Shown here: piece after piece, positions 1-64,000 of the stretch | Numbering within the stretch: position 1 is the stretch's first letter | Layout: each line of letters begins with the position of its first letter | Assembly (NCBI GenBank): GCA_009760855.2 | Contig: WPIO01000090.1 | Coordinates: 186,001 to 250,000, forward strand | Origin: Cristatella mucedo | Taxonomy: Eukaryota; Bryozoa; Phylactolaemata; Cristatellidae | Direction: 5' to 3' | DNA length: 64,000 nucleotides | Position numbers and translations under genes: made by a program | The notes under the pieces: model-generated | Seen by the model: the letters and a program-made list of their open reading frames with translations, nothing else | Database searches by the model: none | Told to the model about the DNA's origin: nothing

Positions 1-683
1 CAGCTTTGTCGAGGCCTAGTGCACCATCGGTAGTGGACGCCGGGTCAGCACTGTGAAAGCAAAATGCTTCAGCCACATTGAGTAGCCACCCCACTGCAAG
101 GGCGACCTGCTCAAAGCTCGTTGGCAGTGGTGTGACAGCCCTCCGGACAACCTGTCCGGCCTGCCTGGGTTTTTCGACCAAGCTGTAAGTCTCCTGGCTC
201 CAACAGAGAGCACTTTAGTAGCAGAAACCACACTAGACAGCTTCCGGCTGAGAGGGGTCCAGCTTGATTAGCTTCCGGCTGAGAGGGATCCAGCCCTCAT
301 CATCCTTCCAATGTCCTCCCTTCCAATGTCCTCCCCTCCAGCACTCCTTTTATTCCATGTGTGTATTTTTTTCCCGCACGATCGAGCCATTGTTCGTTCC
401 AAAACCGCCCGACCTCTGAAGGCAGTTTGTGGTAGGTGGATGTCAGCCACAGATACTCCCAATGCATGGATTTGTGCCTGGCAGTTATCTGCCAGTTATC
501 TGCCCAGTTATCCTCAGAGGCTCTCCATCCACTCGAGAGCCAGCAGCAGCTGCTTAGGCAGTCTGATCATCCCTTATTAGGCCGAAGCAAAATGCTCACA
601 GCACCCAGTCCCTTACAATTGGATAATCTCCAATTTGTTGCACACTGTACTTGATCATGAAAAAGCTTCTCTTTGTATTGTAG
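1..683 (+). other. Upstream intron of the LTD-receptor gene (presumed); short tandem duplications
   Basis: No supported exon. A segment containing GCTTCCGGCTGAGAGG is duplicated at 238-297. CCTTCCAATGTCCTCC is repeated at about 304-335 and CAGTTATCTGCC at about 481-510. Confidence 0.5.
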
Positions 684-942
684 GCACTGAGAGTCTCACC
701 GAGTTTGTGGAACTCATCGCCAATGTCACTACAAACACCTCTCTGGATAATTACTACGTTGCCTTTTACCAAGGCATCACACTCACCGCCTTCCATGTCA
801 CTCCACTTGCTGGAATTTTTGCTGCTACCCCTGCTAAGCAGTTCATCGTGATAGGCACAGTAGATGTCTGTAAGCCATGTGATGCCACCATGCTGGGAAA
901 CAGGATCCACAATGGCATGGGTGCAATTGCCATCCATTACAG
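684..942 (+). CDS. Exon 1 in window: first half of LTD repeat 1
   Basis: The acceptor follows a T-rich tract ending TATTGTAG and the donor is CAG/GTAAGT. The exon enters in phase 1 and leaves in phase 2. It encodes TESLTEFVEL, then LDNYYVAFYQG, FIVIG and NGMGAIAIHY, which is the order of the first LTD strands. The preceding INEV-type strand should be on an exon left of the window, since no candidate is seen in 1-683. Confidence 0.8.
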
Positions 943-3900
943 GTAAGTTTATGGTGCTCCCATGCTACTGCTTGAGTTTTTCCAACCTCGGTATCGAATC
1001 TTTGAACAAAAACATTAATTAATAGTGATAATCCATTGCTATTTTGCTCCTGAGTCTTGAACCAGGAGGTAAGGTGCTTGCTCTGCACCACTCAGGTCGT
1101 GTATTCGAGTCCTGCTGTGGGCGTTCCTGTATTGCCCACTGCAAGCAGTGGTGATATTAGTTAAGGTTCTTCTGTCGCTATACAAATGGGGCTGTTGAAT
1201 CAGCTAATGTTTTTTATGATTCAATAGCACCCTCTGAGAATCTTGAATTATTCTAGGAACTTAACATAAGCTATAAAAAATCCTAGCTGATTAAGCAGCC
1301 TCTTTTTGTATAGCGACAGAAGAGCCTTTACGGCTATCACCCCGCTTGCAGTGGGCAATACAGGAATGCCCACAGCAGGACTCGAACCCACGACCTCGGG
1401 ACCGAGGTCGTGAAAGCAACCCCCTTACCTAGTGTGCCATCACAGCTCACCAAAAAATAACCGACACCATAAGGTTAGTGGTAGCGTGACCAGCCGTGCT
1501 GGCTTGGCTCAGTGGTAAAGATGCTCGCCGGGGGATCGAGGTCTGGCCGAGATCGTGGGCTCGAGCCCTGCGGCATACGTGAAGTGCCTAAATAGGGATT
1601 AAGTTCTCTTAAGGTGCAATTCATATGAACTATAGTTGTATACTACAGTGTCAGCACCTATAAGTGTGCTAAGGGCATATCATTAGGAGCCAGCAAATGC
1701 GGTGGGAAACCGGTGCATTGTAGCTTCTATTGAAATGTCAAGTCGGTTGGGGGGTGTCGTGACGTTAGTCAGAAGCAAGCTCGAGGCTTTGGCGCATGCA
1801 AGCTAGCGGCACGGTCTCCAAAGGATTTGAGGTTAGTGCGAGGCACAGCTAAACGATTTTAGTCTGTAGAGCCGATGGTACGATGTCATCCCTAGCATGA
1901 TTGGGGGGGGGAATATTGTCATTAATAGTCTAGAGCCAGAGGCTGAAGGGATCTAAAAGTTTGTGACAAAACCTAAAATTCTATACACTGCTTGATAGTT
2001 AGCCTCTGCATGTCGGTGAGAAGTGGTATGATGTGGCAACTACGCACCTCACGCCGGACAAGCCTAGCTGTCGAGTTTTGCATCAACTGTAAGCGCAGAC
2101 CAGCAAGCAATGAATTACAGAAGTCAAGACTGGATGTCACAAATACATTTGATACAACTGTGTGCCATATTTGGACATTCGCACACAGACTAACCTTGTG
2201 CCTGGTCGTTTAAAGGTCGATTTCTTCGAAGCCTTTTTTGCGTTAAAGGGTAGTTAAATGTTTAAAACGATTGCACGGCCATTGTTTTGTTGGTTGTCGT
2301 TTTATGACGGTTACTAAATGAGGGATCAGGATTTGGTGGCATAACTTCTCAAGCCTTCCCTTTTCTCATTATGTTCTCCGCTCAGGGTAAATGCAATTGA
2401 TAGTGCCAAATTGTCTGTGGCTACTAAGCTTCCCAAGTAATGTTTTTTACACAAGCAACCCACATTCAACCCAAGTGCTAAGGCAGCCGCCGTCGATCTC
2501 TTCAGCATGGGCCAAGTAGAGACCGTGTTGTCCAAGTGCTGCTTGATCGCCCGACCTAGTTCACACTTCCTACTGCTCTCCTGCTATTGTGACGTGTGAC
2601 GGCTCGGTGACGAGCTCATTGATTCCATCCGTTTGCAGAGAAGAGGGCCCAATTCTCAGTGGCTGGCCGGCCTCGCGCGACGGCCTCGTCGATGCCTACG
2701 TATACGTGGCCGAAAGCAGCCCGGAGCACCCGAGGCTCATCGATCTGCTCGGCCTGCACAGATCGCACATCGTCTACGAGGATGACAGCGCCTTTGCTCT
2801 CGGCGACGAGTCGGTCGGCCTTTGCGGCGACAACGTCATGTCGCTGATGCTGCTCACACCGGGCCGCCCAAACAACTGCTTGGACAATCCGTCGGCGCTG
2901 AAGCCGCGCAGCAGCAGCAGTGACCTGGCGGTCGCATACATCAACGAATGGCAGCCCTTGGCCAATGGCAGTAGCTCGTACGTGGAGCTGGTCGGCCCGC
3001 CCGACGTCTCGCTGTATGGGCTTGCCCTGAAGGTGGCACTACTGAACCTGACGAGCGGCGCTGTGTTGCGCGAGAGCAGCTTGCTGAAGCTGGATTGGGA
3101 GGCACGACTGTCGCCGACCGGACTCTACGCTCTCTCGAGCAGTGCCTTGAATGCCCTCGCGGTCGACGCGCTTGCAGCAGCAGCTTTGGGCGGGGGCAGC
3201 GTCACCTTCCGGCTGATGCTTGCGACCGTGCTGAACAAGACCGTCTGGACCCACGCCGAGCCGCTGGTTCCACTCGACTCGGTCGACGTGCTGCCGTCGA
3301 GCGGAGCCGCCACGGCCGCTGGATCCCAATCGGGCGCACGCTTCGTGCAGCTGAACCTGACCGGCGGTATGCTGTCGGCATCCAGGTGCCGGCTGAACGC
3401 CAGCTCACCGGCCTCGGCTGCAGCCAACAGTCCGGCATTCGATCCGAGGCCCGTCACGCCTAACGCAGCCAATAACTGCCCTCTGCCATTCGGCGTGCTG
3501 ATCAACGAGGTGATGCCGCCTAGCTCCTCGGACCCGTCGTCGTTCGTCGAGCTGCTGGTTCAAGGTGAGTGAGATGATGATGGCTTACTCGCCATGACAA
3601 TCGCTTGCTCGCTGCCTGGTCCGCCTGAGCCGGCAAATCAGCCCCTCGCCTTAGGGACCCCGGTCGGGTAGGATCTTAATGGGTGAGCTGTTTATGGCTC
3701 GGTTTCGCGAGTCTTTGGTTCAGCTTGCGTCAAGAATGGTGCGACCCATTTTTTCTTTTCTTTTGCCACAGTGTCCATTTAGTGTGTCAAATGCTTTTTT
3801 TGTAGTCTTTGTCTAGTAGTTCACCCCCCCCCCCCCCGACAGCTCTGACTGTTAGTCCTGGTGCACCCGGTAAGGTCATTGACCAGCCAACGTCGGGTTA

Positions 3901-6900
3901 GTGCTTCGTGTCGTGGAGAGCCAGCTGCTCTCACCTACTGGCAGTCTTTGTTGAAAATGTTAATGTGCCTAAACTGTCAGGATTTTCGTGGCAATTGCCA
4001 CTGCATCCTGTGGAACGGCTCGCTCTCTCTTTTTCACTCTTTTTTTTCTGTCTTTCTCTCTTTCTCACTAGTGAGAAAGATGCTCGTGTCTCGTCATTGG
4101 ATTTCGAATCCACCACTCTAAAACCGGAAGTTTATGTCTCATCCTACTAATTATTGATAGGCGGCTACCGGTAGTAGCACTTTGCAGTAATGGGAGGTTC
4201 TGATGGCACGTGACTTGGTTAGTCTGCAAAGTAACTTCGAAAAAGACCAGTCCCCACGGTGCCCAGACGACGGTATAATACTTGGCCTCTAGGCAGCTTC
4301 ATTCTGTACTCCACGTGAATAGAAAAAAAGTTGTTTTTAACATGGCCCATCAAGACCGCGGTCAGTAAATGTACTCTAGGGTTTAGGAATATACTTTAGG
4401 GTTGCAGTCACGACGAGAGTTGTATGTTGTAAGCTACTTGAAGTTACCGGTAAAGGACAAAGCAAGGGTTGCAGTTCACCTTTCCTTGACTGCCATACAT
4501 AGCCCTGCATTTGACCATGTTTGGAGGCATCTTTGCATTCCTACCTTTGCATTGTCACATTTTTTTGTAAGAAACTGTTGGATTTATCGTCTAAAAAAGA
4601 GACGGCAGGTCAATGTGGATGTCGTGAGGTATCCCACCCCTACTGAAGGTGCTCAATGCAGCCGGTAGGTTGGTCTTTAGATCAAAAAAGCAGTGGGGAG
4701 TCGCCTTAGCTAAAGGAGCTGCTCTGGTTACTGGTTGGTCAGCTATTGCAAAGCACATTCTTGCTCTCACCCTTGTGCTGCCATGGTTTAGCTGCTGCAC
4801 ACCTGGTGAACTGCTCAAGCAGTTTCAGCCACCTCGTCTCTTGCACTCATCTTCTCACCTGAACTGTGGAGCTCACTTCGACAATTATTGCACCAAAACC
4901 ATGTCTGATGACCTGCTTCTTACTCAGAACTTGCTTTTTAGCCATCGTACTTGGCCACTTCCGTGCTGGTTGCTTGCTTGACCGCTATCCTGATTCTGCT
5001 ATGCTTCTGGCGTGTCTCTGTGTCCCACCCGGTTTGGCCCTGTGGTTAAGGCCCCTTAACGACCGAGGTCAAGGTGAATGTATTTGATGACCGAGGTTAT
5101 GGGCCAGAGCCTGTGGCATATGTGAAGCATCTGAATAGAGATTTGGTCCTGATAGGATGGTATATAAATGGATTATATTTTTATTAATTTTTTCCTTATA
5201 GAATTCGTTGGCTCCCAGGTGCACTCAGAAAGCCGCTTAGATTGTTGATCCATTGTAGACCAGGCCTTCAGAGCCTCTAAAATGTCTCATGTGGGTTTGC
5301 TAGCAAAGACCACGTGCACACTGTCACGACATCACAAATGAAGACCACGTGCACATGAACACTGCTTTTCTAACAGCTGAAGGAGCTGCTTTGTATCTAT
5401 CGATGCGGAATTCGTGTTTATTGGAAGGTTCCACGTTTGTTGCTACTGTTTGCTCTATTTAACTTCAGCTTACCAAGGGTGTGTTAGTGCGCGTGCTTAC
5501 GTGTGTGCTAATGTTTGCCTGTGCACACGCTTCAGTACCCCATCTTGGCTAATGTGTGCATTCCAGGCAGGCATTTGGACTCGTGAGTGCACACAGCTTA
5601 CAGCTGTTGCTTTTCTCCTTATTTTACAGTACCTTTGACTGCTAGTGTAACACTGGACGGCTTTGTGCTAGTTTACTGGAGTGGCGATACTGGTGCAGCT
5701 GTCAAAAGTTTGAGCCTATCCAAGTCATCGGCCAAGCTATCATCAACATCGGAATGGCTAGTCGTCCTGGAAGGTAATTGCCACCTCCGACATGCCATTC
5801 CTGCTGACAGTTTGCTGCCACTGTCGAGTCAGTGTGGCCTCCGGGTTGCAGCTGCCTTTGAGCTAGTAATGGCAGTGACATGTTTCCCGTTAAGATTACC
5901 TATAATAGTAATAATAATAATACATTTGTATGGTGCTTTCAGAGAACTTAGTCTCTTTCTGGGCACTATACATATGCTGTAAAGGAAGCACAATCGAATG
6001 GTTAGTGGTAGCATGCTCAATATCAACAAGCATCACATGGTTTGAGATGGCATGCACAAGACCAGCATGCAAATATGGTTTGTCGCCACATGCACAGTGT
6101 CTGCACGAATAAGCGCAAAGGACGAAGTACATTGACACATTGAATGCTGTGATAAATAGACCTATGTTAGCTTCTTTGTATATGTAGTTATGTCAGGGGA
6201 CGTTGTGACGTATGTCGATAGTGAGTTCCATGTTTTAAGAGCATACGGAACTAAAGGAACAGCCTCCAACGGTTTTCAGGTTCGTACGAGATATTGCTAA
6301 ACGATTCCAGTCAGAACAGTGGGTTGTATGATTTTTGGCCTAGTGGGGGAGTAGATCTGATAGGTAGGCTAGAGCCAAAGAATGAAGGAACGTAAAATTA
6401 AGTTACAAGAGCCATATAGTAAGTTGAAAATCTGAGCATACGTTAGTAGTATGAGAGACTGGTGCCGGCAAGTGCATTAGCCGATGCTCGAAGCTCGATC
6501 TTTGTGTGCCTCTTGCCCTTCATGCTACGCATCTGTGGTGCTGCATTAGTAGCAGTATCAAGTTCGACCGTTGATGGAAATTCATCAGCCCGGAGCTAAT
6601 TAATTGTATGCTTTGCTAGTTTACAAAGACATTGCGATCTGAACCAGGGGTTTTTACCATTTTTCCTAATCCACTAACCAAAATGTGGTACTTAAAAGCC
6701 CACGAAAACGATGGCTGGTTCAGCGGGTGCTCACTACCGAAGAGAACAGCATCACACACGACTTTATTTTTTTATTTTACAGTCTACCACTAATGCCACA
6801 TTGCTCTTTTCCTACCCCTTCCCGCCCTCAATTTGCCTACCTTGCTTCCCATATCTTCTCATGTGATTATGTAGGATGTCCCAATTTCCTGCTTTCAGTG

Positions 6901-9900
6901 TGCCTGCAGTGAATTTGCCGATCTCTGTCCTGCCCTGACCAATGCTTTCTCTCCCTCCCGAGACCCTACAAAGAGTTGCTGAGCAAGGCTGTCTAGGGAT
7001 TATGTTATCAAAACCGAGTGCTCTCGCTCAAACCTGTATGCTGCGCTTGATCATTGCCGTGGCAAGACTGCTACCAAAGCCTTTGGCTCTCCCTGACAAA
7101 ACTTTTGAAAATGTATCTTTTCATGCTGACCAACCACTTCCCGAGCATTATTCTTCTTGCTCATATAGGTTTGTTGTGCCGTGGTCGTTTGCATTGCATT
7201 TCTGCTTAACCCTTCGTCTTCGAAAAAGAACTACAATCTTCACGGCATGTGCTGGCACCCTTCCCAGCCCGTGTCTCGCGCCATTTAGCTCTGATTTTTG
7301 AAACTGCTTCTAATCGGAGCAAACCTATGCACATTCAGATGAAAAAGTATTTGAATAGTCTAGCATTGTATGCGGGTTATGTCTGCTAATTATTGGATAC
7401 CCAAGTATGAATTGCAACCATAGCGATACAAGTTTTGGACGATGCACCTTAAATTACCCAAATCGTCTAAATCCCTTTAAAAATGGCAGGGTGTTAGCCA
7501 AAACGGGGTATCTAGAAACGGCACTTTATCCATTTTTGCCGTAAGCCTAACGATGCGCTCAACCCGGAATTAAACAGTGAACCCATTTAGTGTCGTTTAT
7601 TTTGCCGAGAAAAGTGCCCAATGTTGCCAAATTGCCAAACTTTGGGGGTAACGTTTTGACACTGCAAGGCTGGGCCCATGACGATCAAATATCAATACTA
7701 AAGATTTTAGTTGCAGTAAATGTGAAAAAGGTGGTGAAGGGGTGGGGTTGGCCGTTAAGAATGCCTTGGGGCCCTAAAGAGCACCGGCATGACGGGGAGG
7801 AAGTGTCTGCACAGGCCATCTGACTGGCAGGTCTACCTTGGACGATAAGACTGCCGCATGACCACCTGGGCAAGCATAGTGTGTTCAGTGGCCTGGCAGA
7901 GGGTGAATCTGGTTGTGGGCAGGGCAACGTGGCAATGGTGCCACGCCCATAGTGCTCCTTGGTCGCGCCAGTCCCGAGCTACCATTCTTCGGGAAAACCA
8001 CGTGCTAAAGTTGGAGGGGTTAAAGGACCGTTTTGCTTTTGCACAACCTCATGCTCAAAATCTGTAGTCATCCTATGGGAAGCGAGTTGGCAGTGCTTCT
8101 GTCAAAAGATAATTAAATTTATATGGTCTGCATTCTTGAGTCGAATGGAGGAAGCCACTTCTGTCCACGAAGAATGTATTAAGCCGTTTACGGTGGACCA
8201 AAGTTCAGATCCTTTGGACTGCTGAAGACTAGGTTAGGATTCTAATTCACACTCTTTTCGAACTGCAAGAAAATACTTGGCATGTGGCCGCTGTCAGCTC
8301 TCGAATTTTGGCGAAGGTGTCATCCTATGGGTGTGTTTCAGCAGGAGTGGCATCTTGACCCAAGTCTATATTTAGACCTTTAGAACGTTGAACTCCCACG
8401 TGTGATAAAACTTCTTAGGTTGGACTATATTTTCATTCACAGCGACCTAAGGTTATAGGAACTATGTGTGCTAGCATTTGATCATCCCCATGCCTAGGCA
8501 GGTCCGACAGGTCGTTGCTACTAAGGGAGGTACTACATTACGTTAACTGGATAAATTAAGCATGAAACATTATAATTGCAAGAGTATGTAGCTTTTTCTA
8601 ATTACAACTAGTGTGCATGCTTTTGATGACAGCATCGTTTAGTATTTTCTCAAAATGCTGACAAGTACGCAGCTGTCATGGTGGCTGCGCCAGCAGTCCA
8701 AATACTTTTGTGCTTGAGTGCATGTATGTATACTTGCATGTATATATGTATCTACATGTACATTCATTATGTGCTTATAGGTCCGCCTCCTGGAGCACGG
8801 CATATTGTGGCCCTGTACTACAACTACGACTTCCTCTATCCTGCTGGAAAGCGCCTGGCCACGGCTGAACGGCTGCTGGCCAGCGCAGCGTATAGCATTG
8901 ACTTCGATCGACCGCCACTGTCGGAAGTCCTTATCGAAACTTTCCGAACCCTATATCCCAGTCGCGACATGTCGTTCTGTGAGTAGTCTCGTGGTGCGTG
9001 GCCACAGCAGCTGCCCACTAAACTCGGGCCATGATGGGTGCTCTTGTTGGTCATCGGTATTTGCCCTCCGGGTCTTAGCCCTGGGCTATGGGACTCAAAC
9101 TCGCAACCTGTGTTGTGGGTTCGAGGCCTACAGTAGGGGTGGGGGATGATGACCGTTAAGGCCCCTCCCCCCACGGAATGTATGGGGCATCAGCTAGCCT
9201 TTTGTCCCCGGATTCAGCTTATCATGCCAGACACTGCTAGGCAGGCGTAAGCTTTGCATTTGAATCATTCTGTATCATTCTGGTTTGGCCACTGCTGGTG
9301 CAGTCCGTGAGCTGGCCTTACCACCCGACAATGCTCGGCTCTGCCAGCAACCCTTTAGCCTGCATCGAAGCAGGCCGAGATGTACTACGATCAACGATGG
9401 AAGTGTTAATGGCAACTTTTGTGTGTATTGTAATATGTATATTGCCAATGTGCTTGTCCCTGTCGAAATGCATCCAAGCACTTATGAGTTTCTTCCTGCA
9501 GTCTTTGCATGTGTGCTTGATATGTGCAATGTGCCACTATTTGTCCAGCTCGTGCATCCTGATAGGCCGGCTCTGCTCTGCCTGGATGCCGTACTGCTGC
9601 TGCGGTTCACCGTGCACAAACCACCGTAGCAGCGCAGACTTGGGGCGCTTTTGTGGGTGCAGCTCTCACAGCCGGCAAAGCCCTGTATCCCGACATTGCT
9701 GCAGGTGCAACCTCTACTTGCTGTCGCGCCCACGACAGTGCACTACGATGTGAACCCTGTGCTACCGGGTTACTTCCCCTGGCGTCTTGGGTGGCTATTC
9801 GAACGCTGCTAGCGATGAGTCCGAGGCAAGGTGGTTGGAGGAGTTCAGGGGATGTCTGGCTTTGTGTAATGTAATGTGCTTTGTAAAATACCAGCAGGAA

Positions 9901-12900
9901 ATCATGCCTTGGCATCGAATTTGCTGTTCGGTTTGGTGCCCTAATCGGCAAATGGCAAGGGCAGTCGCTGGTGCCTGTAATGGGCTGTTGCTTTCGGCTG
10001 GACTATGGTGGGACCAGAAGAGACATTGACTGAAATCTAGAAAAATCGACATGTGACTCATTCTTGATCTAGTCGTAATTAGCAGATCGGGTCAGGATGC
10101 TCCTGGCTATAGTTGTTGAATTTGAGGCTTTGTGAGCATTAATTCATTTGTGAGCATTAATTCATTTGTGTATCGCCCTAAGAGAACATAATCAATGCAG
10201 GCGCTTTACATATGCCACAGGGCTCGAGCACCTTAACCACTGGGCCAAACCAGTGAGGCATGTATGAAGGTAGCAAGTGGATTGGTTGACTATTATTTAA
10301 CTGTGTTGCAATAATGATTCATTGCACATGGCCTCTTGGCAGTGTGGTTGGGTACCTGTCATAGTGTGCTTTCAGTTATGGTATGCCACTAGCATCCGAA
10401 ACTCTACGCTAGTAGTTCTAGGTCCAGAATTCATTGCTGTGTGCCTACGGGTTTCTAATGCTTGTTGAGTCAGTTTACAGAGTTCTGTTTATTTATATTC
10501 CCTAGGCAAGAGGCTTATCATCGGTGAATGGGCTTGGGTGTGAGTGGCCGGCCTCAAAGATCTCTCGTGCTAGTTCCCACAGCCATTGTGCTAACCGAAC
10601 GTTACCGGTGTCGGCTGTTTTCAGAGGATGTTCAGTGACAGGTTTTCTAAAGGTTTTGCCACTATATTCCTTCTGTAACTCTCTGGAGGCTGTGCTGGCC
10701 TGCCGGGCCACACTCGTACCTGGTTGGGTGGTGCAGCCAAGCTAGCAGTCGCCACCAAAGAATTGCCTTGTTCAAGATGCCTGACTTGCTGGTCAGGCTG
10801 CATCTGCAGATGGACATGCCGGCATCCTGCTACCCAAAACCCTGCAATCCTGTGCACCCCCTCTATCTCTGTACTTGACTTTACAGGAAACTGCCTAGGG
10901 GGCTGGTGTGTGCCCAGTCGGTGGGAGTGAGACAAGCCGTGATATTGACATCCCGACCCTTATCACAGCTGCCTAGTGCCGAGACTGATTTGGTTTGTAT
11001 TCTTATCAGCCCACTGCCACACGTGCAGGAACCGAATTTCTTGGGCTTGCTTCATTCTGAACTTAATTCCATCTTAGTTCTTTGATGATTAAATAGGCAT
11101 CATTATTCGATTTGTCTTAGAAGTGTGCTTTGAGCTGGAATGTATGATAATGACAGGTTACCTGGAATCTTTACCAGTGTCGGTGGCTAACTAGTTTGAA
11201 GGGAAGTGGGGGGGACTGCAACTAGAACATAATCTCAGCCCTGGTTTACCTCACTTGATTTCAGTCGTGCTGACTGCCAGTTGGTTGAGCAATCTCTCTC
11301 AAGACCCCGATCTTGCTGCTAGCTGCAATTGTGCAGGGGGCTCATTGGCTAGGCATTGATTGGGGCTCATCAACTGCTTCCTATTGCCAGCCATGACCTG
11401 GTTCTGCCCCTCCCCCATTGGAGAAAGCTATCGATTGGCTATAGTTCTTGGCTGCACACAGCCCAGCATGATTATAATGCAAGCAACGAAGTCGGAAGTG
11501 TATGGCTGCTCCTGCTTTGTTTTTAGTGCAAATGCTTCAGGTAACTTCGAGTTCATGCCTCCCTCATGCCAATTGCTCGGCACAAATTACGGCTTGGGTG
11601 CTTGGACTAGATGTGGCTGACGTGGTGCAAGCAATAAGTTGGAAAATGTTTGGGCTCTAGACAAGACCATATAATTGCCATCGTTGGAGTAGCAAGAAGG
11701 CATCCAGTCAAGCTGATGGCAGGCGGATTAGAGAATCACTTCTTAAGCTGGCTGGCCAATGGCTACGATCCATCCTAATTGAGTTGGATTGTAGTGCTCT
11801 GGCTTTCTCCAGGGCACCGAAAGGTCAGCTTCTGTCATGCCATGCATCTTAACATCACTGCTGGATTTCTCTCTTCCTTCGCTATAGATGGGCAAGGTGT
11901 TGTGACTGTCGTGGATACCAACAAGCAGCTGTCGCTGAGCCGCTGTCCTGGCAGCACTAGCTCCACAGTCGACGCTTTTGAGCCGATGCCGCCGACGAGG
12001 CAGTTACCGAACGTCGCGTGCAGGGCACAGCCGAGAGGAACCGAGGCCATCACGGTGCAGCAGGGCCTGCAGCTACGAGTTCGAATCAACGAGCTCTCCG
12101 CTAGTGCTGGCGCTGGCAGCTTTGTCGAGCTGCTGAGCGCCGAGCCGGGCCTGCCACTGACCGGCCTCTCGCTCGGCCTCATGTGGTCGGATGGCAGCAG
12201 CAACTGGTCGAGTGCCAACTACTCGCGGACCTCAGTGCAGCCGACGAACGGCAGCATCGTGTCGGCCAGTGGCTACTACAAGGCAGAGCTGGCAGCCAGC
12301 GACATCCATCCGCCTCCCGGCGCCTCGGTGTTGTGCGTGGTGCTAGTGTCCGGCCGAGGCGCCGGCTCGCTGGCAACGATGCCAGAGCAGCTGAGCTTCG
12401 ATGCCAAAGACACAGGTCTAGTTGATCAGATCGTGGACGCGCTGGCCGTCTTCGTCGGCAATGGCTCGGCGGCGCCCACCGTGGCTAGCGGCAGCGAGTG
12501 GCCGCTCACGCCACCCTATGCTCCATTGAGCAGCACTGGCGGCCTGCTGGGCACCGCCTCGTTTTCGCGCTGCTATGTGGGCACCGCTGCAGCCAAGGTT
12601 AACGTTGCGTTCGCAGCAGCAGCTAGTGCCACGCCAGGCGCAGCAAACCACTGCCCGCTGCCGCCGGTGCTCGTGCAGCATGTTTGCACCGCTGGCGGCC
12701 TGGCTACCGGAGAGGGCCGCAACCTGTCGCTGAAGCTTGAAGCGTCAGCAGCGCCAATGCTGCCGCTAGAGCGGCTGCGTGTTGTCACTTACGGAGGCGA
12801 GCAGTCTTTGCTGAAGTTCACACCTTTAGACGTGCCGCTGAGTGTCAGCGCAATCGGCAACGATGGCACGCTGGCTGTCAGCACGCCGTATCGGACAAAG

Positions 12901-13626
12901 GTAGGCAGGCACCTGCAGCGTGGCGCTGACTGCTCGCTGATGACACCATGCGTCAGCAGGCATGCCCGTGACTTGCTCTGTCCTCGGCCCGCCGAGCCCA
13001 TAGCTCGGAGTCGTGCAGGCCTTTGGGCTGTCGTCCGCTCTGGCCCGTGAGGGCAGTGGAGCTGCTGCTGGCCTTCGAGTTCTGCATGTGCATGGGCACG
13101 TCTGTGTCACAGTTATGCTGCCGGCTCACGTGCCTATCCTGACCCTTGTACCGCTTCTGGTCGCTGCCATCGTAGTCGTTGTTGCTGACCTGTCGCTTTA
13201 CTTCTTCTCGCCTGACTTCTTTTGTTTTCTTTCTCCATCTGCAGCTTGGGCTTATCGCTCCCCACTCATCTTACGTGTTCATTTGCTGAGCTTTTGCAGT
13301 CTGACGGTCCTTGCCCACTGAACACGTGGACGTTTGTGCACCTGTCCAATCGCTCGCATGCTTTCCAGCACCCGCCCACACACCCACACACACACCCATA
13401 CCCTCGAGTGCAGGTAGTTGATATGGCTCTGGTTGAGCAGTTTGTGGAAATTTTCTGCAAATCCTCATCAAAATAGAAAAGGGTCGGATTGTCGCTAGGT
13501 CATGAGCTGGTCCCCAGTGTGGACGTTGTGAAGTTGTTAGTATGCTGGCTTCCCTCTAGGCATGGCTTCGATGTCGAGTTGTGCTGCTTACATCGTTAGG
13601 CCCGCTAGGCTTTCCCTCATAGTTTT

Positions 13627-13718
<92 letters not shown>

Positions 13719-16700
13719 GGTCTAATCACCATCAGTTTTCCAGGTGTTGCACTGCTGTAGCACTCCACACTGTGACCGCCAGTTGCCAGTTGACAATCAC
13801 TGTTGGAACGTGCAGCAGCCTCAGCCATGCCTCTCTTGTCGTAGGCAAATGACACACTGCTAGCCGTGGCTGTGTACTTCTATCCACCGGAGATTTCAAC
13901 TGCCACACGTCCGACGGTGTCCCTGCTGAATGACCAGCCACCACTGCTCGTGCATGCTCTTATGCTGCACTATAGACCATGTGAAGGCCCTTGGCAGCAG
14001 CTATCCGAGGGTCTGAAGATTGATGCCACAGACATACCTCTTGTGAGTCACGCTGCAACGCCCATAGCAGCCTCTGCAGCAACAGCAGCGGAAGCCCATT
14101 CTGCAGCAGCCGTGCAGCCACCACCACTGCAGATGTAGACGTCTTCGAAGCCGCAGCAGCCTCCTCAACACCAGCTGCATCAGCTGGCAAAACTAACCGT
14201 GTTGCCATCTGTGCTCTCGCCCTGGTGGTGTACAGCCCACGGATAACTTCGGTCCTGCTCTGCTCAGTTAGTGTTATCTTATTGATACCAGACCTTGCTA
14301 AAGCCAAAAAGTGCATGTGGAGAGTCGTTAAGATGACCCAGTTCCAATGACAGGTTTACAAAATTTACCTTACTCTCCTGCAGTTTTTAGTAGATTCTTA
14401 ATATGTAATTGTACAACATGGAAGCCAAGTCGGAAGTTCGGGTGTGCTTGTAGTTGTCTGTATAGGCCTGTCAATCAGGAGTTCAGTTTTATCATCATAC
14501 CACCTCAAGTGATTAAGCTACATATATGGATTGCATTTCTAAAAGGCTTGCATTCTCATGACAAAGTAATAGATCGGCAGCATAGGAAATGAGACCGGAT
14601 AATTCACAATCGAAAAAAATCCAATAGAGCTGCATCCAAACTAAGTCTAAACAAACTGAGTCCAAAAAGTGATCTGTAATCGAACCTTTTTTTCATTTCA
14701 CGTTTATCAGTTGATCCTGCAATATAGGTCTAGAAAGGGCATCTTGTAATATTTTAAGTACAACAAAGTTTCAGTCAGTAGCAGCATGCCCAAGTTAGAA
14801 TCTGTGCTTAGGTGTTGGGGACACTGGTCAGAGCACGAAGGCAAAGCACAAAAGGAAACCGAAGTTCAACTTGCTTTTTGGCATTAATGGTTGCGTGTGC
14901 ATTTGACGTTATCTTGTGTTACTTCGTTAGGGTTTGTGTGGATAGTTGGTAGCATACAGTAAACTAGACAAGCAAAGCACCTTCAAAATAATAATATGAC
15001 GTTTGTGTTGAGCCCTAAGACAACAAATTCTCTTTCTAGGCTCTCTATAGATGCTGTAAAGCAAACAAGCCAATTAGTTAAGTGATCATACGCAAAGTAT
15101 CAGCTCACATTGGCACACAAAGTAAAATTCTCATGGACAGTAAATCCTGTAAGCAAAATGTGCACTTTCTAGCTTCTGCTTAAGTTACATGAAGTCGGGG
15201 AGATATCTTGACATCTATCAGGGGTGAGTTCGAGGCTTTAGGATCATTCGAACTATAGGTAAGGTCTCCACGTGATTCAAGGTTGGCTTAGACGCATGGC
15301 TTGATCCTGGGAGCTGTCGGGACGATATCTAGCCTGATTGGGAAGCATTTTGGCTCGAGTATGTGTGCCCCAGTGAGAGAATGAAGTGGCCAAAAACTAG
15401 GTTACGCAAAGTCCATACACTATGTAATGTAATGTAACGTGTCTTGGTCTGTAACTCCACAAAGACTATGTGGGTGTTACAAAGGAGAGTTTTGTATAGC
15501 ATACCGTGCTCACAGCCTTACAGGCTTTTGGTATATATACAATTAGCCAACACACTTCATCTCACGCAACAAATAGAAAATGCTAATACATTTGTTAATG
15601 TTGTATTCCAGTCTAAGCTGGCTTCGAATGTTTGTTTTGTTGCTTAGCTGAAGGTAGACTGACTTGGCTGTGGAACTGATCTGGTAAATGTTTACTTTCG
15701 AACAGAATGCCCAGATTTCATGCTGTGTAATGCCTGTGATGCATCGGCGAGACGAGAGGTAATAATAATAATAATAATACATTTCGTAAAGCATCCTCAA
15801 AGAACTCAGTCTCTTTCTAGGCGCTTTACATTTGCTGCAAAGGAAGCACGATCGAACGGTTGATCGAGAAGGACCTGATGACCAATAAATGGTATTTAAA
15901 GCTACCGAAAGATTAAGCAAAATGACTCTACCTAGGTCTGCATTAATGAGAAAGTCGTTATACACTTGCAGCAGTGCTGACTTTCTGGAGTGATTAACTC
16001 TAAAACCCAAGTGGATCTTGCTAGGTTTAAAGTTGTATGTAACAGCTTAGCTTGTCTGTCAGTACTATTTCCAGTGTCTTTTTTGGAAACAGAATAGGGA
16101 GGCTGGATGGAAGGTGCGTAAGTTCTCCTGGTCAAGCATGCCTTTTTATTGAGTGGCCTGATAATGTTGTTTGAAAAATATGCAAGGACAAGACCTGAAG
16201 CCAAGGACATATATGTAGGGACAAGACCTGAGGTTAGGGGAATACTTAATATTTTAGTACTGCAGGCAACAGCAAATCTATGCAGCTTAGAAGGAGAGTT
16301 GTATTTATAGGATGTAGAGGGCCCAATAGTCGCCTTGGACGGTGAGGTGATTTTCAAGATAAGGTCATCAATGACAGGCTTGAAGGGGGAGAAGTTGATT
16401 TAGCACATAGGCACATGGGTGGGGATGTTACCTTGGGGTGGACTCTCTTCTCTTATCCATCTCCCTTATTAAGAAGCCGGGGAAACTATTTCTACAGATT
16501 TATGCTTATGACTTCTTTACCTAGCTGTGTCTCACCTTGGACTTGGGTTGCTATTGTTGCCGAGTGCTGCTCAGGACTTTAGCCCTGGAGTGCCCTCCTA
16601 CTGCAGCATCTAGATGATTCTCAGCCCCTGGCCTTTGCGAATCCCGGCCACTTTAACTATCAGCTCAAATCCACTCGTACTTGCCATAAATCCAAATCGT

Positions 16701-19700
16701 AGTTTCGTTGCTGCTTCCCACAACAGCGTGGCTCATTAAGCCGTGTTTTGCATTGCTAGCACTAGTTGTCCATAGCCTATGCAAGTGGCAGCATTCTCTC
16801 TTCCACTGCTCCCCACCTGTTGTGCGGTCAAGCTGCAAGCTAATAAGATCATACCAAGCTGGCCCAGTGGCTGAGCTCACTGGCTCGGTATTTCTGGCGT
16901 CCTTTTGCAGGTACCCATGCCCGGCGATGCAATGCCCATCTGCATTGCCCGCTGTCAAATGGCAGCCGACTGGAAGATTCGTCTTGTCGAAAACATCGAA
17001 GCTCAATCATGCCCCGTCCAGAGTGGGTGAGTCGGCGTGCGTGGGGTCAGTTCTAGATATCCGGTTTGTGGTTCGCTCTAGGTTCGTAAGCACTTTTGCT
17101 CTACTACTGGCTTTGACTAGCACGAGAAGGAGAAACCGTCGTCGGCATGCCACTGCATGCGACTTGTTGAGTGAGTGTAAGGGTCGTCAGCATGACCTGT
17201 GCATCGGTAAGGTGCATATGAAGCTGTTCTTGCTCTTACAGCTCGGCTCAAGCAGGCATGTACCCCATTCTCGCCCTGCATCTAAGACGTTCGTGGTGCC
17301 TGAAGCTGGAACCTCTCTTCTTATCTGTGATCTTCGGTCAAAAATCATCCGAGGAACCTCTGAAATATGGGGTACCTCAGGGCTCTGTGCTTGGTCCTGT
17401 TCTTTTCACGGTTTATACTCTCCCTTTGCCGATGTGATTTCCGGGCACAATCCAGGCTCTCACTTTTATGCAGATACCTCAGTTGTACCTCTGCTTTGAT
17501 CCCTACCAGCCCTCTAGCATTTCGAGTTCTCTCAACTCCTTTGCTATGTATTGATGACATCTGCACATGGATGGCAGCAAACTGTGATCAATTAAATTAT
17601 TATAAAACCAACTTACTAGTTATGGGCAAACCAAGTGTGATTCAGAAATTGAAATGCCAGCACTCAAAATCAGCTTGCCAGGATATCTCCTGTTGAATCT
17701 ACACAAAATCTAGGTGTCAGGTTCCAAAGTGACCTTTCATTAGACCATCACATCAGCTCCACAGTCAAGTCTGCCTACTTTCAGCCACATAACATTGCTA
17801 AAATTTGGGCTTGTTTAGACAGGGATACTACATCTAAGTTGGTCTCTGCATTTGTGACATCCAGTCTTGACTTCTGTAACTCAATGCTTGCCGGCCTGTG
17901 CACTCAGGCGCTTACAGCTGGTGCAAGACTCTGCAGCTAGACTTGTCTGTCGTGAGCGGCGCAGTTGCCACATCTCATTACTTCTCACCGACCTGCACTG
18001 GCTTCAAATCAAGCAGTGCATCGACGTCAAGGTTGTATCACTCACTTTAAGGTTCCTTCATTCTTTGGCCCCAGCCTACCTATCAGATCTACTCCCCCTC
18101 CAGGCTAAGCATCACACCACCTGCTTTTCGAAATCTAGCTGTTTACATATACCTCCTACAAACCTCAAATCCTTTAGAGACGGTACCGTTCGTATGCTCC
18201 CAAAGCCTGGAACTCACTCCCGACTTGTCTCACGACAGCTCCTTGTTTGCATTTAAAAAGAAACTAAAAATGCATTTATTTATGACAGCATTTAGTGGTC
18301 CCTGTGATTCGTCCTTTATGTGCCTATGAGTGCTGCCACTAACCACACTTTCATGCAGACTCGGTGCATGTCACCCCTAATCGTGTTATTCTTGTTATTT
18401 ATAGAGCATGCTACCACTAACCATTCGATGGTACTTCCTTTGCAGCAAATATAAAAGTGCCTAGAAAGGGATTGAGTTCTTTGGGAGTGCTATATCAAAT
18501 GTATTGGTAGTAGTGGTATGTAATAATAATGATAATATGGGCAACACTTACTTGGTGTGCACCCTAGGACAAATAAATCTCTCCAGACTCTGTTTTCTTT
18601 GTGAAGATGTATATCAACTGATTGATCATAAATAAATAGTGATCATAAAATGCACGCTATTGCACGATCTGTAACTACTTAAATTGACTAGTGGCATGGA
18701 CAAAGGTCATGCATGCTGTGACAAGTAAATCGGTTGACTTTGCTTAAAATGTCTAGTTTGGGGGGGGATTTTGTGATGTCAGCAGAATAGAGGGATTCCG
18801 GGCTATAGGTGCATAGGAGCTGAATGCTCATTCGTCTAGGGTTGGTCGTCGGCTATTTAGAGGTAGAGTCACAGCTAGGTCACTTGATTCGGAAGAGTTG
18901 CAGGCACGATGCCTAATTAGGAAGTATTTCGAATAGGTTGACCTCGGCAAGTGAATGAAGGGGTCTAAAAGTGAATGATTTGGAGGTCGAAACACTGCTT
19001 GGTTGTATCCTATCCGAGTCTGCTCCTCTGACGAAGCTCACTGTATGCCCTAGCCCAAATGGTTCACTGCAGACATCAGGCTAGCTCGGACTACTAAGTG
19101 CAAGCTTGAACAAACTGGTTTACAAGGATTATTGCAGATTTTGCCGATCCCTCTTATGTGAGGTCAAGTTAAGCTTTTTTTAAACATAGTAGATTGCAGA
19201 TGCACTGTCAAAAATCCTAGTGTCAACCACACCAAACCATCCCCTTAGAGCTCCCATATCAGCAGCTTTCCTAGTGATCCTTGTGGCGATCTAGCAGATC
19301 ATTTCTCTAGTTTTTTTCTAAGCAAGATAGATTTGAGTCCATCTTAAAGGTTAGATGGCCATGGCAATCTTCTACCTCAGTTTCTTGCAGTAAGTACTTG
19401 AATGTTCTTCAAGGCTGCCACTAATGACCTGATCTTGCAGTCCATCTTTAAGTCTAAGACTAATAGCCTGCTAAACCCTATACCTACTGCTCTCATCCTG
19501 AGATCCTTAGATCAACTGCTGCCATGCATAGCTAACGTGATTTCTATGTTCATAGAGTCGAGTTTTATCCCTGCGTCCTTCAAAAGGCTGTTTTAGGCGA
19601 CCCATTAAGAAGGCAACACTTGACCAGGAAAACTTGAGCAACGTTCTCCCAGTGTATCTACTACTGCTCATATATGAGACTTCGGGAACCATTAGTGCAG

Positions 19701-20066
19701 ACAAGCTAAACTTGTATATCATATCTTCAAGCCTGACAAGGAAGTTGTAGTCATGGTTTAGAGGGATACAATCCAAGCAGTCTGCACTCATGCCAGTGTA
19801 TAAAGACCTTCTCGGGAATGCAGATTTTGATAAAGCCCGCTTTTTTTCTGGTTCTTTCTGGAGCTTTTGACACTATTGAGCACCAGCTCCTACTAGTGTG
19901 CCTCCCGTCTCGCTTGGACGTAATGGGCATGGCACTCCAATGGTTTAGATCTTATCTCAGTGGAAGACTCGATAGCATCGCTGGCAATGGACAACATTCA
20001 TCCGAAGAGCCCCTTAAGTATATGGTGCCCTAGGCTTCTGTGCTTGGTATAGTCCTTATGACAATT

Positions 20067-20115
<49 letters not shown>

Positions 20116-23100
20116 GTCGATGTAATTTCCAAACCCAATCTAGGCTTTCATTTCCATGCAGATGACACTCAATCACACCTGCGCTTTCATCCTTCCCTGC
20201 TTCTAGCATCTTGTAACTGTCAAATCTCTCACTGCATGTGTTGCTGACATTCGCACTTGGAAACTCCCAAAATGAGTTATGCTAGAGCCAATTAATTTGT
20301 TATGGGCAAAACCAGCATTACTCAGAAATGGGGAAAACCTCACCTTCAAGATTGAGTCGACTTGTAGCATCTGCACATAGTCTGGGTGTCTTGTCAAGTT
20401 TGACGTTGGATTAAACGACCACATTAGCTATATGTGTAGTCGGCCTACTTTCAGCAACATTGCATTGCAAAAATTGGGGCTCACTTTCGAAATGATACCA
20501 CATATGATACTGCATTTGTCCACGCATTTGTGACGTACCATCTCGATCTGTGTTACTACTTGCAGGCCTCCCGACCTGTGTAATATGGCACTTACAGTTT
20601 GTGCAAAACTAGGCCATTTAGGCTAGTCTGCCGTGAATATAACCACACAATAACCACATTTTCCGTCTCACTGGCTCGAACTTGATCGCTCTTGATTATT
20701 CAGTGTATCGAATTAAAGGCTTTGTCACTGACTTTCAGGTCACCTCCCTCCCTCCCCCTCTCTGTCTGTGGCTTGAGTAGTTGAGCTGTGCCTCTACTAA
20801 ACTAAAAATCCTTAGAAATCGATCCAGACAGATGGCACGACATCCCATGACTTACCGACATATAAACAGATTTAAAAATACCCACCTTTTCCTCACAACA
20901 TTGGTTAGGTTTGCATGAAGAATTCTTTGTGTGCTAATGCAAGCCGACACTGTGCATGTGGTCACTAAGCAATTGACACCTGCTTCCTGTACAGCATATA
21001 TAGTGCCTAGAAAGAGGTTTAGTTGACTGGGATACTAAATAAATCTCTTATTAGAAAAAGTGCAAGTGTTTAAAAATTAATCGGCATCCTCCTTATAGGT
21101 TTGGTGTGCTTATGTAGCTTAAAAATGTGCTCTTTTTGTTGATAAGTCTCATGTCTTATGGTAGGTTTATACTACAAGTACATCTTGCTTTTGCTGTTTC
21201 ACTAATGCAGGCCCACGTTCGCCAGTCTTAACAATAACCTTAAAAAAATCCTCAAGTGGTTTACACACCAAGTGCTGGCGTTTTAATTTATAATCCCCAG
21301 AGAGGTAGCGATTGAAACGAAAAGACTTTAAGGTGTAATGGTCATTTTATATCACCCCAAGAGAGCTAAATCTCCATCGGTGTGCTCTTCTAATCGCTGC
21401 TAGAGAAACAACCACCGATTATTGATTACATTCACGATATTAGTGAGCCGTAATGGCTCACTAGGCAAGGCGGTTGCTTTTCACGACCTCAGCCCCGAGG
21501 TCGTGGGCTCGAATCCTGCAGTGGGCGATCCTTTATCGCCACTGCAAGCGGTGGTGATAGCCGGAAAGGCTCTTCTGTCGATATACAAAAGAGGCTGTTA
21601 AATCAGCTAGCATTTATTTATTTATTTATTTATTTATATCAAGTTAGACAAGTAGGCAAAAGCACATAAGAACATGCTATTGGGGCCACTGGTTAGTAGG
21701 ACCCCCTGTTAGTAACATGTACTGAATCATGCATGGGTAAACATGCAAAACACGCAGGAACAAAAAAGATAAGTTCGGTGGAGTGCGAAAGCTGAGCAGA
21801 ACAGATGCATCTTTCGCTGAAACCTGTACGATGCAAAGTTACTTTAGGAGGGGGAACAGAAGCAATCTCCAAGCTTTCAGTGCATACAAACTAGTGGCAT
21901 TTTTTCAAATTGTTTACCTTCGTATAGCTGATAAGCATATTAGCTGGGCGCCTCTGTTTGCACACCTTCTGTACTTCCTTTATTTACATAGGGAGTCGGT
22001 GTTGATCAATGAGGTTGACATCAAGCAGCCTGGCTTGGATCTATATGAGTTCATAGAGCTTAAAGGTGAGCGCTCACCGCAGCCATCTTTGCTGAAAACG
22101 TGTTTTTTTTATTGTGAGTGCTCACACACATCGCAAAAGCTAGCTTGTTACGATTTAGGGCCATCTGTGACGATGGCCCACTAGGGACGGCGGGTGCTCT
22201 ATGCAAACGAGGTCCAGAGGTCCTGGACTCGAATCCTGCGGTTGGCGATTTTTTTTTCTTGCCACTGCAAGTGGTGGTGATAGCCGTTAAGGCTCTTTTG
22301 CTGCTATACAATTGGAGCTGTAAAACAGCTTATATTCACATTTACTATGTTATTGCCCACTTTGTAGTGTGATTTGGGTCCTTATCCTGCTGCTGCATTA
22401 AGTTGTTGCCCAGAAGACCTTTGACAGACATAACTCTCACGTTTTGGAGCACATCGACGTACAAAATTTTAGTCTATAATGGGAAGGAGTGAGATGCCAC
22501 ATGCTAATGCAGGCATCCGAAAATGAATGTCCCCAACCAATGATACCTTCAGTGGCATGTTGACCAGTATGCCACGGTCAGTCTTTGTAATAAAACTATC
22601 CGGCAAGTGAGTTATTGTTTTGTTCAGCTACAAGGCCTTTCCCTTGTTACTGAATTATATTCGCATATGCAAGCCAACGTCTCACCGATTGCGGTCCTGC
22701 CATCCTCGAAGTGGCACACAGTGGCCCCCTAGCCTTCCTGTGAGATAGTGGAGATTTTAATTATTAGATCAGCTCGAAATCTAATTGTCATATTCCAAAG
22801 CGACCTCTCGTTAGACGACCATATCAGCTCCACGGTCAAATCTGCCTATTTTCAGCTTCATAACATTGCTAAAATTCGGGCTTGTTTAGATAAGGATACC
22901 ACGTCGAAGTTGGTCCATGCATTCGTGACATCTCGTCTCGACTTCTGCTACTCACTGCCTACTGGCCTACCAGCATGTGCGATCAGGCGATTGCAGCTGG
23001 TGCAAAACTCTGCAGCTAGGCTTGTCTGTCGTGAGCATCGCAGTTGCCACGTTACACCACTTCTCGCCGACCTGCACTGGCTACCAGTCAAGCAACGGAT

Positions 23101-23605
23101 TGACTTCAAGGTTTTGTCGCTCACTTTTAGGTCCCTTCATTCTATGGCTCCAGCCTATCTCTCCGACATACTCCCCCATCAGGCCAAGCATCGTACCACC
23201 CGCTTTTCGGAATCCAACAGTCTAGAAATACCTCATACAAACCTTGAATCCTTTGGAGACCGTGCATTTAGTTCATATGCTCCCAAAGCTTGGAACTCCC
23301 TCTGACCTGCGTCAGAACATCCCCTGACCTGACCACATTTAAAGGGAACTTAAAAACACCTATTTAGGACAGCATTTAGTGGGTCCCTGTGATTCGTCCT
23401 TGATGCGCTTCTGCGTGCTGACACTGTGCATGCTGCCACTAACCACATTTGCATGGTGACCCTGTGCATGTCACCCCTAACCATGCTATTCATTTTGTTT
23501 GTTTATCAAGCATGATTTTACTCACCATTCAATTGCATTTCCCTTTGCAGCAAATGTAAAGCGCCTAGCAAGAGATTAAGTTCTCTGAGGGCGCTTTATC
23601 AAGTA

Positions 23606-23636
<31 letters not shown>

Positions 23637-26600
23637 GTCGTGTTTTCTTTGCAACAAATGTGAAGTGCCTCGAAAGAGATTGAGTTCTCTGAAGGGGCTT
23701 TATCAAGTGTATTATTATTATTATTATTATTATTCCGTGAAAGGCCCTTAGGGTGAGCTTTTTTTGGAATCCCTGGCTATCTTATGAAGTTTCAATTTCG
23801 CACAGCTTTGACTTATCCCTAGATGACAGTGACTTCTGTAGTTAATGCCTTATTTATTAAGTGCTACCAATATGCCCTAATAGAGCTTGCCATCTCCATC
23901 GTCTGTAGAATATTCCATTAGTGCTAGCTACTACCGAGACAGCCTGATTTGGAATTTACTTCATGCTGGCACATTGTGGTAATCCATTCACACGTGTCAC
24001 GAAAATGTTCATGACTCAAGTTCTGTACAGCCTTATTTCTAAAATGTGTTTTTAAGATTACTGTTTTCGTAGGATTAAATTTGCCGATTTGATGCATATC
24101 TGCTACTGAGGTGCTCTTTGATATCAAAGCTCGTTAGTAGCTCTATATTTTGGATGGCATCTCCATCGCTAGGTACCTACTTCCTGTGCCGCAAAGCACT
24201 CACATCCTGGGCCGCAAGACTTACTTCCTGGGCCAAAAGGCTGCTCCTTGCTGTTGGAAGCCTGCCTTAACCAGGGTACGTGAATACCGTGGACATGATT
24301 ATAGTTAATGCAACCTAAAACAATTAAAAGCCTACACTTGATGTTACAGGTTTTGCATGAGCACATTTGGAGCTTTGCGAGAGGGTAACTAGGGATGGAA
24401 CCAGGCGTCTGTGATGTTTATGTTGTCGCATCCCACTAAATAGCAAAAAAGGAAGAAATGTTTATTCTTCCTGGTATGGCTCAGGCTAAACCCTTATCAG
24501 ATTGGTCTGAACTGCTAGTCACCTGTTTACCGCAATCTTGATACAAATCTGTGATGGCTTCTGCTCTCATCTTCAAATTCCTGACCCTTGGAACAACTCG
24601 CAGTACGTTGGGGCCGGTTGTACTGTTCCATCAAGTTTGGTATGCCACTTGCAAGGAATGTATAATAGGTGCTCTGAGCTCTCTGGCCCATTGGTCGTTG
24701 TGTTGTTTTTTCTGCTCTGTCTTTTAACGGCAGTGCATCTGTCATCTTTCAAATGCTGGGCAATCACAAACAGCCTGCCTACATGTGCTTGCACTTGGTC
24801 GAGTGTTGGCTTGATAAGCATGTGCTATTGCTCCGTGGGCCTACGCTCCTTGGGTCAATTGCTACCTCGATCGTGATGTCAGCCTCTGTGGTGCTGCAGG
24901 GCCTGGTGGATTGGATGCTTCTGATTACATGATTGTTGTCTACATCGTAACCAAGGCAGCCCACACGAGTTTTGAAATTTCATTGAAAGGAAGGTTTAGC
25001 CCCACTGGGTTCTTTGTCATTGGGTCAAGTAACGTTGGAGCTGCAATGCCGTTCCCTGACAATGTGCAGGTGGGTTCTGTGCTGCACAACTCGATGTTTT
25101 ACTGTGTGCCATTTTGATGGAAGATTGTAAAATAGCAACTCTGAAGTTGTGCAATGCCCTCTGTTTAGCACTGTAGCATGAGTGGCTTATAGGGCTTACA
25201 TCAAACCTAAGACGATCTGTCTAAGCTGTACTAACCCTTCCACACCACACCCTGGTCAATCTGACAGAAATTAGAAACACAACATAGATCAAGCTTTAGG
25301 CAAACACAAGGAACTTCTTCCTACACTTATGATTACAGATGACTCTTGCATAGAGCATGAATTGCAAGGAATCGTTGCATTGCAACCATGGCATTGTTTG
25401 AGCCCGTGGGCTTTGTTAAGAATAATGTGGTTGCTGGAGTCTCGCCTGGCCGCCCTTAGCAGGTGCAATGGTTTCAGCTCGATACCCAATAGCAAGTAAA
25501 AATATTTATTCAAACAGTTTATAGGGGCTTGGAGTATGCATATGCAGATGAGTGCATATTGTTTCTAATGAGTGTGGCAGCTCCTGAATTGTTTCGGGCA
25601 AAGTGTAGCACATACATAGCTAATGAATGCTCAACCTCGTAGCCGATCACAACTACTGGTATAATTAGTGCCTCGAAGCATTTCTGCCTAGTAGTACAAG
25701 CCGCTTCGATGTGTACCGAAAAATATTAGAGAACAGCAGTGATCAATATTGCCTGTAACTCGGAAATGAGCCGGTGTGCGAGGGCAAGCTCATCTTAGCT
25801 AGGAGGTGATGGAAAACTGGCAGGTCTGTATTTGGTTTTGCGTTGATGAACTTATAGAAAACCTGTGTTGATATCGTGATGTGAGAATGCATTCCCCACC
25901 CTTATCGCAATGCCGCACCTTTACTGCCGAGCTGGTTTGGTCTAGCGGTTAAGGTGCTCACCCCGACCAAGGTCTGACTGAGGTCGTGGGCTCGAGCCCT
26001 GAGGCATATGTGAAGCGCCTGAATAGAGATTAAGTTCTCTTGGGGCACTATATAAATGAATTATATATTTTTTTTCTAAACGTTGTCTGGCAGTACTAGG
26101 CTGGGGAGCTCTTCCAACCTTGACTAGCCAATCGGATCGCAGTGTTCCTGCTGCTAAGAGTGTGCAACGGTGCTAGCCAATTAGTGTGTAGCTCTCCTGA
26201 GCCGCAGACGACAGGGAGCTCCGGTTAGCATTAACGCCTTCTGGACTTTAGTTGATAATTGAATGCTGAGTTTGGTTGTGTTCCAAGTGGTTTGCTGTTT
26301 AGCAATACGCCCACATTGATGCTCACAACAATTGGTAGCAGAGAATGGTTGAATCTACAGACTTCACGATCGGAAAAACCGGCAAGATGGTGTTTGAACA
26401 TATGGTATTTAGAGGCAGCCCTTAACTTTTGTCCTGGTTAAATTCTTTTGAGCAGGCGGTGGTCCCACATTATCGATAGAAATGCCGCTTAAGTGAGTCA
26501 TTATCTGTTTTCTTTGGGGTTCTGCCTTAAGCTTTTATTGTGAACAGCCGGAGGCCATAGACGATTACGAGCTGTTTTGCCGCAAGCTTGTTTGGCTGTG

Positions 26601-29600
26601 CACCCTTTTGACCGAGGAGGAAGAAGCACGGTGCTTTCGGCTCGAGCAGGAGAGGCCCGGCATAAGTCATAAGGTATCACCATCAGTCAGGGCCACAGAC
26701 CGACCCCAGGTGCGCTTAACAGCAAACGACTTGGAACACTCGGAACACAACCAAACTCAACAACGTTTAATTATCAACTCAAGTCCAGCAGACTTTAATG
26801 CTAACTGTAGCCTCTTTGTCGTCTGCGCCTCAGGAACGCTGCGCTCTGATTGGCTAGCGTCGTCGCTAGCGCCTAGTAGGAGGAACGATGAGTTCCGATT
26901 GGCTAGTCAAGATTGGAAGGACCCCCAAGCCTAGTTCTGCCAGACAGCATCTAGTCGTGGCAATGCGATAAGGCTGGGGTATGCATTCTCTCACCACGAT
27001 CTCAACATTCCTCCTTCCTTACTCTTAGCCAATATACATTTGAGTAGTAATTATTTTTTTAAATAATGCATAATATGCAATTGCCTACTGCAGTGTAGCC
27101 CTACCCCTAGGTCACTGCCGACCGTCGTAGACAATCATTGCATTTCTCGGGGCCTCGAGAGTTTGTCGGCACGACCTTTTTCATGTCGTGGCTAGGCGCT
27201 CCTTTGCGTGTTTGCAAATACACACGGTTCCTTTGTCTGTCTTCCAGCGGCCGTCGTGTCGTCATTAGCATCTCAGCTAACGTTACTGGTTTCACCAGTG
27301 CTGGCCCCACCACCTCTGCCTGCCCTTTAGACGTTACCACTTGCGCCGCTGGCACTTCCGGCGCCTCTTCGGACGTCACAGCCTCCTGCCTCTCCGATTC
27401 TGTAGCCTCCGGTTAAGCCACTGCTGCCGGCCCAGCCTCTTTCTCTGGCCAAGCCGACTCTGGCTCAGCCGTCTCTTGACTCCTCTACCTCTGCCTGCCC
27501 TTCACTCACGCTCACAACACCTAGGCCACAGTTTATGAACATCCGGTTTTAATCACGGTAATTCAGGAACTGCTAATTAACTCATGTGGCTGCCATGTTC
27601 CCCACCAATTAGCATGTCAGTGTTCCAATATATCCGCGGTATTAGAAAGATGTATGAATATAACATTTTGTCATTGCAAGTTGAAGACTTCATCTCACAC
27701 TTAACAAAGGGAATGTGAGATATATAGCTGAATCAGAAGGGCAGTTGAGGTAGTAAGTGGCACGGAAGTAGCATCTCAGGCTTTCTGGAAAGGGTGTGCC
27801 ATAGTCGGCAGCAGGAGAGCAGAAGTTAGTTCCACAGTCTAGGACCTGCAGAGCAAGAGTTTTTGCCAGTGGGCTTTAAGGATAGGAATGGAACTGCTAA
27901 TGTATAGTCTATACTGACGGCACGGGAGGCAGAAACTGGTGCAGCAGTTCAGCAAGGTATGAAATAGCTATGCCGTAGCGGGCCTTGTGGGTTAGCACAA
28001 GAACTTTACACTGTATCCTTTGATCAACATGCCGTCATCCAAGCTCTTTCAGCAAAGACACTTAGTCAAAGCTCGGGGATTTGGAAGCAAGCCTTGCAGT
28101 CACATTCATCACCAGCTTCAGTAGCCCAGTGACTTTTTTTTCTGTAGTTCAGCCAAAAGGAATTACAATAATCTAGCCGAGACAGAACCAACGAGCTAGT
28201 TAACAGCTGGCAGAGGCGACACCTGAATTCCAAGCACGAGTTGATGGTCACACAACAGCATCACCTATTAGATTAGCAGTCTTCTAGTCCAGCCACAAGC
28301 TTGGGCTGGGCCATGAATGGATGTTCCGTGAAATCGTCGTTTAGTTTAAGGAAATTTGCCGACATCCAAGACCGAATGTCTGCAAGGCAAACACTCAGTT
28401 TATTAGTCGATGCAGCAGATTCCGACGGTCGTATGACAAATACAGTTCGGTATTTTCAGCATCAGTGATAGCCTTTTTCATGAATCACTCCCCATCCCCA
28501 GGTTCAGTATAAATGGAAAACAGTAAAGGACCGAGGACAGACCCTGGTGGGACTCCAAGTGGCTGGTTTGATGGATGAGACCCGACCCCACAAGACACTC
28601 TATTGAAAGCGATAGGACAAGTACGATTTGAACCATATTTTTGAGTCATGGGGGGCTTGCTCCCTCCAAAGCCAGAGGCCATACTAAGTCATCCTTTTCA
28701 GCATACGACCTTTTCTTACAAAGACGATTAATGGGTATTATGTAGATATCGTATGTGATTATTATTATTATTAAATCCCTAACCCCACGTCTGTCCTGAA
28801 CCTGGTGCCTTTTTTATTTTCATTATTATTAACTCCATTGCCCCTGGTCTGAGCTTCAGCAGGGTGCTCGTCATTACCGACCGAGATGGTGGGCTCGTGC
28901 TCTGCCCCATATGTAAAGCGACTGAAGGATGAAGATTCAAGTTCTCTGAGGGTGCTATGCAAATGAAGTTTAAAAAAAAATATATACATTTGTATGCTGA
29001 CCTTGTGCATGTCACCCCTAACCATGTTATTTTTGTTGTTTATTGAGCATGCCATCACTAACCATTCGATTGTGCTTCCTTTGCAGCAGATATAAAATGC
29101 CTAGAAAGAGATTTGAGTTCTCTGAGGGCACTATTTCAAAGACATTATTATTATATTACTTATAAACAGTCTGCCTAATACCATGGTTACTGGAAATTGG
29201 GGTTTTGCAGATATGTAATTCGAATTTGGTCGGGATGCCACTCATAGCAGCTCTTATCTTCGGAAGGAAGGGCTGTGTGCTGGAAGCCATGCAACCGTTG
29301 GTGACAAATGCTTTGCTTCGGTGCTTTGGTCGGTCAAAATTGATGTTAGTTTGACTCCTATTCCGAGTGGAGGTAGTGTGTTCATCAACTTTTGAGAAGG
29401 CTAACCGGTTGCCTCTATTTTTCTAGCTGTCACTACTCTCATAATACAGTTGGGAGCTTGGCGATTTCATTTATTTGGCCCACCGGTTCTGCTTTGTTTT
29501 TGTGATTTGTTGTGTCTCCTCTCGGGCTGCAACCACAGACTGGCCGCCCAGCGTATTAGACGTTGTGCAGGTCGAGTTGACACCAATTACGTGGGATTTA

Positions 29601-32600
29601 CGATCAGCCCGGCTCACCTGACATCATCCTGCTTTATTTGCAGCAGATGTAAAGTACCTAGAAAGAGATTGAGTTCTCTGAGCGTGCTAGATCAAATGAA
29701 TGTTTATTATTATTATTATTATTATTATATCCTGCATTTGCTAGACACAGCAGCACACTCATTCAGCTATTCTAGGGTTGCCAGGGACCACTCGTGGGGG
29801 ACTACCCCCCCCCCACTAAATACTTGACCCATGGTTGTTGTGAAGCCGGCATGCTCTTTGGATGCACATCACTGCAGGCAAAATGGTTGCAGTTTGGCAC
29901 AAAATTTGCACTTTCAATTAACCACATTCATTTTGCACAGTGTGCCGGGATTTGGCTCGAGCAAATGAGTTGAAATATAAAGCCTAGGCTTTGGTATACC
30001 TGTGGTGATCATACTAAATGTAATCTCGATAGCTCAATCGCTAGAGCATTGCAATCCCTGGATTGCACGCCAAACAGCACCCAGTGCCACAACCGACCGC
30101 CTTTGTTGGTTTATGTATGTTTGTTTGCATGTCTCGGTATAACTCCGGAAAGTCTAAGTGCACGTGACTCTGGATATATTCTATAGCACATTACATTTAA
30201 AGCCTAAGCATCTTTCGGTATGCATGCGGTCGCCAACAGAATCTATCTCATGCAACAAATCCAAAGCAAGAAGCAGTGAGGAGCACAGTTGACTAAGTAG
30301 GTAGCATGAAACTTTCTACAAAAAAAAACGGTTTGAAAGGTTGTGCCTGAGTTGGCCTCTGGAGAGATGTCGCTGCATCACAGTTTTGGAAGTGAGTTCC
30401 ACGTTCTAGGGTCTGCAAAGGAAAGTCCTCTGTTGCCAGCGGTCTTCAAGTTAAAGACACAGAGCAGTTAATTTATTGTCCATTGAGGACCTGGAAGCAT
30501 AAGGAGACTGACATTATTGCAGTATTTGAGCTACGCATGAAGGATCGGAGAGCCATTGTGTGTCTTGTGAGTCAGAATAAGAATTTCTTTATGCATTCAT
30601 GGGTCAATCGTGAGCCATCGCAGCTCCTTCAGCAAAGGAGCGGCCTTGCTGGAAATCTTGTATTTGTTGCCCGACCTTGCAGCCGTATTCACCACCACCC
30701 ATAGGAGCTAAACCACTTTATTGTCCTGTGGTGGCATGCACATGACTGGTGTGCGCAACCACGCATGTACTTTCCCCTGTCAAGCCTCGTGCTGCCACTC
30801 GTGCTATCAGCCTTACTGTGCAATCAAAAAAGGGCACTTTTGATTCGCTCTTTCACTCTTCAGAGCGTTCTGTCGAACAATGGCGGTGCCGTTGCATTAT
30901 ACAAAAGAAGTGGCACTCAGGGCACTGGTCTAATAGACGTCGTGCTCTATGCTACCAGCACGGAATCAGCAGACAATATTGGAAAGCTTTTGATTCCTCG
31001 CCTCCTTTTGAGCGAGCGATCGGAGGTACTGGTTGAAGACACGAAGTGAGTATCCTGTAAGCTCCTGGCCACGTATGCGACACAAACGTCTTCGGTTAAG
31101 AGTCCACCGAGACTCCGCCAAACTGTTCTCCCATCATCGTGCTGTCCCACCATTGATTAGGACTGTACAAGCTTTTTCATGCACCCCACGGTGCTGTGCC
31201 TGACCGTCGTTGGCCCAAAAGCTCCTAGTGTTAGTGACTGCCAATGGCTGCAGCCAGCATGTGTTCTTGGGCGTCGACTGTACCATTGGCTGGTTACGCC
31301 AGGTTATACGGTGGCAATGGGACGCTCAGCCGCTGTTTCTGCAACACTACAAGTGAGCCGTCCTGCTTCACGTTGTCCATGCACCCGACGCCCGGTGGGG
31401 ACAACTTCTGCATCCGTAAGGATCAGCCGTTGTCACTCAAGTTCTGTCTCAACCGGACGGTGGCCGACGACCCCACCGGGATAAAAGAAGGACTGGCAAC
31501 GGCCATTGGTAGCAACTGCTCCTGTGTGTTCGGCTCCTACCATCTGAGCGGTATGTGTGAGCACCTATGCAAACTTGTCGATCTTTCCTGCCCAACCTAT
31601 TCGAACTATGCCTGAGAACTCGTATTTGCACTCGATCGCCAGGGTATCGGTAAGGCAGCGTAAAATGACTTCCGGACCCAGAAAGTTACTGTTCTGGTAT
31701 AAAAACTGTTACTGTAACGTGCGTTTATTCATTCGCAGTATATACAGTAAGACTTCGACTAAGCTATTGACTCGCAAACGGCTGGCGTTATCGCGCTCGA
31801 GACGTCAGGTCAACTTGAGAAAAGCTTATCCTCATTCGTGATGTGACCCACATGTGCTCTGAGCATTACAGCCACTTCAACCCAGAGATGTTCATATCGG
31901 TACAGAGATTGACTGGGTCACTTCGTTAATGTAACAGCCCTAAGCCAAATTCGAGTGTTGCAAAACAATTTAAAAAATATAATATAATGTCATTCATTTA
32001 TATAGCACCCCGAGAGAACTTAATCGCTCTTCAGACGCTTCCCGCGCGTGCCTCGGGGGGGGGGGGGCTCGAGCCCACGACCTCAGCCAGACCCTGGTCT
32101 GGGCGAGCACTTTTTACACTGGACCAAACCAGCTCGGCTAATTGAAAATTGTCTTCACGAATCCTGGCTGCACTCGGCACTGCAACCTTGTGCATTTATT
32201 CCAAAAGGAAGTCTTGCATCATGATGCCCGGTATCTGCTGCAGAAGCACTCCAGACCGTGACCCCTTTGCAGCCAAATTTTACAGTCTTCAGAAGGCAAT
32301 TATCTGCGAAGCCTTCATTGTTGCAGTCATGCTGGTAGTGCATACATTTGCAACTGCCATTAGTGGTGAATTTACTCATGTTACTATCCATTGGACTTCT
32401 CAAGCTTTGGACTTACGGTATTTATCAACGTTTACCCTTGAGCAGTATATAGATTTCAAGGTTCGGTTATTAACTTGTGGGTCTCTTCATTCTTACTGAT
32501 CAGGGTTTCGTATCGTACCACCCGTTCTTCTGACTGAAACCGTTTAGGTGTGTTTCTGTCCAACTTGAAATCCTTCCTTTGAAAACCCTTCTTTTCTGAT

Positions 32601-33924
32601 GTTCCTAAAGTCTGTAAATCACTCCTCTCCCCCCTCGATGGACGTCACGACATGCTTTAACTTGACAACGTTTAGAAAGATGGTAAATCCCCTCCTGCTC
32701 CTCAAATCATTCTCATTTTGCTCATATCTAGCCATAGGCCACATATCTTTCCCGACGATGATTGAACTCAATTAAGTTATATAAAAAGGGTACATGTTGG
32801 CTGATCACCACGGTTTTGACATCTTTTATGTTGGCCCAAGGTTTCTGTAACTGTTTTCTGCGGTCCTGCAGCTCTTTTCCATCAGCAAATGTACTTGGAA
32901 TGGTTCTTGCCACAACCGTATTTTTGGCGTTTTGTATACTCACTGTGTACTGCCTGAACCTTCTTGAAAAATTGCTACTTTCGAGAGGGGTGACACTTGA
33001 CGAACCTTATGCATCTCATTTGCAGTGTTCGATCAAAAAATTTCTTTAAAAAATCACAATTTTTCCAAACTCGCTTGAAATACCAAATGTCATTTCCCAT
33101 AATTTGCTACAACCATCGCTTCTTTATTTCAGCCATACTATATTCTGGTATTGTTTGATGGTCGGCTGCTTCAGCCGTGTAATTTATATGTAGTTGCTGC
33201 TAAAGAGCCTTGACCCAGGTTTATACGATATCTGTTGTTGGTTCTTAGTGGATTCTAATTTGTATGCTCTGTTTACTCCATCAGTTTGCCTTATGTTATG
33301 TTTCTACCTAGTTTTCTGCGACGTCCACTCACAAGAGGGGCAAAAAAAAGTTGATTTTGTGCTACCTTTACAAGCGCATGTACTCCGGCAAGCACTGAGA
33401 GTTGTGCATTGCCCTGCGGTCAAGCTTTGTGTACAATTTCACTTTCTTGGCGAATGCCGTCTCATTATCTTATTTCTATCGCTAGTGTTTGTAGTGACCT
33501 ATAAACAATTACTCCTGTGGAATTCATCGATTATTTTGCTACTCTCATGGTAGCCATTTCTTTAAAGCAAGGATGAATGGGTATGCACCTGGCGGCAGCT
33601 ACGGTTTGGTCGTCTGTTCGTGGCTTTCCTTCAGTCTTCTATCGGACTGACGTAAAAGTAGAACCCTGCTTCACTTCGTCGGTCGGTGTGCACTTTCCAT
33701 CATTGTTTGTACTGCCTCCATCATTGGCTATGCATTTAGCTAAGAGGAAGGCAAAACCTAAGCAATACCTGCAATAATCCGACCGTGTAAATGCACCTTT
33801 ATTAGTGCTGTCACTCTGCTTGCAGTTGGTAATAAAGAAAGGGCCGTGAAGCATAAGCACCTTGCCCCGGGGCTAAAACCTTGTGTAAATGTGTTTATTT
33901 ATTTATATTTATATTATTCTTATG

Positions 33925-33965
<41 letters not shown>

Positions 33966-35754
33966 ATGATATATAAAATCACTGAGAAGTCAATGTGGTT
34001 TGTATGTGTTGAATATGCTTAAACCTTAGGCTTGCAAGTATGCCGTGCTTAGGCATAGGGAAGAGCATGCATGGGCTGCTAAGTGTATGCCCCTGGGTCT
34101 TAGCTCTGTGGTAATGTTCTCTCTCTTTACGATCCAGGTCTAGAGTTCGAGTCCTACAGAGGGCGGTCCATTACTGCTCGGTGTAAGCAGTGGTGATACC
34201 CTTCGAGACTCGTCAGCCGCTATATAGATGAGGCTGTTAAATCAGCTAATCATTGTTTTTTGTTGGCTGGATCCTGTCGTGAGGTAGCTTTCCCTAATAA
34301 GATTTTTGCTTTGGCTGGCGATGGCGCCGATGATTTCTGCCATGTGTGTGTGCTGAAGCAGAGGGATATACTCGAATGCCTGCTTGGTTCATTCGTAAAT
34401 GTGCCCTTACAGATGTCGAATCCTTTGGAGATGTTGCGATAAGTCTTGCAATCTGTCCCACGCTCTGTCCTGAACACATACATGCATATTTGCATTCTAG
34501 GCATTCTCGGTGAGCCGCGATGGCACGCTAGGTAAGGCGGTTGCTTTTCACGACCTCGGGACCGAGGTCGTGTGTTCGATTCCTGCGGTGGGTGATCCTT
34601 TATTGCCTCTGCATGCAGTGGTGATAGCCGTATAGGCTCTTCTGTCGCTATACATGAGGCTTTTAAATCAGCTGGTATTTTTTTAAGCCATGGTTGTTTG
34701 CTGCCATCAGCACATTAGCAAAATTGTATGTGCATCCTTTAGTGCACTTGGCTTCAGCAGACACGTACAGCCGTGTACTACTTGAGCCAATGGCAGACTC
34801 GGTGCAGAGACTGCTGTGCCGCAGTGTGCCAAGGTTCAGAATACGTTTTTACTTAGTCGAGGCTTGTTGTGGTCGACCATGTTATTGGTATTGATCTAAC
34901 GAAAATCTGTAAGGTGCAATCTCCCGGCAGGGTACGTGAGTGTCGTCTGCTGCGTTGTGCAGATTTGTTAGCAAACGTCATCGAAGATTTGTGGTTCAGA
35001 CCCTGAGACACGACACCATGAGCTCCAATGATTTTGCCGAGGACAGTGCTCAGTGTTGGTGAAGATGTCACTTGCAGCTGTCACTTGTTGATGTGTATTG
35101 ATGTGTTGCACTATGTGCTCCCAGTGTATATTGTGGGCTACATGCGAGCGGTGGTTTTTGGTACACCCTGGAGAAAGTGCTTGATTTTCTCTATTAATCT
35201 GGACAAATAAATGAGAAGCCCTACCCAAGGCTGGAGCATGACACGGGTACTGTGTAGAGAGGCATTCAGCCGAGTTCCTTAGCTTACAATCAGTTTGCTT
35301 TCACCAGAGGTGCTATTGTGGAGAAAGAGAGTGAGTGAGGGGAGAGCAACGTGACTGTAAAAAAAAAAAAAAAGTGCCGCTTCCTCTCGTGCCGGCTGTC
35401 AATCTATAGTTGAGTCGATTAATTGTCATTGAAACCTTTACTTCAGACATGAAAACCTGTGGTGCAGGAGTGCAGTTCGATGCCTACGGGACATCACCAG
35501 AGCACTTGACTGCAATTGGTCGCAGCTTCGCAAATGTGCTCAGCCGTGGCATCCTATCCGATAAAGAGAAAGGTCTCATCCGGGCCATCAGCAGCAACTG
35601 CTCGCTCGACTGTGCCACCACCGTTGTATCAATAGGTAAGAACTACCTACTGGTCGGCCTAGTGTATGCATGCCTGTGTGCAGTTTCCTCTTTTTTCTCC
35701 TCACTTTCTCTCTTTATCGACATGTGGAGAGATACACGTTCTCTTCTCTCTCTC

Positions 35755-35846
<92 letters not shown>

Positions 35847-38800
35847 GATGTTTTTAACTTTTATGTCTGTCGTGCTTTTTTTACTTCCTTGTTTCCACTG
35901 CCCATACTGCTTATACTAAGGCTCGTTTGCATTAGTTAAGAGATCTCAAAATCGATGCAGTCGTCGACTTTTCACTTGACTAGTAAAGCTGGTTCAGCTT
36001 CTTCATTGAATGAAGCAAGATCGGCCGCGCGAGCTTCAGCTGGCGTGTACTCGATCACCTTAAATAGGCGCAGTACTAGATCCTTCAAAAATGTCGTCAT
36101 TTTCATATAGTTTGGCCACAGTGGTCCCTAATGCTAGCGCTTTCATAGTTTTCTCTGTGCACCGATAGACAAGTGTGCCAAAAGCTCGGCTTGCTTATCT
36201 CCACCATCGATGCAGTTGCCTTTATCTGACCGAGTAGCAAGCTATCGAGATGTCAGCCATTACAGAGATTGAAATGCACACTCCCTGTGCTTCCTTTTAT
36301 CCGGTGGGCTGCTATATCCAATGTTGCTGCTCCTGTTTCTTTGCCTAGGGAGAGAGTGAAGGTGCTTGCACTTCACGACCCAGATCGTGGGTTTTTGGGT
36401 CCTGCAGTAGGCAATGCTACAATGCCACCTGCACGTGGGGTACGAGTCATTGAGGCTCTTGAGCCGCAATATAAATAAGACGTCGGTTTAATCAGCTGAA
36501 CTTTTTGAAATAAGGAGTTTTTTACTCTGAACAGGCATGCTGTAGCCACTGGCAGTTGCCATGCAACCTTAGCAGTTTACCCCCAGTTTAGGGTAAGCAA
36601 GCAGCCGTGCCGTGCCAAAAACAGAAATTCTGAGTTCCCCAAGCATGATTTTCTGAGCCAAGTCCACAAGCAGCACCAATAAGATGCACATATGGACTTT
36701 ATCTTTCGCTGCCATCAGGCCATTGAAATCAGATGCCTGTATCCACAACCAGTCGTCAGTAGCCATGATTTTGAAGCTTAGTGCTGCACTGGCTAGTTAA
36801 GGATCTTGCCAGTTCTGTATTTTTCTCAAGGCCTGCGGTTCTCTCCTCGAAGGACCATTAAGACAAGTGATTATGGTTGTCCGAAGCCTCTTACAGGCTA
36901 GGCCAGAGTTTTATGCGCCGAGGAATTTGGCTGCCTGCTCTCCTTGGTACAGTCCACGCCGGCTTTCCATATGTAAATTGCAAAATGATGCAACTCCTCA
37001 CAGCTGCTCGCGAATGTAAATTGAAAGCTCTTGTCCTTGCCCACAAAGCATGCCATAGCCTAGCTCCTTGGTGTTCACCTAGATGAATCACTACAACAGT
37101 TGGCCTTTTCTTTTATTTTACGTGCCCATCCATATCCTCACTGCACAAAAACTCAGCTGTTCCTTTCTTTGGCCTATCAACTGATTTAATCAGATACGTT
37201 GGCTTTGCAGGTCACTGACTGCAAGTCGCACGCTGGCTTCTTTGTTTCCTGAGATTTGCTGCAGGCTGCTTACTGAGAGCCACGTAGGCTTTTAGTGTGC
37301 CATCCATCAAAGGCTCGGCAGCCTTAGGGCCTTCTATTCCGAATTGCATTGCATGTCGAACCACTGATGATGATAATAATAGTATTAATAATAATAATAA
37401 TAGCGGTAGCATGCACAGTGTCAGCATGCATTATATGGTTAGTGGTAACATGCGGTGTCAGTACGAATATGTACACAAAGGAAAAATCACAAGGGCCGAG
37501 CACATGATGTGATAAACAGCTGCAAGTCGTGACGTCAGTCCGCAGTGAGTTGCAGACTTTGGGAGTGCACGAATTAAGATGCCGGTCTCCAAAAGATTTC
37601 AGGTTCATTCAAGGCTCGGGTGAGCTATTTAATTGACAAAAGCAAGTAGTACGATGCCTGGTGGAGGGGTGGTTCTGACAGGTAGGCTGGAGCCAGCGAA
37701 TGTATGGACCTAAAAGTGAGTAATAACACCCTTTAAATCGATACACTGCTTGATTTGGTGCCAGTAAAAGTCGGCAAGAAGTGGCGTAATGTGGCAACTT
37801 TGACCTTCATGACAGACAAGCCTAGTTGCAGAGCCTTGCACTAACTATAAGCGCCTGATTGCTTAGGCCGGTAGACTTGCCAGCAATGATTTACAGAAGT
37901 TGAGATGGGATGTCACAAATTCGTGGACCAATTTAGACGATATCCCTGTCTAAGCAGGCCCAAATATTTGCGATGTTTTGTAGCTGAAAGTAGGCGGACT
38001 TGGCAGTGGAGCTGATGTGGTCATTTAGTGAAAGATCACTATTGAACAGGACAGTTAGATTCAGTGCAGTCTAGAGGAGATATACTGGCAGAGTCAATTT
38101 TGAGTGTTAAGCTTTCCAGTTTCTAACTCGTGCTAGGTTTGTACCTAACTAAGAAGTTGGTTTTATGTTCATTCAGTTTGATAAAGTTTGCTACCATGCA
38201 ATTGCTGATGGCAGCAATACATGCAGCAAGAGAGCTAATGATAATAATACAATTAATTTGTATAGTGCCCCAAGAGAACTTAATCTCTATTCAGGTGCTT
38301 CACATATGCCTCCGGGCTCGAGCCCACGACCTCAGCCAGAACGTAGTCGGGGGCGAGCACCTTAACCGCTGGACCAAACTAGCTCGGCTGAAAGAGTTCG
38401 ACATGCTTGACGGCTGGGATGGATCAAAGTATAGGTTTAGCTGTGTGTCATCTGCATAAAAGTGAAAGCCTAGATTGTACTTAATGACTTCATAGGCAAT
38501 AGGGAGGGGATACATTGTAAAAAGAAGTAGACCGAGGTTCTAGCACTGGGATAGCCCCTCCCCATACTTTAGTGGTTCCTCTGATTATTGCACTTTGAAA
38601 TCAATCCTCTGGAGTCTCCAACTGAGATATGACCTGAAGCAGTGTAGTGCAGTACCAGTGCTGCCCATGTGAGATGAGAGGTGCTCGAGAAATACTTGAT
38701 CAGTAGTTTTAAATGCTGCCAAGAAAAACAAGTAAAAGAAGCAGAAGGACTTTGTTTAAATCTGTATTCCGTATGTCGTTTTTACGCCGTAAGCAATGCT

Positions 38801-41800
38801 GATTCTGTCGATGAATTAGCTCTAAAACTAGACTGGAACTTGCTTGGTTTGAAGTTTCAATATAAGAGTTCGGCCGGTCTGCCACAACTTGTTCTAGTGT
38901 CTTTGATGGGAACTGCAGTAGGAATACTGGCCGGTATATAAGCTCTCTTGCTCTTGTATTGTTTTCTTAATTAGTGGCATAACAACAGCCTTTTTGAAAG
39001 GTGAAGGGGAAAGTCCCAAGGCTAAGGATATTTGTTATGTTCGTTATTCATAGCAGTAGCAGATCTAGGCATCAAGAGTAGGTCATTGGGAATCGATTCT
39101 AGAAAACTAATCATCGTAGTCGACTGGGAGATTAATTTCAGATGTCACCCGTGGCAGGCTTGAATGTAGATATTGAGGTGATGCAAGGAATTGAGGGAGA
39201 GTAGTCATGTGGGGGTGGTTTGAATGTAGAGAAGTACAGTGAGGACGCGGTTACATTAGGGATGGATTCTCTGATCTTGTCTATTTCTTGCTGACAAAGA
39301 TGCTATACAAGCAATCTGCTTGATCTCCACAAGGATCACTGGGTAAGGAACCAACTAGGGTGTGATCAAGGAGATGGTTGATTCTAGACGTTAGCGTTTT
39401 TGGATTGTGCATTTTATGGTTCGACTATGTCAATACAATAGCTAGACTTGGCCATTGCTAGTGAACATTGGTGTCATCTAAAGTAGCCCCTGTATGCCAG
39501 TTGACAGACAGTCTGACCCGATCTTTTCTAGCTTTCTCATGCAGGCCCTAAGTAGACCTAGCTAGTTTAATGTCTTCGGTAAACTATAGGCCATCTGGGT
39601 GGGCATACAATTTTCTTAGAGGTGCAAACTCGTCAGGAACATCGGCTCAATCGTGATGTAGCATTCTACCTGTGAGAACAGGTCAGAAGGAGTATTGAGC
39701 AACGGAATCAAGGGAGATATTTTGTGTGCCGACAGCATCAGTGTCAGAGTGATTCACATATGATTCTTGGTGCAGATGGGGGGCACAAACTGCAGGGTGA
39801 AAAGGTCAGGCTGTGTTCGGCTGCACAGAATTCAAGATAACAGGAAACAGCACCTACAATCGTTAGGGAATATTTGTTCACGTGTTACCTTTGCTGTAAG
39901 TGGGGTCATGCACATGAGCCACTAGATAAAGTTAGTCAGTGCACGAAATTCGGCACAATGCATCGGTTGACTCGTCAAAATGAATGTTGAAAATCAGCCA
40001 CAGCTATGAAGGGACGATTTCTTGCACACAGAATCATCTCTGAGATACGCTCAGAAAAATCTGAAATAAGGACTTGGTACCTTTGGGGCGATAGATTACT
40101 GCCACCATATTAATTTGCTTTCTGGTGGACTCGGAGCAAGAGATTTAAATACTGTTTTGAGGGGACTGCAGGCACTTTGTAATTAGGGATGGCATGCGAC
40201 ATTGAAGACTCCTTTACAGTTTTGATTGATCCAAATGTATGAAAGAAAAATAAGCCTGAGGGCATAGGTTATGGTTGAGCAGTTAGTCGATTTCAGCGAG
40301 GTCTCGGTCAAGCAAGCTGGTCGAGGGCAATACCCTCAGCCTTTGTTAGATAGATTAAGCTAGCGGATCTCACAAACTGCCCGGTGGTGGATGGGGAGGT
40401 GAGGCACAGGGAAAGATTCCATCGTTTTTATACTAGAGATAAATAAACTGGATAAACTCTTGGGGTTAAGTACACTGCTATAGTACCGAGACAGAATCAA
40501 TCTATCGAGATAGTGCTTTGATCTCTCCCCTCAGTCATCTGCTATGGATAAATAGTGGGTGGAGAGCATTGGGGGAGGGGTGCCGAGACCCCTTTATTTT
40601 GGCTAAGAATAGCTATCTTAGAGCTTCTTCATGCTAAGGCAGCAGCTGAGTTTGAGTCCTGTTTTAGATGGAGCTGCCTGGGGAAGTAGGTTGGTACAGT
40701 TTTGTGGAATAATGTTCTTCGAGCGCAAGTTCAGCCGGTTTGATCGACTGTTCGAATATAGCAGGAGTGGTACTTGAGAGTTCTGGCGATGCAAGGCTCG
40801 ATGTATAGAAGCTGACAGCAGCGCCACTGTGTATTTATGATGTGTGGTCCTTTTGTGCCTGTGCGTGCATGTGTGGGTTGGTGTTCACTGTCTTCCTTCC
40901 TCCCAGCTGTTTCGCACTCTCTCCTTCTCCCTCTATCTGCTAGTTAGTTTTAGTATAGCATTCACCATTGCTTGCTGCCTAATGCATGACCCCTCCTTCC
41001 TTGCATAGCAACGCTTGTGGCACCCTTTAGGCCCCTTCCTCTAGATGCGAGCACGGTGTGGTAGTGCGACCTACCACATCTAGCGAGCAGAGCAGCTAGG
41101 GCAAAGGCATCAGGACCACTGTTCCAGCTGGAGAATGCAAAGTGGTCGGCTGGCATCTTGTCACGTGACATGTGCGAGCACTTCCTGCATTGCCGACAGC
41201 CTCCTGAGCTTGCGCCATGTACGAGTTGCAGCACAAGGGGGCAGCAACAGCGGCGTTGTTGCCGGCATTGTGGTGACCGTCGGGGTGCTGATCGCTGCCG
41301 GCATCGTGACGGTGTACTGCATACGCAAGAGACAGGCCGACAGAGGGTGAGCAGAAGCAGCATCGGTCGCTGATGCAAGCACTCGGCAGCAGCTGCTGCC
41401 GCTGGCTGCACTTTACCTGCAGTCCGTAGCCACCATGCTTACACTCACTGCTCGTTTGACAGCTGCCTGAGCCTACTGGCCACAATGGCACCGCCAGGCT
41501 GGCATCAGTGGCACTGCATCACCCCTAGGTCACAGGCCGGGATAAGATGCTCTGCGCTTCTCGACCCAAGTTGTGGTTTCAAGTCCTGCAGTTGGCATTT
41601 CTTGTTTACTCACTGAAGTATTCATAGGGTGAATAATGGCCGTTCATGCTTTTTTGCCTCTATACAAATGAAGCTGTCCAATCAGCAATCGTTTTTTTTT
41701 TTTTTACTTTATTGCACACCCAGCCGATAGTTAGTACCAACCAAGATTCCGGCACTGGTTTTTTATGTGCAGTGTGTCAATCTCTTGTGCTGTATCGTTA

Positions 41801-42888
41801 TTTTTCTTTCACTTGCAGTAATAAGTCATTTGTCATTTGAGCCTTCCTCGTGAGTCATCTATCTGTATCTATCATTTGCCTTGATTTTTCGATGTTATGA
41901 CCATGCTGTGCTTTCACCTTAAATGATAGCCTGCTGAGTGCCGATACCACTATCATCTGATGTAAAAGCACAGCATCGTTTCAACATCGAAAAATGAGCT
42001 TGAGTCCCTAAGGCACAGTTGCCTGATTAACTAAGAAGACCTAAAGTCTGGGTGTCACGCTGGGTGGTTGGATGTTGGGCTGTGGGCTATGACTTCCACG
42101 CCTAATACATCCGTTATCTGAATTGAGTAAGGTGCTCGTCTGGAAACTCGAAAAAACTGATTGGTTAGGTCTGTTACTGTTCTTAAGAAAAAACGTGTAG
42201 AGAAAAAGCTATAACTGTGATGTGCTCCCTCATTTTAGGATTAGTAGGGCACTATAAGCAAAATGCTATAGCATTATTTTCGTTGTTAATCCCCCTCCTG
42301 ACATCATCGAAAGACCGATTTGTATGGCCACTAGGCTTTAACGCCCTGCCAATAAGGGTTCATAATAATGATAATAATACACTTTATAAAGCACCCCCAA
42401 AAAACTCAATCTCTTTCTAGGCACTTCACATTTGCTGCAAATAAAACGCGATCGAATGGTGGATGGTATCATGCGGGATAAACAGCATGAATAACATGGT
42501 TAAGGGTGACATGCACAGGGTCAGCGTGCAAGTGTGGTTAGTGGTAGCATGCAGTGTCAGCATGCATAAGCACATAATGGACGAATCACGGGGACTGTTT
42601 TATAGCCAGTTTTACTAGTATTAGTATTTTTATAGTTTCCATTTGCATGCAGAAACCTCTGCAACATTAATAACGTGAGCAGTTGTCAACGTTTGAACTG
42701 GGATAACGAAAAGTTCCCTAAACAACGTTTTGTTCACCTTCCTCAATTGCAGATTCCAAATGGCTCGCTTTGATGGTACATTCGACGACGACGATACGTT
42801 TGCCGGCGACAATGCGTCTGGGCGAGTAACGTTCAGCAACCCATTCCGTCCCCCGGCTTCAGAAAGAAGGCAATATGCCAAGCTCTGA
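684..42888 (+). CDS. Large multi-exon gene for a single-pass membrane protein with at least six tandem lamin-tail-like (LTD) domains; 5' end outside the window
   Basis: Fourteen exons join in one open frame of about 1,321 codons plus stop. Every junction uses GT-AG, and the intron phases (1 into exon 1, then 2,1,1,1,0,0,2,1,0,2,1,1,2) match on both sides, so the chain is unlikely to be chance. The protein has repeated LTD signatures: INE[VLW] followed by a [FY][VI]EL strand, a hydrophobic strand near L-x-G-[FY], a [FIV]VIG-type strand, an NG-x-x-A-[VI]-A-[LIV]-[YH] strand, and an LSRC/TPGxxNxC end. A membrane-proximal cysteine region, one transmembrane helix (41252-41323) and a 52-residue tail follow. 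Many N-x-S/T sites fit an extracellular ectodomain. The N-terminus is not in the window. LTDs are known from nuclear lamins and from secreted bacterial proteins; a membrane receptor with six of them is not a family I recognise. Function is unknown; adhesion or ligand capture is inference. Confidence 0.82.
1050..1215 (+). mobile_element. SINE family B (tRNA-derived)
   Basis: It has a B-box-like TATTCGAGTCC, a CACTGCAAGC hairpin segment, TTCTGTCGCTATAC and an AATCAGCTAAT tail followed by T-rich sequence. It pairs with the inverted copy that follows. Confidence 0.75.
1278..1449 (-). mobile_element. SINE family B, inverted relative to the preceding copy
   Basis: On the - strand this copy starts GGTGAGCTGTGATGGC and carries the inverted repeat CACGACCTCG/CGAGGTCGTG, the B box GGGTTCGAGTCC and the GTCGCTATAC tail. 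It shares the less common word CCTGCTGTGGGC with the + copy, suggesting recent local duplication. Confidence 0.8.
1493..1635 (+). mobile_element. SINE family A (tRNA-derived, LINE-like tail), diverged
   Basis: The A-box region is TGGCTCAGTGGTAAAG and the B-box region is GGGCTCGAGCCC. The tail GTGAAGTGCC...TTAAGTTCTCTT matches the LINE 3' end. Confidence 0.7.
1745..2170 (-). mobile_element. CR1/L2-like LINE fragment, 3' coding end
   Basis: The - strand matches the C-terminal part of the reverse-transcriptase ORF seen intact at 55-57 kb, including the VTSxLDFCN and GDR regions. It is degraded by frameshifts. Confidence 0.65.
2639..3564 (+). CDS. Exon 2: end of LTD repeat 1, all of repeat 2, start of repeat 3
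   Basis: The acceptor is GTTTGCAG and the donor is CAAG/GTGAGT (phase 2 in, phase 1 out). Its 926 bp are strongly CpG-rich compared with the introns. The end of repeat 1 has GLVDAYVY and LLTPGRPNNC. Repeat 2 opens with YINEWQPLANGSSSYVELV and closes with LSASRC and TPNAANNC. Repeat 3 opens with VLINEVMPPSSSDPSSFVEL just before the donor. Repeat 2 has no intron. The frame is open throughout. Confidence 0.85.
3565..5026 (+). other. Intron 2, unique-looking sequence
   Basis: No repeat family or coding exon recognised. A C14 run lies at 3824-3837. Confidence 0.5.
5027..5195 (+). mobile_element. SINE family A, diverged
   Basis: It contains CGGTTTGGCCCTGTGGTTAA, a B-box remnant and GCATATGTGAAGCATCTGAA, then ATATAAATGGATTAT. 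It has an internal duplication of the ACCGAGGT segment. Confidence 0.6.
5630..5773 (+). CDS. Exon 3: central strands of LTD repeat 3
   Basis: The acceptor is CTCCTTATTTTACAG and the donor is GAAG/GTAATT, phase 1 on both sides, 144 bp. It encodes VTLDGFVLVYWSG and SEWLVVLE, the strands that follow FVELLV in an LTD. The frame continues directly from exon 2. Confidence 0.75.
5905..6440 (-). mobile_element. CR1/L2-like LINE, 3' end fragment
   Basis: The (ATT)n tail, the TCTCTTTCTGGGC stem-loop region and the 3' UTR words GTTAGTGGTAGCATGC match other copies. Degraded coding sequence follows. Confidence 0.7.
6441..8780 (+). other. Intron 3, right part
   Basis: I see no conserved coding sequence and no SINE or LINE. 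Several open frames at 6.7-7.3 and 7.6-8.2 kb have no recognisable protein and no splice context. Confidence 0.5.
8781..8978 (+). CDS. Exon 4: later strands of LTD repeat 3
   Basis: The acceptor is GTGCTTATAG and the donor is TTCT/GTGAGT, phase 1 on both sides, 198 bp. It encodes ARHIVALYYNYDF and ERLLASAAYSIDF, corresponding to the VALY and DAxVY strands of other repeats. It lies in a long intron-like stretch with no other coding signal. Confidence 0.75.
8979..11887 (+). other. Intron 4
   Basis: Apart from the SINE A fragment at 10.14-10.26 kb I recognise nothing. TGGGTTCGAGGCC at about 9,116 resembles a B box, but no A box is convincing. Confidence 0.5.
10144..10262 (-). mobile_element. 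SINE family A, partial
   Basis: The - strand has TGGTTTGGCCCAGTGGTTAA, then GCTCGAGCCC, GGCATATGTAAAGCGCC and a tail. An 18-bp tandem duplication of the tail region lies at 10134-10169. The middle of the element is deleted. Confidence 0.65.
11888..12900 (+). CDS. Exon 5: end of LTD repeat 3, all of repeat 4, start of repeat 5
   Basis: The acceptor is CTTCGCTATAG and the donor is AAAG/GTAGGC (phase 1 in, phase 0 out), 1,013 bp and CpG-rich. Repeat 3 ends with LSLSRC. Repeat 4 runs from VRINELSASAGAGSFVELLS to TPGAANHCPLP, without introns. Repeat 5 opens with VLVQHVCTAGG, where the usual INEV is degenerate, and continues to LERLRVVTYGGEQS and TLAVSTPY. The layout mirrors exon 2. Confidence 0.85.
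13631..13717. repeat. (TG)n microsatellite
   Basis: Uninterrupted TG/GT run of about 87 bp, about 130 bp upstream of exon 6. Confidence 0.97.
13845..14042 (+). CDS. Exon 6: later strands of LTD repeat 5
   Basis: The acceptor is CTCTCTTGTCGTAG and the donor is CCTCTT/GTGAGT, phase 0 on both sides, 198 bp. It encodes NDTLLAVAVYFY and LLVHALMLHYRP, equivalent to the VALY and DAxVY strands. It begins about 130 bp after a long (TG)n tract. Confidence 0.75.
14043..15179 (+). other. Intron 6, left part
   Basis: No coding or repeat signal that I can support. Confidence 0.5.
15180..15720 (-). mobile_element. CR1/L2-like LINE, degraded coding fragment
   Basis: The - strand carries remnants of the RT C-terminal half, for example STVKSVYLQLSN near 15,660. 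Several frameshifts and a deletion are present. Confidence 0.6.
15755..16420 (-). mobile_element. CR1/L2-like LINE with internal deletion
   Basis: The 3' tail (ATT)n and stem-loop at 15,755-15,860 are joined directly to RT N-terminal sequence (FRVNHSRKSALLQVYNDFL), so most of the RT core is missing. Confidence 0.7.
16911..17026 (+). CDS. Exon 7: C-terminal part of LTD repeat 5
   Basis: The acceptor is GGCGTCCTTTTGCAG and the donor is AGTGG/GTGAGT (phase 0 in, phase 2 out), 116 bp. It encodes PICIARCQMAADWKIRL and ends with SCPVQSG, the counterpart of LSRC...NxC at the end of other repeats. The exon is short, so support rests on splice sites, phase and position. Confidence 0.65.
17335..18510 (+). 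mobile_element. CR1/L2-like LINE, 5' truncated
   Basis: It begins inside RT motif GVPQGSVLGP (degraded by frameshift), then shows the VTSSLDFCN and LVQDSAARLVCRERR regions and ends with the stem-loop and a short tail. Frameshifts and stops make it non-functional. Confidence 0.8.
18735..19010 (-). mobile_element. LINE fragment, strongly degraded
   Basis: The - strand resembles the C-terminal coding and 3' region of the same LINE family. Similarity is patchy. Confidence 0.45.
19240..21055 (+). mobile_element. CR1/L2-like LINE, long but old copy
   Basis: It starts in the linker before RT (LADHFSSFF), includes NPIPTALILRSLDQLLP and SGAFDTIEHQLL, and reaches the 3' stem-loop near 21,020. A (CT)n tract splits it at 20,072-20,112. 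Many stops show it has decayed. Confidence 0.72.
20072..20112. repeat. (CT)n microsatellite inside a LINE
   Basis: About 40 bp of CT at the place where other copies read ACTCTCCCTCTTGC in the RT ORF, so it probably expanded from that pyrimidine-rich stretch. Confidence 0.9.
21056..21440 (+). other. Intron 7, gap between repeats
   Basis: Nothing recognised beyond a weak LINE-tail-like ATATCACCCCAAGAGAGCTAA at its right side. Confidence 0.35.
21441..21638 (+). mobile_element. SINE family B
   Basis: It has GTGAGCCGTAATGGCTCACT, the CACGACCTC/GAGGTCGTG pair, the B box GGGCTCGAATCC, CCACTGCAAGCGGTGG and an AATCAGCTAGC tail with (TTTA)n. It lies about 350 bp upstream of exon 8. Confidence 0.82.
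21992..22065 (+). CDS. Exon 8: opening strand of LTD repeat 6
   Basis: The acceptor is TTTATTTACATAG and the donor is TAAAG/GTGAGC (phase 2 in, phase 1 out), only 74 bp. It encodes ESVLINEVDIKQPGLDLYEF followed by IELK, a textbook LTD start. The donor position and phase match the exon 2/exon 3 boundary of repeat 3. Confidence 0.78.
22160..22345 (+). mobile_element. SINE family B, diverged
   Basis: GACGATGGCCCACTAGGGAC opens it, ACTCGAATCCTGCGGTTGGC marks the B box, and CCACTGCAAGTGGTGG and AACAGCTTATAT follow. It lies about 95 bp downstream of the exon 8 donor. Confidence 0.75.
22765..23640 (+). mobile_element. CR1/L2-like LINE, 5' truncated, well preserved
   Basis: An open reading frame covers the RT C-terminal half (SDLSLDDHISSTVKSAYFQL, LVQNSAARLVCREHR, LPVKQRIDFKVLSLTFRSLH, FGDRAFSSYAPKAWNSL). 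The 3' UTR, stem-loop and (ATT)n tail are present. Confidence 0.88.
23640..23735 (+). mobile_element. Second LINE 3' tail in tandem
   Basis: A further copy of the terminal 90 bp (TTTGCAACAAATGTGAAGTG, stem-loop, (ATT)n) follows directly on the previous tail, with its own substitutions. It is a minimal insertion or a tail duplication. Confidence 0.8.
23736..24899 (+). other. Intron 8, right part
   Basis: No supported gene or known repeat. A short degenerate repeat with the unit CTTCCTGGGCC occurs three times at 24,180-24,240. Confidence 0.45.
24900..25069 (+). CDS. Exon 9: central strands of LTD repeat 6
   Basis: The acceptor is GTGGTGCTGCAG and the donor is GTGCAG/GTGGGT (phase 1 in, phase 0 out), 170 bp. 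It encodes LDASDYMIVVYIVT, GRFSPTGFFVIGSSNVG and PFPDNVQ. The FFVIGSSNVG strand is the clearest LTD core in the gene. Confidence 0.8.
25070..25865 (+). other. Intron 9, left part
   Basis: Nothing recognised up to the LTR border at 25866. Confidence 0.45.
25866..26330 (+). mobile_element. Ty3/Gypsy-like LTR, split by a SINE
   Basis: It starts TGTTGATATCGTG and ends CTCACAACA, with the TG...CA termini of an LTR. It is about 310 bp once the SINE at 25926-26078 is removed. A diverged inverted copy lies at about 26690-27007. A primer-binding site follows at once. Confidence 0.78.
25926..26078 (+). mobile_element. SINE family A, near-consensus, inserted in an LTR
   Basis: It has GAGCTGGTTTGGTCTAGCGG, GGGCTCGAGCCC and GCATATGTGAAGCGCCTGAA, then ATATAAATGAATTAT and poly-T. 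The inverted LTR copy lacks this segment, so the SINE inserted after the LTR. Confidence 0.9.
26333..26350 (+). other. Primer-binding site for initiator-Met tRNA
   Basis: TGGTAGCAGAGAATGGTT begins 3 bp after the LTR. It is complementary to the conserved 3' end of metazoan initiator-Met tRNA with one mismatch, as in many LTR retrotransposons. Confidence 0.75.
26440..26685 (+). pseudogene. Gypsy gag capsid remnant
   Basis: A short open stretch encodes AIDDYELFCRKLVWLCTLL followed by TEEEEARCFRLEQ, the pattern of the Retrotrans_gag capsid region. It ends abruptly where the inverted LTR begins. No protease, RT or integrase core is present. Confidence 0.6.
26690..27007 (-). mobile_element. Ty3/Gypsy-like LTR, inverted copy
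   Basis: On the - strand it starts TGTTGAGATCGTGG and follows the + copy for about 310 bp, sharing GTCTGGCAG, TTGACTAGCCAATCGGA and GAGTTTGGTTGTGTTCC. Its right border at 27007 is sharp and the left border is approximate. A polypurine run (AAGGAAGGAGGAA) lies just before its 5' end. Confidence 0.75.
27008..27550 (-). pseudogene. Possible 3' end of a Gypsy polyprotein with polypurine tract
   Basis: The - strand reads into the inverted LTR through a polypurine tract at about 27010-27022. Upstream, an open stretch at 27107-27379 encodes a Pro/Ala/Arg-rich segment (TTRRPLEDRQRNRVYLQT), plausible as the variable tail after integrase. No catalytic motif is visible, so the assignment rests on position. 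Confidence 0.4.
27720..28700 (-). mobile_element. Second CR1/L2-like LINE family, fragment
   Basis: The - strand encodes PLGVPPGSVLGPLLFSIYTE and LVLSRLDYCNSF with frameshifts between. These RT motifs differ from the main family. A related fragment lies at 30,290-30,710. Confidence 0.65.
28835..28982 (+). mobile_element. SINE family A, diverged
   Basis: CCCCTGGTCTGAGC and GGTGGGCTCGTGCTCTG mark degraded A and B boxes. The tail CATATGTAAAGCGACTGAA to TTCTCTGAGGGTGC resembles the LINE tail. Confidence 0.5.
28985..29160 (+). mobile_element. CR1/L2-like LINE, 3' UTR and tail only
   Basis: ACCTTGTGCATGTCACCCCT, TTTGCAGCAGATATAAAATG and the stem-loop are followed by (ATT)n. Confidence 0.75.
29635..29728 (+). 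mobile_element. CR1/L2-like LINE, tail only
   Basis: It contains TTTGCAGCAGATGTAAAGTA, the stem-loop and (ATT)n; only about 90 bp were retained. Confidence 0.75.
30010..30120 (+). repeat. Possible tRNA-like repeat
   Basis: ATAGCTCAATCGCTAGAGCA resembles a tRNA D-arm/A box, followed by an anticodon-arm-like AATCCCTGGATT. No convincing B box is found at the expected distance, so this is not called a tRNA gene. Confidence 0.25.
30290..30710 (-). mobile_element. Second LINE family, fragment
   Basis: It resembles 27,790-28,110 (GAGTTCCACGTTCTAGGGTC and the CTCCTTCAGCAAAG region) and has no long frame. It lies about 150 bp upstream of exon 10. Confidence 0.5.
30864..31045 (+). CDS. Exon 10: later strands of LTD repeat 6
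   Basis: The acceptor is CTTTCACTCTTCAG and the donor is ACGAA/GTGAGT (phase 0 in, phase 2 out), 182 bp. It encodes LSNNGGAVALYKRSG and GTGLIDVVLYATS, then SEVLVEDT, a typical second half of an LTD. Confidence 0.8.
31303..31550 (+). CDS. Exon 11: end of LTD repeat 6 and first part of the membrane-proximal region
   Basis: The donor is GAGCG/GTATGT (phase 1). Two acceptors keep the same phase, before 31303 and near 31257; I chose the later because it gives the shorter LTD loop (LYGGNGTLSRC). TPGGDNFC closes the last repeat. The rest is cysteine-containing: LSLKFCLNRT and LATAIGSNCSCVFGSYHLS. That module is repeated in part in exon 12. Confidence 0.7.
31988..32140 (-). mobile_element. SINE family A with a poly-G expansion
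   Basis: The - strand has GCCGAGCTGGTTTGGTCCAG, GGGCTCGAGCCC and the LINE-like tail. A 13-bp homopolymer (32055-32067) replaces the usual CCCGAGGCA segment. Confidence 0.8.
32430..32720 (+). mobile_element. LINE fragment, old
   Basis: It contains TATAGATTTCAAGGTTCGGT and TCGTATCGTACCACCCG, which match the IDFKVLSLTFRSLH to TTR region of the RT C-terminus, with many indels. Confidence 0.5.
32721..34089 (+). other. Intron 11, central part
   Basis: AT-rich sequence with hydrophobic chance frames, but without splice sites in the phase the gene requires. It contains the (TA)n tract. Confidence 0.45.
33919..33961. repeat. (TA)n microsatellite
   Basis: TATGTATG followed by an uninterrupted TA run to 33961. 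Confidence 0.95.
34090..34255 (+). mobile_element. SINE family B, diverged
   Basis: GAGTTCGAGTCCTACAGAG is the B box; GTGTAAGCAGTGGTGATAC and AGGCTGTTAAATCAGCTAAT are the tail. Another copy follows about 250 bp later. Confidence 0.7.
34509..34685 (+). mobile_element. SINE family B, near-consensus
   Basis: It has GGTGAGCCGCGATGGCACGC, the hairpin CACGACCTCG/CGAGGTCGTG, the B box GTGTTCGATTCC, GCAGTGGTGATAGCCG and a T-rich end. Confidence 0.85.
35447..35635 (+). CDS. Exon 12: second cysteine module of the membrane-proximal region
   Basis: The acceptor is CCTTTACTTCAG and the donor is CAATAG/GTAAGA, phase 1 on both sides, 189 bp. It encodes KTCGAGVQFDAYGTSPEHL, then EKGLIRAISSNCSLDCATTV. The GLxxAIxSNCS pattern repeats the one in exon 11. 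I do not recognise the fold. A long (CT)n tract starts about 110 bp past the donor. Confidence 0.72.
35741..35843. repeat. (CT)n microsatellite in the intron after exon 12
   Basis: About 100 bp of CT with two TG interruptions, starting about 105 bp downstream of the exon 12 donor. Confidence 0.95.
36335..36505 (+). mobile_element. SINE family B, diverged
   Basis: CACGACCCAGATCGTGGG retains the inverted repeat; GGTCCTGCAGTAGGCAATGC and TTTAATCAGCTGAACTTTTT match the family. Confidence 0.6.
37370..40400 (-). mobile_element. CR1/L2-like LINE, longest copy, including endonuclease remnant, with nested SINE
   Basis: Reading on the - strand, 3' UTR words lie at 37,370-37,560 and the RT C-terminal half at 37,560-38,230. 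After a SINE at 38,231-38,396, RT N-terminal sequence runs to about 39,100. Further - strand sequence to about 40,400 corresponds to the pre-RT linker and apurinic-like endonuclease region, matching 57.0-57.7 kb where they overlap. Stops occur throughout, so it is inactive. Confidence 0.7.
38231..38396 (-). mobile_element. SINE family A nested in a LINE
   Basis: The - strand reads GCCGAGCTAGTTTGGTCCAG, GGGCTCGAGCCC and CATATGTGAAGCACCTGAAT, with a tail ATTATTATCATT. The LINE continues on both sides. Confidence 0.88.
40440..40860 (-). mobile_element. Possible LINE-derived sequence
   Basis: The - strand at 40,618-40,827 encodes NRLNLRSKNIIPQNCTNLLP, resembling the LRS-containing C-terminal stretch of some LINE RT proteins. 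The match is weak and no tail is visible. Confidence 0.3.
41232..41346 (+). CDS. Exon 13: transmembrane helix and stop-transfer sequence
   Basis: The acceptor GAGTTGCAG has a weak pyrimidine tract. The donor is AGAGG/GTGAGC (phase 1 in, phase 2 out). After a glycine- and serine-rich linker (QGGSNSG), 41252-41323 encode 24 mostly V, I, A and G residues, followed at once by RKRQADR. A hydrophobic helix followed by a basic cluster fits a type I single-pass membrane protein. Confidence 0.82.
41528..41705 (+). mobile_element. SINE family B, diverged
   Basis: It contains TTTCAAGTCCTGCAGTTGGC, GCCTCTATACAAATGAAGC and AATCAGCAATCG followed by poly-T. The A-box part is degraded. Confidence 0.65.
41881..41998. 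other. Imperfect hairpin, 49-bp arms, precursor-miRNA-like
   Basis: The arms 41881-41929 and 41950-41998 pair without gaps at 39 of 49 positions, separated by a 20-nt loop. The best block is ATGCTGTGCTTT against AAAAGCACAGCAT. It lies in the last intron of the LTD-receptor gene and matches none of the LINE or SINE families here. It could also be a small inverted-repeat transposon. Confidence 0.6.
42364..42600 (-). mobile_element. CR1/L2-like LINE, 3' end only
   Basis: The tail, the stem-loop and the 3' UTR words GGTTAGTGGTAGCATGC and GGACGAATCAC are present. It ends about 150 bp upstream of exon 14. Confidence 0.8.
42753..42888 (+). CDS. Exon 14: cytoplasmic tail and stop codon
   Basis: The acceptor is CCTTCCTCAATTGCAG, entered in phase 2, and the TGA stop is at 42886-42888. 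With exon 13 it makes a tail of about 52 residues. The tail carries DDDD (42784-42795), SNPF with NPF at 42838-42846, and a C-terminal YAKL at 42874-42885. NPF is the core ligand of EH-domain endocytic adaptors and YxxPhi is bound by AP-complex mu subunits. No kinase or other enzymatic domain is present. Confidence 0.8.
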
Positions 42889-43490
42889 GCTGATTTTTTG
42901 AGTGCTCAGTGCATCTGCGTAGTACATGCCATCTCACCTCCAGACAGCCTGGGTCTGTAAACCGCTTGCTCTCGCCGGTAGCACAGCCCCCTTACCAGAA
43001 CAGATGTGGGCAGACACGACCCGACGACCTGCCTGGTTGCTACCAGTGAGTGACCGCCTCCCTCGAACCCAGATGCCTTTGTTCGCACTAGAACGGCATA
43101 GTTGGCAGCAATCGATCGCACCCATGTTGGAGGCATGTTGCTCATACTGCCTGTTGCATCATAGCCAGGTGTTGGGGGTTCGTCTACCAAGTGTCGTTCG
43201 TTCCCACTCCATGGTCGTGCATAGTCTGGCTAGCATTCTTTTTAGCGTATGCCATAAACCTCTGCGTCCCTTTTTTCCTTGTGTGCCTATGGCCCTTTGC
43301 TGATCTCGTGGTGTGCATGGCAGCAGTTGCTTTTTGTCGGCTGTTTGCATTTGGCACACATATCTGCACTCCCAAGATCTATAGCAGCATGCTTTAGTTT
43401 CTTATGCGCATCACATTTGTCATTTTATGCTCATTCGTATACATCATCTGCCGTTTGTTCGCTCAGCCTTATGTATGCTTCATATAGATA

Positions 43491-43741
43491 ATTAAATCAT
43501 ATTTCGTTACATCGGTGGATCCACGGTTGTCTACCACTTGTTATTGCTCTTGACTGCTGCTCTTTTTTGCTCTGCTGCTACACAGCCACCCACGTCTTAG
43601 CACATCGGATGCCACTGGTGACCCAGGTTGGTCAGTTCGATCAGGCTGCAGAGCTGGAAGCAATACACGCGACATTTTATTACTATGATTATTATCTTTG
43701 CCTTAAACATTTTTCGCTTAGACTTTAGATATCTGAATAAA
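43491..43741 (+). promoter_or_regulatory. Candidate polyadenylation signals of the LTD-receptor gene
   Basis: ATTAAA at 43491-43496 and AATAAA at 43736-43741 lie about 600 and 850 bp past the stop codon. Either could end the transcript. The hexamers are common by chance. Confidence 0.3.
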
Positions 43742-44161
43742 ATACTATTTCCTTTCTGATTGGGCAGTGTGCCATCATGCATGTAACAATCACTCAGGAT
43801 GGCCTCACAATGGCCTAAGATACATGCGGAACAGGCAGCGATTGCAGTATATTGTTGTGCTACACACTTACAGCAAAGAAGGCGAGGATACCAACTTGTC
43901 CTGCAGATGTTGTATTTCTCAATTCTGCCGGTACCTAAGGCCGAATGGTAGATGCCAGTAACAGTATTAAATGCTTATCTATAGTGCAATTTGTATGTAT
44001 ACAGTCACTCCTAACTGACCCCTACCGTTTTCTCAACAGGTCAATTCAACTTTAGCAAAATTAACGCATCATCGTAGTTCAAAAGTTGTGATATTCAGAA
44101 GTATAGTGAGGGAACAGTGGTTGATTGGCCAGGTGCGACGCATCTTCGAACAGGCAGACCT

Positions 44162-44237
44162 GCAAGCTAGTCCACTAGCAGTGATTGTGCAAAATTCGGT
44201 CCCTGCTGCACACCAGAAAGCCAGTGGACTAGCCTGC
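44162..44237. other. Compact hairpin of pre-miRNA size
   Basis: GCAAGCTAGTCCACT (44162-44176) pairs with AGTGGACTAGCCTGC (44223-44237) at 14 of 15 positions. An inner stem TGTGCA/TGCACA closes a 15-nt loop at 44192-44206, with an internal loop between the two stems. It lies downstream of the LTD-receptor gene and matches no repeat family seen here. Confidence 0.5.
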
Positions 44238-45074
44238 TGCAGCACCACGGCCTTTGGATCGCCAAGCAACTCACTTGGACTTAGAATTTTCCCAGGCCTC
44301 TAATTTTTTAAGTGTGGAGCACGGGTGGAACCACAGCTGCTGCTTTTGGGCTCTGCTTCTGCAAGAACAGAAATAACTTGGCAGTGCAACTTCAGGGTCA
44401 TCATATGTGCTGAGGTAGACTGACTATGGTCGAGGACTTAGTCTTGTTTGGTGATTTGGTTAACCCCCACCCACATAACCGTCTTGCGCTCACCCAGTGC
44501 CCCTCCTGTTCTTTTTAATACTGCCGACTGAGCCACAGCCAGCACCTGCGGCTGTTCGAGGCTCGATAACTTTATTCGCTTCCATTAAGGAGCTGGCTTC
44601 GGCTAATGGATTGGTTATTTTCATTCCTACTTGCCGGAGGCCAATCCATCTGTCACGAATTCTGGTAGCCTGCGACTGATACACATGTCCTGCCTGACAT
44701 GCAGATGCCTCGATGCAGTGGATCTCGCCCCAAGATACTCGGTGCCGAGAGTAGAATAAGGCCTAGCAAGCTGGTCGAAAACAGGTCAAATGGCTTAATC
44801 ACTCATCTTATTGCCATACAGCTCAGGCCCTTGACTCAATAAATCTCCCAACAATACCTCACACCAGGTAACTGAGCAATTAATTACTCAGCTGCACTGC
44901 CACCCAAGGTTACAAGTATAGTCTACACAATCGACTAAAGAACAGTTGTCGGTCAGCCACTCAGAAATTAGCCAAGAAAGTACAAATTAGCAAAGAAAGC
45001 TTCCACGTGACTTGGGACTGCAGGAATTCTCAAGCCTCGAGTGCATTCTATTGTAGTGGGGAAGAGAGGCACAA

Positions 45075-46561
45075 GAGAACTTAATTAAGCAACTACCGTC
45101 CCGTCTTCCTATCAAAGACACTGGAAAGGGTCGTGGCGGACCAGCTGAACTCATATATCGAAACTTCACACCTTGCTAGTAAGTTCCAGTCAGGCTTTAA
45201 AGCTAATCACTCCACAGAGTCAGCATTGCTTCGGGTATACAACGACCTACTTAGGAATGCAGACATGGGTAGAGTGTCTCTTCTTGTTTTGCTCGATCTT
45301 TCGGCAGCTTTCGATACTATCGATCACAAAGTTCTTCTAGAGTGCCTCTCATCTCGCCTGGGCATCACTGGCACTGCTCTGCAATGGTTCAGGTCCTATC
45401 TCAGTAGGAGACTCCAGAGTATTGACGTGAATGGACAAAGATCATCTGAGGTACCTCTGAAATATGGGGTACCTCAGGGCTCCGTGCTAGGTCCGGTTCT
45501 TTTCACGGTTTACACACACCCTCTTGCTGATGTGATTGCCAAGCACAATCTAGGCTCACTTGTATGCCGATGACACTCAGTTGTACCTTTGCTTTGATCC
45601 CTCCCAGCCTTCGAGCACCTCAAATTCTCTCAACTTGCTGCATGTATTGATGACATCGGCACATGGATGGACGCAAATTTTCTAAAACGAAACGGTGATT
45701 AAACTAACTTGCCAGTTATAGGCAAACCCAGTGTGATTCAGAAATTGGAAAGGCTGATGCTCGAAATTTGCTCTGCCAGCATATTTCCTGTTGAATCAGC
45801 TCGAAATTTAGGTGTCATCTACCAAAGCGACCTCTCGTTAGCCGACCATATCAGCTCCAGTCAAATCTGCCTATTTTCAGCTTTATTACATTGCTAAAAT
45901 TCGGGCATGTTTAGATAAGGATACCACGTCCAAGTTGGTCCATGCATTTGTGACATCCCGTCTCGACTTCTATAACTCACTGCTTACCGGCCTACCAGCA
46001 TGTGCGATTAGGCGATTGCAGCTGGTGCAAAACTCTGCAGCTAGGCTTGTCTGTCGTGAGCATCGCAGTTGCCACATTACTCCACTTTTCGCCGACCTGC
46101 ACTGGTTACCAGTCAAGCAACGGATTGACTTCAAGGTTTTGTCGCTCACTAGTCCCTTCATTGTTTGGCTCCAGCATATCTCAGATCTACTCCCCCATTA
46201 GGGCACGCATCGTACCACATGCTTTTCAGAATCCAATTGTTTACCTAGACCTCGTAAGAACCTCAATACCTTCGAAGACCGTGCATTTAGTTCGTATGCT
46301 CCCAAAGCCTGGAACTCACTCCCGACTTGCGTCAGAATATTCCCTGACTTGACCACATTTAAAAAGAACTTGAAAACAAACGTATTTAGGACATCATTTA
46401 GTGGATCCCTGTGATTCGTCCTTCACGTGCTTATGCGTGCTGACACTGCATGCTGCCACTGACCACATTTGCATGCTGACTATGCATGTCACCCCTAACC
46501 ATGCTATTCATTTTGTTTGTTTATCAGGCATGATATTACTAGCCATTCAATTGCGTTTTCT
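45075..46561 (+). mobile_element. CR1/L2-like LINE, RT domain with small deletions
   Basis: It shows LASKFQSGFKANHSTESALL, LLDLSAAFDTIDHKVLLECL and KYGVPQGSVLGPVLFTVYT, then a frameshift just before the YADD box, and further frameshifts to LPVKQRIDFKVLSLT. It lacks the 3' stem-loop and tail, unlike other copies. Confidence 0.85.
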
Positions 46562-47699
46562 TTAATGTGGTCGTTTGAATTGGCTGGGGTCTCTGTGGTT
46601 CAAGTTTAGTACCTTCCACGAGTAGTTGTTTCCCAAATTATATAATAGCTGAGAGATAGGTGTAATTATTTTCTGGCATTGAACTTGCCACACAGCACAA
46701 GCATCGACCACAAATACTGCCTTGAGCTCAAACATGTTTTCGGGTCACAAACATACCAGCACACAGACCAGTATACCGTGACACTGTATATCTGAATACA
46801 CCATGCCAGACAACCATCACATTTGATATCCCAGTCAGCCATCCTAAAAGCATTTAAAAATTGTAGCTACTACCTTTTGCTTTATTTTGGTTTCCTCTGG
46901 TTCGGGCAGATCAGATGACTAAAACCTGCTGTGGCTATAAAAATCGTTCCGAGTGATGAGGGTTTTCTACGATGCCAGGCAATCAACAGTTATGGCCAGC
47001 ATGTGAAAATGAACATGGAAAGAACATATACATATGCTGTTGGTATGAATGCGTTTGGTGTGACCGGCATAATATCACGATTCTTTATTACCTCTCTTGT
47101 CTGGCCAAGCACAGCACCACTGGATTCGACAAAAAACCAGTAATAAAATGTGCATATACACATAATTTCAAACATACAAGCATATTACAAAATTGAATTC
47201 AAACTGGTACTACATATATTGTGCGTACTCGCATTTGCACACTTGGGTCCTGTGGTGCATTTGCGTGCTTATGTGCCCTCGCTGAGTGTGCACGTGTCTT
47301 GTGTGCCGTGTCTGGGGCCTATTTTAACATCCACTCTCCTTGCTGCCGACTGTAGCACCTCATTTCTAGCTGTCTTGAGCTGCTGCTGTTTGCATGGTAC
47401 TCACTACTTTAACTGCACTGCCAAGACCATCTTTCTTTTGCTTGAGATGTTCTGTTGGCTTCCGAAAGCCACTTAGGCTTTGAGCAGGCTATGGGAAGCT
47501 TTCTTGAGTAACACCCACTTGGTCTTTGTGGTTGTGTGGGGTTACAGATACCTACTCAGATCTGGTTAATTGAGTTCACCAGGTGACATAGCCACACGCC
47601 AATTCGCATATAGTTTAGTCTCAGCCTAGGCACAGGCCGAGCAAAGTGTGCACTGCCCAACTGCACTGACTTGGTCTGCAAGCAGCCTAGCTGCTGTGT

Positions 47700-47800
47700 C
47701 TGTACAGACAGATCAAACCAATTGGCACACTTCCTTTACAGCATATATAAAACGCCTTGACAGATATAGTTCTTAGGTTGCTATAAAAAAAAATGTCGCT
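47700..47800 (+). mobile_element. LINE tail fragment, diverged
   Basis: TTTACAGCATATATAAAACG and a degraded stem-loop are followed by an A-rich run. Confidence 0.45.
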
Positions 47801-48534
47801 ACTGCCTCGGCTTCATAGCAACCTGAAACCACGGCATGACAAGCACTTTGCCTCCAGATGATTAGCTTCTAATACAGCTAGGGCTAGAAGAACTGCATTG
47901 ATTAGTACAAACCGGTGCCTTTAAAAGGATTGGCTACGATTTCTTGCATGGCTACGTGTGCTGCTGGTGAAGCAAGCAACTCAGGCTACTGGCATCTGGT
48001 GCTTCAGCGGCCTGGTGCTAACGAGGCCCAATACTCACCAATCGCTGTGTGCCTATTGGTATGCACAGTTCCAAGGCCACTGCCGACTCAGGCACACCAG
48101 TGGTGGATGGGGCAGCTGGCTCGGCCTCAAGCATAAATAGGTCCAAGCCCCTTAATGCTAGTGCTGCACCGAACTGCATACTTATGCTGCACCAAAGCCG
48201 TGTACTCCGGCCAGAGCCAGGGAGATTCTCTAGTTGCCCTTGGACTCTAAATACAATATACCAATATACGCTTGGGGTGCCAGGGTGGCCGACAGAGCCA
48301 AGGATGCTGAACAGTCACTGGCCAACCATTGACACGGGTTGCACCAGCATGGCACCCACAAACAGCTGCTACCAGTCAAAGCATACCAAGTTGTGATGCT
48401 CTCATCAAACCGACAGCCAAAGCTCAGGCAGCTACAGAAAGCCTAAAGCATAGTGGGAGTGCCATCTGCACATCTCAAAACTACAACTTGGCAGCCAAGC
48501 TGTCACTACATTAATAATTTTCACTTCACATACC

Positions 48535-49125
48535 CTAGAGTGCATGCCCGAAGTCTGGGTTCCAGTTCCAAAGTGACCTCACTACCAGTAGGTCCTACTC
48601 CCGGTGAAAAATGGCTCTTACAGTTGCTAAACTCTGAAACTAGGTGTCTCGTGTCGAGAACATTCCAATCAACAAATTACACCACTTCACACCGGGTACT
48701 GTCTCACTCTACGTCCATTCTTTCTCCAGCACTTCCTATCAGAACTATTTCCTAGTCAGGCTCTGAGTCGTAGCACCCGCTCTTCTGCCTTCTGTCGTTT
48801 AGCTATGCCTCGAAACAACCTTAAAATCTGCATTTAGATTCGTGCCTGCATTTTGTATGCTCCCAAAACCTATGACTCACTCCTGATTGATGTCACGACG
48901 TCCAATGACTTGACAATAAATAAGAAGCTAAAACCCACCTGTTCTTCAGCATTTCCTGGGTTCAGGTGAATATTTCTTTGTGTGCTTATGCATGCAAACT
49001 TTAAGCATCTATGTTATCAGAGGCGACATGCTTCCTTAACATCTGATGGTGTGCTTAGAAAGATATTTCATTCTCTTTGAGGGTTAAATGTGCCCTTTAT
49101 TATTATTATTATTACTATTATATGC
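48535..49125 (+). mobile_element. LINE fragment, old, with (ATT)n tail
   Basis: It has GTTCCAGTTCCAAAGTGACC, a degraded RT C-terminus (TTTTGTATGCTCCCAAAACC, GACTCACTCC), GCTTATGCATGC and (ATT)n at 49,097-49,118. Confidence 0.6.
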
Positions 49126-50007
49126 ATTTACGAACAAATTTGTCCCCAGCCCTATTCCCCAAGCTCTTCGATCCCAATGCGTAAAAGTGCATGTGCAATA
49201 AAATTATGCATCATGCAAACGTCCTGATCTTGATTCATGCATGTGAAGCTACCGAAGCATCACTGGATTTCTTAGTAAATGGGCAGCATAATGGGCATGA
49301 TCCGCCCACTCAACAAAAACGTGGTGGGAGGTTGCCCAGACCCCTCTCGGGCTGTGGTTGACAGGTTGGCTCGGCTTACCGACCTAACCCTAAAAACTGA
49401 CACGGTTGGCTTGGACAAAAACCACAAGGAAGCCGGTTCCCAACTACCACATTCCCACATCCGACCCAGCTCATAAAAAAACCTCAAGCAAAACAAAAAA
49501 GACTCGCTGGGCAGGAAAGGTGTATTGTTAGTAAATTACTATAATGATGACCAGCAGCACTCATACTACTGCCCTGGCTTACTTTAGCTTCTAGCTCACG
49601 TGCATGGTGCCTCAATGAAAGTATGGGTGTCCGTGCTCACAGTAGCTGACACTGCTACCTCGAGACTGACAAATGAGCCGGCTCAGGAATGATCCAACAG
49701 TGATACATAAGGCATAACTTATTTAGTTGCTGCCCTAGCTAGGTCTAGCAATCCCGTAGAGCATGCATTGAGTAGTCACCTTAATGCCATAGGTTTTGCT
49801 GTAGCCACCAAAGGTTACATGCTCTGTCGGCTCACAAACAAAAAAAGAACAAACATCAACATCAGGAGTACCCACCAACTACAACCTGCCTCTACAATAA
49901 ATACAAACGCCACAAAACCAAACAATACACTGAGTAGAATAGGCCTCGAGGAACTAAGGACATCACACATAGACACCTCAGGGGATTGCAAATACCCGTT
50001 CAGCATA

Positions 50008-50013
50008 TTTATT
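50008..50013 (-). promoter_or_regulatory. Candidate polyadenylation signal of the ZFAND5/6-like gene
   Basis: AATAAA on the - strand about 610 bp after the stop. It is the nearest canonical hexamer I found downstream, so the 3' UTR would be about 630 bp. Confidence 0.35.
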
Positions 50014-50619
50014 AGCTAGAAGCAACATACGCACAAAAAAGGTGGCACATTCTGCAATTTGCAGGTTTATATAGTGCACAAAAGACCATCATGCTAGTTT
50101 ATCTCCCATACACAGCACTGCCTGCTGCTGCAGCTGTTGGTCATTTCAGCTGCTGCAGCTCAACCTCAAGCCGATCGCCTTAGATGTCGAGAGATCTAGC
50201 TCGAGCAGCAGCAGGTTGGTCGGGCACGCCAGACAAGAGGCCAGAGAGCAGCAAGGCAGGCCTCTGGAAGCACTGACCAGCGAAGGTGGGAGGAAGCCTC
50301 GGCATGCACTCTCGAACCTCCACTGACTGGTCAGCAAGAGCCGGCTGCTGACCAGCTCACCAGGATGGCAGCAGCAGCAGCAGCGATGCCTCTCAGTGAG
50401 CCGTGGGCAGAGGAAGGCAGGGGCAAGGCAAGGGGTTTAAGACCAGGATTCTCACCACGTCAAGCCTGCACCAGCCACAGCGGCTGTGCTGGCACCCTTA
50501 GTCGGAAGCTCGAGTTATACTCAGCCAGTCTCAGCAGCCGGCCAGCTTATCGACCAGGCACGAACTTCCTGCCGACTCTCGGTAGAGCTCTGCAGGCTAT
50601 GGAGCACACACTTGCACAT

Positions 50620-50768
50620 CTAGATCTTCTGCAACTTTTCGCCGACGATCACAGGATTGTGCTTTCTAATGAGCTCAGCACCGTGCTCTTTGTAGTCAAA
50701 CGTGCAGCTGTGCATGTCAGAGTACCGGTGTACGCTGCAGAACAATCCCCCACAGCGACACTGGAAGC
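50620..50768 (-). CDS. ZFAND5/6-like terminal exon with second half of AN1 and stop
   Basis: The exon begins in phase 1 and supplies the remaining zinc ligands of AN1, then [14 protein letters not shown] and the conserved C-terminus. The stop TAG is at 50622-50620. Confidence 0.92.
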
Positions 50769-51421
50769 CTGCAACGAAGTGACAGGGTCATCAGGATCAT
50801 ACAGACTGCATGCGGATATACATGCTAAGGCCACTTCTTGTTGTTTAGAAGGTTGCCGATTTAGCTGACCGATTGACTAAAAGCAAAATGGTCAATGCTG
50901 ACAGCTCATGGCAATGGACGACACTCACGCTGAGCTTGCTGGGGAGGAATGCCAACACCCCCTGTCTCACCTGTCAAGCCTACTTTCTTTCGGCATGAGC
51001 CACAGCGGTTTCGCTTTTTCTCCTCCGACTTGTCCGACGCAGCGCTCGTGGGACCACTAGAAGTCGTCGAACTGCTATCATCACTATCCTCGGCCATCCT
51101 TACATCCTCGAAGGCGGCCGCAGCCCCGGTAAGGCTTACTGGCGCAGTGGACTCCGATCCGGCTGCACGACTGGCGCCTGCCGATGACGACGCTCCAGCC
51201 GCCGGCTTCTGATCTCCGGGTACCATCGGCTGTATGCCACTGGCAACCTGCTGGGGAGCAGGGCTGGCTCGGCCACTGCTGGACGGCGATGCCTGTTTCC
51301 GTTTTACCAGGTCTTTGTAACATTTTGAGCACATGCCATCGAAGTTTGCGCTACCGAAGAATCCGCATCCTCTGCTGCACAAGGACGTGGGCGGTAAATC
51401 CTGGTTGCCGTTGTTCTCCAT
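50620..51421 (-). CDS. AN1/A20 zinc-finger protein, ZFAND5/ZFAND6 family (complete, two coding exons)
   Basis: The 199-residue product joins exon 50971-51421 to exon 50620-50768 across a 202-bp intron (donor ACAG/GTGAGA, acceptor TTCGTTGCAG, phase 1). The N-terminus MENNGNQ is followed by an A20 finger ([10 protein letters not shown]...MCSKCYKDL). A low-complexity Ser/Ala/Pro linker leads to an AN1 finger whose ligands CGSC, CRC, C, H, H and C span the intron: [14 protein letters not shown], then [21 protein letters not shown]. The end [16 protein letters not shown] is the family signature, and the length is close to vertebrate ZFAND5/6. Family members bind ubiquitin through A20 and act in proteasomal turnover and stress responses. 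The A of the ATG lies 2 bp after a CATTTAG acceptor, so at least one 5' UTR exon lies to the right. The gene converges on the LTD-receptor gene. Confidence 0.95.
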
Positions 51422-51423
51422 AT
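50971..51423 (-). CDS. ZFAND5/6-like exon with start codon, A20 finger, linker and first half of AN1
   Basis: The exon opens just after the acceptor at 51424-51425, with ATG at 51421-51419, and ends in phase 1 after codons for KKVGLT. The linker is rich in S, A, P and G and carries an acidic serine patch ([14 protein letters not shown]). Confidence 0.92.
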
Positions 51424-52741
51424 CTAAATGCCAAAAAATGGCAGACCAATGAACGACCAAATGAACGACCAGCTCAGGGCCACGCGCGCGCGCTTAAAAT
51501 CGGATGCTGAGGGATGCTGCACTATATGGTCACGTCTAAATTACAACAACCACACAGCCAAAGTAAGGAGGATACCTTTTAAAACTAAGCAAGGCAGCGA
51601 CTCGATGTATCCGTGAGTATGCTCACCCGCTTCCACGAATATCAAAAGTCACCAGTGAACACACTTCAAGCTACAGATTTGTGAGCGACATAGCATTATA
51701 ACACTTGACTATTCAAGCCGCTGGACTGACCAAATCAGAACGTACAGTACACAATAGCACGCGATAGCACGCTCGAAAATGGCCGCGGCTAGCTGCTGGT
51801 CATCGCAAATTCCGCATTTACGTACCTTTACAAAGCAAGCCTAAGACCTAATCCCAACTGGAACTTGTTAGTGTAGCTCCAAAGCTAAGATACCGCGTCC
51901 AGAAGATCAGAAGTTCGAAATCAAGAGACCCACGCTCGGGGATCTGCGCCGCCGCAGGATCTATTCTGCTACGTTAGCTAATGGCGAACGATCACATGAC
52001 CTACCAGGCGACGTCAGCGACCGATGCCAATCTGCGGAGCGGTCAAGGCTGACGCGCGTAACTGCGGCTGGGAGCGTAGCGCGGTAGGCCAAGCCCATCC
52101 TAAACAGCCCTAAAGCCAATTCCGGCTGGTCTTCGCCTGCTTAGCGCACGTTAATCTGTTCTAAACTGAGCAGCTTAAATGTTCTTAACGACGCTTCCTA
52201 TCGAACTGCGGCGAACGACGGATACGCTTGCGGGTCGCTCGGCGGTATCCGCCACGGCGAGCAAATACAGCAGCGTTTACAAACTTAGTGCACAAGTTTG
52301 ATTGCCCTGCGAGGCTGGTTGATATTTTCAGAATTGAAAATAGCTGCAACTATTGTGCGGGAAGGAACAGCATTGCGCAGGGGCAAGAGTCCTCAGGAAG
52401 ACGGGATGCGTTCGACGCGACGGTTATTTTCCGTTCAGCCGATCGCTGCTTAGATCCACTAACCCGGACACTATTTTGGCCCACCGAAGCGGCGTGGCTT
52501 TCGTCCAGCTAACCATGGCCTGGGTCCGTGCGCGGCACTCTGGCGACGCCCGCTGCATCCGACCGCCGCCGGCGACAGCGGTAATTTCAAAATGCAGAGC
52601 GACCGGAGCTGTCTGCCGCTGGACTGAACGTCGACAGTTAATTTCGCCACGAGCTAGCTCATATCGCTGACGAGTGGCGAGTAGGCCATGCACCTGAACT
52701 TGCTTGCCGTGAAAGGTGACTAATTCCGAGCAGTAGGTAGC
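51424..52741 (-). promoter_or_regulatory. CpG-rich 5' flank of the ZFAND5/6-like gene, with probable untranslated first exon
   Basis: No long conserved reading frame is present. CpG density rises clearly from about 51,750 to 52,700, fitting a promoter region. The coding exon starts 2 bp after an acceptor, so an upstream non-coding exon must end at a donor here. Candidates on the - strand are AAAG/GTACGT near 51825 and GCGG/GTGAGC near 51630. Promoter function is inference. Confidence 0.45.
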
Positions 52742-52900
52742 CGGCCGAGCTGGTTTGGTCTAGCGGTTAAGGTGCTCACCCCGACTAAGGTCTGACTGAG
52801 GTCGTGGGCTCGAGCCCCGAGGCATATGTGAAGCGCCTGAATAGAGATTAAGTTCTCTTGGGGCGTTATATAAATGAATTATTTAATTTATTTTTAATTT
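52742..52900 (+). mobile_element. SINE family A, consensus-like
   Basis: GCCGAGCTGGTTTGGTCTAG starts it; GGGCTCGAGCCCCGAGGCAT and TGTGAAGCGCCTGAATAGAG follow, then GGGGCGTTATATAAATGAAT. It is almost identical to the copy at 61,873. Confidence 0.92.
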
Positions 52901-53282
52901 AATGATTGCGCGATCCTCACTAGTTAAGGTAACGGCACAACGCCTGCAATGTGAAGAGGCCTGAAGCTCGAAATTCTCCAACGGTAACGACACGGCGCGT
53001 ACGATATTCTGCGCGCAGCTCTATAAACAACGTCGCATTAGAAAGAGCGCAAACAGGGGTATTTATATAGCGGCTGATACGACAGGCGACCGGCTGACTC
53101 GCTGAAAGCAGCTAACAGAAGCTCACGCTCAGCTCTAGCACTCACCGACTGGCAGACCTTTACTCAGAGAGTCAACTACATTACCAAGAGAGCGACTTTG
53201 GTCAGACATACGTATATTGTATACTAGCGAGGTCGTAAGTCATACAATAATCTCGTTCATGCATAATCATAAGTCGCACTAC

Positions 53283-54421
53283 GATGTGATTGCCAAGCAC
53301 AATCTAGGCTTTCACTTCTATGCGGATGACACTCAGTTGTACCTTTGCTTTGATCCCTCCCAGCCTTCGAGCACCTCAAATTCTCTCAACTCACTTGCTG
53401 CATGCATTGATGACATCCGATCATGGATGGCAGCAAATTTTCTAAAACTAAACGATGATAAAACTAACTTACTAGTTATGGGCAAACCTAGTGTTATTCA
53501 GAAATTGGAAAGGCTGGCTTTCAAAATTGGCTCTGCCAGCATATCTCCAGTTGCATCAGCTCGAAATCTAGGTGTCATATTCCAAAGCGACCTCTCGTTA
53601 GACGACCACATCAGCTCCACAGTCAAATCAGCCTATTTTCAGCTTCATAACATTGCTAAAATTAGGGCTTGTTTAGATAAGGATACCACGTCCAAGTTGG
53701 TCCATGCATTCGTGACATCTCGTCTCGACTTCTGCAACTCACTGCTTACTGACCTACCAGCATGTGCGATCAGGCGATTGCAGCTGGTGCAAAACTCTGC
53801 AGCTAGGCTTGTCTGTCGTGAGCGTAGCAGTTGCCACATTACTCCACTTCTCGCCGACCTGCACTGGTTACCAGTCAAGCAACGGATTGACTTCAAGGTT
53901 TTGTCGCTCACTTTTAGGTCTCTTCATTCTATGGCTCCAGCCTATCTTTCAGATATACTACCCCATCAGGCAAAGCATCGTACCACTCGCTTTTCGGAAT
54001 CCAACAGTCTAGAAATACCTCGTACAAACCTAAAATCCTTTGGAGACCGTGCATTTAGCTCGTATGCTCCCACAGCCTGGAACTCCCTCCCGACCTGCAT
54101 CAGAACATCCCCTGACCTGACCACATTTAAAAGAAACTTAAAAACATACCTACTTAGGACAGCATTTAGTGGGTCCTTGTGATTCGTCCTCAATGTGCTT
54201 ATGCGTGCTGACACTGTTCATGCTGCCACTAACCACATTTGCATGCTGACCCAGTGCATGTAACCCCTAACCATGTTATTCATTTTGTTTGTTTTTCAAG
54301 CATGATTTTACTTACTATTCTATTGCGTATCACTTTGCAGCAAATGTAAAGCGCCTAGAAAGAGATTAAGTTCTCTGAGGGCGCTTTATCAAGTGCAATA
54401 TTATTATTATTATTATTATTA
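53283..54421 (+). mobile_element. CR1/L2-like LINE, 5' truncated, open reading frame intact
   Basis: A continuous frame runs from just before FHFYADDTQLYLCFDPSQ (catalytic YADD) through LLADLHWLPVKQRIDFKVL to FGDRAFSSYAPTAWNSLP and TFKRNLKTYLL. The stem-loop and (ATT)n tail are intact. The fragment lacks the endonuclease and RT N-terminus. Confidence 0.93.
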
Positions 54422-54862
54422 CTCGTAAGCCTCGGCTTATCGCTGCTGTAAGCTGCACCAAGCACGCACCAGTCAAAAAAACACGGAATGCAGACACCGT
54501 GGGGGGCTCCAACACTCGTGTATTTTGTCAACACTCGCAGCGTTACACCGCACAGCAGCTCTTCTCCACCGTCCTGTTTTCCAATCCCTCCTCACCGCCA
54601 GTGAGTCACCCGTGTAAAACCATTAACTCATTCAACCATAAAGCCATATAGCCCTTTAACAAATTAAACCACAAGCCTCGTGATCTGAAGATCACACATC
54701 TCAGCAGTAATACACTTAACATCACAGCACCATGCTGCATCCACACAAGGAAAAATACACTTAACAACTTAACAGCACTGTCAGTGTCCTCAAGATGACG
54801 TCACTTAAACAAAGGCACAGCTGCTATTTCATGCAAGGCTCTGTTCTAATTCAGCGGCCTAG

Positions 54863-54935
54863 CCTAGAAAGAGATTGAGTTCTCTGAGGGCGCTTTATCA
54901 AGTGCATTATTATTTTTATTATTATTATTATTAAG
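54863..54935 (+). mobile_element. LINE tail, minimal insertion
   Basis: Only AGCCTAGAAAGAGATTGAG to (ATT)n is present, inserted in the unclassified repeat. The upstream part of the stem-loop (AAGCG) is missing. Confidence 0.75.
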
Positions 54936-55052
54936 CTCATAGATTGCAAACAAGGCTCGGCTGTTAAGCACATCGTTCATTATTGCTGGGCATCGCGAAA
55001 TCCAGCAGCAGCCTTTGCTCAGTGCTAGTCGACGAACGGTAGTTGGCTCGGC

Positions 55053-57690
55053 AATGATAATAATTATAATGATAATAATAACAATGCACTTGATAAAGCA
55101 CCCTCAGAGAACTCAATCTCTTTCTAGGCGCTTTACATTTGCTGCAAAGGGAAATGCAATTGAATGGTAAGTAAAATCATGCTTGAAAAACAGACACCAT
55201 AAATAATATAGTTAGGGGTGACATGCACAGGGTCAGCATGCAAATATAGTTAGTGGCAGCATGCACAGTGTCAGCATGCATAAGCACATGAAGGACGAAT
55301 CACAGGGACCAACTGTATGCTGCCCTAAATAGGTGTGTTATAAGTTGTTTTTAAATGTGGTCAGGTCAGGGGATGTTCTGACGCAGGTCGGGAGGGAGTT
55401 CCAGGCTTTGGGAGCATACGAACGAAATGCACGGTCTCCAAAGGATTTGAGGTTTGTACGAGGTATTTGTAGACTGTTGGATTCCGAAAAGCGGGTGGTA
55501 CGATGCTTGGCCTGATGGGGGAGTAGATCTGAGAGATAGGCTGGAAAAATAGAATGAAGGGACCTAAAAGTGAGTGACAAAACCTTGAAGTCAATCTGTT
55601 GCTTGACTGGTAGCCAGCACAGGTCGGCGAGAAGGGGTGTAACGTGGCAACTGAGGTGCTCACGACAGACAAGCCTAGCTGCAGAGTTTTGCACCAGCTG
55701 CAATCGCCTGACCGCACATGCTGGTAGGCCAGTAAGCAGTGAGTTGCAGAAGTCGAGACGGGATGTCACGAATGCATGGACCAACTTGGACGTGGTATCC
55801 TTATCTAAACAAGCCCGAATTTCAGCAATGTTATGGAGCTGAAAATAGGCGGATTTGACTGTGGAGCTGATATGGTCGTCTAACGAGAGGTCGCTTTGGA
55901 ATATGACACCTAGTTTTCGAGCTGATTCAACAGGAGATATGCTGGCGGAGCCTATTTTGAGAGTCAGCCTTTCCAATCTCTGAGTCACACTGGGTTTGCC
56001 CATAACTAGTAAGTTAGTTTTTTCATCGTTTAGTTTTAGAAAATTTGCTGCCCTCCATGTGCGGATGTCATCAATGCATGCAGCAAGTGAGTTGAGAGAA
56101 TTTGAGGTGCTCGAAGGCTGGGAGGGATCAAAGCAAAGGTACAACTGAGTGTCATCCGCATAGAAGGGAAAGCCTAGATTGTGCTTGGCAATCACACCAG
56201 CAAGTGAGAGAGTATAAACCGTGAAAAGAACCGGACCTAGCACGGAGCCCTGAGGTACTCCATATTTCAGAGGTACTTCAGATGATCTTTGTCCATTCAC
56301 GTCAATACTCTGGAGTCTCCCACTGAGATAGGACCTGAACCATTGCAGAGCAGTGCCAGTGACGCCCAGGTGAGATGAGAGGCGCTCTAGAAGAACTTTG
56401 TGATCGATAGTATCAAAAGCTGTCGAAAGATCGAGTAAAACAAGTAGAGACACTCTACCCATGTCTGCATTCCTAAGTAGGTCGTTGTATACCCTAAGCA
56501 ATGCTGACTCTGTGGAGTGATTAGCTCTAAAGCCAGACTGGAACTTACTAGCAAGGTATGAGGTTTCGATATATGAGTTCAGCTAGTCCGCCACGAACCG
56601 TTCCAGTGTCTTTGATAGGAATGGCAGAAGGGAGACTGGGCGGTAGTTGCTTAAGTTCTCTTGGTCTAGTGCCGCTTTCTTGAGAAGTGGCCTGACTACA
56701 GCTTTTTTGAAAGGTGCTGGGACATGACCTGAGGCTAATGACATATTAATGATGTTAGTTATGCATGGCAGCAGCAGATCAATGCAACGTAGGAGCAGGA
56801 CAGTGGGAATAGGGTCCAGAGGACTTGTTGTCTTCTTTGATTGCGATACGAACTTTAGGACTAGATCACCAGTAACCTGCTTAAATGCAGACATTGAGGT
56901 GCAGCCAGGAACCGAGGGACAACATTCTAGTGGGGAGGTTGTCATCGCAGGGATGGATTTCCTGATCTTGTCTATCTTCTGCACAAAGAATCAAGAGAAG
57001 CGATCGGCTAGATCATCACAAGGATCATCAGGTAAGGAGCTAATCTGGGAATGGTTGAGGAGATAGTTTATTGTCGACATCAGCATTTTTGGATTGTGCA
57101 TCTGTGATTCAACAATGTTTCTATAGAAGCTAGACTTGGCCTTTGCTAGGATCTATTGGTACGACCTACAGTAGTCTTCATCATTCATTCATTCATGTCG
57201 ATGGACAGTTAGTCGGGATCTTTTGTATGCTTTTTCAAGCTTTCGTTTAGTAGACCTGGCTAGTTTAATGTCTGTGGTAAACCAAAGGCGGTCTGGGCGG
57301 GGGGGGGGGGGGGGGGGCCCACAGTGCTTGTCAGAGGTGCAAACTAGTTGAGCTTGTCAGCTAGTGACCTACCAATGATGACAGATCGGAGGGAGGACTG
57401 AGCAGCTAAGGTGAAGCAGATATTCTCGCACGGACAGCATCGATGTCAAGGGTCTTGAGGTTTTTCGATTCACAGGTTATTTTAGAGGAGGATGTGGGCA
57501 CACACTGTAGATTGAATGAGATCTGCATGTGGTCAGATAGGCAGGATTTGGTAATAATTGGCGATGACAAAGTGCAATTGTATGAGAAAATCTGGTCGAG
57601 TGTGTGACCCTTGATGTGGAATTCGGTGCTGAAAGGGGCAATGGATCTTCTTGCTGATTTCATACAATCCGAGACGTCAAACGTGGATGA
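55053..57690 (-). mobile_element. CR1/L2-like LINE, best preserved RT ORF, one premature stop
   Basis: On the - strand the 5' truncated endonuclease end (KGHTLDQIFSYN, LSDHMQISFNLQ; 57,406-57,663) is followed by a degraded linker. RT N-terminal sequence lies at 56,583-56,984 (LLKKAALDQENLSNYRPVSL) and the RT core and C-terminus at 55,338-56,501, including LLDLSTAFDTIDHKVLLERL, GVPQGSVLGPVLF and FYADDTQLY. A stop at 56,583-56,585 interrupts the frame before LNSYIETSYLASKF. The 3' UTR, stem-loop and ATT-rich tail end near 55,053. Confidence 0.92.
57299..57317. repeat. Poly-G run in the LINE linker
   Basis: About 19 G in a row disrupts the element between endonuclease and RT. Length here is prone to sequencing error. 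Confidence 0.85.
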
Positions 57691-58179
57691 GATCGGTGTC
57701 GTTTGATTTGCACAGCAGAGAGCCAGCCGATGCCCAACGCCAACAGTTTATTACGACGCACGGAGCCGAAGGGCGCACGGCTCCCTTCGGCCCCTTCTCG
57801 CACTCGACTCCTGTCCTCGACCCCTCGGCTCCCCTGGTCGACCCTGATGATTCATTGACTACCACAACTGTGCACAGGCCGACCCTGATGGTGAGTGAAT
57901 CTACCATCTGTCCACCAGTGGGTTACCGGCCTGTGTCCACGCCACATCACAGGCGAACCACAGCTGTGCACTGGCCCCTCTTGGTGATGCTTCTAACAGC
58001 TGTTCACCAGCGGCTTATCAGAGGAGCCTGCATACTATAGAACTACAATATGTTCAAGGCTGGCTTCTCATTTTGCTCTCGCCTCCACGGCTACTTGCTG
58101 AAGTATGAATGTTGTCTGGTCCATCGAATCCTCATAGATCCTAGTCCTCACGGCCTTATTAAGTCACGGATGGATATAT
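57691..58179 (+). other. Non-repetitive stretch with an orphan open frame
   Basis: A 129-codon frame at 57651-58040 is Pro/Thr-rich and unrecognised; its start lies within LINE sequence. CAACAGTTTATTACGACG hints at LTR-type sequence but no second copy was found. Confidence 0.3.
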
Positions 58180-58320
58180 TGCCGAGCTCGTTTGGTCCAG
58201 TAGTTAGGCTGCTCGCCCGACCAGGTTGTGGCCGAGGTTGTGGGCTAGAGCCCGTGGCTTATGTGAAGTGCCTGAATATAGATTAAGTTTTCTTAAGACA
58301 CTGTACAAATGAATTTTATT
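58180..58320 (+). mobile_element. SINE family A, diverged
   Basis: It contains GCCGAGCTCGTTTGGTCCAG, GTGGGCTAGAGCCCGTGGC, TATGTGAAGTGCCTGAATA and ACAAATGAATTTTATT. Confidence 0.8.
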
Positions 58321-58504
58321 GTACGCAACTTTAGCATGGGCCTGCACCAGTAGCTGACCGATACCAAGACGTCCATGATGCCTAGATGGCTAGTATCACG
58401 AATAATGAGGACGTATATCACAGTCACATCCCAGAAATGCATATTTTTGTAACACTTAACGGTTGGCTTGATTTAGTGTCTAAGCCACCAATCATTTGTT
58501 AATG

Positions 58505-58533
58505 CGTTCTATACAGCATCTGTAAAGTGCCTA

Positions 58534-58599
<66 letters not shown>

Positions 58600-58640
58600 T
58601 TCAGTTCTCTGAGAGCGCTACACATATGTATTATGATATA
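58505..58640 (+). mobile_element. LINE tail carrying an (AG)n expansion
   Basis: ACAGCATCTGTAAAGTGCCT leads into (AG)n and then AAAGATTCAGTTCTCTGAGA and GCGCTACACATATGTATTAT. This is the LINE stem-loop with its AGAGA segment expanded. Confidence 0.8.
58538..58595. repeat. (AG)n microsatellite
   Basis: About 58 bp of AG, sitting exactly where other LINE tails read AAAGAGATT. Confidence 0.95.
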
Positions 58641-58789
58641 AGTAGACGTGAAGGGGTTTGTATTGCACACCTGGATGTTCCTGGACCGCGGCAATGAATG
58701 GTTTAGTGCCAAAGGAGACACTAAATACCACCTCTATACACAGCATTCATGAGAAAAATATAAAGTACTTCTCAATCTGTCACGTGGAC

Positions 58790-59040
58790 ACTATCTAGAG
58801 AGCCATTGAGAGGTTTAGAAAAGTTGACCTAACTGACTTGACATTTAAAAAAGAAGCTTAAAGCCTACTTGTCCCTCGAAGCATTTGATCTTGCCATCCG
58901 AATAGTCCGTTTGGTGCTTGAATGGTGAGTGTTATCACTAAGTAATTGTCATGCTTTTTCCAGAATATATTAAGTTCATGGAAAGAGATTTTGTTATCTT
59001 AGGGTACTTCACAAATGTTTTATTTATTATTGTCATTAAC
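58790..59040 (+). mobile_element. LINE 3' fragment, diverged
   Basis: GACTTGACATTTAAAAAAGA followed by GCTTAAAGCCTACTTGTCCC resembles the LTTFKxxLKTYL end of the ORF. GAAAGAGATTTTGTTATCTT resembles the stem-loop. Confidence 0.45.
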
Positions 59041-59289
59041 TGCAAATCCAAAAAATTCCAATTTGCAGCGCTTCTGTTAATAATTGATATATGGATCGGT
59101 CGGACTGGAGGAAGTGAAGACCTAAGCCATAAAGAATTTTAAAATGGCAGGCGACGAGTCCAACGTGCGAATCTTTCTTGGATTTTGTTACAGCGGTTTA
59201 TCCCGTTTATCCATTTCATCCTCATCCGTTTCATTCATTCGGTAGCAGTGGTTCATCCCACACTCGATAAGTATGCACATGCAATTCTA

Positions 59290-59925
59290 AAAAATAATAA
59301 TGATAATACATTTGTATAGCACCATCAGAGCAATTAATATCTTTCTAGGAACTGTAAATTTGCTGGAAACAAGCATGATCGAATGGTTATTGGTAGCATG
59401 CTCAATGATAACGAGCATAACAAGGTTAGGGGTGACATCTAAGGGTCAGCATGGAAATATGGTTAGTGGCAGAATCCCCCGTGCATAAGCAGACAAAGGA
59501 CGAATCACGTAAACCCACTAAATACTGTGATAAATAGATGCGTTTTAGCTACTGTCAAGTCAGGGGATGTGGTGACAGCAGTCGGGAGTGAGCTCTATGC
59601 TTTGGGTGCATTAGAATTAAAGGTACGGTCTCCAAAGGACTTGACGTTCGTACGAGGTATAGCTAAGCGATTTGATTCAGAAAAGATGGTGGCACAATGC
59701 CTGGCCTGATGTGTGAGTAGATTTGATAGGTAGGCTGGAGCCAGAAAATAAAGAGACCTAAAAGTGAGTGACAGTACCTTGAAGTCGATTGCTGCTTGAC
59801 TGGGAGGCCAATGCAGGTCGGGGAGAAGTGGTGTGCTATGGCAACTGCAGACGTTCACGACAGACAAGCCTAGCTGCAGAGTTGTGCATCAATTGTAAGC
59901 ACCTAATTTCGTAAGTCAATAGATC
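59290..59925 (-). mobile_element. CR1/L2-like LINE, 3' third
   Basis: The tail and 3' UTR lie at 59,290-59,540. The - strand at 59,595-59,867 encodes IDFKVLSLTFRSLYFLAPAY and NVKSFGDRTFNSNAPKA. It is broken further upstream. Confidence 0.8.
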
Positions 59926-59929
59926 AACA

Positions 59930-59998
59930 AGCAGCAAGGTGATAGCTGTCAAGGCTCTTCTGCCATTATACAAAAGAGGCTCAGCTAGTATTTTTTTC
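59930..59998 (+). mobile_element. SINE family B, tail only
   Basis: GGTGATAGCTGTCAAGGCTC, TTCTGCCATTATACAAAAGA and CAGCTAGTATTTTTTT correspond to the last 65 bp of the family. Confidence 0.6.
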
Positions 59999-60436
59999 TG
60001 AAGCACCCTGACAGCCCCCCCCCGTCATGAGATAACTCCCGACAGCCTCTGGAAGAACGGTTTCTCTTCGGTAGGTGGCTTAAAGTTATGTGCATTACAG
60101 AAGAATCCAACATACAGCCCTTCAGAGCTAGCTGCTAAAGTCTGAGCCTTGCCCTCCAGGCTTCATTCTCTCCTGTGGTTTGTACATATATTAATTAAGC
60201 AGTAGCCTCGATGGTGGCTCCCGCTAGGCCACGTGTTAACCTGCCTGGCGTGGCATCACTGTTATTATCATCACTGCCCATGACTGGTGCCGATCGATTC
60301 CAAGCAGAAGTGGGCCAGCTGTTTTGTATCCAACAGCTGCTCGAGCTGTCCATCAGTCGTCGCTGGGGGGGGGGCTAGGAAAGGGCAGCACGAGTCCAAA
60401 CACCCTACATGCTACGGCACTACCGCCACTGAGAGT
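59999..60436. other. No feature seen
   Basis: Short C and G homopolymers at 60,017 and 60,366 only; no gene or repeat family is evident. Confidence 0.4.
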
Positions 60437-60592
60437 TAGCTGATTCAACAGCCTCATTTCTATAGCTGCAGACGACCTTTAACGGCTGTCATCGCTGCTT
60501 GCAGTAGCCAATAAAGGATCGCCCACTGCAGGATTCGAGCCCATGACATCGGCGGTGATGAGCAAGCCCCTTATCTCCTCGGCTGATCGAGT
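60437..60592 (-). mobile_element. SINE family B
   Basis: The - strand has GATAAGGGGCTTGCTCATC, GGGCTCGAATCCTGCAGTGG, GCGATCCTTTATTGGC and AGGCTGTTGAATCAGCTAAC. Confidence 0.78.
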
Positions 60593-60888
60593 AGCACTGG
60601 TCTGTCTAGTGACCGACGAGGAAAATAGCTGCTAAGAGTCTGGCAAAAGGAAGGGGACGGCGCTAGTGACCGCCCCGGCCTGCTCCTGGCACACATGCGA
60701 GCCAGCGCTAGTGCTGACGGCTGGGATTGCTCGAGCGCCTTGTGCCTGGCGATCCAGGGAACTACTGTGTAGGCTTGGGCTTCTGCCATGGTGCTTCTGC
60801 CATGCTGATGGTCACCGGAAACCAGCGAAGCTCAGATACAACGATGCCCACGTGGATGCACCGAAGAAGGCAGCTCGACGAGCGAGGT

Positions 60889-61130
60889 GACATTCACAGG
60901 GTCAGCATGCAAATATGTGTGTGCTAGTGGCAGAATCCCCAGTGCATAAGCACACAATGGACGAATCACGTGGATCCACTAAAGGCTGTGATAAACAGAT
61001 GCGTTTTAGCTACTGTCGTCAAGTCAGGGGATGTGGTGACGCCAGTCGGGAGTGAGCTCTATGCTTCGGGAGAATATGGACTAAAGGCACGGTCTCAAAA
61101 GGATTAGACGTTCGTACGAGGTGTAGCTAT
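60889..61130 (-). mobile_element. CR1/L2-like LINE, 3' UTR and ORF end
   Basis: It contains GTCAGCATGCAAATATG, CAATGGACGAATCACGTGGA and GGGGATGTGGTGACGCCAGT, shared with 59,450-59,590. The tail itself is missing. Confidence 0.75.
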
Positions 61131-61189
61131 TGCCTTTTGACCGGGATCTGCAACAAGTGAAACTGCCAGTTGGCTCCATAAAGTGAAGG

Positions 61190-61275
61190 AAATCAAGGCT
61201 CGCCCTCTGCATCTGACTCGAACTGACGACCTGAGACGTGAAGAGCTAGCACCCTACCCCTAGGCAATCATGGCC
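61190..61275 (-). repeat. tRNA-like sequence, probably a third SINE family
   Basis: On the - strand GGGCCATGATTGCCTAGGGG resembles an A box region (TGATTGCCTAGGGGTAGGG). GTCAGTTCGAGTCAGATGC contains a B box (AGTTCGAGTC) at the usual distance. There is no acceptor stem closure, so it is not a functional tRNA gene. Confidence 0.45.
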
Positions 61276-61569
61276 CAGTAATTACAAGGTCCGATGATGA
61301 CTCCTGTCACATCGGTGGGTGTATCTGGCTACAGCTGATTTAGCATGTGCACTCAGGTACTCGGGAGCTCGTAGCCTAAGGCTCGAGGCCTAACGGACTG
61401 CACCCCGACTTACAACGTGGCGTGGAGGCATCAGTATTTGCAGTATCATGGTCTTTCGTGGAATTAGAAGATCTGGCTAGCTTGTTATGACTTTCCATCT
61501 CATCTGCTTGATCTTACCAGATTACGAACATTACAACATTGTCCACTTTTTCAAGGCGGTGTACCTGCC

Positions 61570-62235
61570 TCCGTATTTTAAGGTTTGCATGTGAAGTGCG
61601 ATTGCCCAAGATTAACACGCAACAGTAGCGAGTATACTTCGGCGGATACGTATGACAAGCGACTTCCAGCCGACGCGATAACAAGCTTACAGTATCTCGA
61701 GCTCAGTGCTAAGACTCGTCGACCTGCCGACCGTTGCTCCAAGAGAGCTACTGCGGTTAGGTACATGCGTTATATAGTAGCTAGGCCATAAGTCAGACAA
61801 TAATCACTTTCGTGCATAGTTATACGTCGTGCTGCTCACAAGCCTTGGCTTATCGGGGCTATTTCACAAGCTCGCCGAGCTGGTTTGGTCTAGCGGTTAA
61901 GGTGCTCGCTCCGACCGAGGTCTGACTGAGGTCGTGGGCTCGAGCCCCGAGGCATATGTGAAGCGCCTGAATAGAGATTAAGTTCTCTTGGGGCGCTATA
62001 AAAATGAATTATAAATGAATTATTTATTTATTTTAAGCTCTAATTCAGCGTCTAGCTCACACTTCGTAATCTAGGTTCAGCTGCCAAGCTTATCGCATAT
62101 AATCGCGGGGCATTACAGTTGTTACTGCAGCGATATCCGGTTAGCTTCGGATACGCTATCCGTTCTTTTAATATTCCCGCTTACGTAAGAGTAGCAGCGT
62201 TTACCTTGCTCTGTAAAACTAAAAAGATGTCACAC
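61570..62235 (+). repeat. Unclassified old repeat, second copy, interrupted by a SINE
   Basis: About 61,720-61,865 and 62,035-62,160 correspond to pieces at 53.15-53.28, 54.42-54.45, 54.85 and 54.94-55.05 kb. A SINE A sits at the join. Weaker similarity (GCAGCGTTTAC and nearby) links 62,120-62,225 with about 52,170-52,290. Confidence 0.45.
61873..62032 (+). mobile_element. SINE family A, consensus-like
   Basis: It is nearly identical to the copy at 52,742 through GCCGAGCTGGTTTGGTCTAG, GGGCTCGAGCCCCGAGGCAT and the LINE-like tail. It ends in ATTATTTATTTATTTT, suggesting recent activity. Confidence 0.92.
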
Positions 62236-62345
62236 TGGCTTTAGCGGCGATATCACTCAATGGAATATCAGTGCAAGTAGTACCTAGTTGATCACTAAAT
62301 TTTTTTAAAGACGTCATTTGCACAAAAAAGTCTATAATAGTAACG

Positions 62346-62451
<106 letters not shown>

Positions 62452-63292
62452 CCTACTATGGATTTGCGAGAGTTCTCTTTGCTTTCAAAACCGCTAGACA
62501 ACGCGCGGTGTATTAGGGCAGTTAGTCGAGGCGGAAGTGTCACTCGATGCAGGCGGAGATCCGAGTGAGACGGAACAGCATGACTCCTAAGAGCGTCCGA
62601 CAGTATTAGACTGAGCTTCGACAGCGTTTGGTACGCTTGACTGCTCTTGTCGAGCTCCATAATTAAACGGAAAGATTCGAAGCGGTGGAAAAGTTGCACG
62701 CATACAACGTTCTCTTGAAATAAGTATGCGAACGTGGATTGCGTGACCATCTTTAGTAAAGCCTACTCAGTTTGGTGATTATATCAGGTATCAATGGCAC
62801 ATTTGTATCGTATAAAAGATACAATTACGATAGCTCCCTGGTGGATTCTAGTCCCAACATGGCGAACTTCCGCCAACGATCGCCCCTGTATCTTATATCA
62901 GCGTGAAAGCAATTAGCGTCTCTTGCTGCCAGGTGAGTTTGTTGACGGAGCAGTGCCAGGTTCAGGTGCATCGGCTTTGGATTGAAAGCCGGGAGCACTA
63001 TCCCGTAGGCTGCTTTGACTGCTTGAATACCCGGAAGGATACTGATGACTATGCTTTTCCTTATCGAAATAAAATGAAATCAGGAATAAATAAGCAATCA
63101 ATTCTAGAAGATACCTGGAATGGACGGAGATACCTGCATCGGGGAGCCTTTCACTGCTGCCGACAATCGTACTTACGGGCGAGTCGTTGCCTCCCGAGGT
63201 TGGCTCGAGTCTTGGGGTGGGGAAGTTTGAGTCGCGCTCTTTTTTCCCAGACCTGCACTTTCCCGGATGCGCTTTTCCGCAGCTCTTCTTTT

Positions 63293-63369
<77 letters not shown>
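63293..63369. repeat. (TG)n microsatellite
   Basis: About 77 bp uninterrupted. Confidence 0.97.
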
Positions 63370-63372
<3 letters not shown>

Positions 63373-63596
63373 CGAGCGCGATCGAGTGTACTTGCAATAA
63401 AATAGGTACGCCGCGACCGGCTGAGCTGCCTGCTCCGTCCTTGCCAGCTTCATGATTGGCTTTCTTAGCTGCCACCGACAGCAGCTTCCTTCGCCTGCAC
63501 TCGCAGCTGGCACGAGATTCAAGATTGCGAGATTCAAGATGCAAGATTCATGCGAGATTCAAGACGCTCCAGAAGGACTTCGTGATCAGTGGCATC

Positions 63597-63765
63597 AAGA
63601 GCCGCGACGGCACACTAGGTAAGGTGGTTGCTTTATCGTGGGTTCGATTCCTTCGGTGGACGATTCTTTATCACCACTGCAAGCGGTGGTGATAGCCGTA
63701 TAGGCCCTTCTGTCGCTACACGAATGATGCTGTTTAATCAGCTAGAATTTATTTTATTTTTAAAG
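63597..63765 (+). mobile_element. SINE family B with deleted anticodon-arm palindrome
   Basis: It reads GAGCCGCGACGGCACACTAG and GTAAGGTGGTTGCTTTATCG, then directly TGGGTTCGATTCC; the CACGACCTCG half of the inverted repeat is missing. The tail AATCAGCTAGAATTTATTTT is intact. Confidence 0.85.
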
Positions 63766-64000
63766 CTTCCGAAAGATCAAGCAGGAAAAGCAGAGAGACT
63801 TTACTCGAATCTGCATTCATGAGAAGGTCGTCGTTATACGCCCGAAGCGATGCTTACTCTATAGAGTGTTTAGCTCTGAACCCAGACTGAAACTTACTTG
63901 CTAGGTTCGAGATCATTAGTTATGCAGGGTAGCAGCAGGTCTAAGCATTGTAGAAGTAAGACAATGACTAATACGGTCTAGAGAACTAGTAGTGTTCTTT
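63766..64000 (-). mobile_element. CR1/L2-like LINE, RT N-terminal fragment running off the window
   Basis: The - strand reads through FQSGFRAKHSIES-like and CITNxI-like regions of the RT ORF. The SINE B copy abuts its left end. Confidence 0.7.

Follow-up and report, generated by a model that had tools for sequence, protein, structure and literature searches.

The predicted product of the gene described here is, with a probability of about 0.7, a type I single-pass membrane protein whose ectodomain is a chain of lamin tail domains (LTDs). The gene occupies the plus strand of a 64-kb stretch of DNA, referred to below as the window (contig WPIO01000090.1, or C677, positions 186001-250000), from an assembly of 572 Mb in 688 contigs, and it begins upstream of the window, where at least three further exons lie. 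The window DNA reads as animal because it carries introns and a LINE-like reverse transcriptase and because intermediate-filament genes occur elsewhere in the assembly. At the level of the predicted protein sequence, the domains, their order, the transmembrane (TM) helix and the length of the tail are shown. The ectodomain would form an N-glycosylation-site-rich rod of at least six tandem Ig-like LTDs. These would be of the type found in secreted bacterial proteins, and towards the end of each stand two cysteines (SRC or similar ... TPGxxNxC) that may form disulfides. Beyond the rod would follow a short juxtamembrane segment containing cysteine, a single TM helix and a tail of 52 residues that includes an NPF tripeptide. 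The LTD is chiefly familiar as a domain of the nuclear interior, and an animal surface protein built of bacterial-type LTDs would, if real, make it an extracellular building block in animals as well.

Frame scans combined with the reading of splice sites gave a model of 12 exons, running from 684 to the stop codon at 42888 on the plus strand, as the preliminary description had it (Table 1). All 12 exons are preceded by an AG acceptor, all 11 donors are GT, and the stop codon closes the last exon. The outgoing phase of an exon equals the incoming phase of the next at 10 of the 11 junctions. At the remaining one (14042/21992), phase 0 meets phase 2, and therefore the model must lack an exon, or have one misplaced, between these two positions. 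Since domain C lacks the part from GGAVALY to DAVVY, another exon has probably been missed between 5773 and 11888. A candidate for this third C exon, at about 6965-7160, looked motif-like by eye; it was rejected, being absent from the profile listing and having no consistent phase. Fourteen phase-compatible exons had been counted previously; 12 are supported, that at 13845-14042 tentatively, and the phase compatibility stands except at one junction. The joined exons contain no internal stop, and two of them span about 0.9 and 1.0 kb. We infer that they are spliced into one product. When the part from domain F to the tail was compared with the 572-Mb genome, all seven matches were the gene's own exons; no close paralogue of this part was seen there.

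Table 1. Exons of the LTD gene and reverse-transcriptase fragments in the window (positions counted from the first letter of the window).
Feature	Position	Strand	Phase in/out	Content
Exon e1	684-942	+	1/2	Most of LTD domain A, FVEL to GAIAIHY
Exon e2	2639-3564	+	2/1	End of domain A, whole domain B (2925-3479), start of domain C
Exon c2	5630-5773	+	1/1	Middle of domain C (VTLDGFVLVY...)
Exon e4	11888-12900	+	1/0	End of C (SRC...NVAC), whole domain D (12076-12654), start of candidate domain E
Exon e5 (tentative)	13845-14042	+	0/0	Middle of candidate domain E
Exon f1	21992-22065	+	2/1	Start of domain F (INEVD...EFIELK); 23.2 bits with the bacterial profile
Exon f2	24900-25069	+	1/0	Domain F, ...TGFFVIGSS...
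Exon f3	30864-31045	+	0/2	Domain F, NNGGAVALY...GLIDVVLY
Exon f4	31303-31550	+	2/1	End of F (LSRC...PTPGGDNFC) and first juxtamembrane segment
Exon j2	35447-35635	+	1/1	Second juxtamembrane segment, GL..AI.SNCS, weakly repeating the first
Exon tm	41232-41346	+	1/2	TM helix GVVAGIVVTVGVLIAAGIVTVYCI (41252-41323), then RKRQ
Last exon (cy)	42753-42888	+	2/	Tail with FDDDDTF and NPF; stop TGA 42886-42888
Reverse-transcriptase fragment	45085-45573	+		PF00078
Reverse-transcriptase fragment	53139-54182	+		PF00078, below cut-off
Reverse-transcriptase fragment	55338-56582	-		PF00078

The motifs INE..F[VI]EL, FVIG, NGGAVALY and SRC..TPGxxNxC, from which an LTD identity had been proposed, are present. 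The cleanest domain is F, which is joined from four exons (INEVD...EFIEL...TGFFVIG...NNGGAVALY...GLIDVVLY...LSRC...PTPGGDNFC). A search of the joined protein with PF00932 had been called for in the preliminary description. PF00932 was the sole Pfam family at E <= 10 for domain F (E 0.0047, 17.7 bits, profile positions 7-105 of 109), for the complete domain A (E 0.15) and for domain Z, which lies just upstream of the window (E 0.23), and all three missed the gathering cut-off of 34.3. Single exon frames gave no LTD match in Pfam.

A profile built from ten bacterial LTD domains only was then applied, with scores of 52.8 bits for F, 29.7 for A, 26.3 for the start of C, 13.8 for D and 5.6 for B; E was not listed. 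The top score among 6000 shuffles was 6.9 bits, so with this profile B cannot be told from chance. These scores favour F, since F was part of the query that retrieved the bacterial loci; A, C and D were not part of it. A six-frame scan of the window with the same profile returned eight frames at E <= 100, of which the best seven are exons of this gene on the plus strand. The first two are strong alone (26.0 bits for exon e1, the top match, and 23.2 bits), and the remaining five score between 11.8 and 5.0 bits; the frame of exon f4 was absent from the matches at this threshold.

Leave-one-out profiles, composed of four of the ten bacterial domains and whichever of the window domains A, B, D and F were not being scored, gave 36.9 bits for A, 20.1 for B, 23.8 for the start and 7.0 for the end of C, 29.5 for D and 61.9 for F. 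None of 5000 composition-matched shuffles scored as high in any of these cases, the end of C clearing them narrowly (best shuffle, 6.4 bits). Moreover, HHalign matched the alignment of A, B, D and F to 12 bacterial LTD domains from nine of the ten loci with a probability of 97.8 and an E value of 1e-12, over nearly the full length (columns 4-191 versus 3-167). This bacterial set includes loci L008 and L010, whose proteins pass PF00932, and in a set of four window and eight bacterial domains PF00932 recognised 8 of the 12 members at E <= 1. Two cysteine columns show no variation across A, B, D and F, and matching cysteines are present in C and Z. PDB sequence searches matched 1, 3, 0 and 0 chains, none of them an LTD or a lamin. 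The LTD identity is upheld by HHalign, by the leave-one-out scores and by the weak, below-cut-off matches to PF00932. By sequence comparison, the window domains are LTD-like and homologous to bacterial LTDs.

At least six tandem LTDs had been claimed for the window itself. Five of these (A, B, C, D and F) are found there, while the candidate domain E is unsupported as an LTD, with a leave-one-out score of -1.8 bits that 1280 of 5000 shuffles equalled; with its out-of-frame tail it reached 1.1 bits, as did 247 of 5000 shuffles. The number six is still supported because domain Z makes up for the failed E. Domain Z scored above all 5000 shuffles with two profiles and above 4999 of 5000 with the bacterial-only profile. 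In the region of E (13845-14200, plus strand), an SRC...STPAASAG stretch resembling the end of an LTD comes after the frame 13845-14042 but is read in a different frame; an indel, a missed intron or decay could each explain this change of frame. About 2600 nucleotides before the start of the window, a likely GC-AG intron donor (CAG/GCAAGA) would connect the INEF exon of domain A to exon e1. No signal-peptide exon was recognised in about 30 kb upstream, where two crude scans gave 0 and 2 rows, both rows of the second falling inside a reverse-transcriptase-like stretch.

One TM helix followed by RKRQ, with a stop 52 residues on, was also part of the preliminary description, and the joined protein agrees with it. 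The helix is the single hydropathy peak (best 19-residue value of 2.62, against 1.76 for the next best), and the tail has 52 residues when RKRQ is included. A single TM helix with basic residues after it is the arrangement of a type I single-pass protein. The ectodomain, counted over 1140 residues as joined, without Z and with the tentative part of E, contains 18 N-x-S/T sequons, compared with a mean of 8.1 (sd 2.6) after shuffling; 2 of 2000 shuffles reached 18. The secretory pathway is therefore favoured for the ectodomain. The earlier proposal of a cell-surface or secretory-pathway protein accords with this sequon enrichment, with the two invariant cysteine columns and with the TM helix and its basic residues, and a secretory location for the predicted protein is supported statistically. 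The cytoplasmic tail contains FDDDDTF and one NPF, which also occurs in 343 of 20000 shuffled tails, and the protein ends in ...RRQYAKL. In cytosolic tails, NPF is a ligand motif of EH domains. The two juxtamembrane halves share GL..AI.SNCS (local score of 43, reached by 11 of 5000 shuffles). No Pfam family exceeded its cut-off from the juxtamembrane part to the tail, with three weak listings over the TM region.

A lamin or intermediate-filament gene was considered for this locus and ruled out, given that no rod match lies on the contig and that the protein, ending in YAKL, has no CaaX. The PF00038 rod had 15 matches in the genome, none on the window's contig, only the best candidates having been scored. 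Rod matches above the cut-off lay on four contigs (C518, C77, C550 and C111), with two places about 130 kb apart on C77. Three PF00932 matches were found in the genome; none of them is the window gene, and rod exons of intermediate filaments lie 2.3-3.0 kb away from them. A 63-residue lamin-like LTD piece from the same genome obtained 1.0 bit with the bacterial profile, versus 38.2 for the start of F, a much poorer fit than those of F, A and C. The window LTDs appear closer in sequence to secreted bacterial LTDs than to this one lamin-like tail.

Nuclear lamins and invertebrate intermediate filaments share distant LTD homology (PF00932) with the window gene, but have their LTD after a coiled-coil rod. 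CotH proteins of the ichthyosporean Creolimax resemble the window gene in being secreted holozoan proteins with an LTD; theirs, however, is N-terminal on a CotH protein, and according to the available text it was acquired through domain shuffling, the family itself having a past of lateral transfer (PMC4739763). Non-lamin LTD-like eukaryotic proteins that, like the window gene, have no coiled coil or other lamin features are also on record (PMC5630835); the available part of that source gives them without their architecture, and one of them could be of the same kind as the window gene. No multi-LTD animal membrane protein was recognised in the open-access literature, covered through titles and the starts of abstracts, with subscription journals mostly outside. 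Invertebrate sequence databases may contain uncharacterised LTD proteins of a similar sort.

Direct searches of GTDB genomes and viral contigs with domain F gave no match. Against plasmids, tblastn with F found one weak place (E 0.7) in a Terrarubrum protein, the start of which matches PF00932 weakly (18.2 bits). Of the four other plasmid records with relatives of this Terrarubrum LTD, three carry the annotation of an ExeM/NucH extracellular endonuclease. A scan of GTDB with domain F and the Terrarubrum LTD together yielded 10 bacterial loci. One of them, L008 from a Deltaproteobacteria MAG, has five successive LTD-like repeats (PF00932 E 8.6e-47, three stretches). As in the window gene, where several tandem LTDs with TPGxxNxC-like ends are found, its LTDs are in tandem and about 165-185 residues long, several end in TPGxxN, and one has the SRC and NDC cysteines; its start is signal-peptide-like by eye. 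L008 differs in having no introns, another segment after the LTDs and no TM-plus-tail in the part examined. Domain D of the window shares just 14-26% identity with the remaining rows of its alignment. Bacterial LTDs are described elsewhere as multiple tandem repeats too, with a role not yet elucidated according to the available text (PMC6085458). Tandem LTDs are thus already known from L008 and from that source, and what went unseen in the open-access literature covered is their TM-anchored animal form. The ExeM/NucH endonucleases have the same LTD type as the window gene (INE...EF[IV]E...QNG...[AV]L), but as an N-terminal domain fused to nuclease domains (PMC6085458, available text). No nuclease family was found at E <= 10 in the 370-residue part from F to the tail or in the A-B-C start, the rest having been scanned piecewise.

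As the likeliest of the functional readings, though with the odds somewhat against it, these features may point to a surface adhesion or capture protein with endocytic coupling. The LTD rod would bind an extracellular ligand, perhaps matrix, polysaccharide or extracellular DNA; through its NPF the tail could recruit an EH-domain protein and so couple to the endocytic or cortical machinery. A secreted or surface DNA-binding protein, whose LTDs would hold extracellular DNA as those joined to bacterial extracellular nucleases are proposed to do, is unlikely. The ExeM/NucH annotations of the plasmid relatives would fit such a role, and a DNA-binding role for the LTDs of secreted DNases is discussed in the available text of PMC4486849. 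Pfam, however, matched no nuclease family to the last 370 residues, and cells still degrade extracellular DNA when their ExeM lacks the LTD, although the enzyme without it is slower in vitro (PMC6085458, available text).

The single-product model can also be questioned. It is quite unlikely that the locus holds two genes, one for a secreted multi-LTD protein ending after F and another, at 35-43 kb, for a small TM protein. Phase alone does link the j2, tm and tail exons across introns of 3.9, 5.6 and 1.4 kb, no homology spans them, and j2 was placed by phase and a weak repeat. Against a division, the single exon f4 holds both the end of domain F and a juxtamembrane segment, the motif shared by f4 and j2 is rarely equalled by shuffles, and the phases agree at the f4-j2, j2-tm and tm-cy junctions. 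A decaying gene or pseudogene is highly improbable: the degenerate E, its SRC-like continuation out of frame after 14042 and the out-of-phase junction would be expected of one, but the long exons free of stops, the motifs and cysteines conserved in the other domains and the enriched sequons would not.

If the membrane-anchored LTD protein is as modelled, it is conceivable, though short of even odds, that an animal genome contains two LTD lineages, the lamin and intermediate-filament LTD and a bacterial-secreted-type array recruited as a membrane adhesion or capture ectodomain, with lateral transfer or an ancient prokaryote-like stock as its source. The LTD would then be a class of cell-surface module parallel to Ig, FN3 and cadherin repeats. 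Such an array would offer a place to find LTD ligands, and it would bear on the prokaryotic origin of the lamin LTD, a question raised in the available text of PMC5630835.

Searches for tRNA and Rfam families gave no match within the 64-kb window. Adjoining the LTD gene, a frame at 50906-51493 on the minus strand encodes an A20-type zinc finger (PF01754, E 1.3e-10) and presumably belongs to a ZFAND5/6-like gene. Reverse-transcriptase fragments are also present in this part of the window (Table 1), and inspection by eye alone showed similar fragments within LTD-gene introns at 17653-18256 and 22733-23305.
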